DNA of 57,708 nt from an uncultured Oscillospiraceae bacterium (GTDB lineage Bacteria; Bacillota; Clostridia; Oscillospirales; Oscillospiraceae), in contig CAKTRJ010000013.1 in assembly GCA_934597345.1 (NCBI GenBank), forward strand, positions 1 to 57,708. The letters run 5' to 3'. The stretch's first letter is position 1. Every line of letters begins with the position of its first letter. The translations under genes and the position numbers were made by a program. The notes below the pieces were generated by a model that was given only the letters and a program-made list of their open reading frames with translations, searched no databases and had not been told where the DNA came from. This document shows, piece after piece, positions 1 to 57,708 of this stretch.

Positions 1-155
1 TAGTACTGGGTGCAGGCCTCGGTGGTGATGGTAAAGCCCTGGGGAACAGGCAGACCGATGTTGGTCATCTCCGCCAGGTTGGCACCCTTGCCGCCCAGCA
101 GCTCACGCATCTTGGCGTTGCCCTCAGTGAACAGGTAGCAATACTTTTTGCTCAT
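1..155 (-). CDS. ppdK: Pyruvate, phosphate dikinase, N-terminal part (runs off left edge)
   Basis: Interconverts pyruvate + ATP + Pi and phosphoenolpyruvate + AMP + PPi in the cytosol; in anaerobic Clostridia it is a usual step of PEP/pyruvate metabolism. Only the first 51 codons are visible. They contain [12 protein letters not shown] and [15 protein letters not shown], the conserved opening of the nucleotide-binding domain of PPDK. The ATG is preceded by GGAGGA with a 7-nt gap. PEP synthase shares the second motif but not this N-terminus. The family is usually close to 875 residues, so more than 90% lies outside the window. Confidence 0.9.
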
Positions 156-261
156 TTACATATCCTCCATATCACAAAAAAATATCTTAATTTTCCGAAA
201 TTTTCAGTAGTTTTTGGGACTTTTCCTTTATTTTTGTTAAATGTACCCCATCAACCGCTTT

Positions 262-290
262 ATTATAACCAGCTTTCCCCATAAAAGCAA
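262..290 (-). promoter_or_regulatory. Probable sigma-A promoter of ppdK
   Basis: On the minus strand, TTGCTT (290-285), a 17-bp spacer and a perfect TATAAT (267-262) lie about 110 bp before the ppdK start. They sit in the AT-rich gap 156-454 between ppdK and holB. That gap holds this promoter and the holB promoter; I see no gene in it. Confidence 0.6.
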
Positions 291-373
291 GCATATTTTC
301 CTTTTATTTTCCTGTTTTTCGTAGAAATATTGAAAATGCTGCAAACTTTTTCAGGGAATCCATCCGTCGGGGG

Positions 374-403
374 TTGCGGTATCACCGATTTTTGTGGTAT
401 ACT
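374..403 (+). promoter_or_regulatory. Probable promoter of holB-ricT-HAD
   Basis: Weak TTGCGG (374-379), an 18-bp spacer and TATACT (398-403) preceded by TG, an extended -10. The expected start of transcription is about 40 nt before the holB ribosome binding site. Confidence 0.6.
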
Positions 404-454
404 ATTATGAATTTGTGATCAAAGCGGCGTATTTTACCAGTCACGGAGGGCGAA

Positions 455-1303
455 ATGACACAGGTGGTGAATGAAAATTCCACATGGGCAAAAGCCGTCC
501 GTGCCGCCGCCGGACGAGGGCAGCTGAGCCACGCGGTGATCCTGACTGGCGAGGGGGACAAGCTTCCGGCGGCCCGGTATATCGCGGCGGCCCATTTGTG
601 CCGCGCCGAAGGCGGGCGGCCCTGCCTGCGGTGCAACAGCTGCCGCAAGGTGCTGGAGGGCATCCACCCCGATGTGACGGAGGTACGGGACGCCGACCGG
701 AAGGAACTGTCGGTGGAGACCATCCGGACGCTGCGGCAGGACGTATACATCCGGCCCAATGAGGGCGAGCGGAAGGTCTATCTGTTTGCCGACTGCACCC
801 AGCTGAACGAGCGGGATCAGAACGTGCTGCTGAAGATCGTGGAGGAAGGCCCGGCCTACGCGGCCTTCGTGTTCTGCGCCGACGCCGTCCATTTCCTGCT
901 GCCCACCATTCGCTCCCGCTGCGTGGCGCTGCGGCTGGATATGCCGCAGGAAACGGAGCAGGAGGACGAGAACGCCGCGGCATTGTGCCGTGCGCTGGCC
1001 AAAAAGGACGTGCCCGCGCTGACCGTGTATCTCACCGGACTGGAAAACCGGCGGATGAAGCGGGAACAGCTGCTGGCCATGATGGAGGGCGCGTGGCAGA
1101 CCGCCGCCGACGCGCTGCTGGCGGGCTACGGGAAGCCCTGCGGCGAGACGGCGCAGCTGCTGTGCCGCGCCTTTTCGCGGCGGAAGCTGCAGGCCCTGAC
1201 GGATCTCTTTCGCCGGTACTGTGACGAATGTCAATACAACGTGGGCGTGGGCCATGTGCTGGGCGCGCTGGGCGCGGAGCTGGCCGATGTGGTCACCCAC
1301 TGA
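455..1303 (+). CDS. holB: DNA polymerase III subunit delta'
   Basis: Clamp-loader subunit that helps place the beta sliding clamp on DNA. The 282-aa product carries the AAA+-type fold with the four-cysteine zinc module CLRCNSC (residues about 57-63, with an upstream Cys) and the segment LNERDQNVLLKIVEEGP, typical of the sensor-1 region (compare LLKtLEEPP in relatives). No canonical Walker A is present, as expected for delta', which does not hydrolyse ATP. GGAGG lies before the ATG. Adjacent ricT is the arrangement seen in many Firmicutes. It is somewhat shorter than the usual 320 residues. Confidence 0.88.
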   Translation: MTQVVNENSTWAKAVRAAAGRGQLSHAVILTGEGDKLPAARYIAAAHLCRAEGGRPCLRCNSCRKVLEGIHPDVTEVRDADRKELSVETIRTLRQDVYIRPNEGERKVYLFADCTQLNERDQNVLLKIVEEGPAYAAFVFCADAVHFLLPTIRSRCVALRLDMPQETEQEDENAAALCRALAKKDVPALTVYLTGLENRRMKREQLLAMMEGAWQTAADALLAGYGKPCGETAQLLCRAFSRRKLQALTDLFRRYCDECQYNVGVGHVLGALGAELADVVTH

Positions 1304-1335
1304 TTTTTCCCTTCAGAAAGGAAGGTATACCTGAT

Positions 1336-2709
1336 ATGACAACTGTGATCTCTGTCCGCTTCCGCAGCGGCAGCAAAACCTACTATTTTGACCCCGGCCA
1401 GCTGGCGGTGTACCCCGGCGACGACGTGGTGGTGGAGACCGCCCAGGGGCCGGAGTTCGCCCAGTGCGTGGAGGGCAACCACGAGGTGGCCGACGACGCG
1501 GTGGTGGCTCCCCTGCGTCCGGTGCTGCGCATCGCCACCGACAACGACCGCCACACGGCGGCCTACAACCGCAGCCGGGAGAAGGACGCCTTTGACATCT
1601 GCCAGAAGAAGATCGCCCAGCACGGGCTGGAGATGAAGCTGGTGCGGGTGGAGTGCAGCTTTGACGGCAGCAAGATCCTGTTCTTCTTCACCGCCGACGG
1701 CCGCGTGGACTTCCGCGAGCTGGTGAAGGATCTGGCCGGTGTATTCCGCTCCCGCATCGAGCTGCGGCAGATCGGCGTCCGGGACGAGGCCAAGATGCTG
1801 GGCGGCCTGGGCATCTGCGGGCGGCCCTTCTGCTGCGCGTCCTATATGGACGAGTTCGTGCCGGTGTCCATCAAGATGGCCAAGACCCAGAACCTGAGTC
1901 TGAACCCCACCAAGATCTCCGGCACCTGCGGGCGGCTGATGTGCTGCCTGAAATACGAGCAGGACGCCTATGAGGACGCCATCAAGCGCATGCCCAAGAA
2001 CGATTCCTTCGTGGTAACGCCGGATGGCCCCGGCAACGTCAGCGACATCAACGTGCTGAAGGAGACCGTCAACGTCCGCCTGGACGAGCGGCCCGACACA
2101 CCCCGGTGCTACCATAACTGCGAGGTTTGCGTTCTGCGCAACGGCAAGGGCAGCCGGGACGGCATCACCGTTCCCAAGGAGCGGCCCGAACGCTATGTGG
2201 AGCCGGTGGCCGCCGAGGAGATGCTGATCCCCACCCTGTTCTCCGACTTTACCGCCGACACGGCGGATACCGCGCCGGAGGAGGACGCCCCTGCCCGTTC
2301 CTCCCGCCGCCGCAGCCGCGGCGGACGCCGCCGGGGCAAGAGCGGCGAGAGCGCCGCGCCTGCCGCCGAAACGGCGCAACCTGCCCCGAAGCAGGAAAAG
2401 CAGCGGCCTGCCAAGCCCGCCAAAGCGGAAAAGGCCGACAAGCCCGCGCCCGAAGCGGTGGAGGGCAAGGAGCCCCGTCGGGAGGGCGAGGGCGGCCAGC
2501 GCCGCCGCAGGAGCCGGGGCAGACGGGGCCGCGGCGGCGAAAGAAACGCCACTGAAGCCGGCACCGCTCCCAAGCCCACCTCCACGCCGGAGCAGGCCCC
2601 CCGTCAGGAGAGCACGGCAGGCGAGGGCGGTCAGCGTCGCCGCAGGAGTCGGGGCGGACGGCGCAGAAGCAGGAGCGGCGGCGGAACGCCTCCCGCCAGC
2701 GAGGCATAA
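1336..2709 (+). CDS. ricT: RicT/YaaT-type PSP1-domain protein with a long Arg/Lys-rich tail
   Basis: Homologue of Bacillus RicT (YaaT), part of the Fe-S-containing RicA-RicF-RicT (Y) complex that in B. subtilis affects RNase Y-dependent mRNA processing, sporulation and biofilm. Residues 1 to about 290 match the PSP1 core, including the cysteine clusters GICGRPFCC and GTCGRLMCC that are ligand candidates for iron-sulfur clusters. Residues about 300-457 are low-complexity, with alternating acidic/Ala-Pro and RRRRSRGGRR-type blocks. The block GGQRRRRSRG occurs twice, suggesting internal duplication and possibly RNA binding. The start at 1336 is chosen over an upstream in-frame codon at 1228 because AAAGGAAGG lies just before it and 1228 falls inside holB. 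Total 457 aa; Bacillus RicT is about 275. Confidence 0.85.
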   Translation: MTTVISVRFRSGSKTYYFDPGQLAVYPGDDVVVETAQGPEFAQCVEGNHEVADDAVVAPLRPVLRIATDNDRHTAAYNRSREKDAFDICQKKIAQHGLEMKLVRVECSFDGSKILFFFTADGRVDFRELVKDLAGVFRSRIELRQIGVRDEAKMLGGLGICGRPFCCASYMDEFVPVSIKMAKTQNLSLNPTKISGTCGRLMCCLKYEQDAYEDAIKRMPKNDSFVVTPDGPGNVSDINVLKETVNVRLDERPDTPRCYHNCEVCVLRNGKGSRDGITVPKERPERYVEPVAAEEMLIPTLFSDFTADTADTAPEEDAPARSSRRRSRGGRRRGKSGESAAPAAETAQPAPKQEKQRPAKPAKAEKADKPAPEAVEGKEPRREGEGGQRRRRSRGRRGRGGERNATEAGTAPKPTSTPEQAPRQESTAGEGGQRRRRSRGGRRRSRSGGGTPPASEA

Positions 2710-2714
2710 GCCGT

Positions 2715-3560
2715 ATGGGAAAGTTTAACGGCGTATTGATCGCCAGCGATTTTGACAACACTTTGGTTTTCACGGAGAGCGCCCTAAAGGGGCTGGAACC
2801 CATGCCGGAGCTGCTGCCGGAAAACCGGGAAGCCATCGAGTACTTCATGGCCGAAGGCGGCATCTTCTCCATCGCCACAGGCCGCGCCCTGCCCTCCTTT
2901 GAGAGCGTGCGGCAGGGCCTGCCCATGAATGGGCCCACCATCCTGTTCAACGGCGCGGCCATCTATGATTTCCAGAAGAACGAGTATCTCTATACGGCGT
3001 TCCTGCCGGATACGGTGCGGCCCCACATCACCCAGGTGCTGGACGCCTGGCCGGAGGCGGCGGTGGAGCTGTATCATGATGACAACGCCATCTTCGCCGT
3101 TCACGCCAATGAGCTGACGGAGGCCCATCTGCACCTGACCCACGAGGCCACCACCATGCTGGACTCCGTGGATCAGGCGCCCTCACCCATCAGCAAGGCC
3201 CTGTTTGAGATCGTACCGGAGAAGCTGGACGCCCTGCATCGCTATGTCAGCGCCCAGCCCTGGGCCGCACAGTATGAGATCGTACCCAGCAGCGCTTTCC
3301 TGCTGGAGCTGACGGCCAAGGGGGCCTGCAAGGGCGACATGGTGCGCCATATGGCCCGGATGCTGCATATCGCGCCCCAGGACCTCTACTGCGTGGGCGA
3401 CCATGCCAACGACATCGGCATGCTGATGGCCTCCGCCATTCCCTTCGCCCCGGAAAACGCCATCGAGTCCGTCCGTCAGGTGCCCGGCGTCCACATTCTT
3501 CCGGACGCCCGGAAAGGCACCATTGCCGCCCTGATCCGGGAGCTGGATCAGCGGTATTGA
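2715..3560 (+). CDS. Cof-type HAD-superfamily phosphatase
   Basis: Predicted Mg-dependent hydrolase of small phosphorylated metabolites such as sugar phosphates or flavin nucleotides. HAD motif I is SDFDNTL at residues about 11-17 and motif IV is GDHANDIGML near residue 230. A C2-type cap of about 100 residues lies between them, as in the YidA/Cof group; 281 aa is the usual size. It begins 5 nt after ricT and shares its transcript; GAGG at 2700-2703 is the likely ribosome binding site. The natural substrate cannot be assigned. Confidence 0.8.
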   Translation: MGKFNGVLIASDFDNTLVFTESALKGLEPMPELLPENREAIEYFMAEGGIFSIATGRALPSFESVRQGLPMNGPTILFNGAAIYDFQKNEYLYTAFLPDTVRPHITQVLDAWPEAAVELYHDDNAIFAVHANELTEAHLHLTHEATTMLDSVDQAPSPISKALFEIVPEKLDALHRYVSAQPWAAQYEIVPSSAFLLELTAKGACKGDMVRHMARMLHIAPQDLYCVGDHANDIGMLMASAIPFAPENAIESVRQVPGVHILPDARKGTIAALIRELDQRY

Positions 3561-3606
3561 TGGCAAGTTGGATATTTCTGGAAGCTATCGTTTACATAAT
3601 GTTTAC

Positions 3607-3634
3607 TTGACCCGCGGACGGGATGGGCGTATGA
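3607..3634 (+). promoter_or_regulatory. Probable promoter of the M23 peptidase gene
   Basis: TTGACC (3607-3612), 16-bp spacer, TATGAT (3629-3634), 42 bp before the ATG and after the end of the holB unit. A short gap of 115 bp separates the two genes. Confidence 0.6.
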
Positions 3635-3675
3635 TAGCTTTTGGATAAATTTTTAAACTTTTAGGTGAGTATCCC

Positions 3676-5412
3676 ATGAAACAATCGCAAACCACACCCA
3701 CACCGCAGAAGGGCACGGATCCCAAGAACATGTCCCTGTCCTCCCTGTGGAACCTGTGGGTCGACAATTTAAAGGAGTGGCACTTCTACCTGGTGGAGGA
3801 GCACGGCCACCGGCAGCGGGCGGACATCTGCGGATGGATCGACCGGCTGCGGCAGCGCTGCCGCAGCTTTATGATCTCCCTGCGCCGCGACATGCATCAC
3901 CAGGCCAACGCCAGCCGTCACCGGAAATTCCCGGAGTCGGATTACGGCATTGCCCAGTTCTTCCTGTATATGGCAGGCAGCGTACCGCGGCTGACCTCCG
4001 CCCTGCGGGAGCGGTTCAGTCTGCGGCGGCGCAAGCGCATCGACGCGGCCCATACCTTCCAGAAACAGGTGGACAAGATCAAGCTGCACCCGGTGGCCTT
4101 CCTCAGCGGTGCACTGGTGGTGGTGGCGGTGTGCGCGCTGCTGTCGCTGTATACCATCGGCACCACCGCCGTGTATGACGGCAAGGAGCTGGGCACCGTG
4201 TCCGGCGTCACCACCGTCAACGCCGTGGTCAACGACCTGCAGGACATCACACGCGAGACGCTGAACGACGCGGATTACACCGTGGACACCAGCAAGCTGG
4301 ATACCTCGGTGGGCGTGGTCTCCCGCCGCACGGTGGAGAGCCGCGAGGAATTCACCGATTCCCTCTCCGACCAGCTGGGCATGGTGGAATACGCCTATGT
4401 GCTGTACATCGACGGTGAGCCGGTGGCGGCCACCACCTTCCCCGGCGCGCTGGAGGAGATGCTGGATCAGTTGAAAAAGGGCTATATCACCGCCAGTACG
4501 GTAGACTCCTATTTTGTGGAGGATGTGGAGATCAAGCAGGAGTATGTGGACGCGTCTCTTGTGATGAATCTGGGCAATATCGCGGAGATCCTCAACGCCA
4601 CCAAGGCCGGCGAGGTCACCTATACTGTGACGGCCGGTGACAGCTATTACTACATTGCCGAGCTGTATGGCATGTCGGTGGACGACCTGCTGGACGCCAA
4701 CCCCGGCTATGATCCCAAGCTGCTGCGGGTGGGCGATGTACTGACCATCTCCAACGCCGTCCCCTATCTGACGGTGGTGGACGTGGAGCGGCAGAACTAT
4801 GTGCAGGATGTCCCCTATCAGATCGAGTATCAGGACGACGATACCATGTATCAGGGCGACTATAAGGTTCTATCCGCCGGTACCTACGGCAAAGCGGACG
4901 TGACCGCCAACGTCACCTATATCAACGGCGAGGAGACCGACCGTCAGGTGGTGGCCTCCGTCACCCTCAGCGAGCCGGTCACCGAGACCCAGGCACGGGG
5001 CACCATCCCCCGCCCCTCCTGGTTCCCCACCGGCAGCTTCCGCTGGCCCTGCAGCGGCACCATCACCTCCTATTTCGGCCGCCGCAATACCGGCATCCGC
5101 GGCGCCAGCACCTATCACGAGGGCATCGACATCGCCAACAGCTACGGCACGGCCATCTACGCCGCCGACGGTGGCACCGTGACCTATTCCGGTTGGCGGG
5201 GCGGCTACGGCTATCTGGTCATCATTGACCATGGCAACGGCTATCAGACTTACTACGGTCATAACAGTTCGTTGATCGTTTCAACGGGCGAGCATGTCTA
5301 TAAGGGTCAGCAGATCGCCCGCATGGGCTCCACCGGTGTATCCAGCGGCAATCACTGCCATTTCGGCATCCTGATCAACGGCACATTCGTGAACCCGCTG
5401 AACTATCTATAA
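3676..5412 (+). CDS. Membrane-anchored LysM-G5-M23 cell-wall peptidase
   Basis: Predicted peptidoglycan endopeptidase anchored in the membrane with its catalytic part outside. Order: a cytosolic basic region of about 135 residues (unusually long); one membrane helix at 138-160; a region of about 150 residues; a LysM module from about 316 (YTVTAGDSYYYIAELYGMS); a G5-like beta region (about 370-440); and a C-terminal M23/LytM domain. Zinc-site residues are visible: HEGID (H481 and D485) and HCHFG (H560, H562). The C-terminus ends right after the M23 domain. It has its own promoter and is followed by a small membrane peptide gene. Such proteins remodel the wall during division, growth or spore formation; the exact role is not shown. 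The final domain is complete, so it may be active rather than a regulator. Confidence 0.85.
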   Translation: MKQSQTTPTPQKGTDPKNMSLSSLWNLWVDNLKEWHFYLVEEHGHRQRADICGWIDRLRQRCRSFMISLRRDMHHQANASRHRKFPESDYGIAQFFLYMAGSVPRLTSALRERFSLRRRKRIDAAHTFQKQVDKIKLHPVAFLSGALVVVAVCALLSLYTIGTTAVYDGKELGTVSGVTTVNAVVNDLQDITRETLNDADYTVDTSKLDTSVGVVSRRTVESREEFTDSLSDQLGMVEYAYVLYIDGEPVAATTFPGALEEMLDQLKKGYITASTVDSYFVEDVEIKQEYVDASLVMNLGNIAEILNATKAGEVTYTVTAGDSYYYIAELYGMSVDDLLDANPGYDPKLLRVGDVLTISNAVPYLTVVDVERQNYVQDVPYQIEYQDDDTMYQGDYKVLSAGTYGKADVTANVTYINGEETDRQVVASVTLSEPVTETQARGTIPRPSWFPTGSFRWPCSGTITSYFGRRNTGIRGASTYHEGIDIANSYGTAIYAADGGTVTYSGWRGGYGYLVIIDHGNGYQTYYGHNSSLIVSTGEHVYKGQQIARMGSTGVSSGNHCHFGILINGTFVNPLNYL

Positions 5413-5446
5413 AAATAAACCATTTGGGAAAAGAGGAGAAATTTCC

Positions 5447-5632
5447 ATGAAATTTTTTGTTTCCGCTATGCTGTGCGCCGCCCTGTGCGCGGCATTGATG
5501 GTGCCCGCATGGGCCGTCGCCCCGGCTGTGACCGGCGATACCAGCAACATCCCGCTGATGATCGTGCTGGCCGCTGTGGCGGTCATCGCCATCGTGGTAC
5601 TGCTGGTGGCAATGAACAAGAAAAAGAAATAA
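5447..5632 (+). CDS. 61-aa secreted/membrane peptide with a sortase-signal-like tail
   Basis: Not a family I recognise. It has an N-terminal signal peptide (MKFF then a hydrophobic run ending in AWA-VA), a linker of about 10 residues containing TGDTSN, a hydrophobic helix of about 20 residues and a KKKK terminus. The tail resembles an LPxTG cell-wall sorting signal without its LP, so almost nothing would remain between signal peptide and anchor. A GAGGAG ribosome binding site lies 34 nt after the peptidase stop, and a strong terminator follows. It may be co-transcribed with the M23 gene. It could be a small membrane protein or a worn-down surface protein. Confidence 0.65.
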   Translation: MKFFVSAMLCAALCAALMVPAWAVAPAVTGDTSNIPLMIVLAAVAVIAIVVLLVAMNKKKK

Positions 5633-5634
5633 GC

Positions 5635-5674
5635 AAAAGGAAAGGCCCGGTCACATGACCGGGCCTTTCCTTTT
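5635..5674. terminator. Bidirectional intrinsic terminator
   Basis: A perfect 19-bp inverted repeat (5635-5653 with 5656-5674, core GGCCCGGTCA/TGACCGGGCC) with A-run and T-run flanks, between the convergent small-peptide gene and the HAD gene. Confidence 0.85.
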
Positions 5675-5707
5675 CAACCTCACAGAAAATCGTAAGATTT
5701 TTCGCCA

Positions 5708-6583
5708 TTAAAACAATGTCTCCTGATACGCCAGCTCCGCATGGCCGATGGAGCGCATCTGGGCGGCGTGCTCCGCTGTCAGCGTGTCGCAGATAGCTAT
5801 TTTGCGGATGATGTTCTGCACCGTCAGATCCAGCGCCGTCCCCTCGCGGTAGTCGGCAGGGAAGATGAAATCCACCCGGTGCTTGGCCAGCAGATCCTCC
5901 ACGCCGGCGCGGTTGGACTCCTGATACACGGCGATGGCCTGTCCGCCGTAGGAGCGCATCATCTTCATACAGGGCACGTCGCTGAGGCCGTCGCCCACAT
6001 AGATCATGTTGGTGAAGGGCACCCGCTTGCTGTCGTCGGGCATGGAGTCGTTCAAGGTCTTATCATCGGCCACGTCCAGCACGCCCTTGTTGATGCGGTA
6101 GACGAACTGGGTCTTGTTGGTGAAGTTGACGTCCAGCTTGGGCCAGCAGGCCGCGCCGTCCCGATAGTAGAACTCGCAGGCGTAGATCTTCTTGAACCAG
6201 TGGGCGATGCCGCTGCCCTCAATGATCTCCTTCAGGCCGGAGGACAGCACATAGTGCTCCACCGTCACGCCCAGACTGTCGCCAAAGGCGTTGATACGGC
6301 CGAACCACTCCCGCACGCCGGGGAACAGCTGGATGGCCTTGCCGCACTGCACCAGGAAGTCCCGGTTCAGCGTCATGCCCTGGGCGCGGCACTCCTCGAT
6401 CATGGTATACATATAAGCCAGCAGGCCGTCCATCTGGTTCTCCCAGCCGAAGGTGTTGGCCTTCTGCCAGAACTGAGAGGGGGTATAGCCCAGACTGGGG
6501 ATGAAGGTATAGTCCTCCATATCCGTGGTGCACAGGGTCTTATCAAAGTCGTACAGCAGGGCGATGATGGGTCGTTCGCTCAT
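5708..6583 (-). CDS. HAD-family hydrolase (phosphoserine phosphatase-like fold)
   Basis: A 291-aa soluble predicted phosphatase. Motif I is YDFDKTL at residues about 11-17 and the motif IV region is IYVGDGLSDVPCM; between them SSGLKEIIEG supplies the motif II Ser. The helical cap is C1-type, so a phosphomonoester substrate is likely, but it is not identifiable. Start 6583 is chosen because AAAAGGAG precedes it; an open frame reaches further upstream but crosses the divIVA terminator. It is the last minus-strand gene before the convergent terminator at 5635-5674. Confidence 0.78.
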   Translation of the reverse strand: MSERPIIALLYDFDKTLCTTDMEDYTFIPSLGYTPSQFWQKANTFGWENQMDGLLAYMYTMIEECRAQGMTLNRDFLVQCGKAIQLFPGVREWFGRINAFGDSLGVTVEHYVLSSGLKEIIEGSGIAHWFKKIYACEFYYRDGAACWPKLDVNFTNKTQFVYRINKGVLDVADDKTLNDSMPDDSKRVPFTNMIYVGDGLSDVPCMKMMRSYGGQAIAVYQESNRAGVEDLLAKHRVDFIFPADYREGTALDLTVQNIIRKIAICDTLTAEHAAQMRSIGHAELAYQETLF

Positions 6584-6606
6584 AGGTATCTCCTTTTCGA
6601 TGGTAG

Positions 6607-6634
6607 AAAAAGCGGCCCGCGGGCCGCTTTTTTT
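6607..6634 (-). terminator. Intrinsic terminator after divIVA
   Basis: A 13-bp perfect palindrome with core GCGGCCCG/CGGGCCGC at 6612-6627, flanked by five A and seven T. It is read after the divIVA stop and just before the HAD ribosome binding site, so the HAD gene probably relies on read-through or a promoter inside divIVA. Confidence 0.75.
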
Positions 6635-6639
6635 GTGTG

Positions 6640-7296
6640 TTATTCGCCGGTGTAGTTGCGGCCGAACTTCAGCTCGTCCAGACTCAGCTTGAAGTCGTTG
6701 GGAATGGCGGAGCCTGCGGGCACCTCGCGGGGTGCTTCCACGGCGGCGGTCTCCACCTCCATGGCGTCCAGATGCTGCATGATGTCCTGCTGGATGTCGT
6801 CTGCGGCGGCGGCAGCGGGTGCGGACTCGGGGTGCTCCAGCTGCATCTCCGGCAGAGAGTTCAGGAACTCCTGCTGCTGGGCGCACAGCTCGCTGCCGTG
6901 GCGGACGAAGTCCACCAGGCTCTGCTGGGCCATGGCCAGCTTCTCCTCGGCGTCGTGCTTGTCCTGCTCCAGCGATGCCAGCTGGGCGGCATGCTGCTCC
7001 CGCGCCTCCTTCAGCAGGTTTTCCTTCTCGGTCTGGGCCTCCTGCACCAGCTTGGCGGCCATCTTCTGGGCCGTCAGCAGTGTGGAGCGCATGGCATCCT
7101 CGGTGGCACGGTATTCCTCTACCTTTTCGGCCAGGATCTTCAGCTTGGCCTTCAGGGTCACGTTTTCCTTGTACAGCGCCGTATAATCCTCGGTCAGGGC
7201 GTCCAGAAACTCGTCCACCGCGGTCATGGTGTAGCCGTTGCCGAAGCCGGAGGCCTTGGGGAATACTTTTTCAGAAACTTCCTGGGGTGTAAACAT
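6640..7296 (-). CDS. divIVA: DivIVA-domain cell-division/polarity protein
   Basis: Curvature-sensing scaffold at division sites and poles. The N-terminus MFTPQEVSEKVFPKASGFGN resembles the membrane-binding DivIVA start, followed by YTMTAVDEFLDAL and a long coiled coil (about residues 35-160) rich in Glu, Lys, Ala and Gln. The last 50 residues are Ala/Pro-rich and acidic. The family is usually 150-230 residues; this one is 218. It lies 30 nt after sepF in the conserved yggS-sepF-divIVA order of Gram-positive division clusters, but ylmG and ylmH, usually between sepF and divIVA, are missing. Confidence 0.88.
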   Translation of the reverse strand: MFTPQEVSEKVFPKASGFGNGYTMTAVDEFLDALTEDYTALYKENVTLKAKLKILAEKVEEYRATEDAMRSTLLTAQKMAAKLVQEAQTEKENLLKEAREQHAAQLASLEQDKHDAEEKLAMAQQSLVDFVRHGSELCAQQQEFLNSLPEMQLEHPESAPAAAAADDIQQDIMQHLDAMEVETAAVEAPREVPAGSAIPNDFKLSLDELKFGRNYTGE

Positions 7297-7326
7297 GGTA
7301 TATCCCTCCGTTTATTCTGTATCCGA

Positions 7327-7785
7327 TCACAGGTACAGGCCGTTGTTTTCCAGCTCGTCGATCAGGTCGCCCATGATATCCACGCTGTAAGGCGTGATGA
7401 TATAGGTGTTGGCGGCCACCTTCTTGATCTTGCCGTCACCGGCGTAGGCCACGCCGGAAAGGAAGTCGATCAGGCGGCGGGCCACGTCCTTATTGGTGGA
7501 CTCCAGATTCATGACCACGGTGCGCTTTTCCCGCAGGTGGTCGGCGATCTCGCTGGCGTTCTCGAACCGCTCGGGCTTTACCAGCACCACCTTCAGCGCG
7601 GCGGTGGCGTGGATGTTCACCACCTTGTTGTGGCGGTCCTCCGGCTGCTTGCGCTCCTCGCGGCGATCGTCAAAGATGCTGCGGCTGTCGCTGCGCTCCG
7701 GCTGTTCCAGCTCTTCCTCCTCGTAATCGTAATCCTCGTCGTCATACGGGTGAATGATCTTCTTGATCTCGTCCATGAAACCCAT
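7327..7785 (-). CDS. sepF: Cell division protein SepF
   Basis: FtsZ-binding membrane-associated protein that bundles FtsZ and tethers the Z ring. The N-terminus (MGFMDEIKKIIHP) is a short amphipathic membrane-targeting helix. An acidic linker (DDEDYDYEEEE) and the C-terminal DUF552 core (about 52-152) follow, with VVNIHATAALKVVLVKPERF and VVMNLESTNKDVARRLIDFLSG. Size (152 aa) and position between yggS and divIVA fit the family. Confidence 0.92.
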   Translation of the reverse strand: MGFMDEIKKIIHPYDDEDYDYEEEELEQPERSDSRSIFDDRREERKQPEDRHNKVVNIHATAALKVVLVKPERFENASEIADHLREKRTVVMNLESTNKDVARRLIDFLSGVAYAGDGKIKKVAANTYIITPYSVDIMGDLIDELENNGLYL

Positions 7786-7809
7786 TTGAAAGCCTCCCTG
7801 TTGTATAGT

Positions 7810-8505
7810 TTATTTGTTATAATTCCGTGCGCCGAAGATGGCAGAGCCCACGCGCACCATGTTGGCGCCGCAGCGGACGGCGTCGGCATAGTCGTCGCTC
7901 ATACCCATGGAGATATATTCCCATTTATTATCGTACATTTCTCGGCTTATGTCAACAAAAAGACGGTAAACTTTCTCAAAATATGGTATGTTTCCGCCTT
8001 TCTCCACCGCAACAGGTGGTATCGTCATGAGGCCGCGGACGCGGATATGGGGCAAGGTCTTCGCATAGGCCGCCGCCTGGGGCAGCGCGTCGGGCGCGAA
8101 GCCGGACTTCGCCTCCTCGCCGCCGATGTTGACCTCCAGCAGGATATCCTGCGTCAGCTCCATCCGGGCGGCCACCTTTTCGATCTCATCCAGCAGCTCC
8201 GTGGAGCCTACCGACTGAATCAGCACCGCCTTGCCCACCACCTGCTTGACCTTATTGCGCTGCAAATGGCCAATGAAGTGCAGGGGCGCGCCGTCATAGG
8301 CGTTTTCCTTCAGCTTCTCCGTCATCTCCTGCACCCTGTTCTCGCCCAGAGCGTCGATCCCGGCGGCGATGGCCTCCCGGCAGCGGGCGGCATCGTTCAT
8401 CTTGCTGGCGCCCACCAGCGTGATATCCTTTCCGGTGCGGCCCGTCTCGCGGGCGGCCGCGTCGATCTCTTCGCGAATGCGTGCAATATTTTCCGCAATA
8501 GACAT
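7810..8505 (-). CDS. yggS: YggS-family pyridoxal-phosphate homeostasis protein
   Basis: PLP-binding alanine-racemase-fold protein without known catalysis, involved in vitamin B6 and amino/keto-acid homeostasis (YlmE in Bacillus). The PLP lysine lies in LVGASK near residue 33. The motif GENRVQEM, the IGHLQRNKVK segment and SMGMSDDY(A)DAVRCGANMVRVGSAIFG at the end are typical. At 231 aa it is full length. The gene is 24 nt before sepF. Confidence 0.92.
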   Translation of the reverse strand: MSIAENIARIREEIDAAARETGRTGKDITLVGASKMNDAARCREAIAAGIDALGENRVQEMTEKLKENAYDGAPLHFIGHLQRNKVKQVVGKAVLIQSVGSTELLDEIEKVAARMELTQDILLEVNIGGEEAKSGFAPDALPQAAAYAKTLPHIRVRGLMTIPPVAVEKGGNIPYFEKVYRLFVDISREMYDNKWEYISMGMSDDYADAVRCGANMVRVGSAIFGARNYNK

Positions 8506-8535
8506 AGAATGATACCCCTTTCTCTATCTATAAAA

Positions 8536-9750
8536 TCATCCGATCACTTTGCCGTCATACAGCTCCGCGGTGGTGACGATGACCTCGTCGCCCCGCCGCA
8601 GCATGCTGGAATCCTCTTCGGCGGAGACCGCCTCCACCAGCGCGTAGCCGTCGCCCTGATAGACCACCTGCACCGGCTTGAACTTGGCCCGGACGCCCAG
8701 CACGCAGTAAACCCCGGCCACTCCCTCGTCGCTGACCCGCAGCGCGTTGGAGGGCAGGCGCAGGCCCTCATAGGTGCGCAGCACCAGCGTGGCGGCCTGA
8801 TGGCGCAGCAGCGTGGTCTGGGCAACGTATTTATCGCTTTTCAGCAGCAGCGTCCGGTGGCCGTTCTCGCTGCGGGAAATGCTGACCACCGTCATTTTCA
8901 GATCCATGGTCAGCCCCTTGGCGAACCGCAGCGTCACGGTGGAGCGGCCGTCCAACTGCTGGGCCTGCTCGTCCGTGATATTGGCGGCGTAGTACCAGAT
9001 GTCGCCGTAGATCAGCTTGCCCACGTTGGCGCTGTCGCTGCTGACGGGCTTGACGCTGTCCAGCTTGCCGGGCGTCAGGTCATCCTGCAGGAACTCCGGC
9101 GTCAGCACCGTTTCATAGCCGTCGCAGGCGGCGGAATAGATGCCGCCCTCCGGCGCGGTGATGGCCGTGCCGTTCAGGGAGCTTTTCAGCTCCGCGATCT
9201 CTTTTTCCGTGGCCTGGATATCCGACTCGATCTCCTCCTGAGAGGCGGAGGAGTAATCCCGCTTCAGGATGGCGCTTTTCAGGGAGGACAGTTCCTCATC
9301 CGCGCCGCTGTACTCTCCGCCCGCCACCGACTGGTGCAGGGCCAGAATGTCGGCGTTGATGGAGGAATCCAGCTTCAAGGCCGCGTCGGGGTCCAGATAG
9401 GAGATCAGGGAGAAGGACAGCTGCTCCAGGCGAAGCTCCAGCTGTTCCAGCCGCTCCACCCGGGTCAGAGCGCCGCTGTCGGGATAGGCGGTGGCCATGG
9501 TCTGGTTCCGGCCCACCCGCTCGCCCTCGGACAGGGCGTGGCTCAGCGTCCCGGCGTCGGAGTGGAAGGTCTCCTCATCCCGCACCAGATAGCCGTTGAC
9601 CTCCATGGTGACCTCCTCAGCCGAGGCATAGACCAGTGTGGTGCTGATGGGGTCGGTGACATAGCGGTAGCCCTGTACCACGAAGTAGACCACCACGGCG
9701 GCCAGCAGGACGATGGACAATATTTTGAAGATAGGGGTGGCTGCTTTCAT
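8536..9750 (-). CDS. HlyD-like membrane adaptor protein
   Basis: A 404-aa protein anchored by one N-terminal membrane helix (about residues 9-27), followed by an exported region. Sequence traits: a biotinyl/lipoyl-like hairpin half (VNGYLVRDEETFHSDAGTL), a coiled coil at about 75-185 rich in Leu and Glu, and C-terminal beta-barrel-like repeats. This is the HlyD/periplasmic-adaptor layout, but no exporter gene is adjacent. It sits upstream of yggS-sepF, so a role at the division or cell-wall interface is possible (inference). The 9750 start has AAGGAGCGGG before it. Alternatively it may be a peptidoglycan-associated structural protein. Confidence 0.72.
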   Translation of the reverse strand: MKAATPIFKILSIVLLAAVVVYFVVQGYRYVTDPISTTLVYASAEEVTMEVNGYLVRDEETFHSDAGTLSHALSEGERVGRNQTMATAYPDSGALTRVERLEQLELRLEQLSFSLISYLDPDAALKLDSSINADILALHQSVAGGEYSGADEELSSLKSAILKRDYSSASQEEIESDIQATEKEIAELKSSLNGTAITAPEGGIYSAACDGYETVLTPEFLQDDLTPGKLDSVKPVSSDSANVGKLIYGDIWYYAANITDEQAQQLDGRSTVTLRFAKGLTMDLKMTVVSISRSENGHRTLLLKSDKYVAQTTLLRHQAATLVLRTYEGLRLPSNALRVSDEGVAGVYCVLGVRAKFKPVQVVYQGDGYALVEAVSAEEDSSMLRRGDEVIVTTAELYDGKVIG

Positions 9751-9855
9751 ATCCCGCTCCTTATGTGTATCTGTGCGTGTTGCGTGTATATGCCTGTGAG
9801 AATTTCGTAGGGGCCGCGTCCCCGACAGCCCGCCGGATGTGCAATGGGTTATCGT

Positions 9856-9935
9856 GCGGCGGGGTGAGGGCACCCCGCCCTACGGCGTGTTGCCGTTGGT
9901 CATTGCGTAGGGCGGCCTGCCCTCAGGCCGCCGCG
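9856..9935. repeat. REP-like 80-bp palindromic repeat, copy A (after hfq)
   Basis: Two hairpins (9856-9884 and 9906-9935) separated by 21 bp and themselves inverted copies of each other. Hairpin 1 stem is GGCGGGGTG/CACCCCGCC; hairpin 2 stem is GGCGGCCTG/CAGGCCGCC, differing only by a compensated GG/CC swap. The element ends one base from the hfq stop codon. A related, shorter block (CGTAGGGG..., from 9806) lies upstream. Copy B is at 13201-13280. The gap 9751-9936 holds nothing else that I can see. Confidence 0.85.
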
Positions 9936-9936
9936 A

Positions 9937-10170
9937 TCACATCTCCTCCGGCTCCTGAAAGCTGATCGCTCTTGCCGGGGCGATGGTGGAGATGGCGTGC
10001 TTGTAGATCACCTGCTGGCGGCCCTCGCTGTCCAGCACCACCACAAAGCAGTCAAACCCGGTGATCAGACCCCGCAGCTGGAAGCCGTTCACCAGAAACA
10101 TGGTGACGGGGATCTTCTGCTTCCGGGCCTGGGTCAGAAATACTTCCTGTAAATTGTTTGTCTTTTGCAT
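9937..10170 (-). CDS. hfq: RNA chaperone Hfq
   Basis: Hexameric Sm-like protein that binds small RNAs and A-rich or U-rich mRNA sites. Sm1 ([19 protein letters not shown]) and Sm2 (YKHAISTI, with the conserved KH pair) are present; at 77 aa it is a typical Firmicute Hfq. The start at 10170 follows AGGAGGACGCT. It is the last gene of miaA-hfq, 64 nt after miaA, and its stop directly abuts the REP-like repeat. Confidence 0.95.
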
Positions 10171-10234
10171 AGCGTCCTCCTGATATGTCTTTTGTGTACG
10201 GACGCTATCTCTATGAGACGACCTCCGCCGTGAT

Positions 10235-11176
10235 TCAGCATAAACCACGGCGATGGAGATATTCTGTCGCTTTTTGCAGACCCGCAGGGAAATTTGGGCT
10301 GCGCTGCCAGCGCACCCAGAAAATGTCGGGGTTCCGCCGCAGCCACGTCAGCTGCCGCTTGGCGTACTGGCGTGAGCGGAGCTTCACCTCGGCGATGGCC
10401 TCCTCTGTGGTAACCGTGCCCTCGGCCACCGCAAGGAACTGTTTATAGCCGATGGCCTGTAAGGCCGTGGCGTCACGGGGCAGGCCGCCGGACAGCAGGG
10501 CTTCCACCTCCGCCAGCAGCCCCTGCTCCACCATGATATCCACACGGCGGTCGATGCGGTCGCGGAGATCCTGCCGGTCCTCAAAATCCAGACCGATATA
10601 GAGGGCGTCGTATCTGGGGGGACGCTGTCGCTCCAGTGCGTCGTGCTCCGTGATGGTGCGGCCGGTCTCCTGCCACACCTCCAGGGCACGGATGATGCGC
10701 TTTTCATCCCGCAGGTGCAGCTTTTCCGCCGCCGCAGAGTCGATCTTCCGCAGCTCCTCCAGCAGCACTTCGACGCCCTCCGTCCGGGCGCGGCGCTGCA
10801 ATGCCTGCCGTATTTCCGTACCCTGCGATCCGGCAGCGAAGTCCGTCCCCCGGATCAGGGCATCCAGATAGAGGCCCGTGCCGCCCACCAGCACCGGCAG
10901 CCTGCCGCGGCTCAGGATATCCTGCACGCATGCGTCAGCCGCCTGCACATACCGGGCCACCGACCAGCTCTCCGCCGGATCGACCACGGCCACCATGTGG
11001 TGGGGGACGCCCTCCATCTCCTCCGCTGTCGGCGCGGCGGTGCCCACCGCCATGCCGCGGTAGATCTGCATGGAGTCCACGCTGACCACCTCGCCGTTGA
11101 AGCGCCTGGCCAGCGCCACGCCCATTTTCGTTTTTCCGGTGGCGGTGGGGCCCACCACACAAAGCACTGTGGCCAT
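10235..11176 (-). CDS. miaA: tRNA dimethylallyltransferase MiaA
   Basis: Adds a dimethylallyl group to A37 of tRNAs reading UNN codons; MiaB (16029-17456) then methylthiolates it, so both enzymes of the ms2i6A pathway are encoded here. Walker A GPTATGKT is at residues about 9-16, followed by [12 protein letters not shown] and the tRNA-recognition QAIGYKQF segment. It is 313 aa and full length. It begins 18 nt after mutL in the same direction. Confidence 0.95.
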
Positions 11177-11194
11177 TGCTGTTACTCCTTGGGT

Positions 11195-13183
11195 TCAGGC
11201 TCGTTTGAACATCTTCTCGATGTCGTATTTGCTCAGTTTATACTTCACCGGACGGCCATGGGGGCAGTAGAGAATTTCGCCCGACTGCACCTTTTCCACC
11301 AGCGCCGCCAGTTCGGTGGCATCGGTGGTCATGCCGGCCTTGATGGCACTTTTGCAGGCCATGGTGTGCAGCAGCTCGTCCCGTGCGCCCTCCGGGTCGG
11401 CCCGGCCCAGGGCCAGCTTCTGGGCCAGCTCCTCCAGCGTGGCGGCGGCATCCGCCGCCAGAATGTCCGCTGGGACCTCGCGGATCAGCACCGTGCCGCC
11501 GCCGAAGTCCTCGCACACAAAGCCGAACTCCTGCAAAAGGGACAGGTCGTCCAGCACGGCGGCGTAGGCCTCCGGCTCCAGCGCCACGGTGACAGGCGTC
11601 AGCAGCGGCTGGGCCATCAGGGGCTGGCGGTTGGCCTTCAATGCGTCGAAACGCAGCCGCTCGTGGGCGGCATGCTTGTCGATGAGCCACACGGTGTCGT
11701 GCTCATCCTCGCAGATGATGTAGGTTTTCAGCACCTCGCCCACCATGCGCCACGGGGCTTCTTTTACCGGCTCCATGGTCTGCTGCTCCGGTTCCCGGGG
11801 CAGAGAGATGGCCTCCTGCGCGGGAGAGGACGGTTCCTCGGCCACCGGCGCGGGGACGACCTCCGCCGGGGTCTCCGCCTTTTCAGGCGGGGTGATCTCG
11901 TAGGTGCGGCCCGTCAAGGGAGAGGCCGCGATGGCGGGCTTCTTCTGCTGCACAACGTCCCGGACATAGATGGTCTCGGCGCTGTGGGGCCGCGCGGCCA
12001 TGGCGGGTACGCTGTCCGCCGGTTCGATAGGCATACTGTCCCGGATGACGTTTTTCGTGGCCGGGGCGGCGGGCCGGGCGGTAAAGCTGCCCAGCGGCTT
12101 TTTCTCCTCCACGGGTACGGCGGCTTTGGCCTTGAACTCCTGCGCGGTCATTTTCCGGAAGAAGGACGGCTCCTTTTCCGCCCGCTGCGGGGCCTTTTCG
12201 GCGTTGAGGGCGTCCAGAATGGTATAATACACCGCGTCAAACACGGTCTTGTCGGATACGAATTTCACCACCGTCTTGGCGGGGTGAACGTTCACGTCCA
12301 CCATGTCCCTGGGCAGCGTCACATGCAGCACGCAGCCAGGAAAACGGCCCTTGAGAAGCTGGTTTTTATAGGCCTCCTCCAGCGCCGCCGTCAGCAGCTG
12401 GGACTTGACGAAGCGGCCGTTGACGAACAGCACCTGCTTGCCGCGGCTGCCGTGGCCGTTGAGGGGCTTGGTGACGAAGCCCTCCACCTTTACGTTGCCG
12501 CCGCTGCCGGAGATGGGCAGCAGGCCAAGGGCGAAATCACGGCCCATAGCTGCGTAGATGGTGGACAGCAGCTGCCCGTCGCCGGGGGTGTGGAGCACCT
12601 CCTGTCCGTCGCGGATCAGCTTGAAGGACACGTCGGGGTGGCTCAGCGCCAGATGCTGCACCACGCCGGACACGGCGGTGCCCTCGGCGCTGTCCTTCTT
12701 CATGAACTTCATCCGGGCAGGGGTGTTGTAAAAGAGGTCGCGGACGCAGATGGTGGTGCCCTCCGGGCAGCCGGTAGGCTCCGTCTGGCCAGGAACGCCG
12801 CCCTCCAGATGGAGCGCCGCGCCCATGTCCTCGCCTGCGGCGCGGGAGAAGATATCCACCCGCGATACGGCGGCGATGGCGGCCAGTGCTTCGCCCCGGA
12901 AACCCAGCGTGCCGATGGCCGCCAAATCGGCGGCGGCGCGGAGCTTGCTGGTGGCGTGGCGCAGAAAGGCGGTGGGCAGCTGCTCCGCCGGGATGCCGCA
13001 GCCGTTGTCGGTGATGCGGATATAGGTCAGGCCGCCGCGCTCGATCTCCGCCACGATGGCGGACGCGCCCGCGTCGATGGCGTTCTCCAGCAGCTCCTTC
13101 ATGACGCTGGCGGGACGCTCCACCACCTCGCCGGCGGCGATAAGATCCGCCACATGGGGCGGCAAACATTGGATCTGCGGCAT
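11195..13183 (-). CDS. mutL: DNA mismatch repair protein MutL
   Basis: GHKL ATPase that couples MutS mismatch recognition to strand removal. The N-terminal ATPase has ELLENAIDAGAS, DNGCGI and TLGFRGEALAAI; a Pro/Ala-rich linker covers about 340-450. The C-terminal endonuclease-type domain has DKHAAHERLRFD (the DQHAxxExxxxE-like site, last acid Asp), ACKSAIKAG and CPHGRP, so it is likely an active nicking MutL as in organisms lacking MutH. 662 aa. REP-like repeat copy B separates it from mutS. Confidence 0.95.
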   Translation of the reverse strand: MPQIQCLPPHVADLIAAGEVVERPASVMKELLENAIDAGASAIVAEIERGGLTYIRITDNGCGIPAEQLPTAFLRHATSKLRAAADLAAIGTLGFRGEALAAIAAVSRVDIFSRAAGEDMGAALHLEGGVPGQTEPTGCPEGTTICVRDLFYNTPARMKFMKKDSAEGTAVSGVVQHLALSHPDVSFKLIRDGQEVLHTPGDGQLLSTIYAAMGRDFALGLLPISGSGGNVKVEGFVTKPLNGHGSRGKQVLFVNGRFVKSQLLTAALEEAYKNQLLKGRFPGCVLHVTLPRDMVDVNVHPAKTVVKFVSDKTVFDAVYYTILDALNAEKAPQRAEKEPSFFRKMTAQEFKAKAAVPVEEKKPLGSFTARPAAPATKNVIRDSMPIEPADSVPAMAARPHSAETIYVRDVVQQKKPAIAASPLTGRTYEITPPEKAETPAEVVPAPVAEEPSSPAQEAISLPREPEQQTMEPVKEAPWRMVGEVLKTYIICEDEHDTVWLIDKHAAHERLRFDALKANRQPLMAQPLLTPVTVALEPEAYAAVLDDLSLLQEFGFVCEDFGGGTVLIREVPADILAADAAATLEELAQKLALGRADPEGARDELLHTMACKSAIKAGMTTDATELAALVEKVQSGEILYCPHGRPVKYKLSKYDIEKMFKRA

Positions 13184-13200
13184 GGTTCCTCCTTATACTA

Positions 13201-13280
13201 GCGGCGGGGTGAGGGCACCCCGCCCTACGCACGGGTGTCAATAGAATTTCCGTAGGGCGGCCTGCCCTCAGGCCGCCGCG
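13201..13280. repeat. REP-like 80-bp palindromic repeat, copy B (after mutS)
   Basis: Identical in both conserved arms (29 and 30 nt) to copy A at 9856-9935, with the same 21-bp spacing but an unrelated spacer. It starts 17 bp before the mutL ATG (in minus sense) and ends 2 nt from the mutS stop, so it occupies nearly the whole mutS-mutL gap. Two GC-rich hairpins in the transcript could act as a processing or partial termination signal. Confidence 0.85.
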
Positions 13281-13282
13281 GC

Positions 13283-15883
13283 TCATTGCAGCTTGTTTTT
13301 CAATTCGTACAGCAGATTCAGCGCCTCTAGCGGGCTTAGGGTGTCCACCTGCGCACGGCGGAGCTGGTCAATGACCGCGCTCTCGCTGAGGGCCTCCAGT
13401 GACACCTGATCCGTTTCCGCAGGGGCGGCGTGGGGCTTGCCTGCCTCGTCCTCCAGCTCCTGTAAAATATGGCGGGCACGGGTCAGCACCTGCCTGGGCA
13501 GGCCTGCCAGCTTGGCCACCTCGATACCGTAGCTGCGGTCGGCGCCGCCGGAGATGATCTTCCGCAGAAAGATGATATCCTCGCCCCGTGTGCGGACGGC
13601 AATGTTATAGTTGCGGACGCCGGGAAGCTCACCCTCCAGGGCCGTCAGTTCGTGATAATGGGTGGCGAACAGGGTCTTGGCTCCCAGCTTTTTCGGGTCG
13701 GCGCAGTATTCCAGCACCGCCCGGGCGATGGACATGCCGTCAAAGGTGGAGGTACCCCGGCCGATCTCGTCCAGGATCAGCAGGCTGTCCGCCGTGGCGG
13801 ACTTGAGAATGTCGCTGACCTCCGTCATCTCCACCATGAAGGTGGACTGTCCGGCGGACAGGTCGTCGCTGGCACCGATGCGGGTGAAAATGCGGTCCAC
13901 CACGCCGATACGGGCGGCCCGGGCGGGAACGAAGGAGCCAATCTGCGCCATCAGCACGATCAGCGCCACCTGACGCATATAAGTGGATTTACCGGCCATG
14001 TTGGGGCCGGTGATGATGGCCACCCGGTCGTCCCTGGCACCCATGTAGGTGTCGTTGGGGACGAACATGCTGTCGCGGCGCATCTGCTCCACCACCGGAT
14101 GGCGGCCGTCGTGGATCTCAATGACGCCGGACTCGTCCACCACGGGGCAGCAGTAGTTGTTCTTTACCGCCACGGCGGCCAGCGAGCACAGCGCGTCCAG
14201 CTCCGCCACCAGCGCGGCGGCCTGCTGCACCCGCGCGGCCTGGGCGGCGATGTGCAGCCGCAGATCGGTGAACAGCTGGTATTCCAGCGCTGTGATGCGG
14301 TCGTTGGCGGAGAGAATGTCGTGCTCCAAATCCTTCAGCTCCTGGGTGATGTACCGCTCGCCGTTCACCAGCGTCTGCTTGCGGATGTAGCTTTCCGGCA
14401 CCTGATCCTTGAAGGAGTTGGACACCTCGATATAGTAGCCGAACACTTTGTTGTAGCCGATCTTCAGGGTGCGGATGCCGGTTTTTTCCTTTTCGGCGGC
14501 CTCCATGCGGACGATCACGTCCTTGCCGCCGTGGAGGATGCTCCGCAGACGATCCACCTCGCCGTCGAAGCCCTCCCGGATCATCTCGCCCTCGCGGACG
14601 GAGAAGGGCGGCTCGTCCACCAGCGTCTGGCCGATGAGAGCGGCCAAATCGTTGAGATCGTCCAGCTCTTCATTCAACTGGTGCAGGCGGCCCTTGTCAA
14701 AGCAGGACAGCTGGGCCTTCACCTGGGGCAGGCGCTCCATGGCGGTACGGAGGGAAACCAGATCCCGGCCGCCTGCCGTGCCGTACACGATGCGGCCCAC
14801 CAGACGCTCCATGTCGGAGATGCCCTGCAGGGCCAGTATCAGCTCCTCCCGGGCCATGGTGTTCTCGGCCAGCGCCGCCACGGCGGCGCTGCGCCGGTCG
14901 ATCTCCGTGACGGACAGCAGGGGACGCTCCAGCCACGAGCGCATCATGCGGCCGCCCATGGCGGTTTTCGTCTTGTCCAGCACCCACAGGAGGCTGCCCT
15001 TCTTCTCCTTGCTGCGGAGGGTCTCGGTCAGCTCCAGATTGCGCCGGGCCGTCAGATCCAGCTCCATGAACTGGCCCCGGCGGTAGTATTCCAGATCGTC
15101 CACATGGGACAGGTCGGTCTTTTGCGTCTCGTGCAGGTAGCTCAGCAGAGCACCCAGCGCCAGAAACACCGCCGGGTTATCCCTTGGCAGGCGGTGCAGC
15201 GCGTCGTCACCGAACTGGCGGCGGATCAGCCGCTCGGAGGCCTCCATCTGGAAGCGGCCGGAAGGCAGCTTCTCCAGATGGCAGTTCAGCTTGTCCTGCA
15301 AAAAGCTGTGAAGCATCTCGTCAAAGAAAGCGGTCTCGTTAACTACCGCTTCGGCAGGGGTGAAGCGGCCCAGCTCGTTGATGAGCTGCTTCACGCGCTC
15401 GCCGCCGGAAAAGGTGGTGGCGTGGGCTTTGCCGGTGGTGATGTCGCAGACGCACACGGCGGCGTAATCGTCGTCCAGATAGATGCCGGCGCAGAAGTTG
15501 GAGCGGCCCTCGTCCAGGCAGGCGCTGTCGATGACCGTGCCGGGGGTCACCACGCGGATGATGTCCCGCTTCACCAGCCCCTTGGCCTGGGCGGGATCCT
15601 CCGTCTGCTCGCAGATGGCCACCTTGTAGCCCTTGGCGATGAGCCGGGCGATATAGGCATCCGCCGCGTGGTAGGGCACGCCGCACATGGGCATCCGCTC
15701 CTCAGCGGGCTTGTCCTTGCTCTTGTCCCGGCTGGTCAGCGTCAGATCCAGCTCACGGGACGCCGTTTTGGCGTCGGCGCCGAACATCTCATAGAAGTCA
15801 CCCAGACGGAAGAACAGAATGGCGTCCTGATTCTGTTCCTTTATTTGCAGGTATTGCTGCATCATGGGGGTCAGTTCTGCCAT
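13283..15883 (-). CDS. mutS: DNA mismatch repair protein MutS
   Basis: Recognises mismatches and small loops. The N-terminal mismatch wedge FYEMF (Phe and Glu at residues about 27-29) is present. The ABC-type ATPase has Walker A GPNMAGKST and Walker B DEIGRGTST, with the SAGQSTF signature between them. The C-terminus ends with EALNLLYELKNKL, as in other MutS1 proteins. 866 aa is full length. The gene is downstream of miaB and upstream of mutL, the usual Clostridia order. Confidence 0.97.
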   Translation of the reverse strand: MAELTPMMQQYLQIKEQNQDAILFFRLGDFYEMFGADAKTASRELDLTLTSRDKSKDKPAEERMPMCGVPYHAADAYIARLIAKGYKVAICEQTEDPAQAKGLVKRDIIRVVTPGTVIDSACLDEGRSNFCAGIYLDDDYAAVCVCDITTGKAHATTFSGGERVKQLINELGRFTPAEAVVNETAFFDEMLHSFLQDKLNCHLEKLPSGRFQMEASERLIRRQFGDDALHRLPRDNPAVFLALGALLSYLHETQKTDLSHVDDLEYYRRGQFMELDLTARRNLELTETLRSKEKKGSLLWVLDKTKTAMGGRMMRSWLERPLLSVTEIDRRSAAVAALAENTMAREELILALQGISDMERLVGRIVYGTAGGRDLVSLRTAMERLPQVKAQLSCFDKGRLHQLNEELDDLNDLAALIGQTLVDEPPFSVREGEMIREGFDGEVDRLRSILHGGKDVIVRMEAAEKEKTGIRTLKIGYNKVFGYYIEVSNSFKDQVPESYIRKQTLVNGERYITQELKDLEHDILSANDRITALEYQLFTDLRLHIAAQAARVQQAAALVAELDALCSLAAVAVKNNYCCPVVDESGVIEIHDGRHPVVEQMRRDSMFVPNDTYMGARDDRVAIITGPNMAGKSTYMRQVALIVLMAQIGSFVPARAARIGVVDRIFTRIGASDDLSAGQSTFMVEMTEVSDILKSATADSLLILDEIGRGTSTFDGMSIARAVLEYCADPKKLGAKTLFATHYHELTALEGELPGVRNYNIAVRTRGEDIIFLRKIISGGADRSYGIEVAKLAGLPRQVLTRARHILQELEDEAGKPHAAPAETDQVSLEALSESAVIDQLRRAQVDTLSPLEALNLLYELKNKLQ

Positions 15884-15916
15884 AGGGGACTCCTTTCAAA
15901 CTTGCGTATCACACTC

Positions 15917-16020
15917 CTGTCATTGCGAGGAGGCCGCAAGGCCGACGCGGCAATCCGTTTCCCCGATAAAAGGAGGACGAATTCCCACGACCAGTCTGAG
16001 GACTGGTCTCGGAATGACAG
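15917..16020. mobile_element. MITE-like element with 12-bp imperfect terminal inverted repeats
   Basis: A 104-bp element in the mutS-miaB gap. Left end TGTCATTGCGAG (15918-15929) and right end CTCGGAATGACA (16008-16019) match as inverted repeats at 11 of 12 positions. Inside are two small hairpins: GGCC-GCAA-GGCC at 15932-15943 and ACCAGTC-TGAG-GACTGGT at 15990-16007. No coding capacity. Similar intergenic repeats with TGTCATTGCGAG ends are, to my knowledge, common in Clostridia genomes. Confidence 0.75.
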
Positions 16021-16028
16021 AAAAGGCT

Positions 16029-17456
16029 TTATACCATCTCGCCGAACAGCGCCCAGGTGTTGCTGTCGGTGATCTTTACGTCATGATATGTGCCGATGGC
16101 GGCCTTGTCGCCCACCAGATGCACCAGCCGTCCTCCGGCGGTGCGGGCCGTCAGGGGCCAGCGGCTGTCGTCGCTCTCGCCGTCGATCAGGCAGCGGAGG
16201 GTGCGGCCCACATATTGGGCGTGGATCTCCTCGGAGATCCTGTTCTGGGCATCGCACAGCCGGTCGAACCACACCTGCTTCTCCGCGCGGGGGACAGGAT
16301 CCTCCATTTTGGCGGCGGGCGTGCCGGGCCGGGGCGAGAAGATGAAGGTGAACAGCGCGTCGAACCGCACCTGCTCCACCAGCGCCACCGTCTCCATGGC
16401 CTCGGCCTCCGTCTCGCCGGGGAAGCCGATGATCACGTCGCTGGTCAGCACCAGCTCCGGCATGACCCTGCGGGCGTAGGTGATGAGTTCTAAGTACCGG
16501 GCCTTGTCATAGGGGCGGTGCATGGCCCGCAGCACCCGGTCGCAGCCGGACTGCACGGGGAGGTGCAGTTGCTTGGCCACATGCTTGCACCGGGCCATGG
16601 TGTCGAACAGTTTGAAGCTGGCGTCCTTAGGCTGGGAGGACATGAAGCGGATGAGATAGTCGCCGGGGATCCCGTCCAGCGCCGAGAGCAGGTCGGCGAA
16701 GTCATAGCCGGTGCCAAGGTCTTTGCCGTAGGAGTTGACGTTCTGGCCCAGCAGGGTGATCTCTTTGTACCCCTCGGCAGCCAGCTCCCGTACCTCGCGG
16801 ATGATCTGCTCCGGGTCGCGGCTGCGCTCGCGGCCACGGACATAGGGCACGATGCAGTAGGAGCAGAAGTTGTTGCAGCCGTACATGATGCTGACCCACG
16901 CGCGGGTGCGTCCCTCCCGGACCACCGGCATGCCCTCGGCAATGGAGCCGTGCTCGTCCTCCACGGAGAACACCCGGCCCCGGCGGGTATAGACCTGCCA
17001 GAGAAGCTCCGGGAACTTCCACAGGGCCTGCGGGCCGAATACCAGGTCAACGTGACGGTAGGACTGGCGCACCTTTTCCGCCACCTCGGGCCGCTGGGCC
17101 ATGCAGCCGCACAGGCAGATGATCTGCTCCGGATTGGCCTTCTTGGTATGGGTCAGGGCGCCCAGATTGCCGTAGACCCGCTTTTCCGCATGATCGCGGA
17201 TGGCGCAGGTGTTCAGCACAATGATATCGGCCTGGGCAGGCTCGGTGACAAATTCACAGCCCATGGCTTCCAGCATACCCATGATGTGCTGGCTGTCGGC
17301 CACGTTCTGCTGACAGCCGAAGGTGTCCACCAGCGCACGGACGGTCTTGCCCCGCTGGATGTGCAGCTCTTTTATTTTTTCGGTAAACTCCCGCTGACGC
17401 TCCATGTCCGCGTCAGACAGGACGACATTTTTTCGTTCCAAGGGTACCTCCTTCAC
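16029..17456 (-). CDS. miaB: tRNA-2-methylthio-N6-dimethylallyladenosine synthase MiaB
   Basis: Radical-SAM methylthiotransferase converting i6A37 to ms2i6A37. N-terminal auxiliary-cluster cysteines: TFGCQQN, LNTCAIRDHAEKRVYGN and CGCMAQRP. Radical SAM site: CNNFCSYC. The C-terminal TRAM domain follows (about 400-475). 475 aa is full length. It is transcribed from its own promoter, divergent from lspA, and upstream of mutS. Confidence 0.95.
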   Translation of the reverse strand: MKEVPLERKNVVLSDADMERQREFTEKIKELHIQRGKTVRALVDTFGCQQNVADSQHIMGMLEAMGCEFVTEPAQADIIVLNTCAIRDHAEKRVYGNLGALTHTKKANPEQIICLCGCMAQRPEVAEKVRQSYRHVDLVFGPQALWKFPELLWQVYTRRGRVFSVEDEHGSIAEGMPVVREGRTRAWVSIMYGCNNFCSYCIVPYVRGRERSRDPEQIIREVRELAAEGYKEITLLGQNVNSYGKDLGTGYDFADLLSALDGIPGDYLIRFMSSQPKDASFKLFDTMARCKHVAKQLHLPVQSGCDRVLRAMHRPYDKARYLELITYARRVMPELVLTSDVIIGFPGETEAEAMETVALVEQVRFDALFTFIFSPRPGTPAAKMEDPVPRAEKQVWFDRLCDAQNRISEEIHAQYVGRTLRCLIDGESDDSRWPLTARTAGGRLVHLVGDKAAIGTYHDVKITDSNTWALFGEMV

Positions 17457-17491
17457 CCGGCGCGGCGCGCAAGGCGATATTTAATCATGGT

Positions 17492-17520
17492 ATTATACCA
17501 TATTCAAAACCGCAATACAA
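17492..17520 (-). promoter_or_regulatory. Promoter of miaB and possibly the mutS-mutL-miaA-hfq run
   Basis: Minus strand TTGTAT (17520-17515), 17-bp spacer, TATAAT (17497-17492) with an extended TGG before it; 36 bp before the miaB ATG. Confidence 0.7.
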
Positions 17521-17539
17521 GAAATGCGCAGAATAAAAG

Positions 17540-17568
17540 TTGCAAATTCCGCCGCCATGCGCTATGAT
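17540..17568 (+). promoter_or_regulatory. Promoter of lspA-rluD
   Basis: TTGCAA (17540-17545), 17-bp spacer, TATGAT (17563-17568), 35 bp before the lspA start and back-to-back with the miaB promoter. Confidence 0.65.
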
Positions 17569-17602
17569 GGGGGTACTCTGAATTTACAACGAGGGATTTC
17601 AT

Positions 17603-18103
17603 ATGATCTATGTTCTGTATACCGCCGTCATTCTGGCGCTGGTGGGCTGCGACCAGCTGCTGAAAAGCTGGACGGTGCATCATCTGGCGCTGGGTGAAAG
17701 CACGGCGTTCCTGCCGGGCTTCATGCAGCTGACCCGCGTACACAACTACGGCGCGGCGTGGTCCAGTTTCTCCGGAAAGACCGCTATGCTGATCGCGGTG
17801 ACGGCGGCACTGATGATCGCGGTGGCCTATCTGCTGATCCGGCGCATCGTGCGCCATCCGTTGGGCGTGGCCGCCGCCGTGCTGATCCTGGGCGGCGGCG
17901 TGGGCAACATCATCGACCGCATCGTGCACGGCTATGTGGTGGATATGTTCGACCTGCTGCTGTTTGACTACCCCGTGTTCAATCTGGCCGACTGCTTCGT
18001 GGTGGCGGGCGTGATCCTGGGCGCGGTGTACTACCTGTGGTTTTACGAAAAATACGACGCGAGGAAGAAAGACGATGCATCTGACACTGACGGCGACAAG
18101 TGA
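17603..18103 (+). CDS. lspA: Lipoprotein signal peptidase (signal peptidase II)
   Basis: Membrane aspartyl protease that removes the signal peptide of lipidated prolipoproteins. Four hydrophobic helices are visible. The active-site Asp residues lie in GGGVGNIIDRI and VFNLADCF, the two conserved motifs. 166 aa. GAGGGA precedes the ATG. The last 29 nt overlap rluD, so translation of the two is coupled; lspA-rluD is a common Firmicute pair. Confidence 0.94.
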   Translation: MIYVLYTAVILALVGCDQLLKSWTVHHLALGESTAFLPGFMQLTRVHNYGAAWSSFSGKTAMLIAVTAALMIAVAYLLIRRIVRHPLGVAAAVLILGGGVGNIIDRIVHGYVVDMFDLLLFDYPVFNLADCFVVAGVILGAVYYLWFYEKYDARKKDDASDTDGDK

Positions 18104-18992
18104 GGATAAGGGCGCGCGGATCGACGCATGGCTGGCATCTCACGCCGACGGCCTGACCCGCAGCGCCGCCGCCAGACTGCTGGAGACCGGCGGCGTCACC
18201 GTCAACGGCGCGGCGGCGGCCAAGAACTACCGCCTTGCCGGGGATGAGACCATCGAGGTCAGCCGTCCCGAGGCGGAGGAGACCGCCGTGGAAGCCCAGG
18301 ACATCCCGCTGGACGTGGTGTATGAGGACGCGGACGTGATCGTGGTGAACAAACCCGCCGGTCTGGTGGTGCATCCCGCGCCGGGCCATCCCGACGGCAC
18401 GCTGGTGAATGCCCTGCTGCACCACTGCGGCGACTCTCTGTCCGGCATCGGCGGCGAAAAGCGCCCCGGCATCGTCCACCGTATCGACCGGGACACCAGC
18501 GGCCTGATCATCGCCGCCAAGAACGACGCGGCCCATCTGGCCCTCAGCGCCCAGCTCAGCGACCATACCCTTGCCCGCACCTACGAATGTCTGGTGACGG
18601 GCAACCTCCGGGAGGACAGCGGCACTGTGGACGCGCCCATCGGGCGGCATCCCACCGACCGGAAGAGGATGGCGGTCAACACCCGCAATGGCCGCCGGGC
18701 CGTGACCCACTGGGAGGTCATTGCCCGCTATAACGGCGTCACCCATGTGCGCTGCCGTCTGGAGACGGGCCGCACCCACCAGATCCGCGTCCATATGGCC
18801 TATATCGGCCATCCCATTCTGGGGGACACGGTGTACGGCGCGAAGAAGCCTGTCCCCGGCCTGACGGGCCAGTGTTTACAGGCGGTGGAGCTGCGATTCT
18901 TCCATCCCCGCACGGGGGAGCTGGTGACGGTCAGCTGCCCGCGCTGCGAGGAATTTGAGCGGCAGCTGCGGAAATACGAAAACCGGGATTAA
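18075..18992 (+). CDS. rluD: RluD-type 23S rRNA pseudouridine synthase
   Basis: Converts specific uridines of large-subunit rRNA to pseudouridine. An N-terminal S4 RNA-binding domain (residues 13-60) is followed by a RluA-family catalytic domain with HRIDRDTSG (catalytic D138). The conserved GRTHQIRVHM motif is near residue 235. 305 aa. The start inside lspA has AGGAAGAAAG before it. Exact target positions (1911, 1915 and 1917 in E. coli for RluD) are inferred from the family only. Confidence 0.9.
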   Translation: MHLTLTATSEDKGARIDAWLASHADGLTRSAAARLLETGGVTVNGAAAAKNYRLAGDETIEVSRPEAEETAVEAQDIPLDVVYEDADVIVVNKPAGLVVHPAPGHPDGTLVNALLHHCGDSLSGIGGEKRPGIVHRIDRDTSGLIIAAKNDAAHLALSAQLSDHTLARTYECLVTGNLREDSGTVDAPIGRHPTDRKRMAVNTRNGRRAVTHWEVIARYNGVTHVRCRLETGRTHQIRVHMAYIGHPILGDTVYGAKKPVPGLTGQCLQAVELRFFHPRTGELVTVSCPRCEEFERQLRKYENRD

Positions 18993-18997
18993 ACGGC

Positions 18998-19035
18998 GTG
19001 TGGAGCGGTGAAGATCACCGCTCCACACATTTTTT
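18998..19035 (+). terminator. Intrinsic terminator of lspA-rluD
   Basis: 14-bp stem GTGTGGAGCGGTGA with TCACCGCTCCACAC, 3-nt loop, then six T. It starts 5 nt after the rluD stop. Confidence 0.88.
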
Positions 19036-19056
19036 GCAAATTTCTTACAAAAGGTG

Positions 19057-19085
19057 TTGACAAATCCGCCATTCTACGCTATTAT
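19057..19085 (+). promoter_or_regulatory. Consensus promoter of tRNA-Val
   Basis: TTGACA (19057-19062), 17-bp spacer, TATTAT (19080-19085), 13 bp before the tRNA 5' end. Confidence 0.85.
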
Positions 19086-19098
19086 ATTACCGTTGTCC

Positions 19099-19175
19099 GC
19101 GCGGTTAGCTCAGCTGGCTAGAGCACATGCTTGACGTGCATGGGGTCACAGGTTCGAGTCCTGTACCGCGCACCA
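19099..19175 (+). tRNA. tRNA-Val (anticodon GAC)
   Basis: Acceptor stem GCGCGGT with ACCGCGC, D-arm AGCTCAGCTGGCTAGAGC, anticodon stem CATGC/GCATG with loop TTGACGT (GAC at 19133-19135), T-loop GGTTCGAGTCC, discriminator A and encoded CCA. It reads GUC and GUU codons. Confidence 0.97.
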
Positions 19176-19176
19176 G

Positions 19177-19206
19177 AACCTCACTTCTTCGGAAGTGAGG
19201 TTTTTT
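19177..19206 (+). terminator. Intrinsic terminator of tRNA-Val
   Basis: 11-bp perfect stem AACCTCACTTC/GAAGTGAGGTT closed by a TTCG tetraloop, followed by a T-run. Confidence 0.9.
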
Positions 19207-19247
19207 GTTATGCGCCGGTGCAGAAATCGCACCGCGCATAACGTTTT
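19207..19247 (+). terminator. Second hairpin with T-run after tRNA-Val
   Basis: Stem GTTATGCGC and GGTGC with a one-base bulge pairs with GCACC and GCGCATAAC (19229-19242), then GTTTTTCC. It directly follows the first terminator and may be the end of a lost gene or a reinforcing terminator. Confidence 0.55.
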
Positions 19248-19311
19248 TCCGGTGGGGCAGTATTTCTCCCGCAGGACCGCCATTTCCACGCCGAAGCCCT
19301 CCCGCAGCACC

Positions 19312-19464
19312 GGCAGGACCGTCTACGTCATTACTCACGATCCGGAGCTAATCTGCCAGTGCTGCACCGATATTCACCATCTGGAATCCGGCAATATCGT
19401 TGCGTGCTATCCCATGGATGCCGCAGGTGTCAGCCGTATCTGTGATTTCTTCCGGATCAGCTGA
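19312..19464 (+). pseudogene. Relic of an ABC-transporter ATPase C-terminus
   Basis: About 50 codons read TGRTVYVITHDPELI...HHLESGNIV, matching the switch-histidine (H-loop) region and following strand of energy-coupling-type ABC ATPases, then a stop. No Walker A, signature or Walker B motif lies upstream in any frame, and the preceding bases break the reading frame. The rest of 19248-19644 contains no gene that I can support, only a GC-rich hairpin at 19590-19623 between the relic and the TPM gene. Confidence 0.55.
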
Positions 19465-19644
19465 GCATGTTCCGGACACGCCTAGTTTGCCGGCACTAAC
19501 CTCGCATCCTGAAAAAAGCCACTGCAACGGCTTCCGACGGACTCCGATGTATTGTAATTGGCGTTCTTCCGTTGTCAAGACAATTTATCAGGCAGGCCAT
19601 CCCGGCTGTGGGACGGCCTGCCTTTCCTGTTGATCTGTACTTTC

Positions 19645-20412
19645 TCAGAAATGTCCGCTGCGGCCGGAGCCTCCACCGCCGGACTCCGTGCCGTCCTTGT
19701 TGTTCTTTCTGCGGCGGGTCTCGGTGGTGTGAGTATAGCGGTCGTACCGCTCCGTCAGGTCAAGGCCGTCGGCGGTGACGTAGACATCCGCCTCCGCGCC
19801 CTTGCGGACGGACTTCATCTTGGCCTTCAGCAGCAGGCACACCAGCAGCGACACGCCGCAGCCCACCAGCAGGGCGGGCAGGAGCACCTTGGTCACCGGC
19901 CGCTTCACCGGCTGGCCCATATCCGCCAGCGCCATATCGTCGCCGCAGGTGGTCAGATAGGCGCGGAGGCCGCCGTACCAGTCATCGCTGCTGAAATAGG
20001 GCAGGAAGCTGTTCTCCAGCTGCTCCTGGGCGTAATTGCCCACCATGCTCTTGGCGTAGCCGTCCCGGACGTACAGGGCGTAGCTGCGGTCCCACATGCT
20101 GAGAAGCAGCAGGATGCCGCTGCGCTCCGCGCCGATGCCGAAGTCCTGGCCGTTGTAGATATTGGCCGCCGCCTCATATGCATCATCGCCGTACTGCCCG
20201 TAATCGTCCACGGTGACGATATACACCGCGCACCGGTACTGCCACGAGATGGCGTCCGCCGTCTGCTCCAGATAGGCGCAGTCCCCGTCCGACAGCAGTC
20301 CCACCGTGTCGTAAACGAAGGGATCGCCGCTCTGCTGCTCCGCCCACGCGGACACGGTCAGCGTCAGCGCCGCCAGCAGCGCCAGAAGAAGGGCCACAAA
20401 TCTCTGTTTCAT
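19645..20412 (-). CDS. TPM-domain membrane protein (YdjH-like)
   Basis: Signal peptide (residues 1-24, ends SAWA), an extracytoplasmic TPM domain (about 28-155; FVYDTVGLLSDGD, YIVTVDDYG, LLLLSMWDRSYAL), one membrane helix (about 176-196) and a cytosolic tail ending GGGGSGRSGHF. That Gly-rich end is typical of TPM proteins. 255 aa. The function of the domain is not firmly known; it is linked to membrane and photosystem repair in plants (TLP18.3). Start 20412 follows AGGGGAGGGG and precedes the signal peptide. It is the last gene of a cluster resembling Bacillus ydjG-ydjH-ydjI. Confidence 0.8.
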   Translation of the reverse strand: MKQRFVALLLALLAALTLTVSAWAEQQSGDPFVYDTVGLLSDGDCAYLEQTADAISWQYRCAVYIVTVDDYGQYGDDAYEAAANIYNGQDFGIGAERSGILLLLSMWDRSYALYVRDGYAKSMVGNYAQEQLENSFLPYFSSDDWYGGLRAYLTTCGDDMALADMGQPVKRPVTKVLLPALLVGCGVSLLVCLLLKAKMKSVRKGAEADVYVTADGLDLTERYDRYTHTTETRRRKNNKDGTESGGGGSGRSGHF

Positions 20413-20429
20413 CGTTTTCCCCTCCCCTT

Positions 20430-21569
20430 TTACGCCAGCCACATCAGCAGCGCCGCCAGCGCCGTCACCGGCGCGGCGATGGCCGCAAACGTGGCCCAGA
20501 ACTTGCCCATATCCGTGGGCAGGTCGCCCACCAGCTTGCCGGTCTGGCCGTTCATGGCGAACAGGAAGTCTTTCCCGTTCCACTTGGTGTGCAGCATCCA
20601 GACGGGCAGCAGGGCGTAATGCACCTTGCCCCGCTTCAGGCGGATGTTCTGGTTCAGCGGGATGCAGGCATCGTACTGATCCGCCGTGCGGCGCAGGGCC
20701 ATTTCCAGCGATGCGGCGCAGCGGGTGTCCGCCCGGTCGCGGCTGTCGGCCACGGAAACGTCGTATTTATCCGCCAGAAAACCCGGTAAGTACGCGGTGG
20801 AAAAGGGCTTTAAGCCGGCGTAGTCGTAGGGCTCGATGGAGTCCATGTGGTCGTCGGGCATTTTGCTGGAGGCGTCCACCGGCACTTTCTCAAAGGCGAT
20901 GGAGCCGCCCCGGCGCACCTCAAAGTGCTGGGTCTCCGTCACCTCTTCGTCACCGGAATCATAGATGTGGGTGATCAGGCCCTCATAGTCCGCGGTGCCC
21001 TCGGCCACGCCGTCAAACATCCAGAAGGGGACGTACACGCCCTGGATCTCCTGAATATGGTTGCCGTTGGTGAAGGCCTTGGGCAGGAAGGGCTTGCCCT
21101 TATAGTGGTTTTTCAGCGCCGCCACCGCGTCCTCCTTGCTGAGCTTGAAGGGGATGACGTAATCGGGCTTCAGCGCGCCGCTGAACTGCCCCGGCACTAC
21201 CGTAGGATTGCCGCAGTAGGGGCAGGAGGTGGCGGCGGTGGTCTCGTCGCAGATCAGCTCCGCGCCGCAGCTGGGGCAGCTGTACGCCTTCATGCCATCG
21301 GCCTCCGCGCCCCAGTCGCTGTTGAGGCCAGAGGTGTCCCACCCGTCCGCCTCCATGTCCGCCATCTTCCGGCGGTTCTGCTCCGCTTTGGCGTCGGCCT
21401 GCTTCGCGGCCTCTACGGCCTTGGCCTCCTTGTCGGCGTACAGGGCCTCGATCTCCGCCACATCGTATTTGCTGCCGCAGAAATCGCACTCCAGCTTGCC
21501 GGAAGCCCCCACAAAGTGGAGGGGCGCCGTGCAGGCCGGGCATTTATAGTTGGTGATTTGGGATGCCAT
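20430..21569 (-). CDS. Double zinc-ribbon membrane protein (YdjG-like)
   Basis: 379 aa. Two zinc ribbons: CPACTAPLHF...CDFC (residues about 10-31) and CPSCGAELIC...CPYC (about 98-120), separated by a short coiled coil. A central domain of about 200 residues contains YVPFWMFDGVAEG and LLPVWMLHTKWNG, typical of the large family of membrane-associated zinc-ribbon proteins. The last 20 residues form one hydrophobic helix. The gap to the TPM gene is 17 nt. Inference: zinc ribbons mediate binding to partner membrane proteins rather than DNA here. Confidence 0.75.
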   Translation of the reverse strand: MASQITNYKCPACTAPLHFVGASGKLECDFCGSKYDVAEIEALYADKEAKAVEAAKQADAKAEQNRRKMADMEADGWDTSGLNSDWGAEADGMKAYSCPSCGAELICDETTAATSCPYCGNPTVVPGQFSGALKPDYVIPFKLSKEDAVAALKNHYKGKPFLPKAFTNGNHIQEIQGVYVPFWMFDGVAEGTADYEGLITHIYDSGDEEVTETQHFEVRRGGSIAFEKVPVDASSKMPDDHMDSIEPYDYAGLKPFSTAYLPGFLADKYDVSVADSRDRADTRCAASLEMALRRTADQYDACIPLNQNIRLKRGKVHYALLPVWMLHTKWNGKDFLFAMNGQTGKLVGDLPTDMGKFWATFAAIAAPVTALAALLMWLA

Positions 21570-21602
21570 ACTGTTCCTCCCGTTTTTCGCGCTTTTCCTT
21601 GC

Positions 21603-22148
21603 TTACAGGGGCTTGCCGCAATTCTCGCAGAACTTGCCGCCGTTGACCTTTGCGCCGCAGTTGGGGCAGAAGGTCACGCGGAACTCCGGCTCCGGCTGCT
21701 GATAGGCACTGCTGTTGGGCGCATAGTCCTCCCGCTGTACGCGCCGGCCGCCGCCCTTGCCGGGAACGCCCAGATAGGCGGAGCCGTCAAAGCCCAGGAT
21801 TGGCTGGAACACATAGGGCAGGAAGATCAGGCCCACGGCGAAGCCGCCGCTCTTGCCGAAAGCCCTGGCCAGCTTCACCTGCGTCTGGATGGCCAGAATG
21901 ATGTTGTAGAAGGGGATCAGCAGCATCAGGAACCGCCAGCCGCTGCCCCATGTGATCTCGTACATCACATAGCTGTTGTAGAAGGGTACGATGGCGGCCC
22001 AGCCGGGCTTGCCCGCCTTCTGAAAGATCTTCCACATGGCCACGATCAGCAGCACGCTGATCGCCAGAGAAGCCATGCTGACCACCGGGCTGGTGTAGAC
22101 CGGGGTGCTGTACTCGTAATAATAGTCGTAATAGTCAATATACTGCAT
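21603..22148 (-). CDS. DUF5684 membrane protein with C-terminal zinc ribbon
   Basis: 181 aa. A Tyr-rich N-terminus, then four hydrophobic segments (about 21-40, 48-66, 72-90 and 105-120) with KAGKPGWAAIVPFYNSYVM, the DUF5684 signature seen in signal-peptidase-linked membrane proteins. The C-terminus is CPNCGAKVNGGKFCENCGKPL-like. Start 22148 is chosen because an upstream open frame has no ribosome binding site and overlaps the SPFH gene. Function unknown. Confidence 0.75.
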   Translation of the reverse strand: MQYIDYYDYYYEYSTPVYTSPVVSMASLAISVLLIVAMWKIFQKAGKPGWAAIVPFYNSYVMYEITWGSGWRFLMLLIPFYNIILAIQTQVKLARAFGKSGGFAVGLIFLPYVFQPILGFDGSAYLGVPGKGGGRRVQREDYAPNSSAYQQPEPEFRVTFCPNCGAKVNGGKFCENCGKPL

Positions 22149-22186
22149 GGTTTTTCCTCTCTTTTCCTTTTGTTTTGTCAGATCGT

Positions 22187-23470
22187 TCAGGGACGGGGCT
22201 TGCCGCACTCGGCGCAGAACTTGCCCTTGTTGACAGTGCCGCAGGAGCAGGTCCATTCAGCGGCGGGACGGGGTGCGCCGCACTCGGCACAGAATTTTCC
22301 GGTATTCACCGCGCCGCAGGCGCACTTCCACTCACCGGCGGGAACAGGCTTGGGCGCGCCACATTCGGCACAGAACTTGCCGGTGTTGCCGCTGTGGCCG
22401 CAGGCGCACGTCCAGCCGCCGGCCGCGGGAGCAGGCTGCGCCGCTGCCTGCTGGGCCTGTTGCTGCTGACCCATGGCAAACAGGTTCTGGGCGTTCATGC
22501 CGCCCGCCTGACCGGCCATGTTCATGCCCATAAAGCCCATGGCCGCGCCGTTCTGGTTATTAGCCGCCATCTTCATGGCGTCGCCCTGAGAGCCGACGAG
22601 GTGAGCCGCCGCGCGGGTGGGATCCATGAAGGCCGCGTTCCGCTGCAGCTCCTTCAGCATCTTCTCGTCTTCCTCGTCCGCCGTCACGCTGGATACGCCG
22701 AAGGACACGATCTCGATACCCCGCAGGTCGCGCCACTTCTTGCTGAGGACTTCGTTCAGCGCGTCGGCCAGCTCCATGGTGTGGCCGGGCAGCTGAGAAT
22801 AGCGGATGCCGTTTTCGCCGATCTTGGCAAAGGCGGGCTGGAGGGCCGTCAGCAGCTCGGTTTTCAGCTGATTGTCCAGCTTGTCGCGGGTATAGGCTTC
22901 CGCCACATTGCCGCAGACGTTGGTGTAGAACAGCACCGGGTTGGTAATATGATAGCTATACTCACCGAAGCAGCGGATGCCCACGTCGATGTCAATACCG
23001 GCCCGCTGATCCACCACGCGGAAGGGCACGGGAGACGGCGTACCGTACTTGTTGCCCATCAGTTCCTTGGTGTTGAAATAGTACACCCGCTGATCCTTGG
23101 GAGCCTCGCCGCCGAAGGTGAAGCGGTTGGTCATATTGTCGATGACGGCGCGGATGCTGCCCTTCAACTCGCCGGTGAACAGGGACGGCTCCGTGGACAT
23201 GTCGTAGGTGAACTCGCCCGGCTCGGCGCAGACCTCGATGATGCGGCCCTGATCCACGATCATCATGCACTGGCCGTCGGCCACGGCAATGACGCTGCCG
23301 TTGGAGATCACGTTGTCGCTGCCCTTGGTGTTGCTGCTGCGGCCGGAGGTACGCTTCCGGCCCTTGACGGCCAGCACATTTTCCGGCAGAGCTTCACAAT
23401 AGAAATATTCCTTCCACTGGTCGGCCATTACGCCGCCCACGCTGCCCAATGCTGCTTTGATCAGTCCCAT
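22187..23470 (-). CDS. SPFH/Band-7 protein with three C-terminal zinc ribbons (YdjI-like)
   Basis: 427 aa. Residues about 1-310 match the YdjI/virion-core-type SPFH family (VISNGSVIAVADGQCMMIVDQGRI; DQRAGIDIDVGIRCFGEYSY; LVGSQGDAMKMAA). A Gly/Met/Gln-rich linker leads to three tandem ribbons: CACGHSG..CAEC, CACGAVN..CAEC and CSCGTVN..CAEC. B. subtilis YdjI acts with PspA and YdjG/H in a membrane-stress system. No PspA gene is adjacent here. First gene of the unit; TATAAT at 23523-23518 (minus) is a likely -10. Confidence 0.8.
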   Translation of the reverse strand: MGLIKAALGSVGGVMADQWKEYFYCEALPENVLAVKGRKRTSGRSSNTKGSDNVISNGSVIAVADGQCMMIVDQGRIIEVCAEPGEFTYDMSTEPSLFTGELKGSIRAVIDNMTNRFTFGGEAPKDQRVYYFNTKELMGNKYGTPSPVPFRVVDQRAGIDIDVGIRCFGEYSYHITNPVLFYTNVCGNVAEAYTRDKLDNQLKTELLTALQPAFAKIGENGIRYSQLPGHTMELADALNEVLSKKWRDLRGIEIVSFGVSSVTADEEDEKMLKELQRNAAFMDPTRAAAHLVGSQGDAMKMAANNQNGAAMGFMGMNMAGQAGGMNAQNLFAMGQQQQAQQAAAQPAPAAGGWTCACGHSGNTGKFCAECGAPKPVPAGEWKCACGAVNTGKFCAECGAPRPAAEWTCSCGTVNKGKFCAECGKPRP

Positions 23471-23619
23471 AATGTTTCTCCTTTTCTAACAATAATTGCG
23501 AGACAATGATGACAAAGATTATATACCGCCTATATTTTACTGCATCATCCCCTGTCCAGTCAATTCTTTCCCGATAATCTTCTGATCTTTCCGTCGAAAA
23601 CGGCGGGCTCCATAAGAAC

Positions 23620-23649
23620 AGCGGGCAGGATCCCCAGATCCTGCCCGCT
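23620..23649 (-). terminator. Terminator-like hairpin after the GntR-type regulator
   Basis: 13-bp stem AGCGGGCAGGATC/GATCCTGCCCGCT with a 4-nt loop, 17 bp after the stop at 23667. Only a short T-rich tail (GTTCTT) follows. Confidence 0.6.
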
Positions 23650-23666
23650 TCCCTTATGCTGTTCTG

Positions 23667-24782
23667 TCAAATGGTCTTTCCATCAATATACTCCGGCTGA
23701 AAGGATACATGGAAGCAATCCGGCGCGGTGCCGGACAGAATGTCGTTGGCCGTCCGGTAGATATAGCGCGCCATGGGCGCAAAGGGCTGCCGGTAGCTGC
23801 ACAGCGGCAGGCGGCTGAAATCCGAAAACTCCGTATCGCCATCGCAACCGATGACGGCAATGTCATCCGGGATGGAAAGCCCCTGGGCCAGAAAATGGTT
23901 CACCAGACAGGTGGCGATCCGGTCAGAGCCGCAGACGATGCCGGTGGGCTGGGGCGACAGCCGCAGGATCGTGTCGCCCAGTGCCTCGATCTGCCGGTGG
24001 ATCACATGATAGCTTCCTGTGTCCAGACCGGGATCAAGAAACACATGGGACGCCTCCGGCCGGCAGTCGTGCTCACGCAGGGCATCCAGATAGCCGGACA
24101 ACCGCTCCTGGATCGGGCTTATGGTGGAAAAGCCCGCAGCAAAGGCAAACCTGCGGTGCCCCCGCTCCCACAGCCGCTCCACCGCGTCCGTGCCGATAAA
24201 TCGATGGTTCACGGAAACGGAATGACAGCAGAGATCCCGCATCTGGCGGTCAATGAGCATGACCGGCATCTCCTGCTGTAAAAGACGCAACAGCTCAAGA
24301 TTGGGGTCCTCACTGAGGGCCGGCATCAGTAGAAGGATATCGGGCCGGGACGCGGCCGGTGTGGTCAGCAGCGTGCGCAGCAGCCGGTTTTCCACTGTGA
24401 CGTCATTGCCGGTATTGCTCAGCAGCAGCTGCCCCTTATGGGCGGAGAACTCATTCTCCGTATGGACCAGGAACTGATTTCCCACATAGTTCCAGGTGTT
24501 GAAGGGCAGCATGAACTGCGCCGTCAGCACCCGATCAGACACGACGGCGGAGAGCCCGTCAGGCAGGCGGCGGAGAAGATAGCCGTTGCGGGCGCCGGAG
24601 CCCTTTTCCAGAAACCCTTCGCCGCACAGGCTTTGCAGTGCCTCCAGTGTCGCGTTCTTCGAGGTCAGCAGCACCGCCTGCAGCTGGCGGATCGAGGGGA
24701 TGGTATCCCCCTCACGTATTCCCTTTTCCGCAATGTGCTGCAATATGGCGGTTCGCGTTTGTTCGATTATTTCTCTTTTCAT
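23667..24782 (-). CDS. GntR-type regulator with LacI-like effector domain
   Basis: 371 aa. An N-terminal winged-helix domain of the GntR class (IIEQTRTAILQHIAEKGIREG; IPSIRQLQAVLLTSKNATLEALQSL) is fused to a periplasmic-binding-protein-like sensor (about 95-371: GIVCGSDRIATCLVNHFLAQGLSIPDDIAVIGCDGD). This is the FadR-like DNA-binding plus LacI-type sugar-sensor layout of carbohydrate repressors. It is divergent from the transketolase operon, whose promoter lies within 245 bp, so it is the natural candidate regulator. No strong ribosome binding site precedes 24782; two upstream ATG codons (24806 and 24827) are also in frame, so the start is uncertain. Confidence 0.85.
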   Translation of the reverse strand: MKREIIEQTRTAILQHIAEKGIREGDTIPSIRQLQAVLLTSKNATLEALQSLCGEGFLEKGSGARNGYLLRRLPDGLSAVVSDRVLTAQFMLPFNTWNYVGNQFLVHTENEFSAHKGQLLLSNTGNDVTVENRLLRTLLTTPAASRPDILLLMPALSEDPNLELLRLLQQEMPVMLIDRQMRDLCCHSVSVNHRFIGTDAVERLWERGHRRFAFAAGFSTISPIQERLSGYLDALREHDCRPEASHVFLDPGLDTGSYHVIHRQIEALGDTILRLSPQPTGIVCGSDRIATCLVNHFLAQGLSIPDDIAVIGCDGDTEFSDFSRLPLCSYRQPFAPMARYIYRTANDILSGTAPDCFHVSFQPEYIDGKTI

Positions 24783-24837
24783 GTTATACAGAATAGCACA
24801 CATCCTGATCAAATGCAAGAGGTGCATACAAAAAACG

Positions 24838-24856
24838 GAACAAAATGTTTTTGTTC
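24838..24856. promoter_or_regulatory. Candidate operator GAACAAAA-N3-TTTTGTTC
   Basis: Perfect 8-bp inverted repeat with a 3-bp centre between the divergent regulator and transketolase genes. A second half-site-like copy, GGAACAAAAACA, lies at 24975-24986, next to the transketolase -35. Binding by the adjacent GntR-type protein is inferred. Confidence 0.5.
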
Positions 24857-24998
24857 AAAACGCAGTGTCCTTGTAGCCCGTTTGATCATGTACTGTGATT
24901 TTGCCTAATTCCGCCTATATTTTTTGTGTAACAAGACGATTCTAATTGTCAGTAGCAAAACAAGAGACAAACAAGGAACAAAAACAGAGATAAAATTG

Positions 24999-25028
24999 TT
25001 GACTTTCTCCTTCCGGCCGGGCCATAAT
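24999..25028 (+). promoter_or_regulatory. Promoter of the transketolase operon
   Basis: TTGACT (24999-25004), 18-bp spacer, CATAAT (25023-25028). The expected transcription start near 25035 rules out the in-frame ATG at 25027 and supports a translation start at 25081. Confidence 0.7.
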
Positions 25029-25080
25029 GGGAACAAGCAGTGGCCCGGACACGCAAACCATGAATGGAGATGTAACAGCT

Positions 25081-25875
25081 ATGGAGTATGAATTTCAAGA
25101 CAGGATACGGCTTCTGGTCAAGAAGATGATCATGAACAGCGGCTGCGGCCATGCCGGCGGCAGTCTGTCCATGGCGGAAATACTGGCAAGCCTTTTTGAG
25201 GACGTCATGGTCTATGACCCGAAGGACCCCCAGTGGGCCGGGCGCGACCGCTTCATCCTTTCAAAGGGACATTCCGCCCTGGGCCTTTATGCCGCGCTGC
25301 ATCTGGCCGGTTATTTTGACGAGGAGGTGCTTTACACCTTCGCCAAGCCGGATGGCCGGCTGATGAACCATCCGGACCGGACGGTGCTGCCCGGTGTGGA
25401 ACTGAGCACCGGCTCGCTGGGCCACGGACTGGCCCTGGCGGACGGCATCGCGCTGGCCGGGCAGCAGAAGGGCGAGACCTATTTCACCTATTGCCTGACG
25501 GGCGACGCGGAGATCCAGGAGGGCAGCGTCTGGGAGGCGGCCATGTTCGCCTCCGCCTACGGTCTGAAGCGGTTGGTGGCCATCGTAGACCGCAATCACA
25601 TCGGCAACGACGGCCCCATTGACCCTTTCGTCACGCCGGAACCGCTGTCGGAAAAGTGGGCGGCCTTCGGCTTCAAGACCGTCCACATCGACGGAAATGA
25701 CCGTTCGGCGGTCACGGCGGCGCTGCGCCGTTTCCGCCAAGAAGCTGACGGCCCTTACGCCATCGTGGCGGAGACCATAAAGGGAAAGGGTCTCGTGGAC
25801 GGCATCGCCGGGACCGGAGCGGCCCATTACCTGAAGGGCACCGCCGATGAGATCGCCGCAAAGTTTGCGCTGTAA
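25081..25875 (+). CDS. Transketolase, N-terminal (TPP-binding) subunit
   Basis: 264 aa, half-size subunit. It carries the TPP-pyrophosphate-binding half: SKGHSALGLYA, STGSLGHGLALADG and GDAEIQEGSVWEA...DRNHIGNDG. It transfers two-carbon ketol units between sugar phosphates or analogues together with the next gene product. Stand-alone pairs like this are frequent in gut Firmicutes and are used in both the pentose-phosphate pathway and specialised sugar or sulfosugar pathways. GGAG lies 11 nt before the ATG. First gene of a four-gene operon. Confidence 0.92.
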   Translation: MEYEFQDRIRLLVKKMIMNSGCGHAGGSLSMAEILASLFEDVMVYDPKDPQWAGRDRFILSKGHSALGLYAALHLAGYFDEEVLYTFAKPDGRLMNHPDRTVLPGVELSTGSLGHGLALADGIALAGQQKGETYFTYCLTGDAEIQEGSVWEAAMFASAYGLKRLVAIVDRNHIGNDGPIDPFVTPEPLSEKWAAFGFKTVHIDGNDRSAVTAALRRFRQEADGPYAIVAETIKGKGLVDGIAGTGAAHYLKGTADEIAAKFAL

Positions 25876-25887
25876 GGGGGAAGAAAA

Positions 25888-26829
25888 ATGAGCGAAAAGA
25901 TCTCTATGATGGCGGCGTTTGCCGAAAGACTTTACGCGCGGATGGCCGAGGATCCCCGGATCCGGGTCATGACGGCGGATCTGGTTGGCTCCTGCGCGCT
26001 GAAAAAAATCGAGGCGGATCACAGGGACCAGTTTATCAACGTGGGCATTGCGGAGCAGAACATGGTCAGCATCGCGGCGGGACTGGCGCACGAGGGAATG
26101 ATCCCGTTTACCTACACCTTTGCCGCGTTTCACGCCATGCGCTCCTGTGAGCAGGTGCGCACGGATGTATTCTATAACGAGCAGAATGTCAAGGTGATCG
26201 GTACCCACTGCGGCGTCAGTACCGGGCAGGCAGGCTCGACGCATTTCGCGCTGGAGGACATCGCCATTCTGCGCGGCATGCCCAAAAGCGTGGTGCTGGT
26301 GCCGTCTGACCCCGTATCCGCCGCTGAGACCGCGGACGTGGCATACCAGTGCCCCCACGGCGTCTATGTCCGGCTGGACAGAAACCCGGCTCCCGCGCTC
26401 TATCAGGCGGGCGAACGGTTTTCCATCGGCAAGGCGCATGTGCTGAAGGACGGCGCGGACATCGTCCTGTTTGCCGCCGGGACGGCGGTACACGCTGCTT
26501 TGGAGGCCGCCGCCATGATCGAAAGCCGGGAAAACCTTTCCGTGGCGGTGGTGGACCTGTACAGCATCAAGCCCCTTGACGTAGCGTGCGTGACCCGCTA
26601 CGCCGGTAAATGCCGCCACGCCTTTACCATCGAGGAACACAACGTGTGCGGCGGCGTGTTCGGCGCCGTGGCCGAGTGTATCGTCCGGACGTCCCGCGGC
26701 TGCACGCTGCATCCCATCGCCATAGAGGAAACCTATCCCCACGGAAACACCGTGGAGCGGGCGCGGGAATTGCTGGGACTGGACGCAGACGGGATCACGG
26801 AGACCGTTTGCCGGGCCATCAAAGAATAG
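25888..26829 (+). CDS. Transketolase, C-terminal (pyrimidine-binding) subunit
   Basis: 313 aa, partner of the preceding gene, 12 nt away. The PYR domain has FINVGIAEQNMVSIAAGLA (catalytic Glu in IAEQN) and THCGVSTGQAGSTHFALEDIA; the transketolase C-terminal domain follows (about 190-313). Together the two genes equal one conventional transketolase of about 580 residues, slightly shorter than E. coli TktA (663), which is normal for split enzymes. Confidence 0.92.
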   Translation: MSEKISMMAAFAERLYARMAEDPRIRVMTADLVGSCALKKIEADHRDQFINVGIAEQNMVSIAAGLAHEGMIPFTYTFAAFHAMRSCEQVRTDVFYNEQNVKVIGTHCGVSTGQAGSTHFALEDIAILRGMPKSVVLVPSDPVSAAETADVAYQCPHGVYVRLDRNPAPALYQAGERFSIGKAHVLKDGADIVLFAAGTAVHAALEAAAMIESRENLSVAVVDLYSIKPLDVACVTRYAGKCRHAFTIEEHNVCGGVFGAVAECIVRTSRGCTLHPIAIEETYPHGNTVERARELLGLDADGITETVCRAIKE

Positions 26830-26838
26830 GAGGAAACT

Positions 26839-27627
26839 ATGGATACTTACGATCTTAACGCCTTTACCATGCAGTGCTTCTCCCTGAAGGGGAAAAACGC
26901 TGTAATCACCGGCGCCAACAACGGCGTCGGCATGGGGTACGCCTACGCACTGATGAAAGCCGGCGCCAATGTGCTGATCCCCTGCCTGAATGACAACAAC
27001 TGGGACACGCTGCGCACGGTGGCCGCGGACTGCGGCGTGCAGGTGGAATTCCTGAAGGGCGACCTGTGCGACGACGCCTTCCGCACCCAGGTGGTCAGCG
27101 CGGCGCAGGAGCGCTTCGGCAGCATTGATATCCTTATCAACAACGCAGGCTTCATCATCCGGAAGCCGTTGCTGGAATGCAGCGACCGGGACTGGACCAG
27201 CGTGATGAACGTCAACTGCGACGCGCTGTACTTTCTCTCCCGCCGGGTGGCGGAGGTGATGGTGCGGCAGCAGCACGGAAAGATCATCAACATCTGCTCC
27301 ATGATCTCCTTCCGGGGCGGCATCAACAACATCGGGTATGCCGCCAGCAAGCACGCAGTGGCCGGTATCACCAAGAACTTTGCCAACGAGCTGGGGAAAT
27401 ACCACATTCAGGTCAACGGCATCGCGCCGGGCTACATCGCCGCCGGAAACTCCGAGGAGATCATCCATGACGAGGCCATCTACAATGATTTCCTCTCCCG
27501 CATCCCCGCCGGCCGCTGGGGCACGTCCGCCGACCTGCAGGGCCTTGCGGTATTCCTCAGCAGCGAAGCCTCCGACTACATCAACGGCGCCATTATCCCG
27601 GTGGACGGCGGCTATCTGTGCAGGTGA
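26839..27627 (+). CDS. SDR oxidoreductase (gluconate 5-dehydrogenase/KduD-like)
   Basis: 262-aa short-chain dehydrogenase. NAD(P) site TGANNGVGMG, NNAG at about 97, catalytic Ser in CSMIS and YAASK, and the C-terminal GAIIPVDGGYLCR. This layout is typical of sugar-acid ketoreductases of the IdnO/KduD type, acting on a hydroxyl next to a carboxylate or ketose. The neighbouring transketolase suggests it feeds a ketose to that enzyme (inference). 9 nt after the transketolase subunit. Confidence 0.85.
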   Translation: MDTYDLNAFTMQCFSLKGKNAVITGANNGVGMGYAYALMKAGANVLIPCLNDNNWDTLRTVAADCGVQVEFLKGDLCDDAFRTQVVSAAQERFGSIDILINNAGFIIRKPLLECSDRDWTSVMNVNCDALYFLSRRVAEVMVRQQHGKIINICSMISFRGGINNIGYAASKHAVAGITKNFANELGKYHIQVNGIAPGYIAAGNSEEIIHDEAIYNDFLSRIPAGRWGTSADLQGLAVFLSSEASDYINGAIIPVDGGYLCR

Positions 27628-27632
27628 CGCGT

Positions 27633-28655
27633 ATGAAAGCAGTGTATGTCAACGAAGCCCACCGGCTGGAGATCGTTGATCTTCCCAAGCCGGAGATCAC
27701 TCGCGACGACGACGTGCTGATCCGGATCACCTCCGCGGGGATCTGCAGCTCTGATCTGGAGATCGCCGCCGGCGTCCACCCCTTTGCCCGCTATCCCATG
27801 ATCATCGGACACGAATTCGGCGGGATCGTGGAGCAGGTCGGGGCAGGCGTCACCCATGTGGCCGCAGGCGACAGGGTAACTGTGGACCCCGTGACCAGCT
27901 GCGGCAAATGCCATTCCTGCCTGCGGGGAAAGCCCAATGTCTGCCTGCATCTGGCGACCATGGGCGTACACCGTGACGGCGGCTTTGCCGAATACGCGGT
28001 GGTCCCGGAAAAGAACGTCTATGTATTCCGTAAGTCGGGGATCGACCCTTCCATTCTGGGCCTGGCCGAACCGTACAGCATCGGCGTGCAGACCAACTTC
28101 CGTGGCGGCACCCAAAAGGGCGACCGGGTTATGGTGCTGGGTGCGGGGCCGATCGGCATCTGCGCCATGCAGGAGGCCCGCTGGCGCGGGGCCGAGGTGG
28201 CCATCACCGATCTATTGGACAGCCGTTTACAACGGGCTGCAGCGATGGGCGCGGATCACACCATCAACGCCGGAGAGACCGATCCCGCCGCATGGTGCCA
28301 AGCACAGTACGGCGGCGACGGCGCGGACGTGGTGATCAACACCGTGGGAAATGCTGCCTCGCTGGCGCAGTCCATCCGGCTGGCAGCCTTCGGCGGAACG
28401 ATCGTCAGCGTCAGTCTGGATAAGCGGCCCGCCCCCATCTCCCAGGCGGAGATCACCAAAAAGGAGCTGACGATCGCAGGCTCCCGGCTGAACCTGCATC
28501 ATTTCGGCCATGTGGTGGAGGCCATCGAGTCCGGCGCTTTCCAGCCGGAGCTGCTGCGCAGCCACACCTTCCACTTCACGGAGATCCGAAAGGCGCTGGC
28601 ACTGATCCGCGAGCATCCGGAACTGGTGTCAAAGGTGGCGCTTTCTTTCGACTGA
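27633..28655 (+). CDS. Zinc-dependent alcohol dehydrogenase (sorbitol/threonine dehydrogenase-like)
   Basis: 340-aa MDR-superfamily enzyme. Structural-zinc cysteines CGKCHSCLRGKPNVC, catalytic-zinc Cys in GICSSDLEI, HEFGG, and a Rossmann motif VLGAGPIGICAMQEA. It oxidises a secondary alcohol of a polyol, sugar acid or butanediol with NAD. ATG 27633 follows AGGTGACGC; the GTG at 27618 is inside the preceding gene. Last gene of the transketolase operon. No strong terminator follows before the next promoter region. Confidence 0.86.
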   Translation: MKAVYVNEAHRLEIVDLPKPEITRDDDVLIRITSAGICSSDLEIAAGVHPFARYPMIIGHEFGGIVEQVGAGVTHVAAGDRVTVDPVTSCGKCHSCLRGKPNVCLHLATMGVHRDGGFAEYAVVPEKNVYVFRKSGIDPSILGLAEPYSIGVQTNFRGGTQKGDRVMVLGAGPIGICAMQEARWRGAEVAITDLLDSRLQRAAAMGADHTINAGETDPAAWCQAQYGGDGADVVINTVGNAASLAQSIRLAAFGGTIVSVSLDKRPAPISQAEITKKELTIAGSRLNLHHFGHVVEAIESGAFQPELLRSHTFHFTEIRKALALIREHPELVSKVALSFD

Positions 28656-28702
28656 AAGCGCCGCAAAGCCTGCAAAAACCGTATCATACAATTTTGGAAG
28701 CA

Positions 28703-28712
28703 CAAACGTTTG
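28703..28712. promoter_or_regulatory. Candidate LacI-family operator CAAACGTTTG
   Basis: 10-bp palindrome with the central CG typical of LacI/CcpA-family operators, in the 228-bp gap before acoA and about 90 bp upstream of the promoter -35. It might be read by the LacI regulator at 41167-42171. Confidence 0.45.
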
Positions 28713-28777
28713 CTTTTACCTCAAATCCGCGCAAACCCTTTTAATATCAGTGGTTAATTTGTACAAACGAAAATTGC

Positions 28778-28798
28778 AATTACGCAACTTGCGTAATT
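28778..28798. promoter_or_regulatory. 21-bp perfect palindrome upstream of acoA promoter
   Basis: Arms AATTACGCAA and TTGCGTAATT around one central base, ending 5 bp before the -35. The position fits an activator or repressor site; I see no copy elsewhere in the window. Confidence 0.55.
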
Positions 28799-28803
28799 CC
28801 CGC

Positions 28804-28832
28804 TTGCTGTTTGCGGAAGCGTTTTTCATAAT
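28804..28832 (+). promoter_or_regulatory. Probable promoter of the E1-ABC-LarA-E2-E3 operon
   Basis: TTGCTG (28804-28809), 17-bp spacer, CATAAT (28827-28832), about 50 bp before acoA, immediately after the 21-bp palindrome. Confidence 0.55.
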
Positions 28833-28883
28833 GATATCAGACCCCGGAGCGGATGCTGCGAGAAGCAAAGGAGTGCGTAACAT

Positions 28884-29861
28884 ATGAATCAATTCCCGAC
28901 AAACGAAAAAGCCCTCGGCATGTACTTGAAGATGTATGAGATCCGCAAGTACGAGGAGCGCCTTTACTACCTGTTTCTGGAGGGCGAGATGCCCGGCACA
29001 CTGCACCAGAGCCACGGTGAGGAGGCCTGCGCGGTGGGCATGCTGTATGACCTGAGACACGATGACTGGATGGCCAGCACACACCGGCCCGCCGGTCACG
29101 ACCTGGCCAAGGGCGTATCCCTTCGTTCCATGATGTGCGAAATGTTCGGCAAGGCCGAGGGCTGCTGCGGCGGCAAGGGCGGCGCCATGCATACCGGCGA
29201 CATCAACGTGGGCGCCCTGACGGCCAACGCCATTGTCGGCGGCAACCTGCCCATTGCGGCAGGCGTGGGCCTAGCCTTCAAGATGCAGAAGAAGGACAAC
29301 GTGGTGGTCTGCTTCTTCGGTGACGGCGCCTCCAATGAAGGCTCCTATCACGAGACCATGAACGCGGTGGGTCTGTGGAAGCTGCCGGTGATCTATGTGT
29401 GTGAGAACAATCTCTATTCGGCAAACACCTCCATCTCCCTGACCTGCTGCCAGGAAAACGTGGCGGCGGACCGCGCCGCCATATACGGCATCCCCAGCGA
29501 GGTGGTGGACGGCAACGACGTGGTGGCCGTCAACGAAGCGGCGGAGCGCGCCATTGAGCGGGCCAGAAGCGGCGGCGGCGCCACCATTCTGGAGCTGAAA
29601 ACCTACCGTCACGGCGGCCACGCCAGAAACGACGCCTGCGGCTATCGTCCCAAGGACGAGGAGGCCTACTGGTTCAACGAACGCGACCCGGTCAAGAACT
29701 TCCGCAAGGAGATCCTCAGCAGAGGTATCCTGACAGAAGAAGCGCTGGCAGAGCGGGAAGCGGCGGTCGAACAGGAAATTGAGGACGCTGTGGATTACGC
29801 CAAAGCAGCGCCGCTGCCCCGACCGGAAGAAGCATTACAGAACGTCTATCGGGAGGGTTGA
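28884..29861 (+). CDS. acoA: Thiamine-dependent dehydrogenase E1 alpha subunit (acetoin/2-oxoacid type)
   Basis: 325 aa. With AcoB it forms the alpha2beta2 E1 enzyme that decarboxylates or cleaves a 2-oxoacid or acetoin and passes the acyl group to lipoyl-E2. TPP motif GDGASNEGSYHETMNAV at residue about 146 through ENN, plus HRPAGHDLAKG and GGKGGAMH, are characteristic of the PDH/acetoin E1 alpha family. AGCAAAGGAG precedes the ATG. The substrate is not determined by the sequence; acetoin, pyruvate or a larger 2-oxoacid are all possible. Confidence 0.9.
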   Translation: MNQFPTNEKALGMYLKMYEIRKYEERLYYLFLEGEMPGTLHQSHGEEACAVGMLYDLRHDDWMASTHRPAGHDLAKGVSLRSMMCEMFGKAEGCCGGKGGAMHTGDINVGALTANAIVGGNLPIAAGVGLAFKMQKKDNVVVCFFGDGASNEGSYHETMNAVGLWKLPVIYVCENNLYSANTSISLTCCQENVAADRAAIYGIPSEVVDGNDVVAVNEAAERAIERARSGGGATILELKTYRHGGHARNDACGYRPKDEEAYWFNERDPVKNFRKEILSRGILTEEALAEREAAVEQEIEDAVDYAKAAPLPRPEEALQNVYREG

Positions 29862-29865
29862 GACA

Positions 29866-30933
29866 ATGGCAATGATGAATGTATCTCAGGCGCTGAAAAA
29901 CGCTATCGAGCTGGAGATGCGCCGCGATCCCAGCGTATACTGCATCGGTGAGGACGAGGATATCCCCAACGGTATGGGCGGCGTGTTCCTGGTCACCAAG
30001 GGGCTGGGCGACGAATTCGGTGCCAACGTCCGCGTGGCGCATCAGAACGGCTTTGAAATGAAAGGCCAGGACATTGCGGAGGACCGGGTGATCAACACGC
30101 CGATCTCCGAGATCCTGCTGGGCGGCGTGTGCGTTGGTTCCGCCATGGCCGGTATGCGGCCGGTGGCAGACCTGCAATACGGTGACTTCCTGTTCTGCAT
30201 GATGGATCAGCTGGTAAATCAGGCCGCGAAAATGCACTATATGTCCAACGGCCAGCTCAGCGTCCCCATGGTCATGCGGGCGCCGGTGGGCGCTGTCCGC
30301 CGCGGCGCGCAGCACGCGCAGAGCCTGGAGAGCTATTTCACCCACGTCCCCGGCCTGAAGGTGATCTGCCCCTCCACGGCCTATGACGCAAAGGGTATGA
30401 TGATCCAGGCTATCCGAGACAACAACCCCGTGCTGGTCTTTGAGCACAAGCTGCTGTACGGCGACAAGCGCGAGGCGGGAAATGTCTCCGCCGAGGGCGA
30501 CGTTCCCCAGGAGTCCTACACCATCCCCTTCGGAAAGGCCGCCATCCGCCGGGAGGGCAAGGATATCACCATTGTGGCCAACCTGCTGATGTGGTACAAG
30601 GCCATGGAGGCCGCGGAGATCCTGGAAAAGGAGGGCATCAGCTGCGAGATCATCGACCCCCGGTCGCTGCATCCTTTCGATTACGACACGGTGATCGAGT
30701 CCATCAAAAAAACAGGCAAGCTGATGATCGTACACGAGGACACCTATACCAACGGCTGGGGCGCTCAGCTGGCGGCCTACATCGCGGAAAACGCGATCCT
30801 GCATCTGGACGCGCCGGTGGTCCGTGTGGCGACGCCCGACTGCCCGATCCCCTTCGCTCCCGTGCTGGAAGAGTACCTGATCCCGTCGGTGGAGCGCATC
30901 ACCGAGGAGGCCAGAAAGCTGGCCAGGCTGTAA
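29866..30933 (+). CDS. acoB: Thiamine-dependent dehydrogenase E1 beta subunit
   Basis: 355 aa, partner of acoA (4-nt gap). YCIGEDEDIPNGMGG, DRVINTPISE and HAQSLESYFTHVPGLKVICPS are E1-beta signatures, with the conserved Glu of the TPP activation site in the first third. E2 and E3 follow only after an ABC transporter and a LarA-like gene, an uncommon split of the complex. Start 29866 is used; GGGAGGG lies just before it. Confidence 0.9.
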   Translation: MAMMNVSQALKNAIELEMRRDPSVYCIGEDEDIPNGMGGVFLVTKGLGDEFGANVRVAHQNGFEMKGQDIAEDRVINTPISEILLGGVCVGSAMAGMRPVADLQYGDFLFCMMDQLVNQAAKMHYMSNGQLSVPMVMRAPVGAVRRGAQHAQSLESYFTHVPGLKVICPSTAYDAKGMMIQAIRDNNPVLVFEHKLLYGDKREAGNVSAEGDVPQESYTIPFGKAAIRREGKDITIVANLLMWYKAMEAAEILEKEGISCEIIDPRSLHPFDYDTVIESIKKTGKLMIVHEDTYTNGWGAQLAAYIAENAILHLDAPVVRVATPDCPIPFAPVLEEYLIPSVERITEEARKLARL

Positions 30934-30945
30934 TATCACTACCGT

Positions 30946-30970
30946 GCAAACGCCCCATTTGGGGGCTTGC
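30946..30970 (+). promoter_or_regulatory. Hairpin before the substrate-binding lipoprotein gene
   Basis: Stem GCAA...CCCC with GGGG...TTGC around ATTTG and a two-base bulge, no T-run. It lies between acoB and the lipoprotein gene and may protect the mRNA downstream. Confidence 0.4.
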
Positions 30971-30999
30971 AAATAACAAACGAAAAGGAAGGCAAGAAA

Positions 31000-32085
31000 A
31001 TGAAAAAGGCAAAAAGAGTTTTCGCACTGATCCTGGCACTGGCGATGGCGCTGAGTCTGCTGGCCGGCTGCGGCGGCAGCGGCGGCAGCGATGACACCGG
31101 CAGCGAGAAAAAGACCATTCGCGTCGGTACGCTGCCCTTTACCGGCAGTGTCCCTGTGGCATATGCTATCGAAAAGGGTTACTTTGAAGAAGCAGGTCTG
31201 GATGTGGAGCAGTACGAGTTCGCTACCGGCGCCCCGATGAACGAGGCCTTTGCCGCCGGTCAGCTGGACATCGCTGTGATCGGTCTGGCCGGGGTCATTT
31301 CCATGTCCACCGGCAATGCCGTGTGCATCTATGAGACCAACACCGCCTCTGGAGGCAACGGCATCTTCGTTCGTCCCGACAGCCCTCTGGCCGCGGTTTC
31401 CGGCCAGTGCGAGGGCTATCCCAACCTGCTGGGCAGCACCGATCTGCTGCGCGGCATCACCATCATCGGCAACCTGGGCACCTCCTCCCAGCTGCAGACC
31501 ATCCTGTATCTGGAGCATTTTGGTCTGACCCAGGACGACATCAACTTCGTGAACATGGACACCGGCGCGGACTATCAGGCCTTCAAGAGCGGCGAAGGTG
31601 ATGCTGTCTCCCTGATGACCCCCTATACCTACAACGCCGCCGATGACGGCTATGTGCAGGTCTGCTCCTTCGAGGACGCCGCAGACTATGTGATTCCCGA
31701 CACCATGCTGGCCACCAAGTCCTTCATGGAGAGCGACCGCGACACCGCCAAGCTGTTCCTGGAGGTCTATCTGAAGGCCGTGGATGAGCTGAACGCCGAC
31801 GACGACCTGATGTTCAACACCTCCAAGGAGTACTTTGCCGCCTGCGGCCGCGAGTACGGCGACGACTATGTGAAGCGGGATTTGGAGACCCGTTTCCTCA
31901 TCGATGCGGACTATATGTCCGGCGAAAATTACTGCTTCGGCAGCGGCATGTGGGAAGTTGCCAAGCTGTTCACCGAATCCGGCAAGATCGAGGAGAGCAA
32001 CCTCCACAACGTGATCGACTGCCTGGACACCTCTCTGATCCAGGAGATCACCGGCCTGCAGATTGCCGTTGAGACCGGCGACTGA
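31000..32085 (+). CDS. ABC importer substrate-binding lipoprotein (NitT/TauT-type)
   Basis: 361 aa. Signal peptide and lipobox LAGC (Cys24), then a Ser/Gly linker and an NMT1/SsuA-like domain (IRVGTLPFTGSVPVAYAIEKGYFEEAGLDVE). This family binds small anions or thiamine-, nitrate-, sulfonate- or aromatic-type ligands; which one cannot be read here. AAGGAAGG precedes the ATG at 31000, and the ATG upstream at 30967 has no such signal. It is followed by a hairpin and its cognate permeases. Confidence 0.85.
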   Translation: MKKAKRVFALILALAMALSLLAGCGGSGGSDDTGSEKKTIRVGTLPFTGSVPVAYAIEKGYFEEAGLDVEQYEFATGAPMNEAFAAGQLDIAVIGLAGVISMSTGNAVCIYETNTASGGNGIFVRPDSPLAAVSGQCEGYPNLLGSTDLLRGITIIGNLGTSSQLQTILYLEHFGLTQDDINFVNMDTGADYQAFKSGEGDAVSLMTPYTYNAADDGYVQVCSFEDAADYVIPDTMLATKSFMESDRDTAKLFLEVYLKAVDELNADDDLMFNTSKEYFAACGREYGDDYVKRDLETRFLIDADYMSGENYCFGSGMWEVAKLFTESGKIEESNLHNVIDCLDTSLIQEITGLQIAVETGD

Positions 32086-32130
32086 GCCGCGACCCATTCA
32101 AAGGAAGCGATAAGCCAACCAGGGTGGAGA

Positions 32131-32154
32131 GAATGGGCGCATATGCGCCCGTTC
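32131..32154 (+). terminator. Attenuator-like hairpin between lipoprotein and permease genes
   Basis: 12-bp near-perfect stem with core GGGCGCATATGCGCCC, then TTCTTTCC. It can lower permease expression relative to the binding protein, as is common in ABC operons. Confidence 0.5.
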
Positions 32155-32188
32155 TTTCCACCGCGTGTAAAAGGGTGAGTGTGGTACT

Positions 32189-32971
32189 GTGAAAAAGAAA
32201 AATCGATACTGGTATCTATCAGTGTTATCAATTGCTGCCTTTCTTGGCATCTGGTGGCTCGTAACAGACGGCTTGCACATTTTCTCTGATACGATGCTGC
32301 CCAGTCCTTTTCGTGTTGTCAAAGCATTTATCGAAAAATTCTATAATCCCAAGCCCGAGGGCGCAACGATGCTGGTACACATCGCGTCCAGCCTGAAAAC
32401 CGTGCTGAGCGGCTATCTGCTGGGTGTGGTCATCGGCATCCCCCTGGGCATCTGCATGGCATGGTTCAAGCCGGTGGACCGCTTCCTGCGGCCCCTGTTC
32501 GACCTGATCAAGCCCATCCCCGGCATCGCGTGGATCCCCGTCATGATCACCCTGTTCGGCATCGGACTGCTGGGCAAGGCCATGATCGTGTTCATGACGG
32601 CATTCATCGCCTGCATGGTAAACGCCTATTCCGGCATCAAACAGACACGGGACGTACACCTGTGGGTGGCCCAGACGTTTGGCGCCTCTAATTTACAGCA
32701 GCTGTTCACGGTGGCGATCCCCACCGCGCTGCCCATGATCATGACCGGTCTGCGCGTGGCGCTGGGCGCCGCGTGGAGCGCCGTCATCGCGGCAGAGCTG
32801 CTGGCCTCCAGCAGCGGCATCGGCTTTATGATCCAGCAGTGCCGCGGTCTGGCACGGCCCGACATCATCATCGCCGGCATGATCGCCATCGGCCTGATCG
32901 GCACGCTCCTGACCTGGCTCCTGGGCCTGCTGGAAAAACTCGTTCTGAAGGGAGGAAACAGCAAGCGATGA
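32189..32971 (+). CDS. ABC importer permease (SsuC/TauC-type), first subunit
   Basis: 260 aa with about six membrane helices and the EAA-loop region FGASNLQQLFTVAIPTALPMI-like that docks the ATPase. The start codon is GTG, preceded by AGGGTGAG. It overlaps the next permease by four bases (ATGA). Two different permeases plus two different ATPases indicate a fully heterodimeric importer. Confidence 0.87.
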   Translation: MKKKNRYWYLSVLSIAAFLGIWWLVTDGLHIFSDTMLPSPFRVVKAFIEKFYNPKPEGATMLVHIASSLKTVLSGYLLGVVIGIPLGICMAWFKPVDRFLRPLFDLIKPIPGIAWIPVMITLFGIGLLGKAMIVFMTAFIACMVNAYSGIKQTRDVHLWVAQTFGASNLQQLFTVAIPTALPMIMTGLRVALGAAWSAVIAAELLASSSGIGFMIQQCRGLARPDIIIAGMIAIGLIGTLLTWLLGLLEKLVLKGGNSKR

Positions 32972-33747
32972 GACTGACGAAAAAAGAACGCATCCAGAAC
33001 GCGGTCTGCGCCGCCATCTCGATCCTGGCATTTCTGGGACTGTGGCAGCTGGCGACCATGTATTCTCATTTGGGCGAGCTGATCCCCTCCCCTATCGAAG
33101 TGGTGCAGTATCTGTTCACCGTGGATAAGATCGGACGAAAGACCTTCCTGCAGCACAGTCTGGTCAGCCTCAGCCGTGTGCTGATCGCTTACAGCGCCGC
33201 CTGCGTGGTGGGCATCACGCTGGGTCTTCTCATGGGCTGGTACCCGAAGGTGAAGGCCATCTTCATGCCGCTGTTCAATATCATCCGCCCCATCCCTCCC
33301 ATCGCGTGGACGTCGCTGGCCATCCTGTGGTTCGGCCTGGGCGAAATGCCGAAGTGGTTCATCATCTTCATCGCGGCCTTCTGCAACGTGGTGATCAACG
33401 CCTTTGACGGCGCGCGCTCTGTGGATATGACGCTGGTGGGCTGCGCCAAGATGCTGGGCGCCAAGGACAACCAGATCTTTACCAAGATCGTGCTGCCCGC
33501 CTCCGTCCCCTATATTTTCGCCGGTATGCAGATCGCCCTGTCCAACAGCTGGGCCGCCGTGGTGGCCGCGGAAATGATCCGCGCCAGCGAGGGTCTGGGC
33601 TGGGTCATCGTCACCGGTATGTCCGTCAACAATATGAAGCAGATCTTTGCCGGCATCGTGATCATCGGCATCATCGGCCTGCTTCTGTCTATCCTTATGA
33701 GAACGCTGGAAGGGAGGCTCCTGAGATGGAACAGGTCCGGGATCTGA
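32968..33747 (+). CDS. ABC importer permease (SsuC/TauC-type), second subunit
   Basis: 259 aa, six predicted membrane helices, related to but clearly different from the first permease. The coupling loop reads MLGAKDNQIFTKIVLPASVPYIF-like. The start at 32968 overlaps the preceding stop (ATGA), so translation is coupled. A 22-nt overlap leads into the first ATPase gene. Confidence 0.88.
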   Translation: MRLTKKERIQNAVCAAISILAFLGLWQLATMYSHLGELIPSPIEVVQYLFTVDKIGRKTFLQHSLVSLSRVLIAYSAACVVGITLGLLMGWYPKVKAIFMPLFNIIRPIPPIAWTSLAILWFGLGEMPKWFIIFIAAFCNVVINAFDGARSVDMTLVGCAKMLGAKDNQIFTKIVLPASVPYIFAGMQIALSNSWAAVVAAEMIRASEGLGWVIVTGMSVNNMKQIFAGIVIIGIIGLLLSILMRTLEGRLLRWNRSGI

Positions 33748-34499
33748 ATCATATCATCGAATGCACAGGTATCTCCAAGGAGTTTACCAACGAGCGGGGC
33801 ACCACGCGGGTGGTGGATCATTTTGACCTGAAGGTCTCCGAAAACGAATTCGTCGTGCTGTTCGGCCCCGGCCAGTGCGGCAAAACAACGCTGCTGAACC
33901 TGCTGTCCGGGCTGGAGCCGCCCTCCACCGGCGAAACGCTGATCAATGGTAAAAAGGTCACCGGTCCCGATCCGGAGCGCGGCTTCGTCTATCAGACCAC
34001 GGCGCTGTTCCCCTGGCTGACGGTCATGGGCAACGTGTCCTTCGGCCCCCGTGTACAGGGCATGAAGAAGGAAGAATGGCTGAAGCGGGCCAACAAGTAT
34101 ATCAAGCTGGTGGGTCTGGAGGGCTTTGAAAAGTCCTTCCCCAACCAGCTCTCCGGCGGCATGCGCCAGCGTGTGGGCATCGCCCGCGCCTACTGCAACG
34201 AGCCGAAGGTGCTGTTCCTGGACGAGCCCTTCGGACACCTGGACGCCCAGACCCGCTATCTGATGCAGGAGGAGATCCTGCGCATCTGGGAAAAGGAAAA
34301 GCGCACGGTGCTGTTCGTGACCAACAACATTGAGGAGGCCGTCTATCTGGCCGACCGCATCATCGTCCTGAGCAACTGCCCCACCCACATCAAGGCGGAG
34401 TATGTGATCGACCTGCCCCGGCCGAGAAACTATGTGGATCCTGAGTTCCTGCGGCTGCGCAGCGAGATCACCGATCTGCTGGACAAGAATATGGAATGA
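33726..34499 (+). CDS. ABC importer ATPase 1 (switch histidine replaced by Asn)
   Basis: 257 aa. Walker A GPGQCGKTT, Q-loop FVYQTTALFPW, signature LSGGM (142-146), Walker B VLFLDEP and D-loop GHLD are intact. At the H-loop, where SsuB/TauB proteins read VTHDxxEA, it reads VTNNIEEA (Asn200). An intact signature with a missing switch His means it can complete the catalytic site of a partner but probably hydrolyses poorly on its own. GGGAGG precedes the ATG. Partner: 34508-35251. Confidence 0.9.
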   Translation: MEQVRDLNHIIECTGISKEFTNERGTTRVVDHFDLKVSENEFVVLFGPGQCGKTTLLNLLSGLEPPSTGETLINGKKVTGPDPERGFVYQTTALFPWLTVMGNVSFGPRVQGMKKEEWLKRANKYIKLVGLEGFEKSFPNQLSGGMRQRVGIARAYCNEPKVLFLDEPFGHLDAQTRYLMQEEILRIWEKEKRTVLFVTNNIEEAVYLADRIIVLSNCPTHIKAEYVIDLPRPRNYVDPEFLRLRSEITDLLDKNME

Positions 34500-34507
34500 G
34501 GTGCCCT

Positions 34508-35251
34508 ATGGAAGAACAGGTAAAGGTAAAAGTAGACCACCTTACGAAAAAATTCGACCAGCTGCTGGTGCTGGATGACATCTCCTTCAACGTGATGAAG
34601 GGGGAGTTCCTGTGCATCGTCGGCCCCACCGGCTGCGGCAAGACCACGTTCCTCAACAGCCTGACCGGCCTGTATCAGGCCACCTCCGGCAGCATCCTCA
34701 TCAACGGCGAGCCTGTGGACCTGAAGAAGCACAATGTGTCCTACATCTTCCAGGAGTACTCCACCATGCCGTGGCTGAACGTGGAGGAAAACGTGGCCTA
34801 CGGTCTGAAGCTGAAGCACACGCCCAAGGATATCATGAAGGAGAAAACCAAGCGGATGCTGGCGCTGGTGGGCCTGACGGCCTATCGGGACTATTACCCC
34901 GGCGAGCTGTCGGCCAGTATGCTCCAGCGGGTGGTGATCGCCCGCGCCTTCGCCACAGAGCCGGAGCTTCTGCTGATGGACGAGCCTTACGGCCAGCTGG
35001 ACATCGAGCTGCGCTTCCATCTGGAGGATGAGCTGATCCGCCTGTGGAAGGAGACCGGCACAACGGTCATCTTCATCACCCACAACATCGAGGAAGCCGT
35101 TTATCTGGGCCAGCGGATCATGGTGCTGACCAACAAGCCCACCAAGGTAAAGGAAAACGTGATGTGCGAGATGCCCTGGCCCCGGGATATTGCCGCGCCG
35201 GAGTTCATTGCGCTGCGCAACCGCGTCACCGATCTGATCAAGTGGTGGTAA
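34508..35251 (+). CDS. ABC importer ATPase 2 (signature motif degenerate)
   Basis: 247 aa. Walker A GPTGCGKTT (39-47), Q-loop YIFQEYSTMPW, Walker B LLLMDEP and H-loop FITHN (His192) are intact, but the signature reads LSASM (134-138) in place of LSGGQ/M. The defects are opposite to those of ATPase 1, so one composite site would be complete (Walker/H-loop of this protein with LSGGM of ATPase 1) and the other doubly altered. The start at 34508 uses GAGGTG; an ATG at 34496 overlaps the previous stop and lacks a ribosome binding site. Confidence 0.9.
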   Translation: MEEQVKVKVDHLTKKFDQLLVLDDISFNVMKGEFLCIVGPTGCGKTTFLNSLTGLYQATSGSILINGEPVDLKKHNVSYIFQEYSTMPWLNVEENVAYGLKLKHTPKDIMKEKTKRMLALVGLTAYRDYYPGELSASMLQRVVIARAFATEPELLLMDEPYGQLDIELRFHLEDELIRLWKETGTTVIFITHNIEEAVYLGQRIMVLTNKPTKVKENVMCEMPWPRDIAAPEFIALRNRVTDLIKWW

Positions 35252-35273
35252 GCCGCAGGAGGAAAAGCAGAGT

Positions 35274-36734
35274 ATGAAATTGGATTTTGAATATGGAAAC
35301 GGCGTGATGACGGCACAGCTGCCGGACAGCACAAAGGTATTTGTGCCCGGCCAGACGGTGTCGGATCCGCCCCACATCCCGGAGGAGCAGCTGGTGGAGG
35401 CCACCAGAAACTCCATCCGGAACCCCATCGGCATGCCGCCGCTGTGCCAGCTGGCACACGCCGGCAGCACGGTGGTGATCGTGATCCCCGACATCGTGAA
35501 GGGCGGCTGCCAGCCGACGGCCCACCGGAAGATCGCCATCCGCGTGATCCTGGATGAGCTTTATGCCGCCGGTGTGGAGAAGAAGGACATCCTTCTTCTG
35601 TTCTCCAACGGGCTGCACCCCCGCACCAGCGTGCCGGAAATGCGGAAGATCCTGGGTGAAGAACTTTTCAACGAGTTCTACCACACCCATCAGATCGACA
35701 GCCACGATTCCGAAAACTACGATGACCTGGTGGATCTGGGCTATACGACCCACGGCGACCACGTCATCATGAACAAGCGCGTCTTTGCCTGCGACCTGCC
35801 GATCCTGATCGGCCACACCCAGGGCAATCCCTACGGCGGCTATTCCGGCGGCTACAAGCACTGCGCCACCGGCATCACCCACTGGCGCTGCATCGCCGCC
35901 CACCATGTGCCGGAGGTCATGCACCGCAAGGATTTCGTCCCGGTATCCACCCACTCCATGATGCGGAACAAGTTCGACGAGATCGGCCGCTATATGGAGG
36001 AAAAGATGGGGCACCCCTTCTTCTGCTGCGACGCGGTGCTGGATACCTATTCCCGGCAGATCGCCATCTATTCCGGCTGCGCCGAAAAGATGCAGCCCAT
36101 CGCCTGGGAGGTAGCGGATAAGCGGACATACGTCCCCTTTGCGGAGGAAAAGTTCGACGTCATGGTGTTCGGCATGCCTATCGATTTCCACTACGGCAAC
36201 GGCATGGGCACCAACCCCATCCAGATGATGCAGGCGCTCAGCGCGCAGGTCATCCGCCACAAGCGCGTGATGAAGGAAAACTGCGTCATTATTTGCAGCA
36301 GTATCTGCGACGGCTATTTCCACGATGAGAGATGGCCCTATGCACGGGAGCTTTTTGACCTGTTCGGCCACGATTATCACCAGACCCTGCCGGACATGGC
36401 CAGTCTGGGCGAGTATTTTGCCACCAAGGAAGAATACATCCGAAAGTACCGCTTTGCCGGCGCTTTCCATCCCTATCACGGGTTCTCCATGATGTCCTGC
36501 GCCCACATTGCGGAGATGAACACCTCCGCGATCTACATCGTCGGCGCCAGAGAGCCGGGCATCGCCCGGGCCATGGGGCTCAAGACCCGGGCCACCTTCG
36601 AGGAGGCGCTGGCCGACGCGATGAAGAAGTATGTCGGCCCCTCCCCCAACATTCTGGCGCTGCCGCAGACCTTTAAGCTGGGCGCGGTGCATCTGTGCAT
36701 GAAGGACGGCGCGGCCGGACAGGGACACTGCTGA
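35274..36734 (+). CDS. LarA-family nickel-pincer racemase homologue, altered active site
   Basis: 486 aa, DUF2088/LarA fold. LarA of Lactobacillus racemises lactate with a nickel-pincer nucleotide bound to Lys184, using His108, His174 and His200. Here the matching sites appear to be H115 (NGLHPRTS), N185 (GNPYGGYSGGYK), K195 and H211: cofactor Lys and two His kept, catalytic His174 replaced by Asn. The substrate-side D-x-x-R becomes DIVK (D73, K76). It is therefore probably an epimerase or related enzyme for a different hydroxy acid. Genes for the cofactor (larB, larC, larE) are not in the window. It sits between the importer and E2, suggesting action on the imported compound. About 60 residues longer than LarA. 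Confidence 0.8.
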   Translation: MKLDFEYGNGVMTAQLPDSTKVFVPGQTVSDPPHIPEEQLVEATRNSIRNPIGMPPLCQLAHAGSTVVIVIPDIVKGGCQPTAHRKIAIRVILDELYAAGVEKKDILLLFSNGLHPRTSVPEMRKILGEELFNEFYHTHQIDSHDSENYDDLVDLGYTTHGDHVIMNKRVFACDLPILIGHTQGNPYGGYSGGYKHCATGITHWRCIAAHHVPEVMHRKDFVPVSTHSMMRNKFDEIGRYMEEKMGHPFFCCDAVLDTYSRQIAIYSGCAEKMQPIAWEVADKRTYVPFAEEKFDVMVFGMPIDFHYGNGMGTNPIQMMQALSAQVIRHKRVMKENCVIICSSICDGYFHDERWPYARELFDLFGHDYHQTLPDMASLGEYFATKEEYIRKYRFAGAFHPYHGFSMMSCAHIAEMNTSAIYIVGAREPGIARAMGLKTRATFEEALADAMKKYVGPSPNILALPQTFKLGAVHLCMKDGAAGQGHC

Positions 36735-36752
36735 CAGAGGGGAGACGATAAC

Positions 36753-37967
36753 ATGATTCAGGAGATCAAAATGCCGGCAGCCGGTCAGACCACCAACAAG
36801 GCGGTCGTCTATCAGATCTGCGTCAAGGTAGGCGACACGGTCAAGCGGGGCGACGTGCTGCTGGAAGCGGAGACAGATAAAGCCGTACTGCCGGTAGAGA
36901 GCTATGCCAACGGCACCGTACTGGCGATCCTGGTGAGCGAAGGCGATCAGGTAACGGCAGGCAGCGTTCTGATGGCGGTCGGCAAGCCCGGCGAAGCATA
37001 TGCCCCGGCAGGCGAGACCGCAGACGCGGCGCCCGCTGCCAGCCCGGCACCCGCCGCTCCCATCGGGGAGCAGGAGGAGTATCTGCCCATCATCAAGGGA
37101 CAGAGCGTAACGCCCGCCGCACCGATAGAGACCGGACGTCAGGACTATCCCGCCATGCCCAACGCCAAGCTGCTGGCCAGAGAGCGCGGCATCGACATCC
37201 GCCAGGTAACGGCCGCCAACGGACAGTTCGTCACCCGGCAGGACGTGGAAAAGTATGTACCGGCCGCGGTATCCTCCGCGGCGGAAGCGGAATACGAGGT
37301 ACTGCCCATGAACCGGATGCGGCAGATCATCGGCAAGCGGATGAAGGAATCCCTCAGTGAGATCCCCTGCTGGCAGTGCACCACCGTCATCAAGATGGAT
37401 GCCTGCATGGCGCTGCGGGATACCTATAAGGAGAAGAAGGGTGTCAAGCTGTCCTATAACGATATGATGGCCAAGGCCATCGCCGTAGCGTCCCGGAAAT
37501 TCCCGCTGGTCAATGCCCGCTGCGAAAACGGCGAAGTCCGCGTATACCGGCATACGAACGTAGGACTGGCTGTGGCGCTGGAGGGTGCGCTGGTGGTGCC
37601 TGTGGTCCGGGATATCGACCGCAAGGGACTGGCGGAGATCGCCGCCGACTATAAGGCGCAGATCGCAAAGGCGCGGGACAACAAGCTGCTGCCCGAGGAT
37701 ATGGGCTGCGGCAGCATCACCATCTCCAATCTGGGCATGTATGATGTGGAGCAGTTCATCGCCATCGACAATCCGCCGGAGAGCTGCATTCTGGCGGTGG
37801 GCTCCATCAAGATAAAGCCGGAGTGGGACGGCGAGAAGTTTGTCCCCGCCAACATGATGGCAGTGACAGGCTCTTTCGACCATCGTATCATTGACGGCGC
37901 TTACGGTGCGCAGTTCCTGCAGGAGCTGAAAACGCTGATGGAAGACCCCGCTCTGATGCTGTATTAA
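36753..37967 (+). CDS. acoC: Dihydrolipoamide acyltransferase E2
   Basis: 404 aa. One N-terminal lipoyl domain with the lipoyl-Lys motif ETDKA (K43), an E3/E1-binding domain at about 125-165 (MPNAKLLARERGIDI; NGQFVTRQDVEKYV) and a C-terminal CAT domain ending SFDHRIIDG (H377, D381). It transfers the acyl group from lipoyl to CoA. Ala/Pro-rich linkers join the domains. It is separated from E1 by the importer and LarA-like genes but has the usual E2-E3 order with the next gene. Confidence 0.92.
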   Translation: MIQEIKMPAAGQTTNKAVVYQICVKVGDTVKRGDVLLEAETDKAVLPVESYANGTVLAILVSEGDQVTAGSVLMAVGKPGEAYAPAGETADAAPAASPAPAAPIGEQEEYLPIIKGQSVTPAAPIETGRQDYPAMPNAKLLARERGIDIRQVTAANGQFVTRQDVEKYVPAAVSSAAEAEYEVLPMNRMRQIIGKRMKESLSEIPCWQCTTVIKMDACMALRDTYKEKKGVKLSYNDMMAKAIAVASRKFPLVNARCENGEVRVYRHTNVGLAVALEGALVVPVVRDIDRKGLAEIAADYKAQIAKARDNKLLPEDMGCGSITISNLGMYDVEQFIAIDNPPESCILAVGSIKIKPEWDGEKFVPANMMAVTGSFDHRIIDGAYGAQFLQELKTLMEDPALMLY

Positions 37968-37982
37968 CGGAGGTGACGGAGC

Positions 37983-39353
37983 ATGGAACAGTATGATGTA
38001 TTAGTGATCGGCGGCGGCCCCGGCGGTTATTCGCTGGGTATCGCGGCCGCAAAAAAGGGACTTAGCGTCGCCTTGTTTGAGAAAGAGCACCTGGGCGGCA
38101 CCTGCCTGAACGTGGGCTGTATCCCCACCAAGTATCTGGTGGACAAAGCCAACGCCATGGAGAAGGTCCGGGCGCTGGTGAAAAAGGACATTTTCCGTGA
38201 CGCCGGGAGCTTTAGCTTCAAGCAGATCCAGAAGGGCAAAAGCGAGGTCACCGGCAAACTGGTGAACGGCGTGAAATTCCTGCTGAAAAAGGTGGGCGCG
38301 ACGGTCATCGAAGGCGAAGCGGTGCTGAAAAAGGACCGTGTGGTGGTCTGCAACGGTACGGAATATCAGGGAAAGCATGTGGTGATCGCCACCGGCAGCG
38401 TGCCCATGATGATCCCGGTGCCGGGGCATGAATACTGCATCGACTCCACCGGCGCGCTGAACCTGCCCTCCCTGCCCCGCAGTATGGTGGTGATGGGCGG
38501 CGGCGTAATCGGTCTGGAGCTGGCCTGCGCTTTTGCCGCTTACGGCACCGAGGTGACGGTGGTGGAGATGATGCCGGAGCTGATGCCCCGCGAGCAGAAG
38601 GAAGCGGTGCGTATTCTGGTCAATGACCTGAAAAAGCAGGGCATTTCTTTAAAGACCGGCGCAAAAATGCTGCGCATTGAGAAGAACGGCGGCCTGCTGC
38701 GGGCCGTTTACGAGGTGGATGGCGGCGAGCAATCCACCGACTGCGAGCAGGTGCTGATGGCGGCGGGCCGCAAGACGAATCTTACCGGTATCGACGCCAA
38801 AGCCCTGGGCCTGCGGCTGGATGAGAAGAAGTGCATCGTGGTGGACGATCACCAGCGCACGAACCTGCCCGGTGTCTATGCCATCGGTGACGTGGTGGGC
38901 GGCTATCAGCTGGCCCATGCCGCCTATGCCGAGGGTGAGTCGGCGCTGGCGGATATTCTGGGTGAGGACAAGCCCTACGGCACGATGCCGGTGCCGGTCT
39001 GCACCTACACGATCCCCTGCTTTGCCTCTGTGGGGCTGACCACAGAGGGTGCAAAGGCCGCGGGCTATGAACCGGTGCTGGGCAGCTTTGACTACGGCGC
39101 CAACGGCATGGCGCTGGCGGAGGGTGCCTCCGGCGCGGTATTCGTTGTGGCGGACAAGGCGACGACCCGGACGCTGGGCATCACCATCGTGGGCGAAAAT
39201 TCCTCGGAAATGATCGCCATGGCCGCCTCGGCGGTGGCCGACGGGCTGACGACAGAGCAGTGGAAAAAGATGATCGTGGCCCATCCGTCGCTGTGCGAAA
39301 TGGTCCGCGAGGCGGCGCTGGATGCCTTCGGTGTATCGGTACATAAGGGATAA
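37983..39353 (+). CDS. lpdA: Dihydrolipoyl dehydrogenase E3
   Basis: 456 aa FAD flavoprotein that reoxidises dihydrolipoyl-E2 with NAD. FAD motif GGGPGGYSLGIAAAKKG, redox disulfide GGTCLNVGCIPTK (C41-C46), a second dinucleotide fold (MGGGVIGLE), and C-terminal HPSLCEM with the conserved His-Glu pair. 15 nt after E2. A dedicated E3 points to a self-contained complex. Confidence 0.94.
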   Translation: MEQYDVLVIGGGPGGYSLGIAAAKKGLSVALFEKEHLGGTCLNVGCIPTKYLVDKANAMEKVRALVKKDIFRDAGSFSFKQIQKGKSEVTGKLVNGVKFLLKKVGATVIEGEAVLKKDRVVVCNGTEYQGKHVVIATGSVPMMIPVPGHEYCIDSTGALNLPSLPRSMVVMGGGVIGLELACAFAAYGTEVTVVEMMPELMPREQKEAVRILVNDLKKQGISLKTGAKMLRIEKNGGLLRAVYEVDGGEQSTDCEQVLMAAGRKTNLTGIDAKALGLRLDEKKCIVVDDHQRTNLPGVYAIGDVVGGYQLAHAAYAEGESALADILGEDKPYGTMPVPVCTYTIPCFASVGLTTEGAKAAGYEPVLGSFDYGANGMALAEGASGAVFVVADKATTRTLGITIVGENSSEMIAMAASAVADGLTTEQWKKMIVAHPSLCEMVREAALDAFGVSVHKG

Positions 39354-39366
39354 GGAGGAACAGAGC

Positions 39367-40116
39367 ATGCTGCAAGATATGCTGAAGGACAAGGTGGCAC
39401 TGATCACCGGCGGCGGCCGGGGCATCGGTGAGGCCTGCGGCCGTATCCTGTCGGAATACGGCGCAAAGGTGATCCTGGCGGATCTGGACCTGAGTACAGC
39501 CCAGGCCGTGGCGGACAGTCTGACGGCGCAGGGCCGCCAGGCGGCGGCACTGGCGTTCAATGTGGCGGATTTCCCCCACATCAAAAGCAAGGTGGCCGAG
39601 GCACGGGATATCTTCGGCCGGATCGACATTCTGGTGAATGTGGCCGGTATCGCAGGGACCTGCTCCATCGAGGAGATCACCTTTGAAAGCTGGGACCGCA
39701 TGATGGACATCGACCTGAAGAGCATGTTCTTCGTGTCGCAGGCGGTGTTCGCCATCATGAAGGAACAGGGCTACGGAAAAATGGTCCACATGTCCTCCCT
39801 GGCCGGTCAGCGGGGCGGCCGCAGCGCCGACGCCTCCTATGCCATCGCCAAGGCCGGCGCTCTGAACCTGAGCATGGGCTTTGCTCTGGCGGGTGCAGAA
39901 TATCACATCACCTCCAACGCCGTCTGCCCCGGAAACATTCTGACACCCATGGGAAAGACCATGTCCTGGTCCCATGTGGACCCCAAGACCTATATCCCGC
40001 TGGGACGCTACGGCTGCGCGGAGGACATCGCCAAGGCGGTGCTGTTCTACGCCAGCGATCTGTCCGACTATGTGACGGGTGATTCCATGAAGGTCAACGG
40101 CGGTATTTACATGTAA
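39367..40116 (+). CDS. SDR oxidoreductase, second in the island
   Basis: 249 aa. TGGGRGIG cofactor loop, NVAG in place of NNAG, active-site Ser in MSSLAG and YAIAK. It resembles acetoin/butanediol and 3-oxoacyl reductases; the substrate may be the alcohol form of the E1 substrate (inference). AAGGAGG precedes the ATG at 39367. Last gene before a strong terminator. Confidence 0.83.
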   Translation: MLQDMLKDKVALITGGGRGIGEACGRILSEYGAKVILADLDLSTAQAVADSLTAQGRQAAALAFNVADFPHIKSKVAEARDIFGRIDILVNVAGIAGTCSIEEITFESWDRMMDIDLKSMFFVSQAVFAIMKEQGYGKMVHMSSLAGQRGGRSADASYAIAKAGALNLSMGFALAGAEYHITSNAVCPGNILTPMGKTMSWSHVDPKTYIPLGRYGCAEDIAKAVLFYASDLSDYVTGDSMKVNGGIYM

Positions 40117-40160
40117 GCCTGATAGCAGGCAGACGACCGTCTCTGACAGTATACGCTGAT

Positions 40161-40202
40161 CCGGCAGCAGCAAGCCGTTGCTGCTGCCGGGTTTTCTTTT
40201 TT
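40161..40202 (+). terminator. Strong intrinsic terminator of the E1-to-SDR operon
   Basis: 13-bp perfect stem CCGGCAGCAGCAA/TTGCTGCTGCCGG, 4-nt loop, then GTTTTCTTTTTT. A second hairpin with T-run (40245-40285) lies just upstream of the TauE-like gene. Confidence 0.9.
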
Positions 40203-40301
40203 GCTGCCTTTTTACCGAAAAGCCGCCCTTTCATGGCGGCAATGGGGCGCGTCTGCGCGCATATGCGCGGCGTGCGCCCGTTTTTACAGGAAGGGGATCT
40301 T

Positions 40302-41084
40302 ATGGGTATTCTTATATTTCTGGTCTGTCTCACGGCTTCCACGATCGGCGGGATATGCGGCATCGGCGGAGGTGTCATCATCAAGCCGGTGCTGGACGCA
40401 CTGGGCGTTATGTCGGTATCCGCCTTGCAGTTTCTGTCCGGTCTGACGGTGCTGGGCATGTCTATGGTGTCGGTACTGCGCAGCCGGAAGTCCCGCCTGC
40501 TGGAGCTGCGCACCAGTAGCGCCCTCGCTGTCGGTGCGGTGCTAGGCGGCATCGCCGGAAGCACACTGTTTCAGCTGTTGAAGCAGGCGGTGAGCAGCGA
40601 CCGTACCGTCGGCTCGACACAGGCGGTCCTGCTGGGCCTTATGACGCTGTTGACGCTGGTATACAGCGCGTATCTCCGTCGCCGCATTCCCTCGCACCAT
40701 GTGACGGGTCTGGCAGCCTGCGTCGTGATCGGGCTGCTGATGGGTGCGCTGTCGGCCTTTCTGGGGATCGGCGGCGGCCCCATCAACCTGGCCGTTCTGT
40801 ACTACTTCTTCTCCATGGACACGAAAAAAGCGTCGGCAAACTCCCTGTATATCATTCTCTGCTCCCAAAGCGCCAGCTTCCTCTCCACCCTTATCAGCGG
40901 AACGATACCGGAATTCCCCTGGATATTCCTGCTGCTGACGGTTCCGGCAGGCGTATTGGGCGGGATCATCGGCTCCTGTGTCAACAAAAAGATCTCCACG
41001 GCCATTGTGGACAGGCTCTTTTACGGCCTGCTGCTGGTGATCACAGGGATCTGCGTATACAACGCCTGCGCTTTTTCCCGGTAA
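40302..41084 (+). CDS. TauE/SafE-family membrane exporter
   Basis: 260 aa, seven or eight hydrophobic helices, with the repeated family motif GICGIGGGVI and FLGIGGGPIN at the starts of the two homologous halves. Members export sulfite, sulfoacetate or other anions, and some act as importers. ATG 40302 has AGGAAGGGG before it; the open frame upstream (from 40233) runs over the hairpin 40245-40285. It is separated from the preceding operon by the terminator. Confidence 0.82.
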   Translation: MGILIFLVCLTASTIGGICGIGGGVIIKPVLDALGVMSVSALQFLSGLTVLGMSMVSVLRSRKSRLLELRTSSALAVGAVLGGIAGSTLFQLLKQAVSSDRTVGSTQAVLLGLMTLLTLVYSAYLRRRIPSHHVTGLAACVVIGLLMGALSAFLGIGGGPINLAVLYYFFSMDTKKASANSLYIILCSQSASFLSTLISGTIPEFPWIFLLLTVPAGVLGGIIGSCVNKKISTAIVDRLFYGLLLVITGICVYNACAFSR

Positions 41085-41088
41085 GGGG

Positions 41089-41118
41089 TTGCGTTCCGGC
41101 GGTGGAAGCCTGTAAAAT
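41089..41118 (+). promoter_or_regulatory. Possible promoter of the LacI regulator gene
   Basis: TTGCGT (41089-41094), 18-bp spacer, TAAAAT (41113-41118), about 50 bp before the start. Weaker than the other promoters here. Confidence 0.4.
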
Positions 41119-41166
41119 AGAGAAAGCGGCACGCAGCAGAAGGCGGCGAAACGGAAGGAGCGAGCC

Positions 41167-42171
41167 ATGAGACTGAAGGACATTGCGGAAAAGGTAGGGG
41201 TCTCCACCTCTACGGTTTCCCGGGTGCTGAACGACCGGGAAACCAAGGCGGCCTCCCGGAAGGTAAAGGAAAAGGTATGGCAGGCCGTGCGGGAGGCGGG
41301 CTACACCCCCGACGAGGCCGCCCGGGAGCTGCGAGGCAAACGGCAGGTCGAGAGGGAAAAGCGCTACATTGCCTGCGTTTACGCACGGGTGACAAATCAC
41401 CGGGTGGACTCCTTCTTCTCGCAGCTGGCCGCGGCCATTGAGTACGAGCTTTTCAAAAACGGCTATGTGATGAAATACTCCATCTATGCCGGAGAGATGG
41501 ATGTGGAGACCTTTTCCAATATCCTGGCAGGCACCGAAGTGGACGGCATCATCGTGATGGGCCGCTTCTTTGACGAGCAGCTGCGCGCCACCGTGGAAAA
41601 GATGCCCAATGTGGTGTACGTTTCCCTCAGCGGCACTGAATCCGTCAACCACGACGTTGTTTTCAGCGACGCATATAAGGCGGCGCGCAGCGTCATGGGT
41701 GAGTTTTTCCGTCTGGGACACCGGCAGATCGCCTATGTAGGGGAAAAGCGCCGCGAAATGCGGTACGCCGGATACCGCGACGCCATGCAGGAGCAGGGCC
41801 TCAGGGAGCTCTCCGTGGACGCCGAGCAGACGATGGACGGCGGCTATACCGGTATGGAGACCCTGCTCTGCGCCGGAGACCCCTTTACCGCTGTATTCTG
41901 CGCCAATGACGAGGCCGCCATGGGCGCCATAAAGGCGCTGCGCGGTCACGGGAAGGAGGTCCCCCGCGACGTATCTGTGATCAGCGTGGACGACATTGAT
42001 GTGGCCAGCTATTTTTCCCCGATGCTCACCACCGTGCACATTCCCATCAATGAGCTGGGGCGGCAGGCGGCCCGCGTCATGGTCGACCGGATCAGCAACG
42101 CGCGAAAGATCGCGCTGCGGCTTGAGCTGCCCAGTTCCCTTTCGCGCCGGGACAGCAGCCGGGAAAAGTGA
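41167..42171 (+). CDS. LacI-family transcriptional regulator
   Basis: 334 aa. HTH KDIAEKVGVSTSTVSRVLN at residues 4-22, hinge helix, then a sugar-binding-type effector domain (VDGIIVMGRFFDEQL; SVISVDDIDVASYFSPMLTTVHIPINELG). Effector unknown. It follows the TauE-like gene and is the likely regulator of the preceding operon; CAAACGTTTG at 28703-28712 is a candidate target. Confidence 0.92.
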   Translation: MRLKDIAEKVGVSTSTVSRVLNDRETKAASRKVKEKVWQAVREAGYTPDEAARELRGKRQVEREKRYIACVYARVTNHRVDSFFSQLAAAIEYELFKNGYVMKYSIYAGEMDVETFSNILAGTEVDGIIVMGRFFDEQLRATVEKMPNVVYVSLSGTESVNHDVVFSDAYKAARSVMGEFFRLGHRQIAYVGEKRREMRYAGYRDAMQEQGLRELSVDAEQTMDGGYTGMETLLCAGDPFTAVFCANDEAAMGAIKALRGHGKEVPRDVSVISVDDIDVASYFSPMLTTVHIPINELGRQAARVMVDRISNARKIALRLELPSSLSRRDSSREK

Positions 42172-42190
42172 CCCACGCTCTCCGCTTACA

Positions 42191-42234
42191 TAAGAACAGA
42201 GGGCAGCATCGCAAGATGCTGTCCTCTGTTCTTA
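42191..42234. terminator. Bidirectional hairpin between lacI-type gene and rubrerythrin
   Basis: 20-bp stem (one G-T wobble) with a GCAA tetraloop between convergent genes. T-rich flanks are short. Confidence 0.65.
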
Positions 42235-42268
42235 TAATGATCAATCGTTTTGCTATCTTCCGTGGTGC

Positions 42269-42838
42269 TTACTTGCCGAAGTAGCGGTTCAGCAGGCCCT
42301 CGAAGGCCTTGCCGTGACGGGCCTCGTCGCGGGCCATTTCATGGACGGTGTCGTGGATGGCGTCCAGATTGTACTGCTTGGCCAGCTTGGCCAGCTCGAA
42401 CTTGCCGGCGGTAGCGCCGTTCTCGGCATCCACGCGCATCTGCAGGTTCTTCTTGGTGCTGTCGGTGATGACCTCGCCCAGCAGCTCGGCGAACTTGGCG
42501 GCGTGCTCGGCCTCTTCCAGACCGGCCTTCTCCCAGTACATGCCGATCTCGGGATAGCCCTCACGATGGGCCACACGGGCCATGGCCAGATACATACCTA
42601 CCTCGGAGCACTCGCCCTCGAAGTTGGCGCGCAGACCGTCGATGATCTCCTTGCGGACTTCCTCGGGCACGTTGTCGCCGAACACCTTGCCGACGCCCAC
42701 CACATGCTCGGCCGCCCAGGACTTCTCCTCGGCCTGCAGGGTGAACTTTTCACCGGAAACGTGGCACACCGGGCACTCAGTGGGGGGAACATCGCCTTCA
42801 TGAACGTAACCGCAAACAGGACAGACCCACTTCTTCAT
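42269..42838 (-). CDS. Reverse rubrerythrin
   Basis: 189 aa. Rubredoxin-type iron site at the N-terminus ([10 protein letters not shown]...CPVC), then the di-iron four-helix domain ([28 protein letters not shown]; Glu and His ligands). The domain order is reversed relative to classical rubrerythrin, as in clostridial NADH-dependent peroxidases for H2O2 and O2. Downstream of the PerR-type gene and probably controlled by it. Confidence 0.93.
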
Positions 42839-42920
42839 AATGAATTACCTCCATTGTCATAATTAAATATTTGTTTTGTTCTTATTTTTGACGCCGCTCT
42901 TGTCCGGAAAGCGGCTATTG

Positions 42921-43304
42921 TCAACTGTTTTCCGTCTTTGCCAGGCAGGCATTGCAGCGACCATAGAAAGTAACGCTGTAACCCTCCTCCCGGCCCACCT
43001 GGGCCAGATCCGGTGCGCTGACCGGAATGGGCGGCAGGTCAATGACCGCGCCGCAGGTGCGGCAGATGAAATGCCCGTGTGGGGCGACATTGCCGTCGTA
43101 GCGATCCTCGCCATCCACGCAGCCGATGACCTGCACCGCGCCTTCGCCACGGAAGCGAGCCAGATTGCGGTACACCGTGGCCAGCGACAGATCGGGAATC
43201 TGAGGCTTCAGCTGGGTGTAGACCCATTCGGCCGAGGGGTGGCACTTGGTGGAGCGTAGGCATTGCAGGATGGCTTCCCGCTTGGGACTGTATCGTGTTT
43301 CCAT
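42921..43304 (-). CDS. perR: Fur-family regulator, PerR-type
   Basis: 127 aa. Winged-helix N-terminus (SAEWVYTQLK...LATVYRNLARF), metal site HGHFIC and zinc cysteines CRTC and CNAC. In a strict anaerobe and next to reverse rubrerythrin, a peroxide-sensing PerR role is favoured over iron or zinc sensing, but the paralogue type rests on context. 82-bp gap to rubrerythrin. Confidence 0.85.
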   Translation of the reverse strand: METRYSPKREAILQCLRSTKCHPSAEWVYTQLKPQIPDLSLATVYRNLARFRGEGAVQVIGCVDGEDRYDGNVAPHGHFICRTCGAVIDLPPIPVSAPDLAQVGREEGYSVTFYGRCNACLAKTENS

Positions 43305-43330
43305 GTGCGCTCCCCCCTTCTCTAATCGCT

Positions 43331-43343
43331 AACAATTATTGTT
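43331..43343. promoter_or_regulatory. Candidate Per/Fur box AACAAT-T-ATTGTT
   Basis: 13-bp perfect palindrome just after TATACT (43355-43350, minus) and about where transcription of perR should start. Placement favours autoregulation. Confidence 0.5.
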
Positions 43344-43453
43344 TTCATTAGTATAGTACCACACCATTCTGGATTTGTAAAGAGGTTTTTTGAAATTTTT
43401 TAAAAATTTTTCCAACGCCTCTTATCCTCCCCTTTCAAGACCTTAAATATGTA

Positions 43454-43485
43454 AAAAAGACCGGTACAGCCGTACCGGTCTTTTT
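43454..43485 (-). terminator. Intrinsic terminator of the EF-G-like gene
   Basis: 14-bp stem AAAAAGACCGGTAC/GTACCGGTCTTTTT, 4-nt loop, T-run read on the minus strand, 17 bp after the stop. Confidence 0.9.
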
Positions 43486-43501
43486 ATTATATAGCGGGTA
43501 A

Positions 43502-45553
43502 TTACTCAGCCTCAGCCAAAGCCTTGGCCTCGGCAATGGCCTTCTCCTGCGCCGCGGCGGGGCAATCCTCGTAGCGGACGAAGTTGAAGGTGAAGGTACC
43601 GCGGGACTGGGTCATGGAGCGCAGGTCGATGGCGTAGCTCATCATCTCGGCCATGGGGACCTCGGCCTCCAGCACCTGCTCGCCGTCGCCGGTGGGGTTC
43701 ATGCCCATAACGCGGCCGCGGCGCTTGTTCAGGTCGCCCATAACGTCGCCCAGATAGCTGTCGGGAATGGTGACCTTCAGCTCGCCGATGGGCTCCATCA
43801 ACACGGGCTTGGCCTCGGGCAGAGCGGCCTTGAAGGCCAGGTTGGCGGCCAGCTTGAAGGCGATTTCAGAGGAGTCCACGGGGTGGTAGGAACCATCCAC
43901 CAGGGTGGCCTTCAGGAACACCACGGGATAACCGGCCAGCACGCCGTGCAGGCAGCTCTCGCGCAGGCCCTTTTCAACAGCGGGGAAGAAGTTCTTGGGC
44001 ACGGAGCCGCCGAACACGTTCTCTTCAAAGATCATATCCTCCTGCTCGCTCTGGGGCTCGAAGATGATATGGACATCGCCGAACTGGCCGCTGCCGCCGG
44101 TCTGCTTCTTATAGCGGCCCTGCTTGCGGACGGTGCTGCGGATCTTCTCACGGTAAGCGACACGGGGGGTGCTCAGCTCGGAATCCACACCAAAGCGAGA
44201 CTTCAGCTTGGCGCACAGCACGTCGATCTGGATATCACCTGCGCCGGAAATGACAGTCTGGTGAGTCTCGGCGTTGTTGGTGACGGAGAAGGTGGGATCC
44301 TCTTCATTCAGCTTGTTCAGGCCGGTGCCCAGCTTCTCAATCTCCTGCTTGGTCTTGGGGGAGATGGCGCGCTCGTAGCAGGCGGGGGCAAAGGCCAGAG
44401 GCGCGAACTTAACGTAGGTCTTGGGCTCGCACAGGGTGTCGCCGGTCTTGACCTTGTCCATCTTGCCGATGGCGCCGATATCACCGCAGCAGATCTCCTT
44501 GGTCTCTTCGCTCTTCTTGCCCTTCATGGTGTACAGACGGCCCAGCTTTTCGGTGTTGCCGGTGGTCATGTTGTACAGGGACATATCGCCGGTGACCTTG
44601 CCGCGGATGACCTTGATCATGGAGAACTTGCCGTACTGGTCGGAGATGGTCTTGAACACGAAGGCGGCGGTGGTGCCGTTGGGATCATAGGCGACCTCGA
44701 TGGCGTTGCCGTCATCGTCCTGGGCTGCCTCGGCGGGCATGTCGGTGGCCACGGGAACCAGATCCAGAATGGTCTGCATCAGCATGTCAACGCCCATACC
44801 GGTGACGGCGGAGCCGCACAGCACGGGGCAAACGGTACCCTCGCGGACACCGATCTTCAGACCCTTGGCCATATCCTCGGCGGACAGCTCCATGGTCTCG
44901 AAGAACTTCTCCATCAGCTCCTCATCGGCGCCGGCGGCGGCTTCCATCAGCTCGGCGCGCAGGGACTCCACCTCGTCGGCCATGTCGGCGGGGATGGCGC
45001 ACTCGCCCTTGGCGTCGTAAGCCTTGTTGTGCAGCAGATCCACGATCACGGTGACGGCCTTGTTGGCGTCAGCCTTGGTGGCCACGATGGGGGCGATGGC
45101 GGTGCCGAACTTGGCTTTGACGGCCTCGACGCAGGAGGCGTAGTCGGCGTTGGCCTCTTCCACGCGGTTGATGAACATCATGCGGGGCTTCTTGCCCAGC
45201 ATCTTCCAGGTACGCTCCATACCAACAGACAGACCGTCCTTGGCGTTGCCCACGATGATGGCGCACTCGGCGGCGCGGATGGCGCACACGGCCTCGCCGG
45301 CGAAATCGAAGTTGCCGGGGGCGTCCATGACGTTGATCTTCTTACCCTTATACATGACGGGAGCAAAGGCCAGAGAGATAGAGATCTGGCGCTTGATCTC
45401 CTCGGCGTCGTAGTCGCAGGTGGTGTTGCCGTCGGCAGTCTTGCCCAGACGGTCGATACCCTTGGTCATGTAGAGCATCTGCTCCACCAGAGAGGTCTTG
45501 CCGGAGCCGCCGTGGCCCAGCAGGGCAATATTGCGAATGTCGTTTGCAGTCAT
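43502..45553 (-). CDS. Elongation factor G-like GTPase with altered G motifs
   Basis: 683 aa, full EF-G domain layout (G, II, III, IV, V). Compared with EF-G (AHIDAGKTT, DTPGHVDF, NKMD), it reads GHGGSGKT (13-20), DAPGN (77-81; the catalytic His after DTPG is Asn) and NRVE (129-132) in place of NKxD. This is the EF-G-2-like subfamily that coexists with a canonical EF-G in many bacteria; its role is not settled. The start codon ATG at 45553 has AGGGAG before it. It has its own promoter and terminator. Confidence 0.8.
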   Translation of the reverse strand: MTANDIRNIALLGHGGSGKTSLVEQMLYMTKGIDRLGKTADGNTTCDYDAEEIKRQISISLAFAPVMYKGKKINVMDAPGNFDFAGEAVCAIRAAECAIIVGNAKDGLSVGMERTWKMLGKKPRMMFINRVEEANADYASCVEAVKAKFGTAIAPIVATKADANKAVTVIVDLLHNKAYDAKGECAIPADMADEVESLRAELMEAAAGADEELMEKFFETMELSAEDMAKGLKIGVREGTVCPVLCGSAVTGMGVDMLMQTILDLVPVATDMPAEAAQDDDGNAIEVAYDPNGTTAAFVFKTISDQYGKFSMIKVIRGKVTGDMSLYNMTTGNTEKLGRLYTMKGKKSEETKEICCGDIGAIGKMDKVKTGDTLCEPKTYVKFAPLAFAPACYERAISPKTKQEIEKLGTGLNKLNEEDPTFSVTNNAETHQTVISGAGDIQIDVLCAKLKSRFGVDSELSTPRVAYREKIRSTVRKQGRYKKQTGGSGQFGDVHIIFEPQSEQEDMIFEENVFGGSVPKNFFPAVEKGLRESCLHGVLAGYPVVFLKATLVDGSYHPVDSSEIAFKLAANLAFKAALPEAKPVLMEPIGELKVTIPDSYLGDVMGDLNKRRGRVMGMNPTGDGEQVLEAEVPMAEMMSYAIDLRSMTQSRGTFTFNFVRYEDCPAAAQEKAIAEAKALAEAE

Positions 45554-45624
45554 AATGGTTATGTTCTCCCTTCAATTTGATCCAGCGCACGGGCGCTGCC
45601 GCGCGCAATACGCTCAACATGACG

Positions 45625-45653
45625 ATTATAGCTCAGTTTTTCAAGTCTGACAA
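45625..45653 (-). promoter_or_regulatory. Promoter of the EF-G-like gene
   Basis: TTGTCA (45653-45648), 17-bp spacer, TATAAT (45630-45625), about 70 bp before the start. Confidence 0.8.
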
Positions 45654-45676
45654 CCTTTATTTTCGATATTTGTATG

Positions 45677-45703
45677 AAAAATCCCGCGATGTGCGGGATT
45701 TTT
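45677..45703 (-). terminator. Terminator hairpin downstream of the P-type ATPase-like gene
   Basis: 11-bp stem AAAAATCCCGC/GCGGGATTTTT, 5-nt loop, T-run. A second hairpin lies upstream at 45756-45786 (13-bp stem AAAGGGAGCTGGC with GCCAGCTCCCTTT). Confidence 0.8.
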
Positions 45704-45815
45704 CGTCAACTTCCACAAGGGATTTTTCCTTTTTCTGGTCAGGTCGACAAGAGTGAAAGGGAGCTGGCCTGACGCCAGCTCCCTTTTGGGGATTCCGTTC
45801 TGTTCACACCGCCTG

Positions 45816-48008
45816 TCAATACCGCTTGGCCAGGCCGCTCAGCAGCAGTGTGGGCAGCAGCCACAGCGCCAGGAAGCCCAGCATATACAGGGGCGAAAGC
45901 GTGCCATAGCTGCCCACGGAGGTGAGATAGTACGTCAGCAGCAGACCCACCACCGCGCCCAGATAGCACAGCCAGGTGCCGGTGCGGACCACGCTGCGCA
46001 GGCGGCGGGAGCCGATGACCGCCTCCGCCAGAGGCATCAGCCCCTCCCGGTAGATCACGGCGTTGGGGATCTTCCCCCGCTGCTCCATCACGTCGGACAG
46101 GGCCAGCCGGGCAGAGACATTGGGATAGGCCGGCTTGCAGTCAAAGCCGAATTTCCGCTTGAGCAGTCCCGGCGTCACGTTGCCGCTGCGGACGGCCAGC
46201 GCAGGCCGCAGTCCGGCCCGGCGCAAAGCCCGCAGCGCCCAGTCCACATTGCGGGAGGGCTGGTACTTGATGACGAAGATAGCGCCCAGCACACCGTCGA
46301 TGGCCAGAAAGACGCCGGTCTGGAGCTTCAGGTCGTGGGGCAGGGGCACCTTCTGCTTCCGCATGAAATAGGCGCTGCCCATGGCCACCGTTTCGCCCCG
46401 GATGGTACCGGTGACGCCGCCCTCCTCGCAGAAGCGCAGGTCGTCCACACGGGCAGAGAAGCCGCCCTCCGCCGCCAGCTGCTGGCGGAACAGGGGCGCA
46501 AGCTGACTGTGGGCCTCCTGGGCCATTCCGGCGGCGTAGGAGAGCATTTTGATCCGCTCCTCGCCGTAGACCTTATAGCCGTTGAAGGCCACGGTGCCGG
46601 TGGGGAACAAATCGTTCTCCGTCACCAGCAGCTGGCGGCTGCGGCTCAGGGCCGGAGCCCCGGCGTAACCGGCCAGAGCGCTGCCGCCCCGGGTCAGCCG
46701 GTGCTGGAGCCGCTGCAGGGGCAGGGCCGCCGTCAGCGGCAGGGACAGGGGCAGCGCCACCGTCAGATGGGCCGACCAGACCCACAGGAAACGCTCCATA
46801 CACTGGCCCGTCAGGCATACCACGGCGGCAAGCACCGTGGCGGCGCTCAGCAGCAGCGGCGTCAAATACCACTGCCAGCGGCGGGCGGGATCGGGCTTAT
46901 CGGTCATATGATAAAACCCGGCAAGCCTTCCCTTCTGCTTGCACAGGCCCACATCCACGCAGGAGGCCACATAGGGCGGCTCGCCGCCCACGTTCACCAG
47001 CTGGAACGCTTCGCGCCGCGTCTCCGCCCGCAGCAACAGCGCCCATAGCTCCATCCAGACCAGCAGGGCCGCGGTGGCGGCAAAGGGTGCATGGCCGTCC
47101 TGGGTGACCGCGGCGGACACGATGCCGTCAAAGACCGTCACAAACGTCAGCAGCAGCGCGCCCAGAGCGCTGGTCACATGGCCGCCTTTCACTTCCCGGA
47201 AGGCATATTTCCACACATCCGCCGCCAGCATGGCCGCCAGCAGCAGAACGCCGCAGGGTACAAGGGCACGCAGCATGGCGCTTTCCATCCATGCCGCGGG
47301 CATATAGCCCAGACCGTCCAGGATCGCCAGTGCCAGCAGCGCGGCCACCGGGAAGGTCAGAACGGTCAGCGACCGGCGCAGATGCTTCACCCGGCGCTTT
47401 TCCGCCCGGAACGCCTCGTCGCTGTCAGGCTCCGGTTCCGGCGGCGGCTCCGGCCGCCGCCTTTGCTGCGGTTCCTCCCACAGCTGCTCGGTATCCTGGG
47501 GCAGACCGCGGCGGACACGGCGGCGCTCCAGCAGTCCCTGAAGCCGCTCCTTCAGCGTGGGCGGCGTCTCAAGGATGCCGTCGTCATTTTCCGCCAGCAC
47601 CGCGTCCACCGTGTCGTGCATGACGTTTTTCAGGGATACCCGATCCGGCGGCAGCTCCTCCGGTTCCGGTGGGACGGGCGGAGCAGGCGGCGCGGCGGGC
47701 TCCGGCTTCGTGGGGATCACCGGAAATTCCGCCGTATCCTGCTTCTTTTTTGGTCTCTTCTTTTTCTGCTTCTTCCCCGTTTTCGGCAGCCGGGTGGTGA
47801 TCTCCTCCGGCTCAGGCTCAGGAATGGGCTCCGGTTCGGGGATCGGTTCCGGTTCGGGCACCGGCGTCGGAGCAGGCTCCGGCGTTTCCGCCGTTTGGGC
47901 AGGCTGGCGCCCACCCTTGCCATATTCGGCCAGGATGGACTCAAGGGTAAAGCTCTCGTCCTCGGGGACGGAGGGCGTATGCAGTTGTTCCTCGTCTTGC
48001 CTGCACAT
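45816..48008 (-). CDS. Degenerate P-type ATPase-like membrane protein
   Basis: 730 aa. The N-terminal 200 residues are Pro/Glu-rich with PEPEPIPEPEPE repeats and a Lys-rich stretch, presumably cytosolic and unstructured. Then come several membrane helices (about 240-300, 315-360 and 400-455) and a soluble region, and two or three C-terminal helices. The soluble part aligns in order with P-type ATPase landmarks, but the phosphorylation motif DKTGT reads DLFPTGT, the TGD-type motif reads RSGN, and the hinge GDxxND region is not conserved. It is therefore probably not a pump, although an Asp is kept at the phosphorylation position. Start 48008 is the first ATG with AAAAGGA; the gene begins 14 nt after rlmB. 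Function unknown. Confidence 0.65.
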   Translation of the reverse strand: MCRQDEEQLHTPSVPEDESFTLESILAEYGKGGRQPAQTAETPEPAPTPVPEPEPIPEPEPIPEPEPEEITTRLPKTGKKQKKKRPKKKQDTAEFPVIPTKPEPAAPPAPPVPPEPEELPPDRVSLKNVMHDTVDAVLAENDDGILETPPTLKERLQGLLERRRVRRGLPQDTEQLWEEPQQRRRPEPPPEPEPDSDEAFRAEKRRVKHLRRSLTVLTFPVAALLALAILDGLGYMPAAWMESAMLRALVPCGVLLLAAMLAADVWKYAFREVKGGHVTSALGALLLTFVTVFDGIVSAAVTQDGHAPFAATAALLVWMELWALLLRAETRREAFQLVNVGGEPPYVASCVDVGLCKQKGRLAGFYHMTDKPDPARRWQWYLTPLLLSAATVLAAVVCLTGQCMERFLWVWSAHLTVALPLSLPLTAALPLQRLQHRLTRGGSALAGYAGAPALSRSRQLLVTENDLFPTGTVAFNGYKVYGEERIKMLSYAAGMAQEAHSQLAPLFRQQLAAEGGFSARVDDLRFCEEGGVTGTIRGETVAMGSAYFMRKQKVPLPHDLKLQTGVFLAIDGVLGAIFVIKYQPSRNVDWALRALRRAGLRPALAVRSGNVTPGLLKRKFGFDCKPAYPNVSARLALSDVMEQRGKIPNAVIYREGLMPLAEAVIGSRRLRSVVRTGTWLCYLGAVVGLLLTYYLTSVGSYGTLSPLYMLGFLALWLLPTLLLSGLAKRY

Positions 48009-48022
48009 GGATGTCCTTTTCC

Positions 48023-48805
48023 TCAACTCCGCTGACGCACCGCCTCATACAGCAGAATGGCCGCCGCGGCGGATGCGTTCAGGGATGAGATGTGCCCCTT
48101 CATGGGGATGCTTACCAGAAAGTCACAGTTTTCCGACACCAGCCGGGTCATGCCGTCACCCTCGGAGCCGATGACGATGGCCGCCGGGCCCTTCAGGTCG
48201 GCGTTATAGAGGGTGGTGTTGCCGTCGGCAGCGGTGCCGAACACCCACACGCCCCGCTTTTTCAGATCCTTCAGCAGGGACGGGATGTTGGCCACACGGG
48301 CCACCGGCATATAGCTGACGGCTCCGGCGGAGGTCTTGGCCACGATGGCGGTCAATCCCGCGCTGCGGCGCTTGGGGATAATGACGCCGTGAGCGCCGGC
48401 GCACTCGGCAGTACGAAGGATGGCGCCCAGATTATGGGGGTCGGAGATCTCGTCGCAGACCACCAGCAGCGGCGCTTCGCCCTTGTCGGCGGCGGAGCAC
48501 AGGATGCTCTCCACCGTTACATATTCCCGGACGGCGGCCAGCGCGATCACGCCCTGATGGGCGTGGGTGCGGGACATGTTGTCCAGCTTGCGGCGGTCGG
48601 CCTCCACCACCACGATGCCCGCGTCACGAGCCTTTGAGGCGATGTGCCCCAGGGTCTTGTCGGTCTCGCCCTTGGCCAGATAGATCTTGTCGATGGCCGT
48701 TCCGGAGCGGAGGGCCTCAATGACCGCGTTGCGGCCCTCGATAATGCCATCGGCCTCCGCCTCAGGCAGAGGGCGGCGCTTCTCGGCAGCAGTTTGTTCT
48801 TTCAT
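48023..48805 (-). CDS. rlmB: 23S rRNA 2'-O-ribose methyltransferase RlmB (TrmH/SpoU family)
   Basis: 260 aa. An N-terminal L30e-like domain (EGRNAVIEALRSG) and a SPOUT knot: DPHNLGAILRTAE, VIGSEGDGM and SIPMKGHISSLNASAAAAI, the three conserved motifs. Likely target G2251-equivalent of 23S rRNA (from the family). Start 48805 is used rather than the upstream frame at 48841, which lies beyond the TATAAT at 48856-48851. Confidence 0.9.
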   Translation of the reverse strand: MKEQTAAEKRRPLPEAEADGIIEGRNAVIEALRSGTAIDKIYLAKGETDKTLGHIASKARDAGIVVVEADRRKLDNMSRTHAHQGVIALAAVREYVTVESILCSAADKGEAPLLVVCDEISDPHNLGAILRTAECAGAHGVIIPKRRSAGLTAIVAKTSAGAVSYMPVARVANIPSLLKDLKKRGVWVFGTAADGNTTLYNADLKGPAAIVIGSEGDGMTRLVSENCDFLVSIPMKGHISSLNASAAAAILLYEAVRQRS

Positions 48806-48850
48806 TAGGAAACCAGTCCCTTTCCGTGGTTTGATATACATACGAATTTG

Positions 48851-48856
48851 ATTATA
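48851..48856 (-). promoter_or_regulatory. Extended -10 (TGG-TATAAT) of rlmB
   Basis: TATAAT (48856-48851, minus) with a preceding TGG, about 45 bp before the rlmB start; the -35 is poor. Confidence 0.55.
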
Positions 48857-48923
48857 CCATACATCTGCGGCAAGATAAAGGAGGATTCATAGAAATTTTA
48901 CAGAAAATCCGACCATGTGCCGC

Positions 48924-48952
48924 TTGTGACCTATATGAATTTATGATATACT
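48924..48952 (+). promoter_or_regulatory. Promoter of ftsH
   Basis: TTGTGA (48924-48929), 17-bp spacer, TATACT (48947-48952) with extended TG; about 50 bp before the ftsH start. Confidence 0.75.
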
Positions 48953-49002
48953 GACGTTTATACTTCAAGAGGACTTTCCGCTCTTTGTGCAAGGAGGGCT
49001 TT

Positions 49003-51147
49003 ATGGCAAATAACGACCGCAACAACAAGAACAACAAAAACAATAATCGCATGCGGGGCATCATGACGCTGGTGGCGTGGGCCGTGGTGTTGACGGTGGC
49101 GATGAACTACGTCAGTGCCTATTCTGGCAACACCGCCAACAAATCCTCCAGTCATGAGGTGAAGTACAGCCAGATGGTGGAGATGGTCGAAAAGGATCAG
49201 GTCAAGGAGATCCAGTTCAAGGACAAGACCATCTACATCACCCCGGTGGACGGCTATACCTACACCGAGGAGGCCAAGGAGGGCAGCAAGGAGCAGCCCA
49301 AGAGCTATACCCAGTCCAAGGATTCCAAGCTGACGCTGTATACGGCATACCTCTCCAATGACCAGCTGCTGCCGCTGCTGGAGAAGCATAATGTGGCCTA
49401 TACCGGCTATTACGAGGCCGAAATGAACCCGGTGCTGGTGTTCATGGTAAACTATATCCTACCCACCATCATCATGGTGGCGCTGTTCATGCTGCTGATA
49501 CGCTTCCTCAGCAAGTCCGGCGGCGGCGGTTTCGGCGGCATCGGCAGCGTGGGCAAGTCCAACGCCAAGGTCTATATGGAGAAATCCACCGGCGTCACCT
49601 TCAAGGACGTGGCCGGTCAGGACGAGGCCAAGGAGTCGCTGGCGGAGATCATCGACTTCCTGCACAACCCCGGCAAGTACACCGCCATCGGCGCAAAGCT
49701 GCCCAAGGGCGCGCTGCTGGTGGGCTCTCCCGGTACCGGCAAGACCCTGCTGGCCAAGGCCGTGGCCGGCGAGGCGGGCGTACCGTTCTTCTCCATCTCC
49801 GGCTCCGACTTCGTGGAGATGTTTGTGGGCGTGGGCGCGAGCCGTGTCCGTGACCTGTTCAAGGAGGCCGCCAAGGTAGCGCCCTGCATCATCTTCATCG
49901 ACGAGATCGACACCATCGGCAAATCCCGCGACGCCAGCAAATTCGGCGGCAACGACGAGCGCGAGCAGACGCTGAACCAGCTGCTGGCGGAGCTGGACGG
50001 CTTCGACCCCAGCAAGGGCGTGATCGTGCTGGGCGCGACGAACCGGCCCGAGGTGCTGGACAAGGCGCTGCTGCGTCCCGGCCGCTTCGACCGGCGCATC
50101 ACCGTGGACCGCCCCAATCTGGCGGGCCGTCTGGCCACGCTGCAGGTCCATACCCGCAACATCCATCTGGCGGAGGACGTGGATCTGGAGAAGATCGCCC
50201 AGGCCACCGCAGGCTGCGTGGGCGCAGACCTTGCCAATCTGGTGAACGAGGCCGCCCTGCGGGCCGTCCGCAAGGGACGCAAAGCCGTGAATCAGAACGA
50301 CCTGCTGGCCTCCTTCGAGCTGGTCATCGCCGGCAGCGAGAAGAAGGGCACCGTCATTACCGAGGAGGAAAAGCGCATCATCGCCTATCACGAGGTGGGC
50401 CACGCGCTGGTGGCGGCCAAGCAGAAGAATGCCCAGCCTGTCTCCAAGATCACCATTGTACCTCATACCCAGGGCGCGCTGGGCTATACGCTGCATCTGC
50501 CGGAGGAGGAGAAGTTCCTCATGTCCCGGGACGATATTCTGGCGGAGATCCGCACCCTGCTGGCAGGCCGCTCCAGCGAGGAGGTGGTGTGCAACACCAT
50601 GACCTCCGGCGCTGCCAACGATATCGAGCGGGCCACGGAGATGGCCCGGAATCTGGTAGCCCGGTTCGGCATGTGCGACGAGTTCGACATGATGGCCCTG
50701 GGCAGCGTCCAGAGTCAGTATCTGGACGGCGGCTATTCCATGACCTGCGCCCAGGAGACCTATGCCGCCGCCGACCGCGAGACCATCAAGATCCTGCGCC
50801 AGTGCCACAAGGAGGCCAAGGAGATCCTGATGGAGAACCGTGAGCTGCTGGACAAGATCGCCGCCTATCTGCTGAAGAAGGAAACCATCACCGGCCAGGA
50901 GATGATGGCCATCATCGAGGGCCGAGACCCCGAGACGGTGGACAACTACGGCGCCACCAGGGAGCCGGAGCAGAAACTGTTCCGTCCCAGCGTGCCGGAG
51001 ACCATCGAGGCGCCCGCCAAGCATATCAATATCGTATCCCAGCCCATTCCCATGCCGGACTTTGACGAAAAGCCCGCCGAGGAGGGCGAAAAGCTGGAGT
51101 CACAGGCGACCCCGGAGGATAAGCCCACCGGAGACAAGCCGGAATAA
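49003..51147 (+). CDS. ftsH: ATP-dependent zinc metalloprotease FtsH
   Basis: 714 aa membrane protease for quality control of membrane proteins and regulators. Two N-terminal helices (about 19-39 and 149-167) flank an extracytoplasmic loop. AAA domain: Walker A GSPGTGKT (G241 onward), Walker [12 protein letters not shown] region RPGRFDRRI. Zinc site HEVGH (463-467) with a downstream Asp. A Pro/Glu-rich tail of about 70 residues is longer than usual. AAGGAGG precedes ATG 49003. Followed by a strong terminator. Confidence 0.97.
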
Positions 51148-51163
51148 ATGCATCATAAGCAAC

Positions 51164-51191
51164 GGCCCCGCGGCGTATGCCGCGGGGCCTT
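51164..51191. terminator. Bidirectional terminator between ftsH and pyridoxal kinase
   Basis: 11-bp stem GGCCCCGCGGC/GCCGCGGGGCC, 4-nt loop, between convergent genes. Confidence 0.75.
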
Positions 51192-51197
51192 GTTCTG

Positions 51198-52037
51198 TTA
51201 TTCCCGTTCTCTCATGCGCTCTGTCAGCATGGGCAGTGCCCGCTCGAACTCCACGCCGTACCATGCCGCCTGCGGGTCGGTGCGGGTCACCTCAATGCAG
51301 CGGAGGGTAAAATCCACCGCCAGACGGAAGGCTTCCTTCAAACTCAGCCCCCGCATGATACCGCCCACCGCCGTGGCGGAGAAGATGTCGCCGGTGCCGT
51401 GATAGGCGTGGGGCTCCCGGCGGTTGAAGTAGTGGTCGTACGCTCCGGTGGCGCTGTCATAGGACATGAAGCCGATGGTATCCGGCTCCAGCGAAACGCC
51501 GGTCAGCACCACCTTTTCCGCGCCCAGCGCCGCCACGCCCTGCAAAAGCGCCCGGACATAGTCCTCGTCATAGGTCTCCCGGTAGGGCAGGCCGGTCATG
51601 AGGCTGGCCTCGGTGATGTTGGGGACGGTGATCTGCGCCCTGGACACCACCTGCGCCATCAGCGCCGGGAACTCCGGGCCGAAGCCCGCGTACAGCTTCC
51701 CGTGGTCGGCCATGGCGGGATCCACGAACAGCAGTGTATCCTCCTCCCGCAGCAGCTCCAGCAGCTCCAGCACCACCGCCACCTGCCGGTCAGAGGCCAG
51801 ATAGCCGGTATACAGGGCGTCGAAATGCACGCCCTGTGCCTTCCAGTGGCGGGCCGCCGGCAGCAGGCCGTCCGTCAGGTCGGTGCAGATGAAATCCGGA
51901 AAGCTGGTATGGGTGCTCAGCACGGCGGTGGGCAGAATGGCGCACTCCACCCCCATGGCGGAGACCACCGGCAGCGCCACCGTCTGGGAGCAGCGGCCCA
52001 GACAGGACACATCCTGAATACTGGCAATGCGTTTCAT
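51198..52037 (-). CDS. Pyridoxamine/pyridoxal kinase (PdxY/PdxK-like)
   Basis: 279 aa, ribokinase-family kinase phosphorylating vitamin B6 vitamers. It opens IQDVSCLGRCSQTVALPVVSAMGVECA, and carries VDPAMADHG, TPN-type VPNITEASLMTG and GTGDIFSATAVGGI (anion-hole motif with catalytic Asp). Extended -10 TGG-TATAAT at 52083-52078 (minus) probably drives it. Ties with the PLP-binding YggS are metabolic only. Confidence 0.88.
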   Translation of the reverse strand: MKRIASIQDVSCLGRCSQTVALPVVSAMGVECAILPTAVLSTHTSFPDFICTDLTDGLLPAARHWKAQGVHFDALYTGYLASDRQVAVVLELLELLREEDTLLFVDPAMADHGKLYAGFGPEFPALMAQVVSRAQITVPNITEASLMTGLPYRETYDEDYVRALLQGVAALGAEKVVLTGVSLEPDTIGFMSYDSATGAYDHYFNRREPHAYHGTGDIFSATAVGGIMRGLSLKEAFRLAVDFTLRCIEVTRTDPQAAWYGVEFERALPMLTERMRERE

Positions 52038-52154
52038 GGGAAAAGCCCTCGTTTCTTCCTAAGTACAGTAATATTTTATTATACCACCTTTTGGGTATCA
52101 TCGTATGTCCAGTTTTTGCGTGGGTAATAATACCAGACGTGGTGCAACTTTCTC

Positions 52155-52183
52155 TTGTGCCCCGGCGCGGGATATGGTATAGT
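52155..52183 (+). promoter_or_regulatory. Promoter before the tRNA-Leu copies
   Basis: TTGTGC (52155-52160), 17-bp spacer, TATAGT (52178-52183) with extended TG, 13 bp before the degenerate tRNA copy. Probably drove the original tRNA-Leu gene. The intact copy at 52413 lies 230 bp downstream, behind a terminator. Confidence 0.65.
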
Positions 52184-52195
52184 AAGGGAAGCACA

Positions 52196-52275
52196 GGCGG
52201 GTATGATGAAATTGGTAGACATGCGAGATTTAGGTGATGTCACCTCAGTGTAGGATTTTCGCTCCATCATTCGCC
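52196..52275 (+). pseudogene. Degenerate tRNA-Leu-like copy
   Basis: The first 39 nt (52197-52235) match the intact tRNA-Leu at 52413-52451 except for two bases, including the D-arm and the TTTAGG of the anticodon loop. The remainder diverges: anticodon 3' strand and variable arm are lost, but a 7-bp acceptor-like pairing (GGCGGGT with ATTCGCC, two G-U pairs) and a TTCG-containing T-arm-like segment remain. CCA is absent. It lies between its own promoter and terminator. Either a decayed tandem duplicate or a scar of integration. Confidence 0.6.
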
Positions 52276-52291
52276 GTGCTCATTCTTTGGT

Positions 52292-52318
52292 AAAAGCAGG
52301 TTCATCCTGTTTTTATAG
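52292..52318 (+). terminator. Terminator after degenerate tRNA copy
   Basis: 9-bp stem AAAAGCAGG/CCTGTTTTT (one G-T) with loop TTCAT. The AAGCAGG core is shared with the terminator of the intact tRNA, supporting duplication of the whole unit. The span 52319-52412 holds nothing identifiable. Confidence 0.6.
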
Positions 52319-52412
52319 ATGCGGGTCAAGCGTTACGCTCCGCCTCGGTTCCTCGCCGTGTAAAAATCAGAGGAGAATAAAATAGCGACAGGTGACCCTG
52401 CCGCTCATATCT

Positions 52413-52497
52413 GCGGGCATGATGGAATTGGTAGACATGCGAGATTTAGGTTCTCGTGCAGCGATGCGTTGGGGTTCGAGTCCCCATGCCCGCACCA
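52413..52497 (+). tRNA. tRNA-Leu (anticodon TAG)
   Basis: Class II tRNA with acceptor GCGGGCA/TGCCCGC, D-stem ATG/CAT, anticodon stem CGAGA/TCTCG with loop TTTAGGT (TAG at 52447-52449), long variable arm, T-arm with GGTTCGAGTCC and encoded CCA (52495-52497). It marks the boundary between GC-rich core DNA and AT-rich accessory DNA. Confidence 0.97.
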
Positions 52498-52501
52498 ACC
52501 T

Positions 52502-52529
52502 AAGCAGGCTCTTGTTGAGCCTGCTTTTT
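52502..52529 (+). terminator. Terminator of tRNA-Leu
   Basis: 10-bp stem AAGCAGGCTC/GAGCCTGCTT, 5-nt loop, TTT run. Confidence 0.85.
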
Positions 52530-52545
52530 ATTGGAGATGATTTGT

Positions 52546-53277
52546 ATGCCATTTGAAAAAGAAATTAGAGACACCATTTTAGCGTATTGCATGCGCGATT
52601 TGCCAAATGACATCTGGTATGAAAATGCGTTTGATTTTGTGAAAGATAGCTCGCTCAAGGCAAGATTGATTTCAGAATTTAAAAATGCGCGATTTATATA
52701 CAAAATGTTTGAAGGGCTTGCCGCTGAAGACGAGTTGCTACTTGCCGAAGTGAAAATGCAGGTGCTAATGTATGCATCCATTTTCGAAGCAACGATTCAT
52801 TATGTCCTTTTTGATCAGTACTACAAAAACACTCCTATTGTTCAGAATCTGCTTACCCAAAAAGTCAACAAGCCATTTTCCATTCCCACCAGTCAATTAT
52901 CTGCTATTAATAAACTGCTTTTTCATGACGGAAAAACAATTATACCTTATTTTGAAACTACGCAAAAACGAGATATTACTAAAGTTCGGTTTGATGAAAA
53001 ATGTATTGCAGCGTTCCAACTCGGTATCTTAACGGGGATTTCTGAACAAAATGACCCTACTGCGGATATTTTGTCGGATATCAAACAGATTGCAGGTATG
53101 CCCCCCTTCTGTGCTGAATTAATTAGGATTTACGAGGTTCGCAACGCAATTCATTTGCATGCAGAATTAAAAAAGGAAATAGATTATCATTTGGCTCTTT
53201 CCAAAATTGCATATCGAAGAATGCAACCTTTCCTAAATCAAATCAGAACCAAACTGAATACAGATGGTTTGCTCTGA
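52546..53277 (+). CDS. AT-rich accessory gene, HEPN-like motif
   Basis: 243 aa, soluble, mostly helical, no recognised full-length family. Near the C-terminus it has VRNAIHLHAE, matching the RNxxxH motif of HEPN-type RNases. The base composition and AT-rich codons clearly differ from the GC-rich neighbours, which suggests transfer. GGAG lies 9 nt before ATG 52546; an ATG at 52537 is too close to it. Together with the DUF4238 gene it may form a two-gene cargo, possibly a defence or toxin pair (inference only). Confidence 0.6.
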   Translation: MPFEKEIRDTILAYCMRDLPNDIWYENAFDFVKDSSLKARLISEFKNARFIYKMFEGLAAEDELLLAEVKMQVLMYASIFEATIHYVLFDQYYKNTPIVQNLLTQKVNKPFSIPTSQLSAINKLLFHDGKTIIPYFETTQKRDITKVRFDEKCIAAFQLGILTGISEQNDPTADILSDIKQIAGMPPFCAELIRIYEVRNAIHLHAELKKEIDYHLALSKIAYRRMQPFLNQIRTKLNTDGLL

Positions 53278-53368
53278 AAACCTTCTAACAGCACCTGGTG
53301 GGAAGACCCCAAATGTACGAGTGACTATTTTTAATAGGGCGTATATGAGTAGATTGGAGCGGGTCAGC

Positions 53369-54400
53369 ATGGCAACTACAACCAAAAAGCAACATTATGT
53401 CTGGAGAAAGTATCTTGCGCCGTGGACGAATAACGGAAGCCTTGATACAGGAAAGATCTTCGTGTATCGGAAAAAAACAAGGGGCACACAGCAGGTAATT
53501 GAACAGCGCGGACTGATGAAAATAGGGTTTGAAAACTATTTTTACGATATCAGCGGCTTTACCAAGAAAGATATCAGAGTATATGAACAGTTTCTTGCGT
53601 ATATACAGAAAGATCAGTTGATTCAATTTGGCGTAAACACGGAGACCCTGGAGCTCGCAAATTCCCAAAAAGATTTTATCGAAAAGGAAATCATGTGTTC
53701 TGCCGAAGACATTGACAATTCGTATCATTTTCTTGATCTGTTAAAATCAAAGAATCCCTCATTTTATCAGGATAGCACCGCACAGGTATTGATCAACACG
53801 CTAAAGGATGAGATTATTAACCGCGTTATGTTTCAAGAACAAGTCTTATCGGACCAGGAATTGATTCAAAAAATGGTCGAATGTGCGGACGATATAGATA
53901 CACCAGACTTGAAGTATGAGTTCAATTTATTTTTTTGTATTCAATATTTTCGTTCACCCAAAATTCATGGCAACCTTTCAAAATCCTTTGAGGATTTTAA
54001 AAAACTCTCTCCTGATTATTCTGACCTGAAAGCAAACTTTTTTGTGAAACTGATCACCCTGTATTACGCACAGAAGATGGCACTGAATATCACCCAGAAT
54101 TTAAAATCGAAATTGGTGGTATATGAAAACAGGACAGCGCTCCCATTTATCACTGGAGACACCCCCATCGTTGTACACCCGCGTTCGAGCGCCCAATTGA
54201 CGGTGTTTTACTATCCCATTTCACCTGAGATTGCTGTCAGTATGATGATTTCCAATATATTCTCATTCAAGGAGAATGAAGTTGTACCGATTGACGATGT
54301 CTCCAAGGTAAAAGCGTTTAATGACATGCTGTACGAAAATTGCTTCAATGAAGTGTACGCAAACGACAATAAGATATTAAATGTGTACTGCACACCCTAA
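53369..54400 (+). CDS. DUF4238 protein, AT-rich accessory gene
   Basis: 343 aa. N-terminus QHYVWRKYLAPWT matches the opening of DUF4238 (HYVPxxYLxxF-type); a later TGDTPIVVHPR segment is also family-like. Function of DUF4238 is unknown; members occur often in mobile and accessory islands. Starts considered: 53264 and 53345, without good ribosome binding sites, and 53369 with GGAG 10 nt upstream, which I chose. 91-nt gap after the HEPN-like gene. Codon usage is AT-rich. Confidence 0.7.
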   Translation: MATTTKKQHYVWRKYLAPWTNNGSLDTGKIFVYRKKTRGTQQVIEQRGLMKIGFENYFYDISGFTKKDIRVYEQFLAYIQKDQLIQFGVNTETLELANSQKDFIEKEIMCSAEDIDNSYHFLDLLKSKNPSFYQDSTAQVLINTLKDEIINRVMFQEQVLSDQELIQKMVECADDIDTPDLKYEFNLFFCIQYFRSPKIHGNLSKSFEDFKKLSPDYSDLKANFFVKLITLYYAQKMALNITQNLKSKLVVYENRTALPFITGDTPIVVHPRSSAQLTVFYYPISPEIAVSMMISNIFSFKENEVVPIDDVSKVKAFNDMLYENCFNEVYANDNKILNVYCTP

Positions 54401-54412
54401 CAATTAACGCCC

Positions 54413-55684
54413 CTATAACGTATTGAAGATTCTTTCCATTGTAATCTCATCTACCTCCTGCTCCAGTTCCCGTACTTTTTCCTGTAACGACAAAATGTGG
54501 GCGTCGAGGATTGGTTTCCTCAACGCCCACATTTTTTGCAGCTGTGCCAGCTTCTCTACCTCCTCGGCACACTGCTCCCGCACAGTTTCGGCACACGCCT
54601 GCACCTCGGCATCCAGTACCTCCTCACGGATACGGTGGGAGGAGCAATAGGCTTTTCCATTCCGATGATACCCACGGCACACATATTCCACACGACTCTT
54701 GCCGTTCCAGCAGCGGATCATAGGAATGAACGCATTCCCACATTCCCGGCAGGTCAGCAGCCCCGCGTAACGGTGCTTGGCTTGATTGCCGTTTACGGGG
54801 CGGGCCTGTTGTTTGAGCAAGCGCTGTACCTGCTCCCATTCCTGTTTTCCTATGATTACGGGGAAGAATCCCTCATGACGATACCAGTCGGTTTTATCTA
54901 TATGCTTGGCCTTACCGTTGTTGTATTCTCTGCGGTGGTTGTTCAGCACGCCGGTGTACGCTTCTTCCACCAAGATGTTTTTCACACTGGCATATGTCCA
55001 TAGGAACTGACCGTCACGGGTTTTGTGCGTTTGTCGCACTTCTCTGCCGCACCGTTCGGCCCGGAGTTGCGCCGGGGTCTTTCGCCCCATAATGTTGAGC
55101 CTGCGGGATATCTCTTTCTGCCCGCACCCCTGTAAGTACAGAGAATAGATGATCTGCACCGTGACCGCTGCTTCTGTGTCAACCTTGATCTGCACCGTGT
55201 TTTTGTCTTTCCAGTAGCCGAAGGGCGGCGTGATCACAACGCCATCTTTCTGCTTCTGGCGGTATCCCGCCCGGATCTTTTTGCCAATATCCTTCGCATA
55301 ATAATCATTCATCAGGCCGCGGACGCCGATGATCAAGTCATCTTCGTCGCAGAATGTATCAACGCCCTCCGTGGCAGAGATCACACGCACCTGGTGTTCC
55401 CGCAGGTAGTCAATAAACAATGCGGTCTGGGTCCTATGGCGGCCAAGCCGGGATAAATCTTTCACGATGACAGCGTCGATCATATCAGCGTCTACAGCCG
55501 CCGTGAGCTCGTCCAGCCCACGGCGGTCAAAACTCATGCCGCTTATATTGTCATCGAAGGACTGTCCTACGATGGTGTACTCGTGCTGCTCGGCAAACGC
55601 CTGGCAGATCTCCCGCTGATTCAGCAGAGAGTTCATCTCACGGTCATCATCATTAGAAAGCCGCGCGTAGAGCCATACCCGCAT
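54413..55684 (-). CDS. Large serine recombinase 1
   Basis: 423 aa. Resolvase domain with catalytic Ser10 in LYARLS and the conserved Arg segment SRLGRHR, a recombinase DNA-binding domain (PPFGYWKDK; RRLNIMGRKTP), a zinc ribbon (CRECG...CRGYH...CSSH) and a short C-terminal coiled coil. Shorter than the usual 500-600 residues but complete in motifs. It starts 10 nt after recombinase 2; both are on one transcript. Such enzymes excise or integrate elements. Confidence 0.92.
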   Translation of the reverse strand: MRVWLYARLSNDDDREMNSLLNQREICQAFAEQHEYTIVGQSFDDNISGMSFDRRGLDELTAAVDADMIDAVIVKDLSRLGRHRTQTALFIDYLREHQVRVISATEGVDTFCDEDDLIIGVRGLMNDYYAKDIGKKIRAGYRQKQKDGVVITPPFGYWKDKNTVQIKVDTEAAVTVQIIYSLYLQGCGQKEISRRLNIMGRKTPAQLRAERCGREVRQTHKTRDGQFLWTYASVKNILVEEAYTGVLNNHRREYNNGKAKHIDKTDWYRHEGFFPVIIGKQEWEQVQRLLKQQARPVNGNQAKHRYAGLLTCRECGNAFIPMIRCWNGKSRVEYVCRGYHRNGKAYCSSHRIREEVLDAEVQACAETVREQCAEEVEKLAQLQKMWALRKPILDAHILSLQEKVRELEQEVDEITMERIFNTL

Positions 55685-55694
55685 CCGGTATCAC

Positions 55695-57353
55695 CTACTC
55701 CGCATAATAATCGCCGTAGATCGCCGCACCCAGCCTGTCATAGTCAAAATCTGCGGTGGGGAAGCAATCTGTCTGCGCTCCATTTTCGAAGATGTCCAGA
55801 TGGTCACGGAAGGGCGCTTTCAGCCGGATCTCCAAATCCAGCCTGCCATCCTCCTCATGAACGAGTATCTTCTCCACCAGCATTCTCAGATGTGCTTCTG
55901 ACATTTTACCCTCTCGCAGGATGTCGTCGATCAGGCTGATGTCCCGCTTCAGCTTGGCCTGTCGGCTGCGGAGCATTTCTGAAATATTCTGCAATTCTTC
56001 GATTTGTTTCTTGGCCTCCGCGATCTGCTCCTCACGCTTGGCGATCATGCGGTCGTAGCGTTCCGCGTTGGCCTTATCCCTGATGCGTTCCATCAGGATC
56101 ACCTCCACTTCTTCCTCCAGTAAGAGGATGTGTTCTTGCAGTTTACCTATTTTGGCACTGGCCGTGGAAGCCTTCGGCGTCCATCTCTCAATGAGCCATT
56201 CCATCCGCGACCAGTTTTCCTCATACATTTTCTTTGTTCGTAGGATCTCCGCGCCGATCAATCTGTCCAATGTTTCCTCGTCTACCATGTGAGATGCGCA
56301 GTGTTCCTTGCCATACCGATGGTAGGTGTCGCAGACATAGGCGACCCGTTCCCCGCTTTTCAGCTTGATTCGTTTTCCGATAAAGGTTCGGCCACAGTCC
56401 TTGCAGCGGAGTAATCCCCCGTACCGGAGAATACCCCGGTTGGTGCCCGCACGGACATTTTTCTCTTTGCGCTCTGCAAGGAGCGCCTGCGCCTGCTCCC
56501 ATATCTCACGGGTCACGATCATTGGCAGATAATTCTCATGTCGGAACTGTTCCTCCGGGTCTGTGAAGCGGAAGGTCTTATTGATCTTATTGCGCTCGCT
56601 CTTGTGGCAGATCAGGGTGCCGATGTAGCTTTCATCTCTTAAGATTCGCGCCACCATCGTTGCGTCCCACAGGTATTTTTTGAGGATGCCATCCTGGGTG
56701 TTGGGCAGGCGCTTATTTAGCAGTTCCGCCTGCATAAGTGCCGGCGTTTTTCTTCTCTGCTCATTCAGTGTGCGGGCGATGGCCTTCATGCCGCTGCCGC
56801 CGACATAGGCGGAGAAAATCAGTCGAACCGTTTCGGCGGCTTCCTCTACGACAACGACCTTTTTTGTGTTCTTATCCTTGAAGTAGCCGAATGGCGGGAT
56901 GGTCACGATGCCTTCCTTTTGCTTTTGCCGGTAACCGGTCCGCACACGACGGCTGCCGTCGCGGGCATAGAAGTCGTTGACCAGCCCCTTAAAGCCAATG
57001 ATAAGATCGTCGTTCTCATTGAAGGTGTCGATATTTTCCGTTGCGGACAGGACCCGCACATCATGTTCTCGGAGGTAGTCGATAAAGAGTGCGGTCTGCG
57101 TCCGGTGACGGCCCAAGCGAGACAGGTCTTTGACAATGATGGCTTCGATTTTGCCCGCTTCGACCGCTTCATAGATTTTGTCGATTCCCTCACGGTTGAA
57201 GTGCATACCGCTGACATTGTCATCGAAGGATTCTCCCACCACCTCGTGGCCGTTGCTGACAGCAAAGTTATATATGATTTTCCGTTGGTTGTTCAGAGAA
57301 TTCAGTTCTTCATCCTCATCTCTGGACAGCCGATAATAGAGCCAGACTTTCAT
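55695..57353 (-). CDS. Large serine recombinase 2
   Basis: 552 aa, full length. Catalytic Ser10 (LYYRLS), SRLGRHR, recombinase domain (PPFGYFKDK; LNEQRRKTP), zinc ribbon (CKDCGRTF...CDTYH...CASH) and a long coiled coil (about 375-470). Closely related to recombinase 1, with long identical stretches in the catalytic domain; divergence in the coiled coil suggests different partners or sites. First of the pair; its AAAGGAACGG ribosome binding site lies next to the inverted repeat 57369-57402. Confidence 0.95.
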   Translation of the reverse strand: MKVWLYYRLSRDEDEELNSLNNQRKIIYNFAVSNGHEVVGESFDDNVSGMHFNREGIDKIYEAVEAGKIEAIIVKDLSRLGRHRTQTALFIDYLREHDVRVLSATENIDTFNENDDLIIGFKGLVNDFYARDGSRRVRTGYRQKQKEGIVTIPPFGYFKDKNTKKVVVVEEAAETVRLIFSAYVGGSGMKAIARTLNEQRRKTPALMQAELLNKRLPNTQDGILKKYLWDATMVARILRDESYIGTLICHKSERNKINKTFRFTDPEEQFRHENYLPMIVTREIWEQAQALLAERKEKNVRAGTNRGILRYGGLLRCKDCGRTFIGKRIKLKSGERVAYVCDTYHRYGKEHCASHMVDEETLDRLIGAEILRTKKMYEENWSRMEWLIERWTPKASTASAKIGKLQEHILLLEEEVEVILMERIRDKANAERYDRMIAKREEQIAEAKKQIEELQNISEMLRSRQAKLKRDISLIDDILREGKMSEAHLRMLVEKILVHEEDGRLDLEIRLKAPFRDHLDIFENGAQTDCFPTADFDYDRLGAAIYGDYYAE

Positions 57354-57368
57354 AACCGTTCCTTTCCA

Positions 57369-57402
57369 CTATGGTGTGCCGATCATGCACGACACACCAT
57401 AG
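57369..57402. repeat. Inverted repeat before the serine recombinases
   Basis: 10-bp perfect arms CTATGGTGTG/CACACCATAG with a 14-bp centre, directly upstream of recombinase 2 and downstream of a small gene. No T-run, so a regulatory operator or a recombination (attachment or crossover) site is more likely than a terminator. Confidence 0.55.
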
Positions 57403-57434
57403 CACACAAGTTTCGCAATAGCTATCAAAACAAA

Positions 57435-57611
57435 TCAGGCGACTTCTGTTTCTACTTTAGCAACAAAATCAGCGGGCTGATTTGTATATGGATGATCCAC
57501 AGACAGATAGTCGTGGATCATCATTTTCAGGAAATCGTCAAACTGATCGTCCGTACCCACATAGGAGTACATGACGCTTGCAATATTGGATTCTTTTCTC
57601 TTTCTACCCAT
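57435..57611 (-). CDS. Small recombinase-associated protein
   Basis: 58 aa, basic N-terminus (MGRKRKESNIASVMYSYVGTD) and acidic middle; no membrane segment. I do not recognise a characterised function. Its place directly upstream of the recombinase pair suggests a cofactor such as a directionality factor, but this is only context. AAAGGAAC precedes ATG 57611. Confidence 0.65.
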   Translation of the reverse strand: MGRKRKESNIASVMYSYVGTDDQFDDFLKMMIHDYLSVDHPYTNQPADFVAKVETEVA

Positions 57612-57641
57612 AGCGTTCCTTTCTCCCGAAGTCAATTCGGG

Positions 57642-57673
57642 CAATAAAAATAGCAGACCTCACATGGTCTGCT
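57642..57673 (-). terminator. Terminator on the minus strand
   Basis: 8-bp stem AGCAGACC/GGTCTGCT with loop TCACAT, then a minus-strand T-run (TATTTTTATT). It overlaps the stop of a gene entering from the right. Confidence 0.7.
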
Positions 57674-57708
57674 GCCAGTCATAACTCACCTCGTCCTCGT
57701 GGTCATCT
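57660..57708 (-). CDS. C-terminal end of an unidentified gene entering from the right
   Basis: 15 codons reading DDHEDEVSYDWQQTM and a TGA stop, directly followed by the terminator. Too short to assign; it is presumably a further gene of the integrative element. Confidence 0.45.
   Translation of the reverse strand, partial: DDHEDEVSYDWQQTM

Follow-up and report, generated by a model that had tools for sequence, protein, structure and literature searches.

What compound is taken up and converted by the gene island at positions 24999–42171 of the window, the whole 57,708-nucleotide stretch analysed here from an uncultured Oscillospiraceae bacterium? The gene set originally predicted here between two regulators was confirmed by reading frames and family profiles, all of the named genes being intact frames on the + strand at or near the positions first given. 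The island is bounded by a divergent hybrid regulator (23667–24827, - strand) and by a LacI-family regulator (41167–42171, + strand; PF00356 and PF13377). The former had been described as GntR/LacI-like; its LacI-type sensor is above the Pfam cut-off (Peripla_BP_3, 91.6 bits), whereas the GntR-type DNA-binding domain is weak (22.3 bits, cut-off 27). Operon 1 encodes the N half of a split transketolase with the thiamine diphosphate domain (25027–25875; PF00456, 164.9 bits), its C half (25888–26829; PF02779/PF02780), the KduD-like short-chain dehydrogenase SDR1 (26839–27627; NCBIfam KduD, 343 bits, below the cut-off of 369) and a Zn-dependent dehydrogenase (27618–28655; PF08240/PF00107). Operon 2 begins with E1-alpha (28884–29861; PF00676, 253 bits) and E1-beta (29866–30933; PF02779/PF02780; NF006667, 333.5 bits, over the cut-off of 321) of a 2-oxoacid/acetoin-type dehydrogenase. 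An importer follows, formed by an NMT1-type substrate-binding lipoprotein (31000–32085), two permeases (32189–32971, PF00528; and 32968–33747, a reading frame with an orthologue 92% identical in the related locus L001 and 34–41% identical in 11 further loci) and two ATPases (33726–34499 and 34496–35251, both PF00005). The operon then continues with a LarA-like protein (35274–36734), an E2 acyltransferase with a lipoyl domain (36753–37967; PF00198, 241 bits, and PF00364, 69 bits), an E3 dihydrolipoyl dehydrogenase (37983–39353; TIGR01350, 450 bits, over the cut-off of 409), the short-chain dehydrogenase SDR2 (39364–40116, open frame from 39322; PF13561, 171 bits) and a TauE-family permease (40302–41084, open frame from 40233; PF01925, 114 bits). 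Upstream of E1-alpha, a pattern search detected a perfect 17-bp palindrome, TTACGCAACTTGCGTAA (28780–28796), for which 0.04 occurrences are expected with up to 3 mismatches; the same pattern matches exactly in L001 at 3510–3526. It is probably an operator, and it and the LacI regulator would probably control the second operon.

The LarA-like protein had been taken for a nickel-pincer racemase homologue, but it is not one of the ordinary type. Active-site alignment gave D73, K76, H115, N185, K195, H211, H306 and Y307; the cofactor-binding Lys (K195), the Ni-binding His (H211) and the first catalytic His of the racemases (H115) are present, whereas the second is replaced by Asn185. Moreover, the protein scores far below all five curated NCBIfam LarA cut-offs matched (178/740, 125/500, 119/460, 117.5/540 and 103.5/462 bits). 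Its nearest solved relatives are LarA_Bw and LarA_Sp (9q3j, 829 bits; 9q2u, 752 bits), and it belongs to their (Asn) subfamily, with the active-site set of LarA_Sp present. The equivalent of Asn185 is retained in 78 of 82 clustered LarA proteins by exact motif and in 3 more by inspection, the single remaining protein being a different paralogue, in locus L002. The cofactor-synthesis gene LarC was found in 14 of 18 genomes of LarA relatives; it was not found in the other 4 searched, which counts against the reading preferred below.

Comparison of 80 LarA-relative loci, mostly from gut Clostridia, placed the island as one branch of a wider and apparently undescribed locus family. The neighbours of LarA in these loci are paralogues of TIM, aldolase, PFK, NagA, NagB, PGI, AraD, RPE and split transketolase, together with an SsuA-type importer and TauE. 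A TIM-like gene occurs in 64 of the 80 loci and lies directly upstream of larA in 58/77; PFK-like (46), FBA-like (43), NagB-like (34), NagA-like (31) and PGI-like (13) genes, transketolase (9) and TauE (37) were also counted, as were sulfatases (6 loci) and a maturase (3 loci). Altogether sugar enzymes or transketolase accompany LarA in 69 of the 80 loci; the other 11, without any of the sugar enzymes, count against the sugar reading. The window is a transketolase branch of this family, with an E1/E2/E3 complex. In the more distant locus L010, LarA and an importer of the window's type occur alongside split transketolase, SDR, ADH, LacI and a TauE-family (TauE/TSUP) permease, with RPE, AraD and TIM occupying the place of the window's E1/E2/E3, and most of that set is also found in L002, L005, L008, L036, L037 and L040; such recurrence goes beyond chance. 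This shared set supports the original idea that the island is catabolic and equipped with a dedicated importer, and also its sulfo-sugar hunch. Elsewhere in the family, the highest scores of a beta-hydroxyacid dehydrogenase in L059 were with models for threonate dehydrogenase and tartronate semialdehyde reductase, the score against sulfolactaldehyde reductase was nearly as high, all being below cut-offs, and an enolase gene lies downstream of LarA in L066.

In the LarA-linked TIM-, NagB-, PGI- and AraD-like proteins the catalytic motifs were retained and the phosphate-binding motifs lost. YGGS of TIM was found in 0/56 LarA-linked proteins versus 20/20 canonical ones, TG[GS]TP of NagB in 0/31 versus 9/12, and SK[ST]GTT of PGI in 0/12 versus 7/7 (a canonical set that leaves out the LarA-linked copy L129), while KP[ST]G and PSSD of AraD were in none of 8 LarA-linked proteins. 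Sites were altered as well in the proteins resembling NagA, RPE and transketolase, the transketolase motif differing from R-S-F-H-R in 10/10 sequences. A new conserved Arg appears in FRxWHR of the NagB-like (31/31) and in GLIALTRF of the TIM-like proteins (53/56), and several former phosphate positions have turned non-polar (NagB Arg to an Ile/Gly stretch, AraD Ser to Val, the PGI loop to AKNFETLE). In the altered NagB- and NagA-like sites some positive charges were lost rather than moved, so a neutral or smaller group would explain them too. Ordinary GlcNAc, hexose or pentose-phosphate catabolism by these neighbours was rejected, as the phosphate motifs are gone and canonical TIM copies are present in 22/22 genomes searched. 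Because the catalytic motifs are kept while the phosphate-binding ones are lost or altered, the substrates of the LarA-locus enzymes are probably sugars bearing a terminal group other than phosphate.

As to the nature of that group, all of the top seven PDB fold matches of the binding-lipoprotein model (pLDDT 82) were TauA or SsuA chains. A pyrimidine-precursor binder and Thi5 ranked close behind, and the sequence lies far below the curated TauA/SsuA cut-offs; TauA/SsuA folds resemble thiamin-precursor binders too, which counts against a sulfur substrate, and the ligand may instead be a vitamin precursor, an outcome named beforehand as contradicting the original prediction. Also against a sulfur substrate, no sulfatase was found in the window's island or in L001, and a search of G001, the genome of L001, gave one sulfatase-family match, in a 905-residue frame, and no sulfatase maturase over cut-off. 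The C half of the window's transketolase has the split transketolase 6yaj as its best solved match, and in the alignment carries M-S-F-H-R at the phosphate motif, not the R-A-F-D-R head-group motif reported for sulfofructose transketolase; the latter is present in L037 (its F taken from the adjoining stretch). A plain sulfoquinovose sulfo-TK pathway was rejected for the window, since M-S-F-H-R does not fit, and this motif counts against the sulfur reading too. As to the SQ isomerase SqvD and the SEu isomerase SqwI of that pathway, no sugar isomerase family was among the profile matches in the island, and among the LarA loci an RpiB-like gene was seen in L032 and L033 only. The importer type, TauE, the sulfatases in 6/80 loci and the L037 motif favour a sulfate or a sulfonate.

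The linkage of E1/E2/E3 to LarA, part of the set as first predicted, is seen only in the window and in its close relative L001, which counts against the reading preferred below. In L001 the 13 genes from E1-alpha to LacI are collinear at 75–97% protein identity, beyond chance, and E1 and E2/E3 (81–94% identical) flank the importer and LarA on both sides. The window's exact set recurs in L001 alone, and there the transketolase operon is a remnant. As to whether the two operons are linked in relatives, L001 lacks the transketolase operon but retains part of the SDR1 gene immediately upstream of its E1 operon, and the two operons were thus probably once adjacent there. The best match to the window's transketolase in G001 (a draft of ~1.6 Mb) is 40% identical and is not an orthologue. 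L037 holds an E3-like gene adjoining TauE at the contig end. Searches in overlapping genome sets gave E1-beta in 6 of 300 family genomes (G001 at 94%, the other five at 48–53%) and E1-alpha in 1 of 394 (G001), and in none of 250 under a strict limit, in a set without a positive control. Against plasmids, the E1 region matched 182 records, all at 60–80% DNA identity and none spanning 80% of the query.

Our preferred reading, which we hold at slightly short of even confidence, is that the island serves the uptake and degradation of a small sugar or polyol whose terminal group is not phosphate, most likely a sulfate ester and in second place a sulfonate. The TauA/SsuA-type importer would bring the compound in, and the Zn-dehydrogenase and SDR1 would oxidise it to a ketose. 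The split transketolase would transfer a ketol unit of two carbons onto a normal sugar phosphate, leaving a shortened sulfo-aldehyde. The sulfo-C3 product, glyceraldehyde-3-X or the corresponding keto form, would then undergo a nickel-pincer hydride reaction by LarA. As this LarA has a single catalytic His, plain racemisation is less likely than an internal hydride shift or a reaction in which the sulfur group is released as well. SDR2 and E1/E2/E3 would convert the remaining keto compound to acyl-CoA and NADH, and TauE would export sulfate, sulfite or a sulfonated end product. The original prediction spoke of everything from uptake to acyl-CoA formation; we infer the substrate, the LarA reaction and the acyl-CoA step, and that claim does not stand as an observation. 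More tentatively, gut Clostridia and Spirochaetes might run a second central carbon metabolism alongside the usual one, dedicated to sugar sulfates, with the sulfate uncut until the sulfo-triose, a non-racemising hydride step by LarA(Asn) that probably frees the sulfur group, and the window as the acyl-CoA-forming branch. Its enzymes might, on the same speculative footing, be duplicated copies of TIM, NagA, NagB, PGI, PFK, aldolase, AraD, RPE and transketolase whose phosphate sites are altered, and mucin GlcNAc-6-sulfate might enter the NagA/NagB branch and glucose-6-sulfate the PGI branch.

Several other explanations were weighed. Known LarA enzymes work on 2-hydroxyacids, according to the excerpts of PMC7583248 and PMC11770544, and LarA lies between the importer and E2/E3 in one gene run, as would suit an imported racemic 2-hydroxyacid that is inverted by LarA, converted to the 2-oxoacid by SDR2 and to acyl-CoA by E1/E2/E3, the transketolase operon serving a separate sugar pathway. 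This appears unlikely given Asn185, the lack of lactate racemisation by LarA_Sp and the sugar enzymes or transketolase that accompany LarA instead in most loci. Were the terminal group a carboxylate, uronic acids would be degraded in EMP-like fashion as far as tartronate semialdehyde and hydroxypyruvate, which the TIM-like protein and LarA would interconvert or reduce; the best scores of the L059 dehydrogenase, the hydroxyacids handled by LarA relatives and the L066 enolase agree with this. We consider it rather improbable, as the sulfatases, TauE and the SsuA-type importers speak against it, NagA/NagB would require an aminouronic acid of a rare kind, and the L059 enzyme is almost as good against sulfolactaldehyde reductase.

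The non-polar phosphate positions of NagB, AraD and PGI would also agree with no terminal group at all, that is, with 6-deoxy sugars yielding lactaldehyde and hydroxyacetone for the TIM-like protein and LarA, but the importer class is one for small anions and the new Arg is conserved, making this quite improbable. Finally, chance may have brought together the two operons, or else LarA and the E1/E2/E3 complex, in a patchwork island whose parts serve different substrates. The restriction of E1/E2/E3 with LarA to two loci points that way, as do ~80%-identical E1-alpha relatives on many other contigs, some named acetoin/pyruvate dehydrogenase (sequences taken without gene context). Set against these are the conserved flanking of importer and LarA by E1 and E2/E3, the SDR1 remnant in L001, and the recurrence of transketolase, SDR, ADH, importer and LarA in L010 and others, so that chance neighbourhood too seems rather unlikely.

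Structures of the LarA(Asn) subfamily are solved and its reaction is not assigned; the sugar neighbourhood with altered phosphate sites supplies testable substrates at once, and LarA(Asn) could represent nickel-pincer chemistry beyond hydroxyacid inversion. The excerpt of PMC10154618 describes 6-sulfo-GlcNAc as a major mucin substitution released by some GH20 enzymes, and that of PMC12911362, a 2025 paper, calls glucose 6-sulfate breakdown unknown; the fate of the former in gut bacteria and the route of the latter would become testable questions. Sugar-sulfate catabolism (GlcNAc-6-sulfate together with a kinase or aldolase; the sulfates of glyceraldehyde and dihydroxyacetone; fructose-6-sulfate and similar compounds) gave no match among the listed open-licence papers, and a LarA/sugar-sulfate route is not described in the excerpts of PMC12911362, PMC10154618, PMC11659886, PMC11659671 and PMC12890257.

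We compared the island with known systems. The families and logical order of the largest LarA-locus branch resemble the GlcNAc-6-phosphate route NagA-NagB-PFK-FBA-TIM, but phosphate-binding motifs are lost or altered in the LarA-linked NagA-, NagB- and TIM-like proteins, and, as an uncounted impression, most NagA/NagB-branch loci showed neither a sugar kinase nor a PTS. The importer resembles TauABC/SsuABC in the predicted fold of its binding protein, whereas it has two permeases and two ATPases, and the top matches share 15–18% identity. All parts of an acetoin/pyruvate dehydrogenase complex are present, E1-alpha, E1-beta, E2 with its lipoyl domain and E3, although E1-alpha (315.7/393.9 bits) and E2 (298/445 bits) missed the curated pyruvate-dehydrogenase cut-offs and the operon additionally holds importer, LarA, SDR and TauE. 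With the sulfo-TK system SqwGH, as excerpted from PMC11659671 and PMC12890257, the island shares a split transketolase that acts, or in the island would act, on a sugar bearing a sulfo head group, its own import and export, and anaerobic Clostridia and Spirochaetes as hosts; R-A-F-D-R is common to L037 and not to the window, and the pathway described there has no role for LarA, NagA/NagB, TIM-like proteins or E1/E2/E3. LarA_Bw and LarA_Sp (PDB 9q3j, 9q2u, 9q3k; PMC12611868) match the window's protein over its full length, with identical active-site residues and numbering, Asn185 included, and likewise have sugar-metabolism neighbour genes. The excerpt of PMC12611868 calls these ordinary glycolytic enzymes and gives no substrate; to that account, the present comparison adds the phosphate-site loss, the importer, TauE, the sulfatases and the transketolase and E1/E2/E3 branches.

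The gene set named for the island in the original prediction was borne out, with reading frames following in order on the + strand from 25027 to 42171. The first operon, from 25027, encodes the N and C halves of a split transketolase, a KduD-like SDR (SDR1) and a Zn-dehydrogenase. The second encodes E1-alpha and E1-beta, the importer (a binding lipoprotein with two permeases and two ATPases), the LarA-like protein, E2, E3, another SDR (SDR2) and TauE, followed by a LacI regulator ending at 42171. A hybrid regulator lies divergently to the left, and the right flank carries, on the - strand, genes for a rubrerythrin (42269-42838) and an EF-G-family protein (43502-45553). Two tandem large serine recombinases, each with Resolvase, Recombinase and zinc-ribbon domains (54413-55684 and 55695-57353, - strand), point to a mobile element close to the window's right end.

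A scan of species genomes found 196 LarA relatives, of which the best 80 loci were analysed, all 80 being used. These loci matched at 73-91% identity, and by record title they come mainly from gut Clostridia, with some Spirochaetales; one of them, L012, belongs to the cultured commensal Flavonifractor sp. An82. The neighbour-gene counts are approximate, because genes came from a simple ORF caller weighted by conservation, single-linkage BLAST was used to group them, and each family was named from one scanned member. Among these best 80 of 196 loci, a TIM-like gene was present in 64 (58 of the 77 loci with sufficient sequence have it directly before larA), followed in frequency by PFK-like (46), FBA-like (43), NagB-like (34), NagA-like (31) and PGI-like (13) genes, a transketolase (9) and AraD-like and RPE-like genes (8 each); TauE was found in 37 and an SsuA-type binding protein in 38. 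At least one core sugar enzyme or transketolase accompanied LarA in 69/80 loci, and none in the remaining 11, several of which are cut by a contig end. A divergent second TIM match (81-121 bits) was detected in addition to a canonical TIM (301-331 bits) in 19 of 22 genomes searched, being absent from G001, G006 and G014.

To assess the phosphate sites of these paralogues, motifs that bind phosphate in their enzyme families were counted in LarA-linked members of usable length, for the TIM, NagB, PGI, AraD, NagA and RPE types; the proteins were also aligned to solved enzymes. YGGS was found in 0/56 TIM-like proteins, all 56 of which read YGGG and retain both catalytic motifs, GH[SC]E and EP[VI]W, and the structural model of the TIM-like protein adopts the TIM fold. 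Likewise, TG[GS]TP was found in 0/31 NagB-like proteins (FRxWHR, NMDEY and GHxAFNE each in 31/31), SK[ST]GTT in 0/12 PGI-like proteins (AKNFET in 12/12), and KP[ST]G and PSSD in 0/8 AraD-like proteins (PSVD, HTHS and THAD in 8/8). REP was present in 1/29 NagA-like proteins, with HxH[RE]P in 23 and DGxH in 28, and PGFGGQ in 1/9 RPE-like proteins. Reference copies, taken from the same genomes but outside the LarA-linked families, showed YGGS in 20/20 and GGAS in 17/20 for TIM, TG[GS]TP in 9/12 for NagB and SK[ST]GTT in 7/7 for PGI.

Among solved structures, the window LarA-like protein is closest to 9q3j (829 bits) and then to 9q2u/9q3k (752 bits), all of the LarA_Bw/LarA_Sp subfamily described in PMC12611868, with which it groups. 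Its active-site set (D73, K76, H115, N185, K195, H211, H306, Y307) agrees in both residues and numbering with that given there for LarA_Sp, in which Asn replaces the second catalytic His and lactate racemisation was not detected. The same paper describes an additional, unidentified mass of 316.5 Da co-purifying with a protein of this LarA(Asn) subfamily, and suggests carbohydrate metabolism from the adjoining genes. The window protein matches five curated LarA models, far under the cut-off of each, and should not be called a racemase. LarC, for cofactor supply, was over its cut-off in 14 of 18 genomes (completeness not stated), including that of L001, and was not found over it in G006, G008, G015 and G018. 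A second LarA paralogue, 27% identical to the window protein and with EFHYFAGYSGGAK in place of the subfamily's Asn motif, lies at 15173-16426 (-) in L002; the same locus also has the Asn type.

The LarA(Asn) loci are most simply explained as a second, parallel sugar metabolism, acting on molecules whose terminal group is not phosphate; its routes would converge on a C3 compound handled by the adjoining TIM-like and LarA proteins. Locus L003 has PTS EIIC, FBA-family and TIM-like genes and lacks a PFK-like gene, as would be expected if such a PTS phosphorylated C1. With its single catalytic His, LarA(Asn) is unlikely to racemise from both sides; our guess is that it either shifts a hydride internally or releases the sulfur group. 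In the window, the product of LarA would pass to SDR2 and E1/E2/E3.

As for the terminal group, we favour sulfate first and sulfonate second, with a carboxylate or the lack of any such group as less likely alternatives. The first seven structure matches of the window binding-protein model (pLDDT 82) are TauA and SsuA chains, the eighth being a pyrimidine-precursor binder, with Thi5 after it. TauE-family permeases recur, and one of two additional such families occurs in L010, L032, L037 and L059, the last two assigned from clustering alone. Sulfatases with a C-x-P-x-R site number seven, all scanned, and lie in 6 of the best 80 of 196 loci (L033, with two, L047, L067, L069, L076 and L078), and a sulfatase maturase in three (L065, L067, L069); a sulfatase is absent from the window island and from L001. 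In G008, 10 of 11 sulfatase matches fall on LarA's contig at 44 to 106 kb, in G018 three of four are on LarA's contig, and in G316 the sole match is ~2 kb from the TIM-like gene; these fractions should not be read as unbiased estimates, the 22 genomes having been partly picked for sulfatases already seen beside LarA. The stretch at 34-106 kb of G008 contig C3, around L033, holds 10 sulfatase matches and a maturase, as in a sulfated-polysaccharide utilisation region. A DUF4838-type protein, of a family resembling GH20, occurs in seven loci (one scanned). For the NagA/NagB branch the natural candidate substrate would be GlcNAc-6-sulfate, described in PMC10154618 and PMC11659886 as a major mucin substitution freed by some GH20 enzymes. 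For the PGI branch it would be glucose 6-sulfate, detected in sea water, with its catabolism given as unknown in PMC12911362.

Other gene arrangements were also observed. At 10001-14812 of L066, the genes after larA encode an APH-type kinase, an enolase that passes its curated cut-off and TauE, and the core sugar enzymes are all missing; this different branch may show the product of LarA. Immediately 5' of LarA(Asn) in L066 (8616-9920) and L023 is a distant Lar_N-family protein (37 bits), both accompanied by aldolase-like and transporter genes. L042, L049 and L059 (7063-11494 in the latter) have a type I phosphodiesterase-family protein and a beta-hydroxyacid dehydrogenase before LarA, and the TIM-like gene is absent from these three loci. 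One run in L032 (2217-11440) joins RpiB-like, split transketolase, transaldolase-like, TauE-family, FBA, PFK, TIM-like and LarA genes, and resembles a hybrid form of the pathway that uses both transketolase and transaldolase.

Besides the window, only L001 among the best 80 of 196 loci has the full E1/E2/E3 set beside LarA, a link supported by two related genomes; E1-alpha relatives of roughly 80% identity also occur in metagenome contigs. L001 is collinear with the window from E1-alpha through LacI and retains a perfect 17-bp palindrome located upstream of the window E1-alpha. Since a fragment of SDR1, covering roughly residues 119-195 of 262 (84% DNA identity over 87 bp), precedes a partly conserved promoter region of the E1 operon there, the transketolase operon was probably once linked in L001 and then lost. 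Argininosuccinate synthase lies beyond the fragment, and an rve-type transposase after LacI. In G001, the genome of L001, the window's EF-G/rubrerythrin flank is matched at 87% DNA identity on a different contig, where the 19.5 kb analysed contains nothing else that matches the window, so the island sits elsewhere in that genome.

L001 shares the window's two-permease, two-ATPase importer, as do another 11 loci (L002, L005, L007, L008, L010, L027, L036, L037, L040, L058, L059), seven of these 11 having the split transketolase. L010 reads importer-SDR-TK-TK-ADH-RPE-AraD-TIM-LarA-TauE family-LacI, its RPE, AraD and TIM being replaced in the window by E1/E2/E3 and a second SDR. According to PMC11659671, the phosphate-orienting motif of transketolase is R-S-F-H-R, and R-A-F-D-R in sulfofructose transketolase. 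Reading the F from the adjoining stretch of the alignment, R-S-F-H-R was found in 0/10 LarA-linked C halves and R-A-F-H-R in six, with single C halves showing R-P-F-D-R (L032) and K-C-F-D-R (L033). The sulfofructose transketolase motif is matched by L037 (R-A-F-D-R), whereas the window differs, with M-S-F-H-R.
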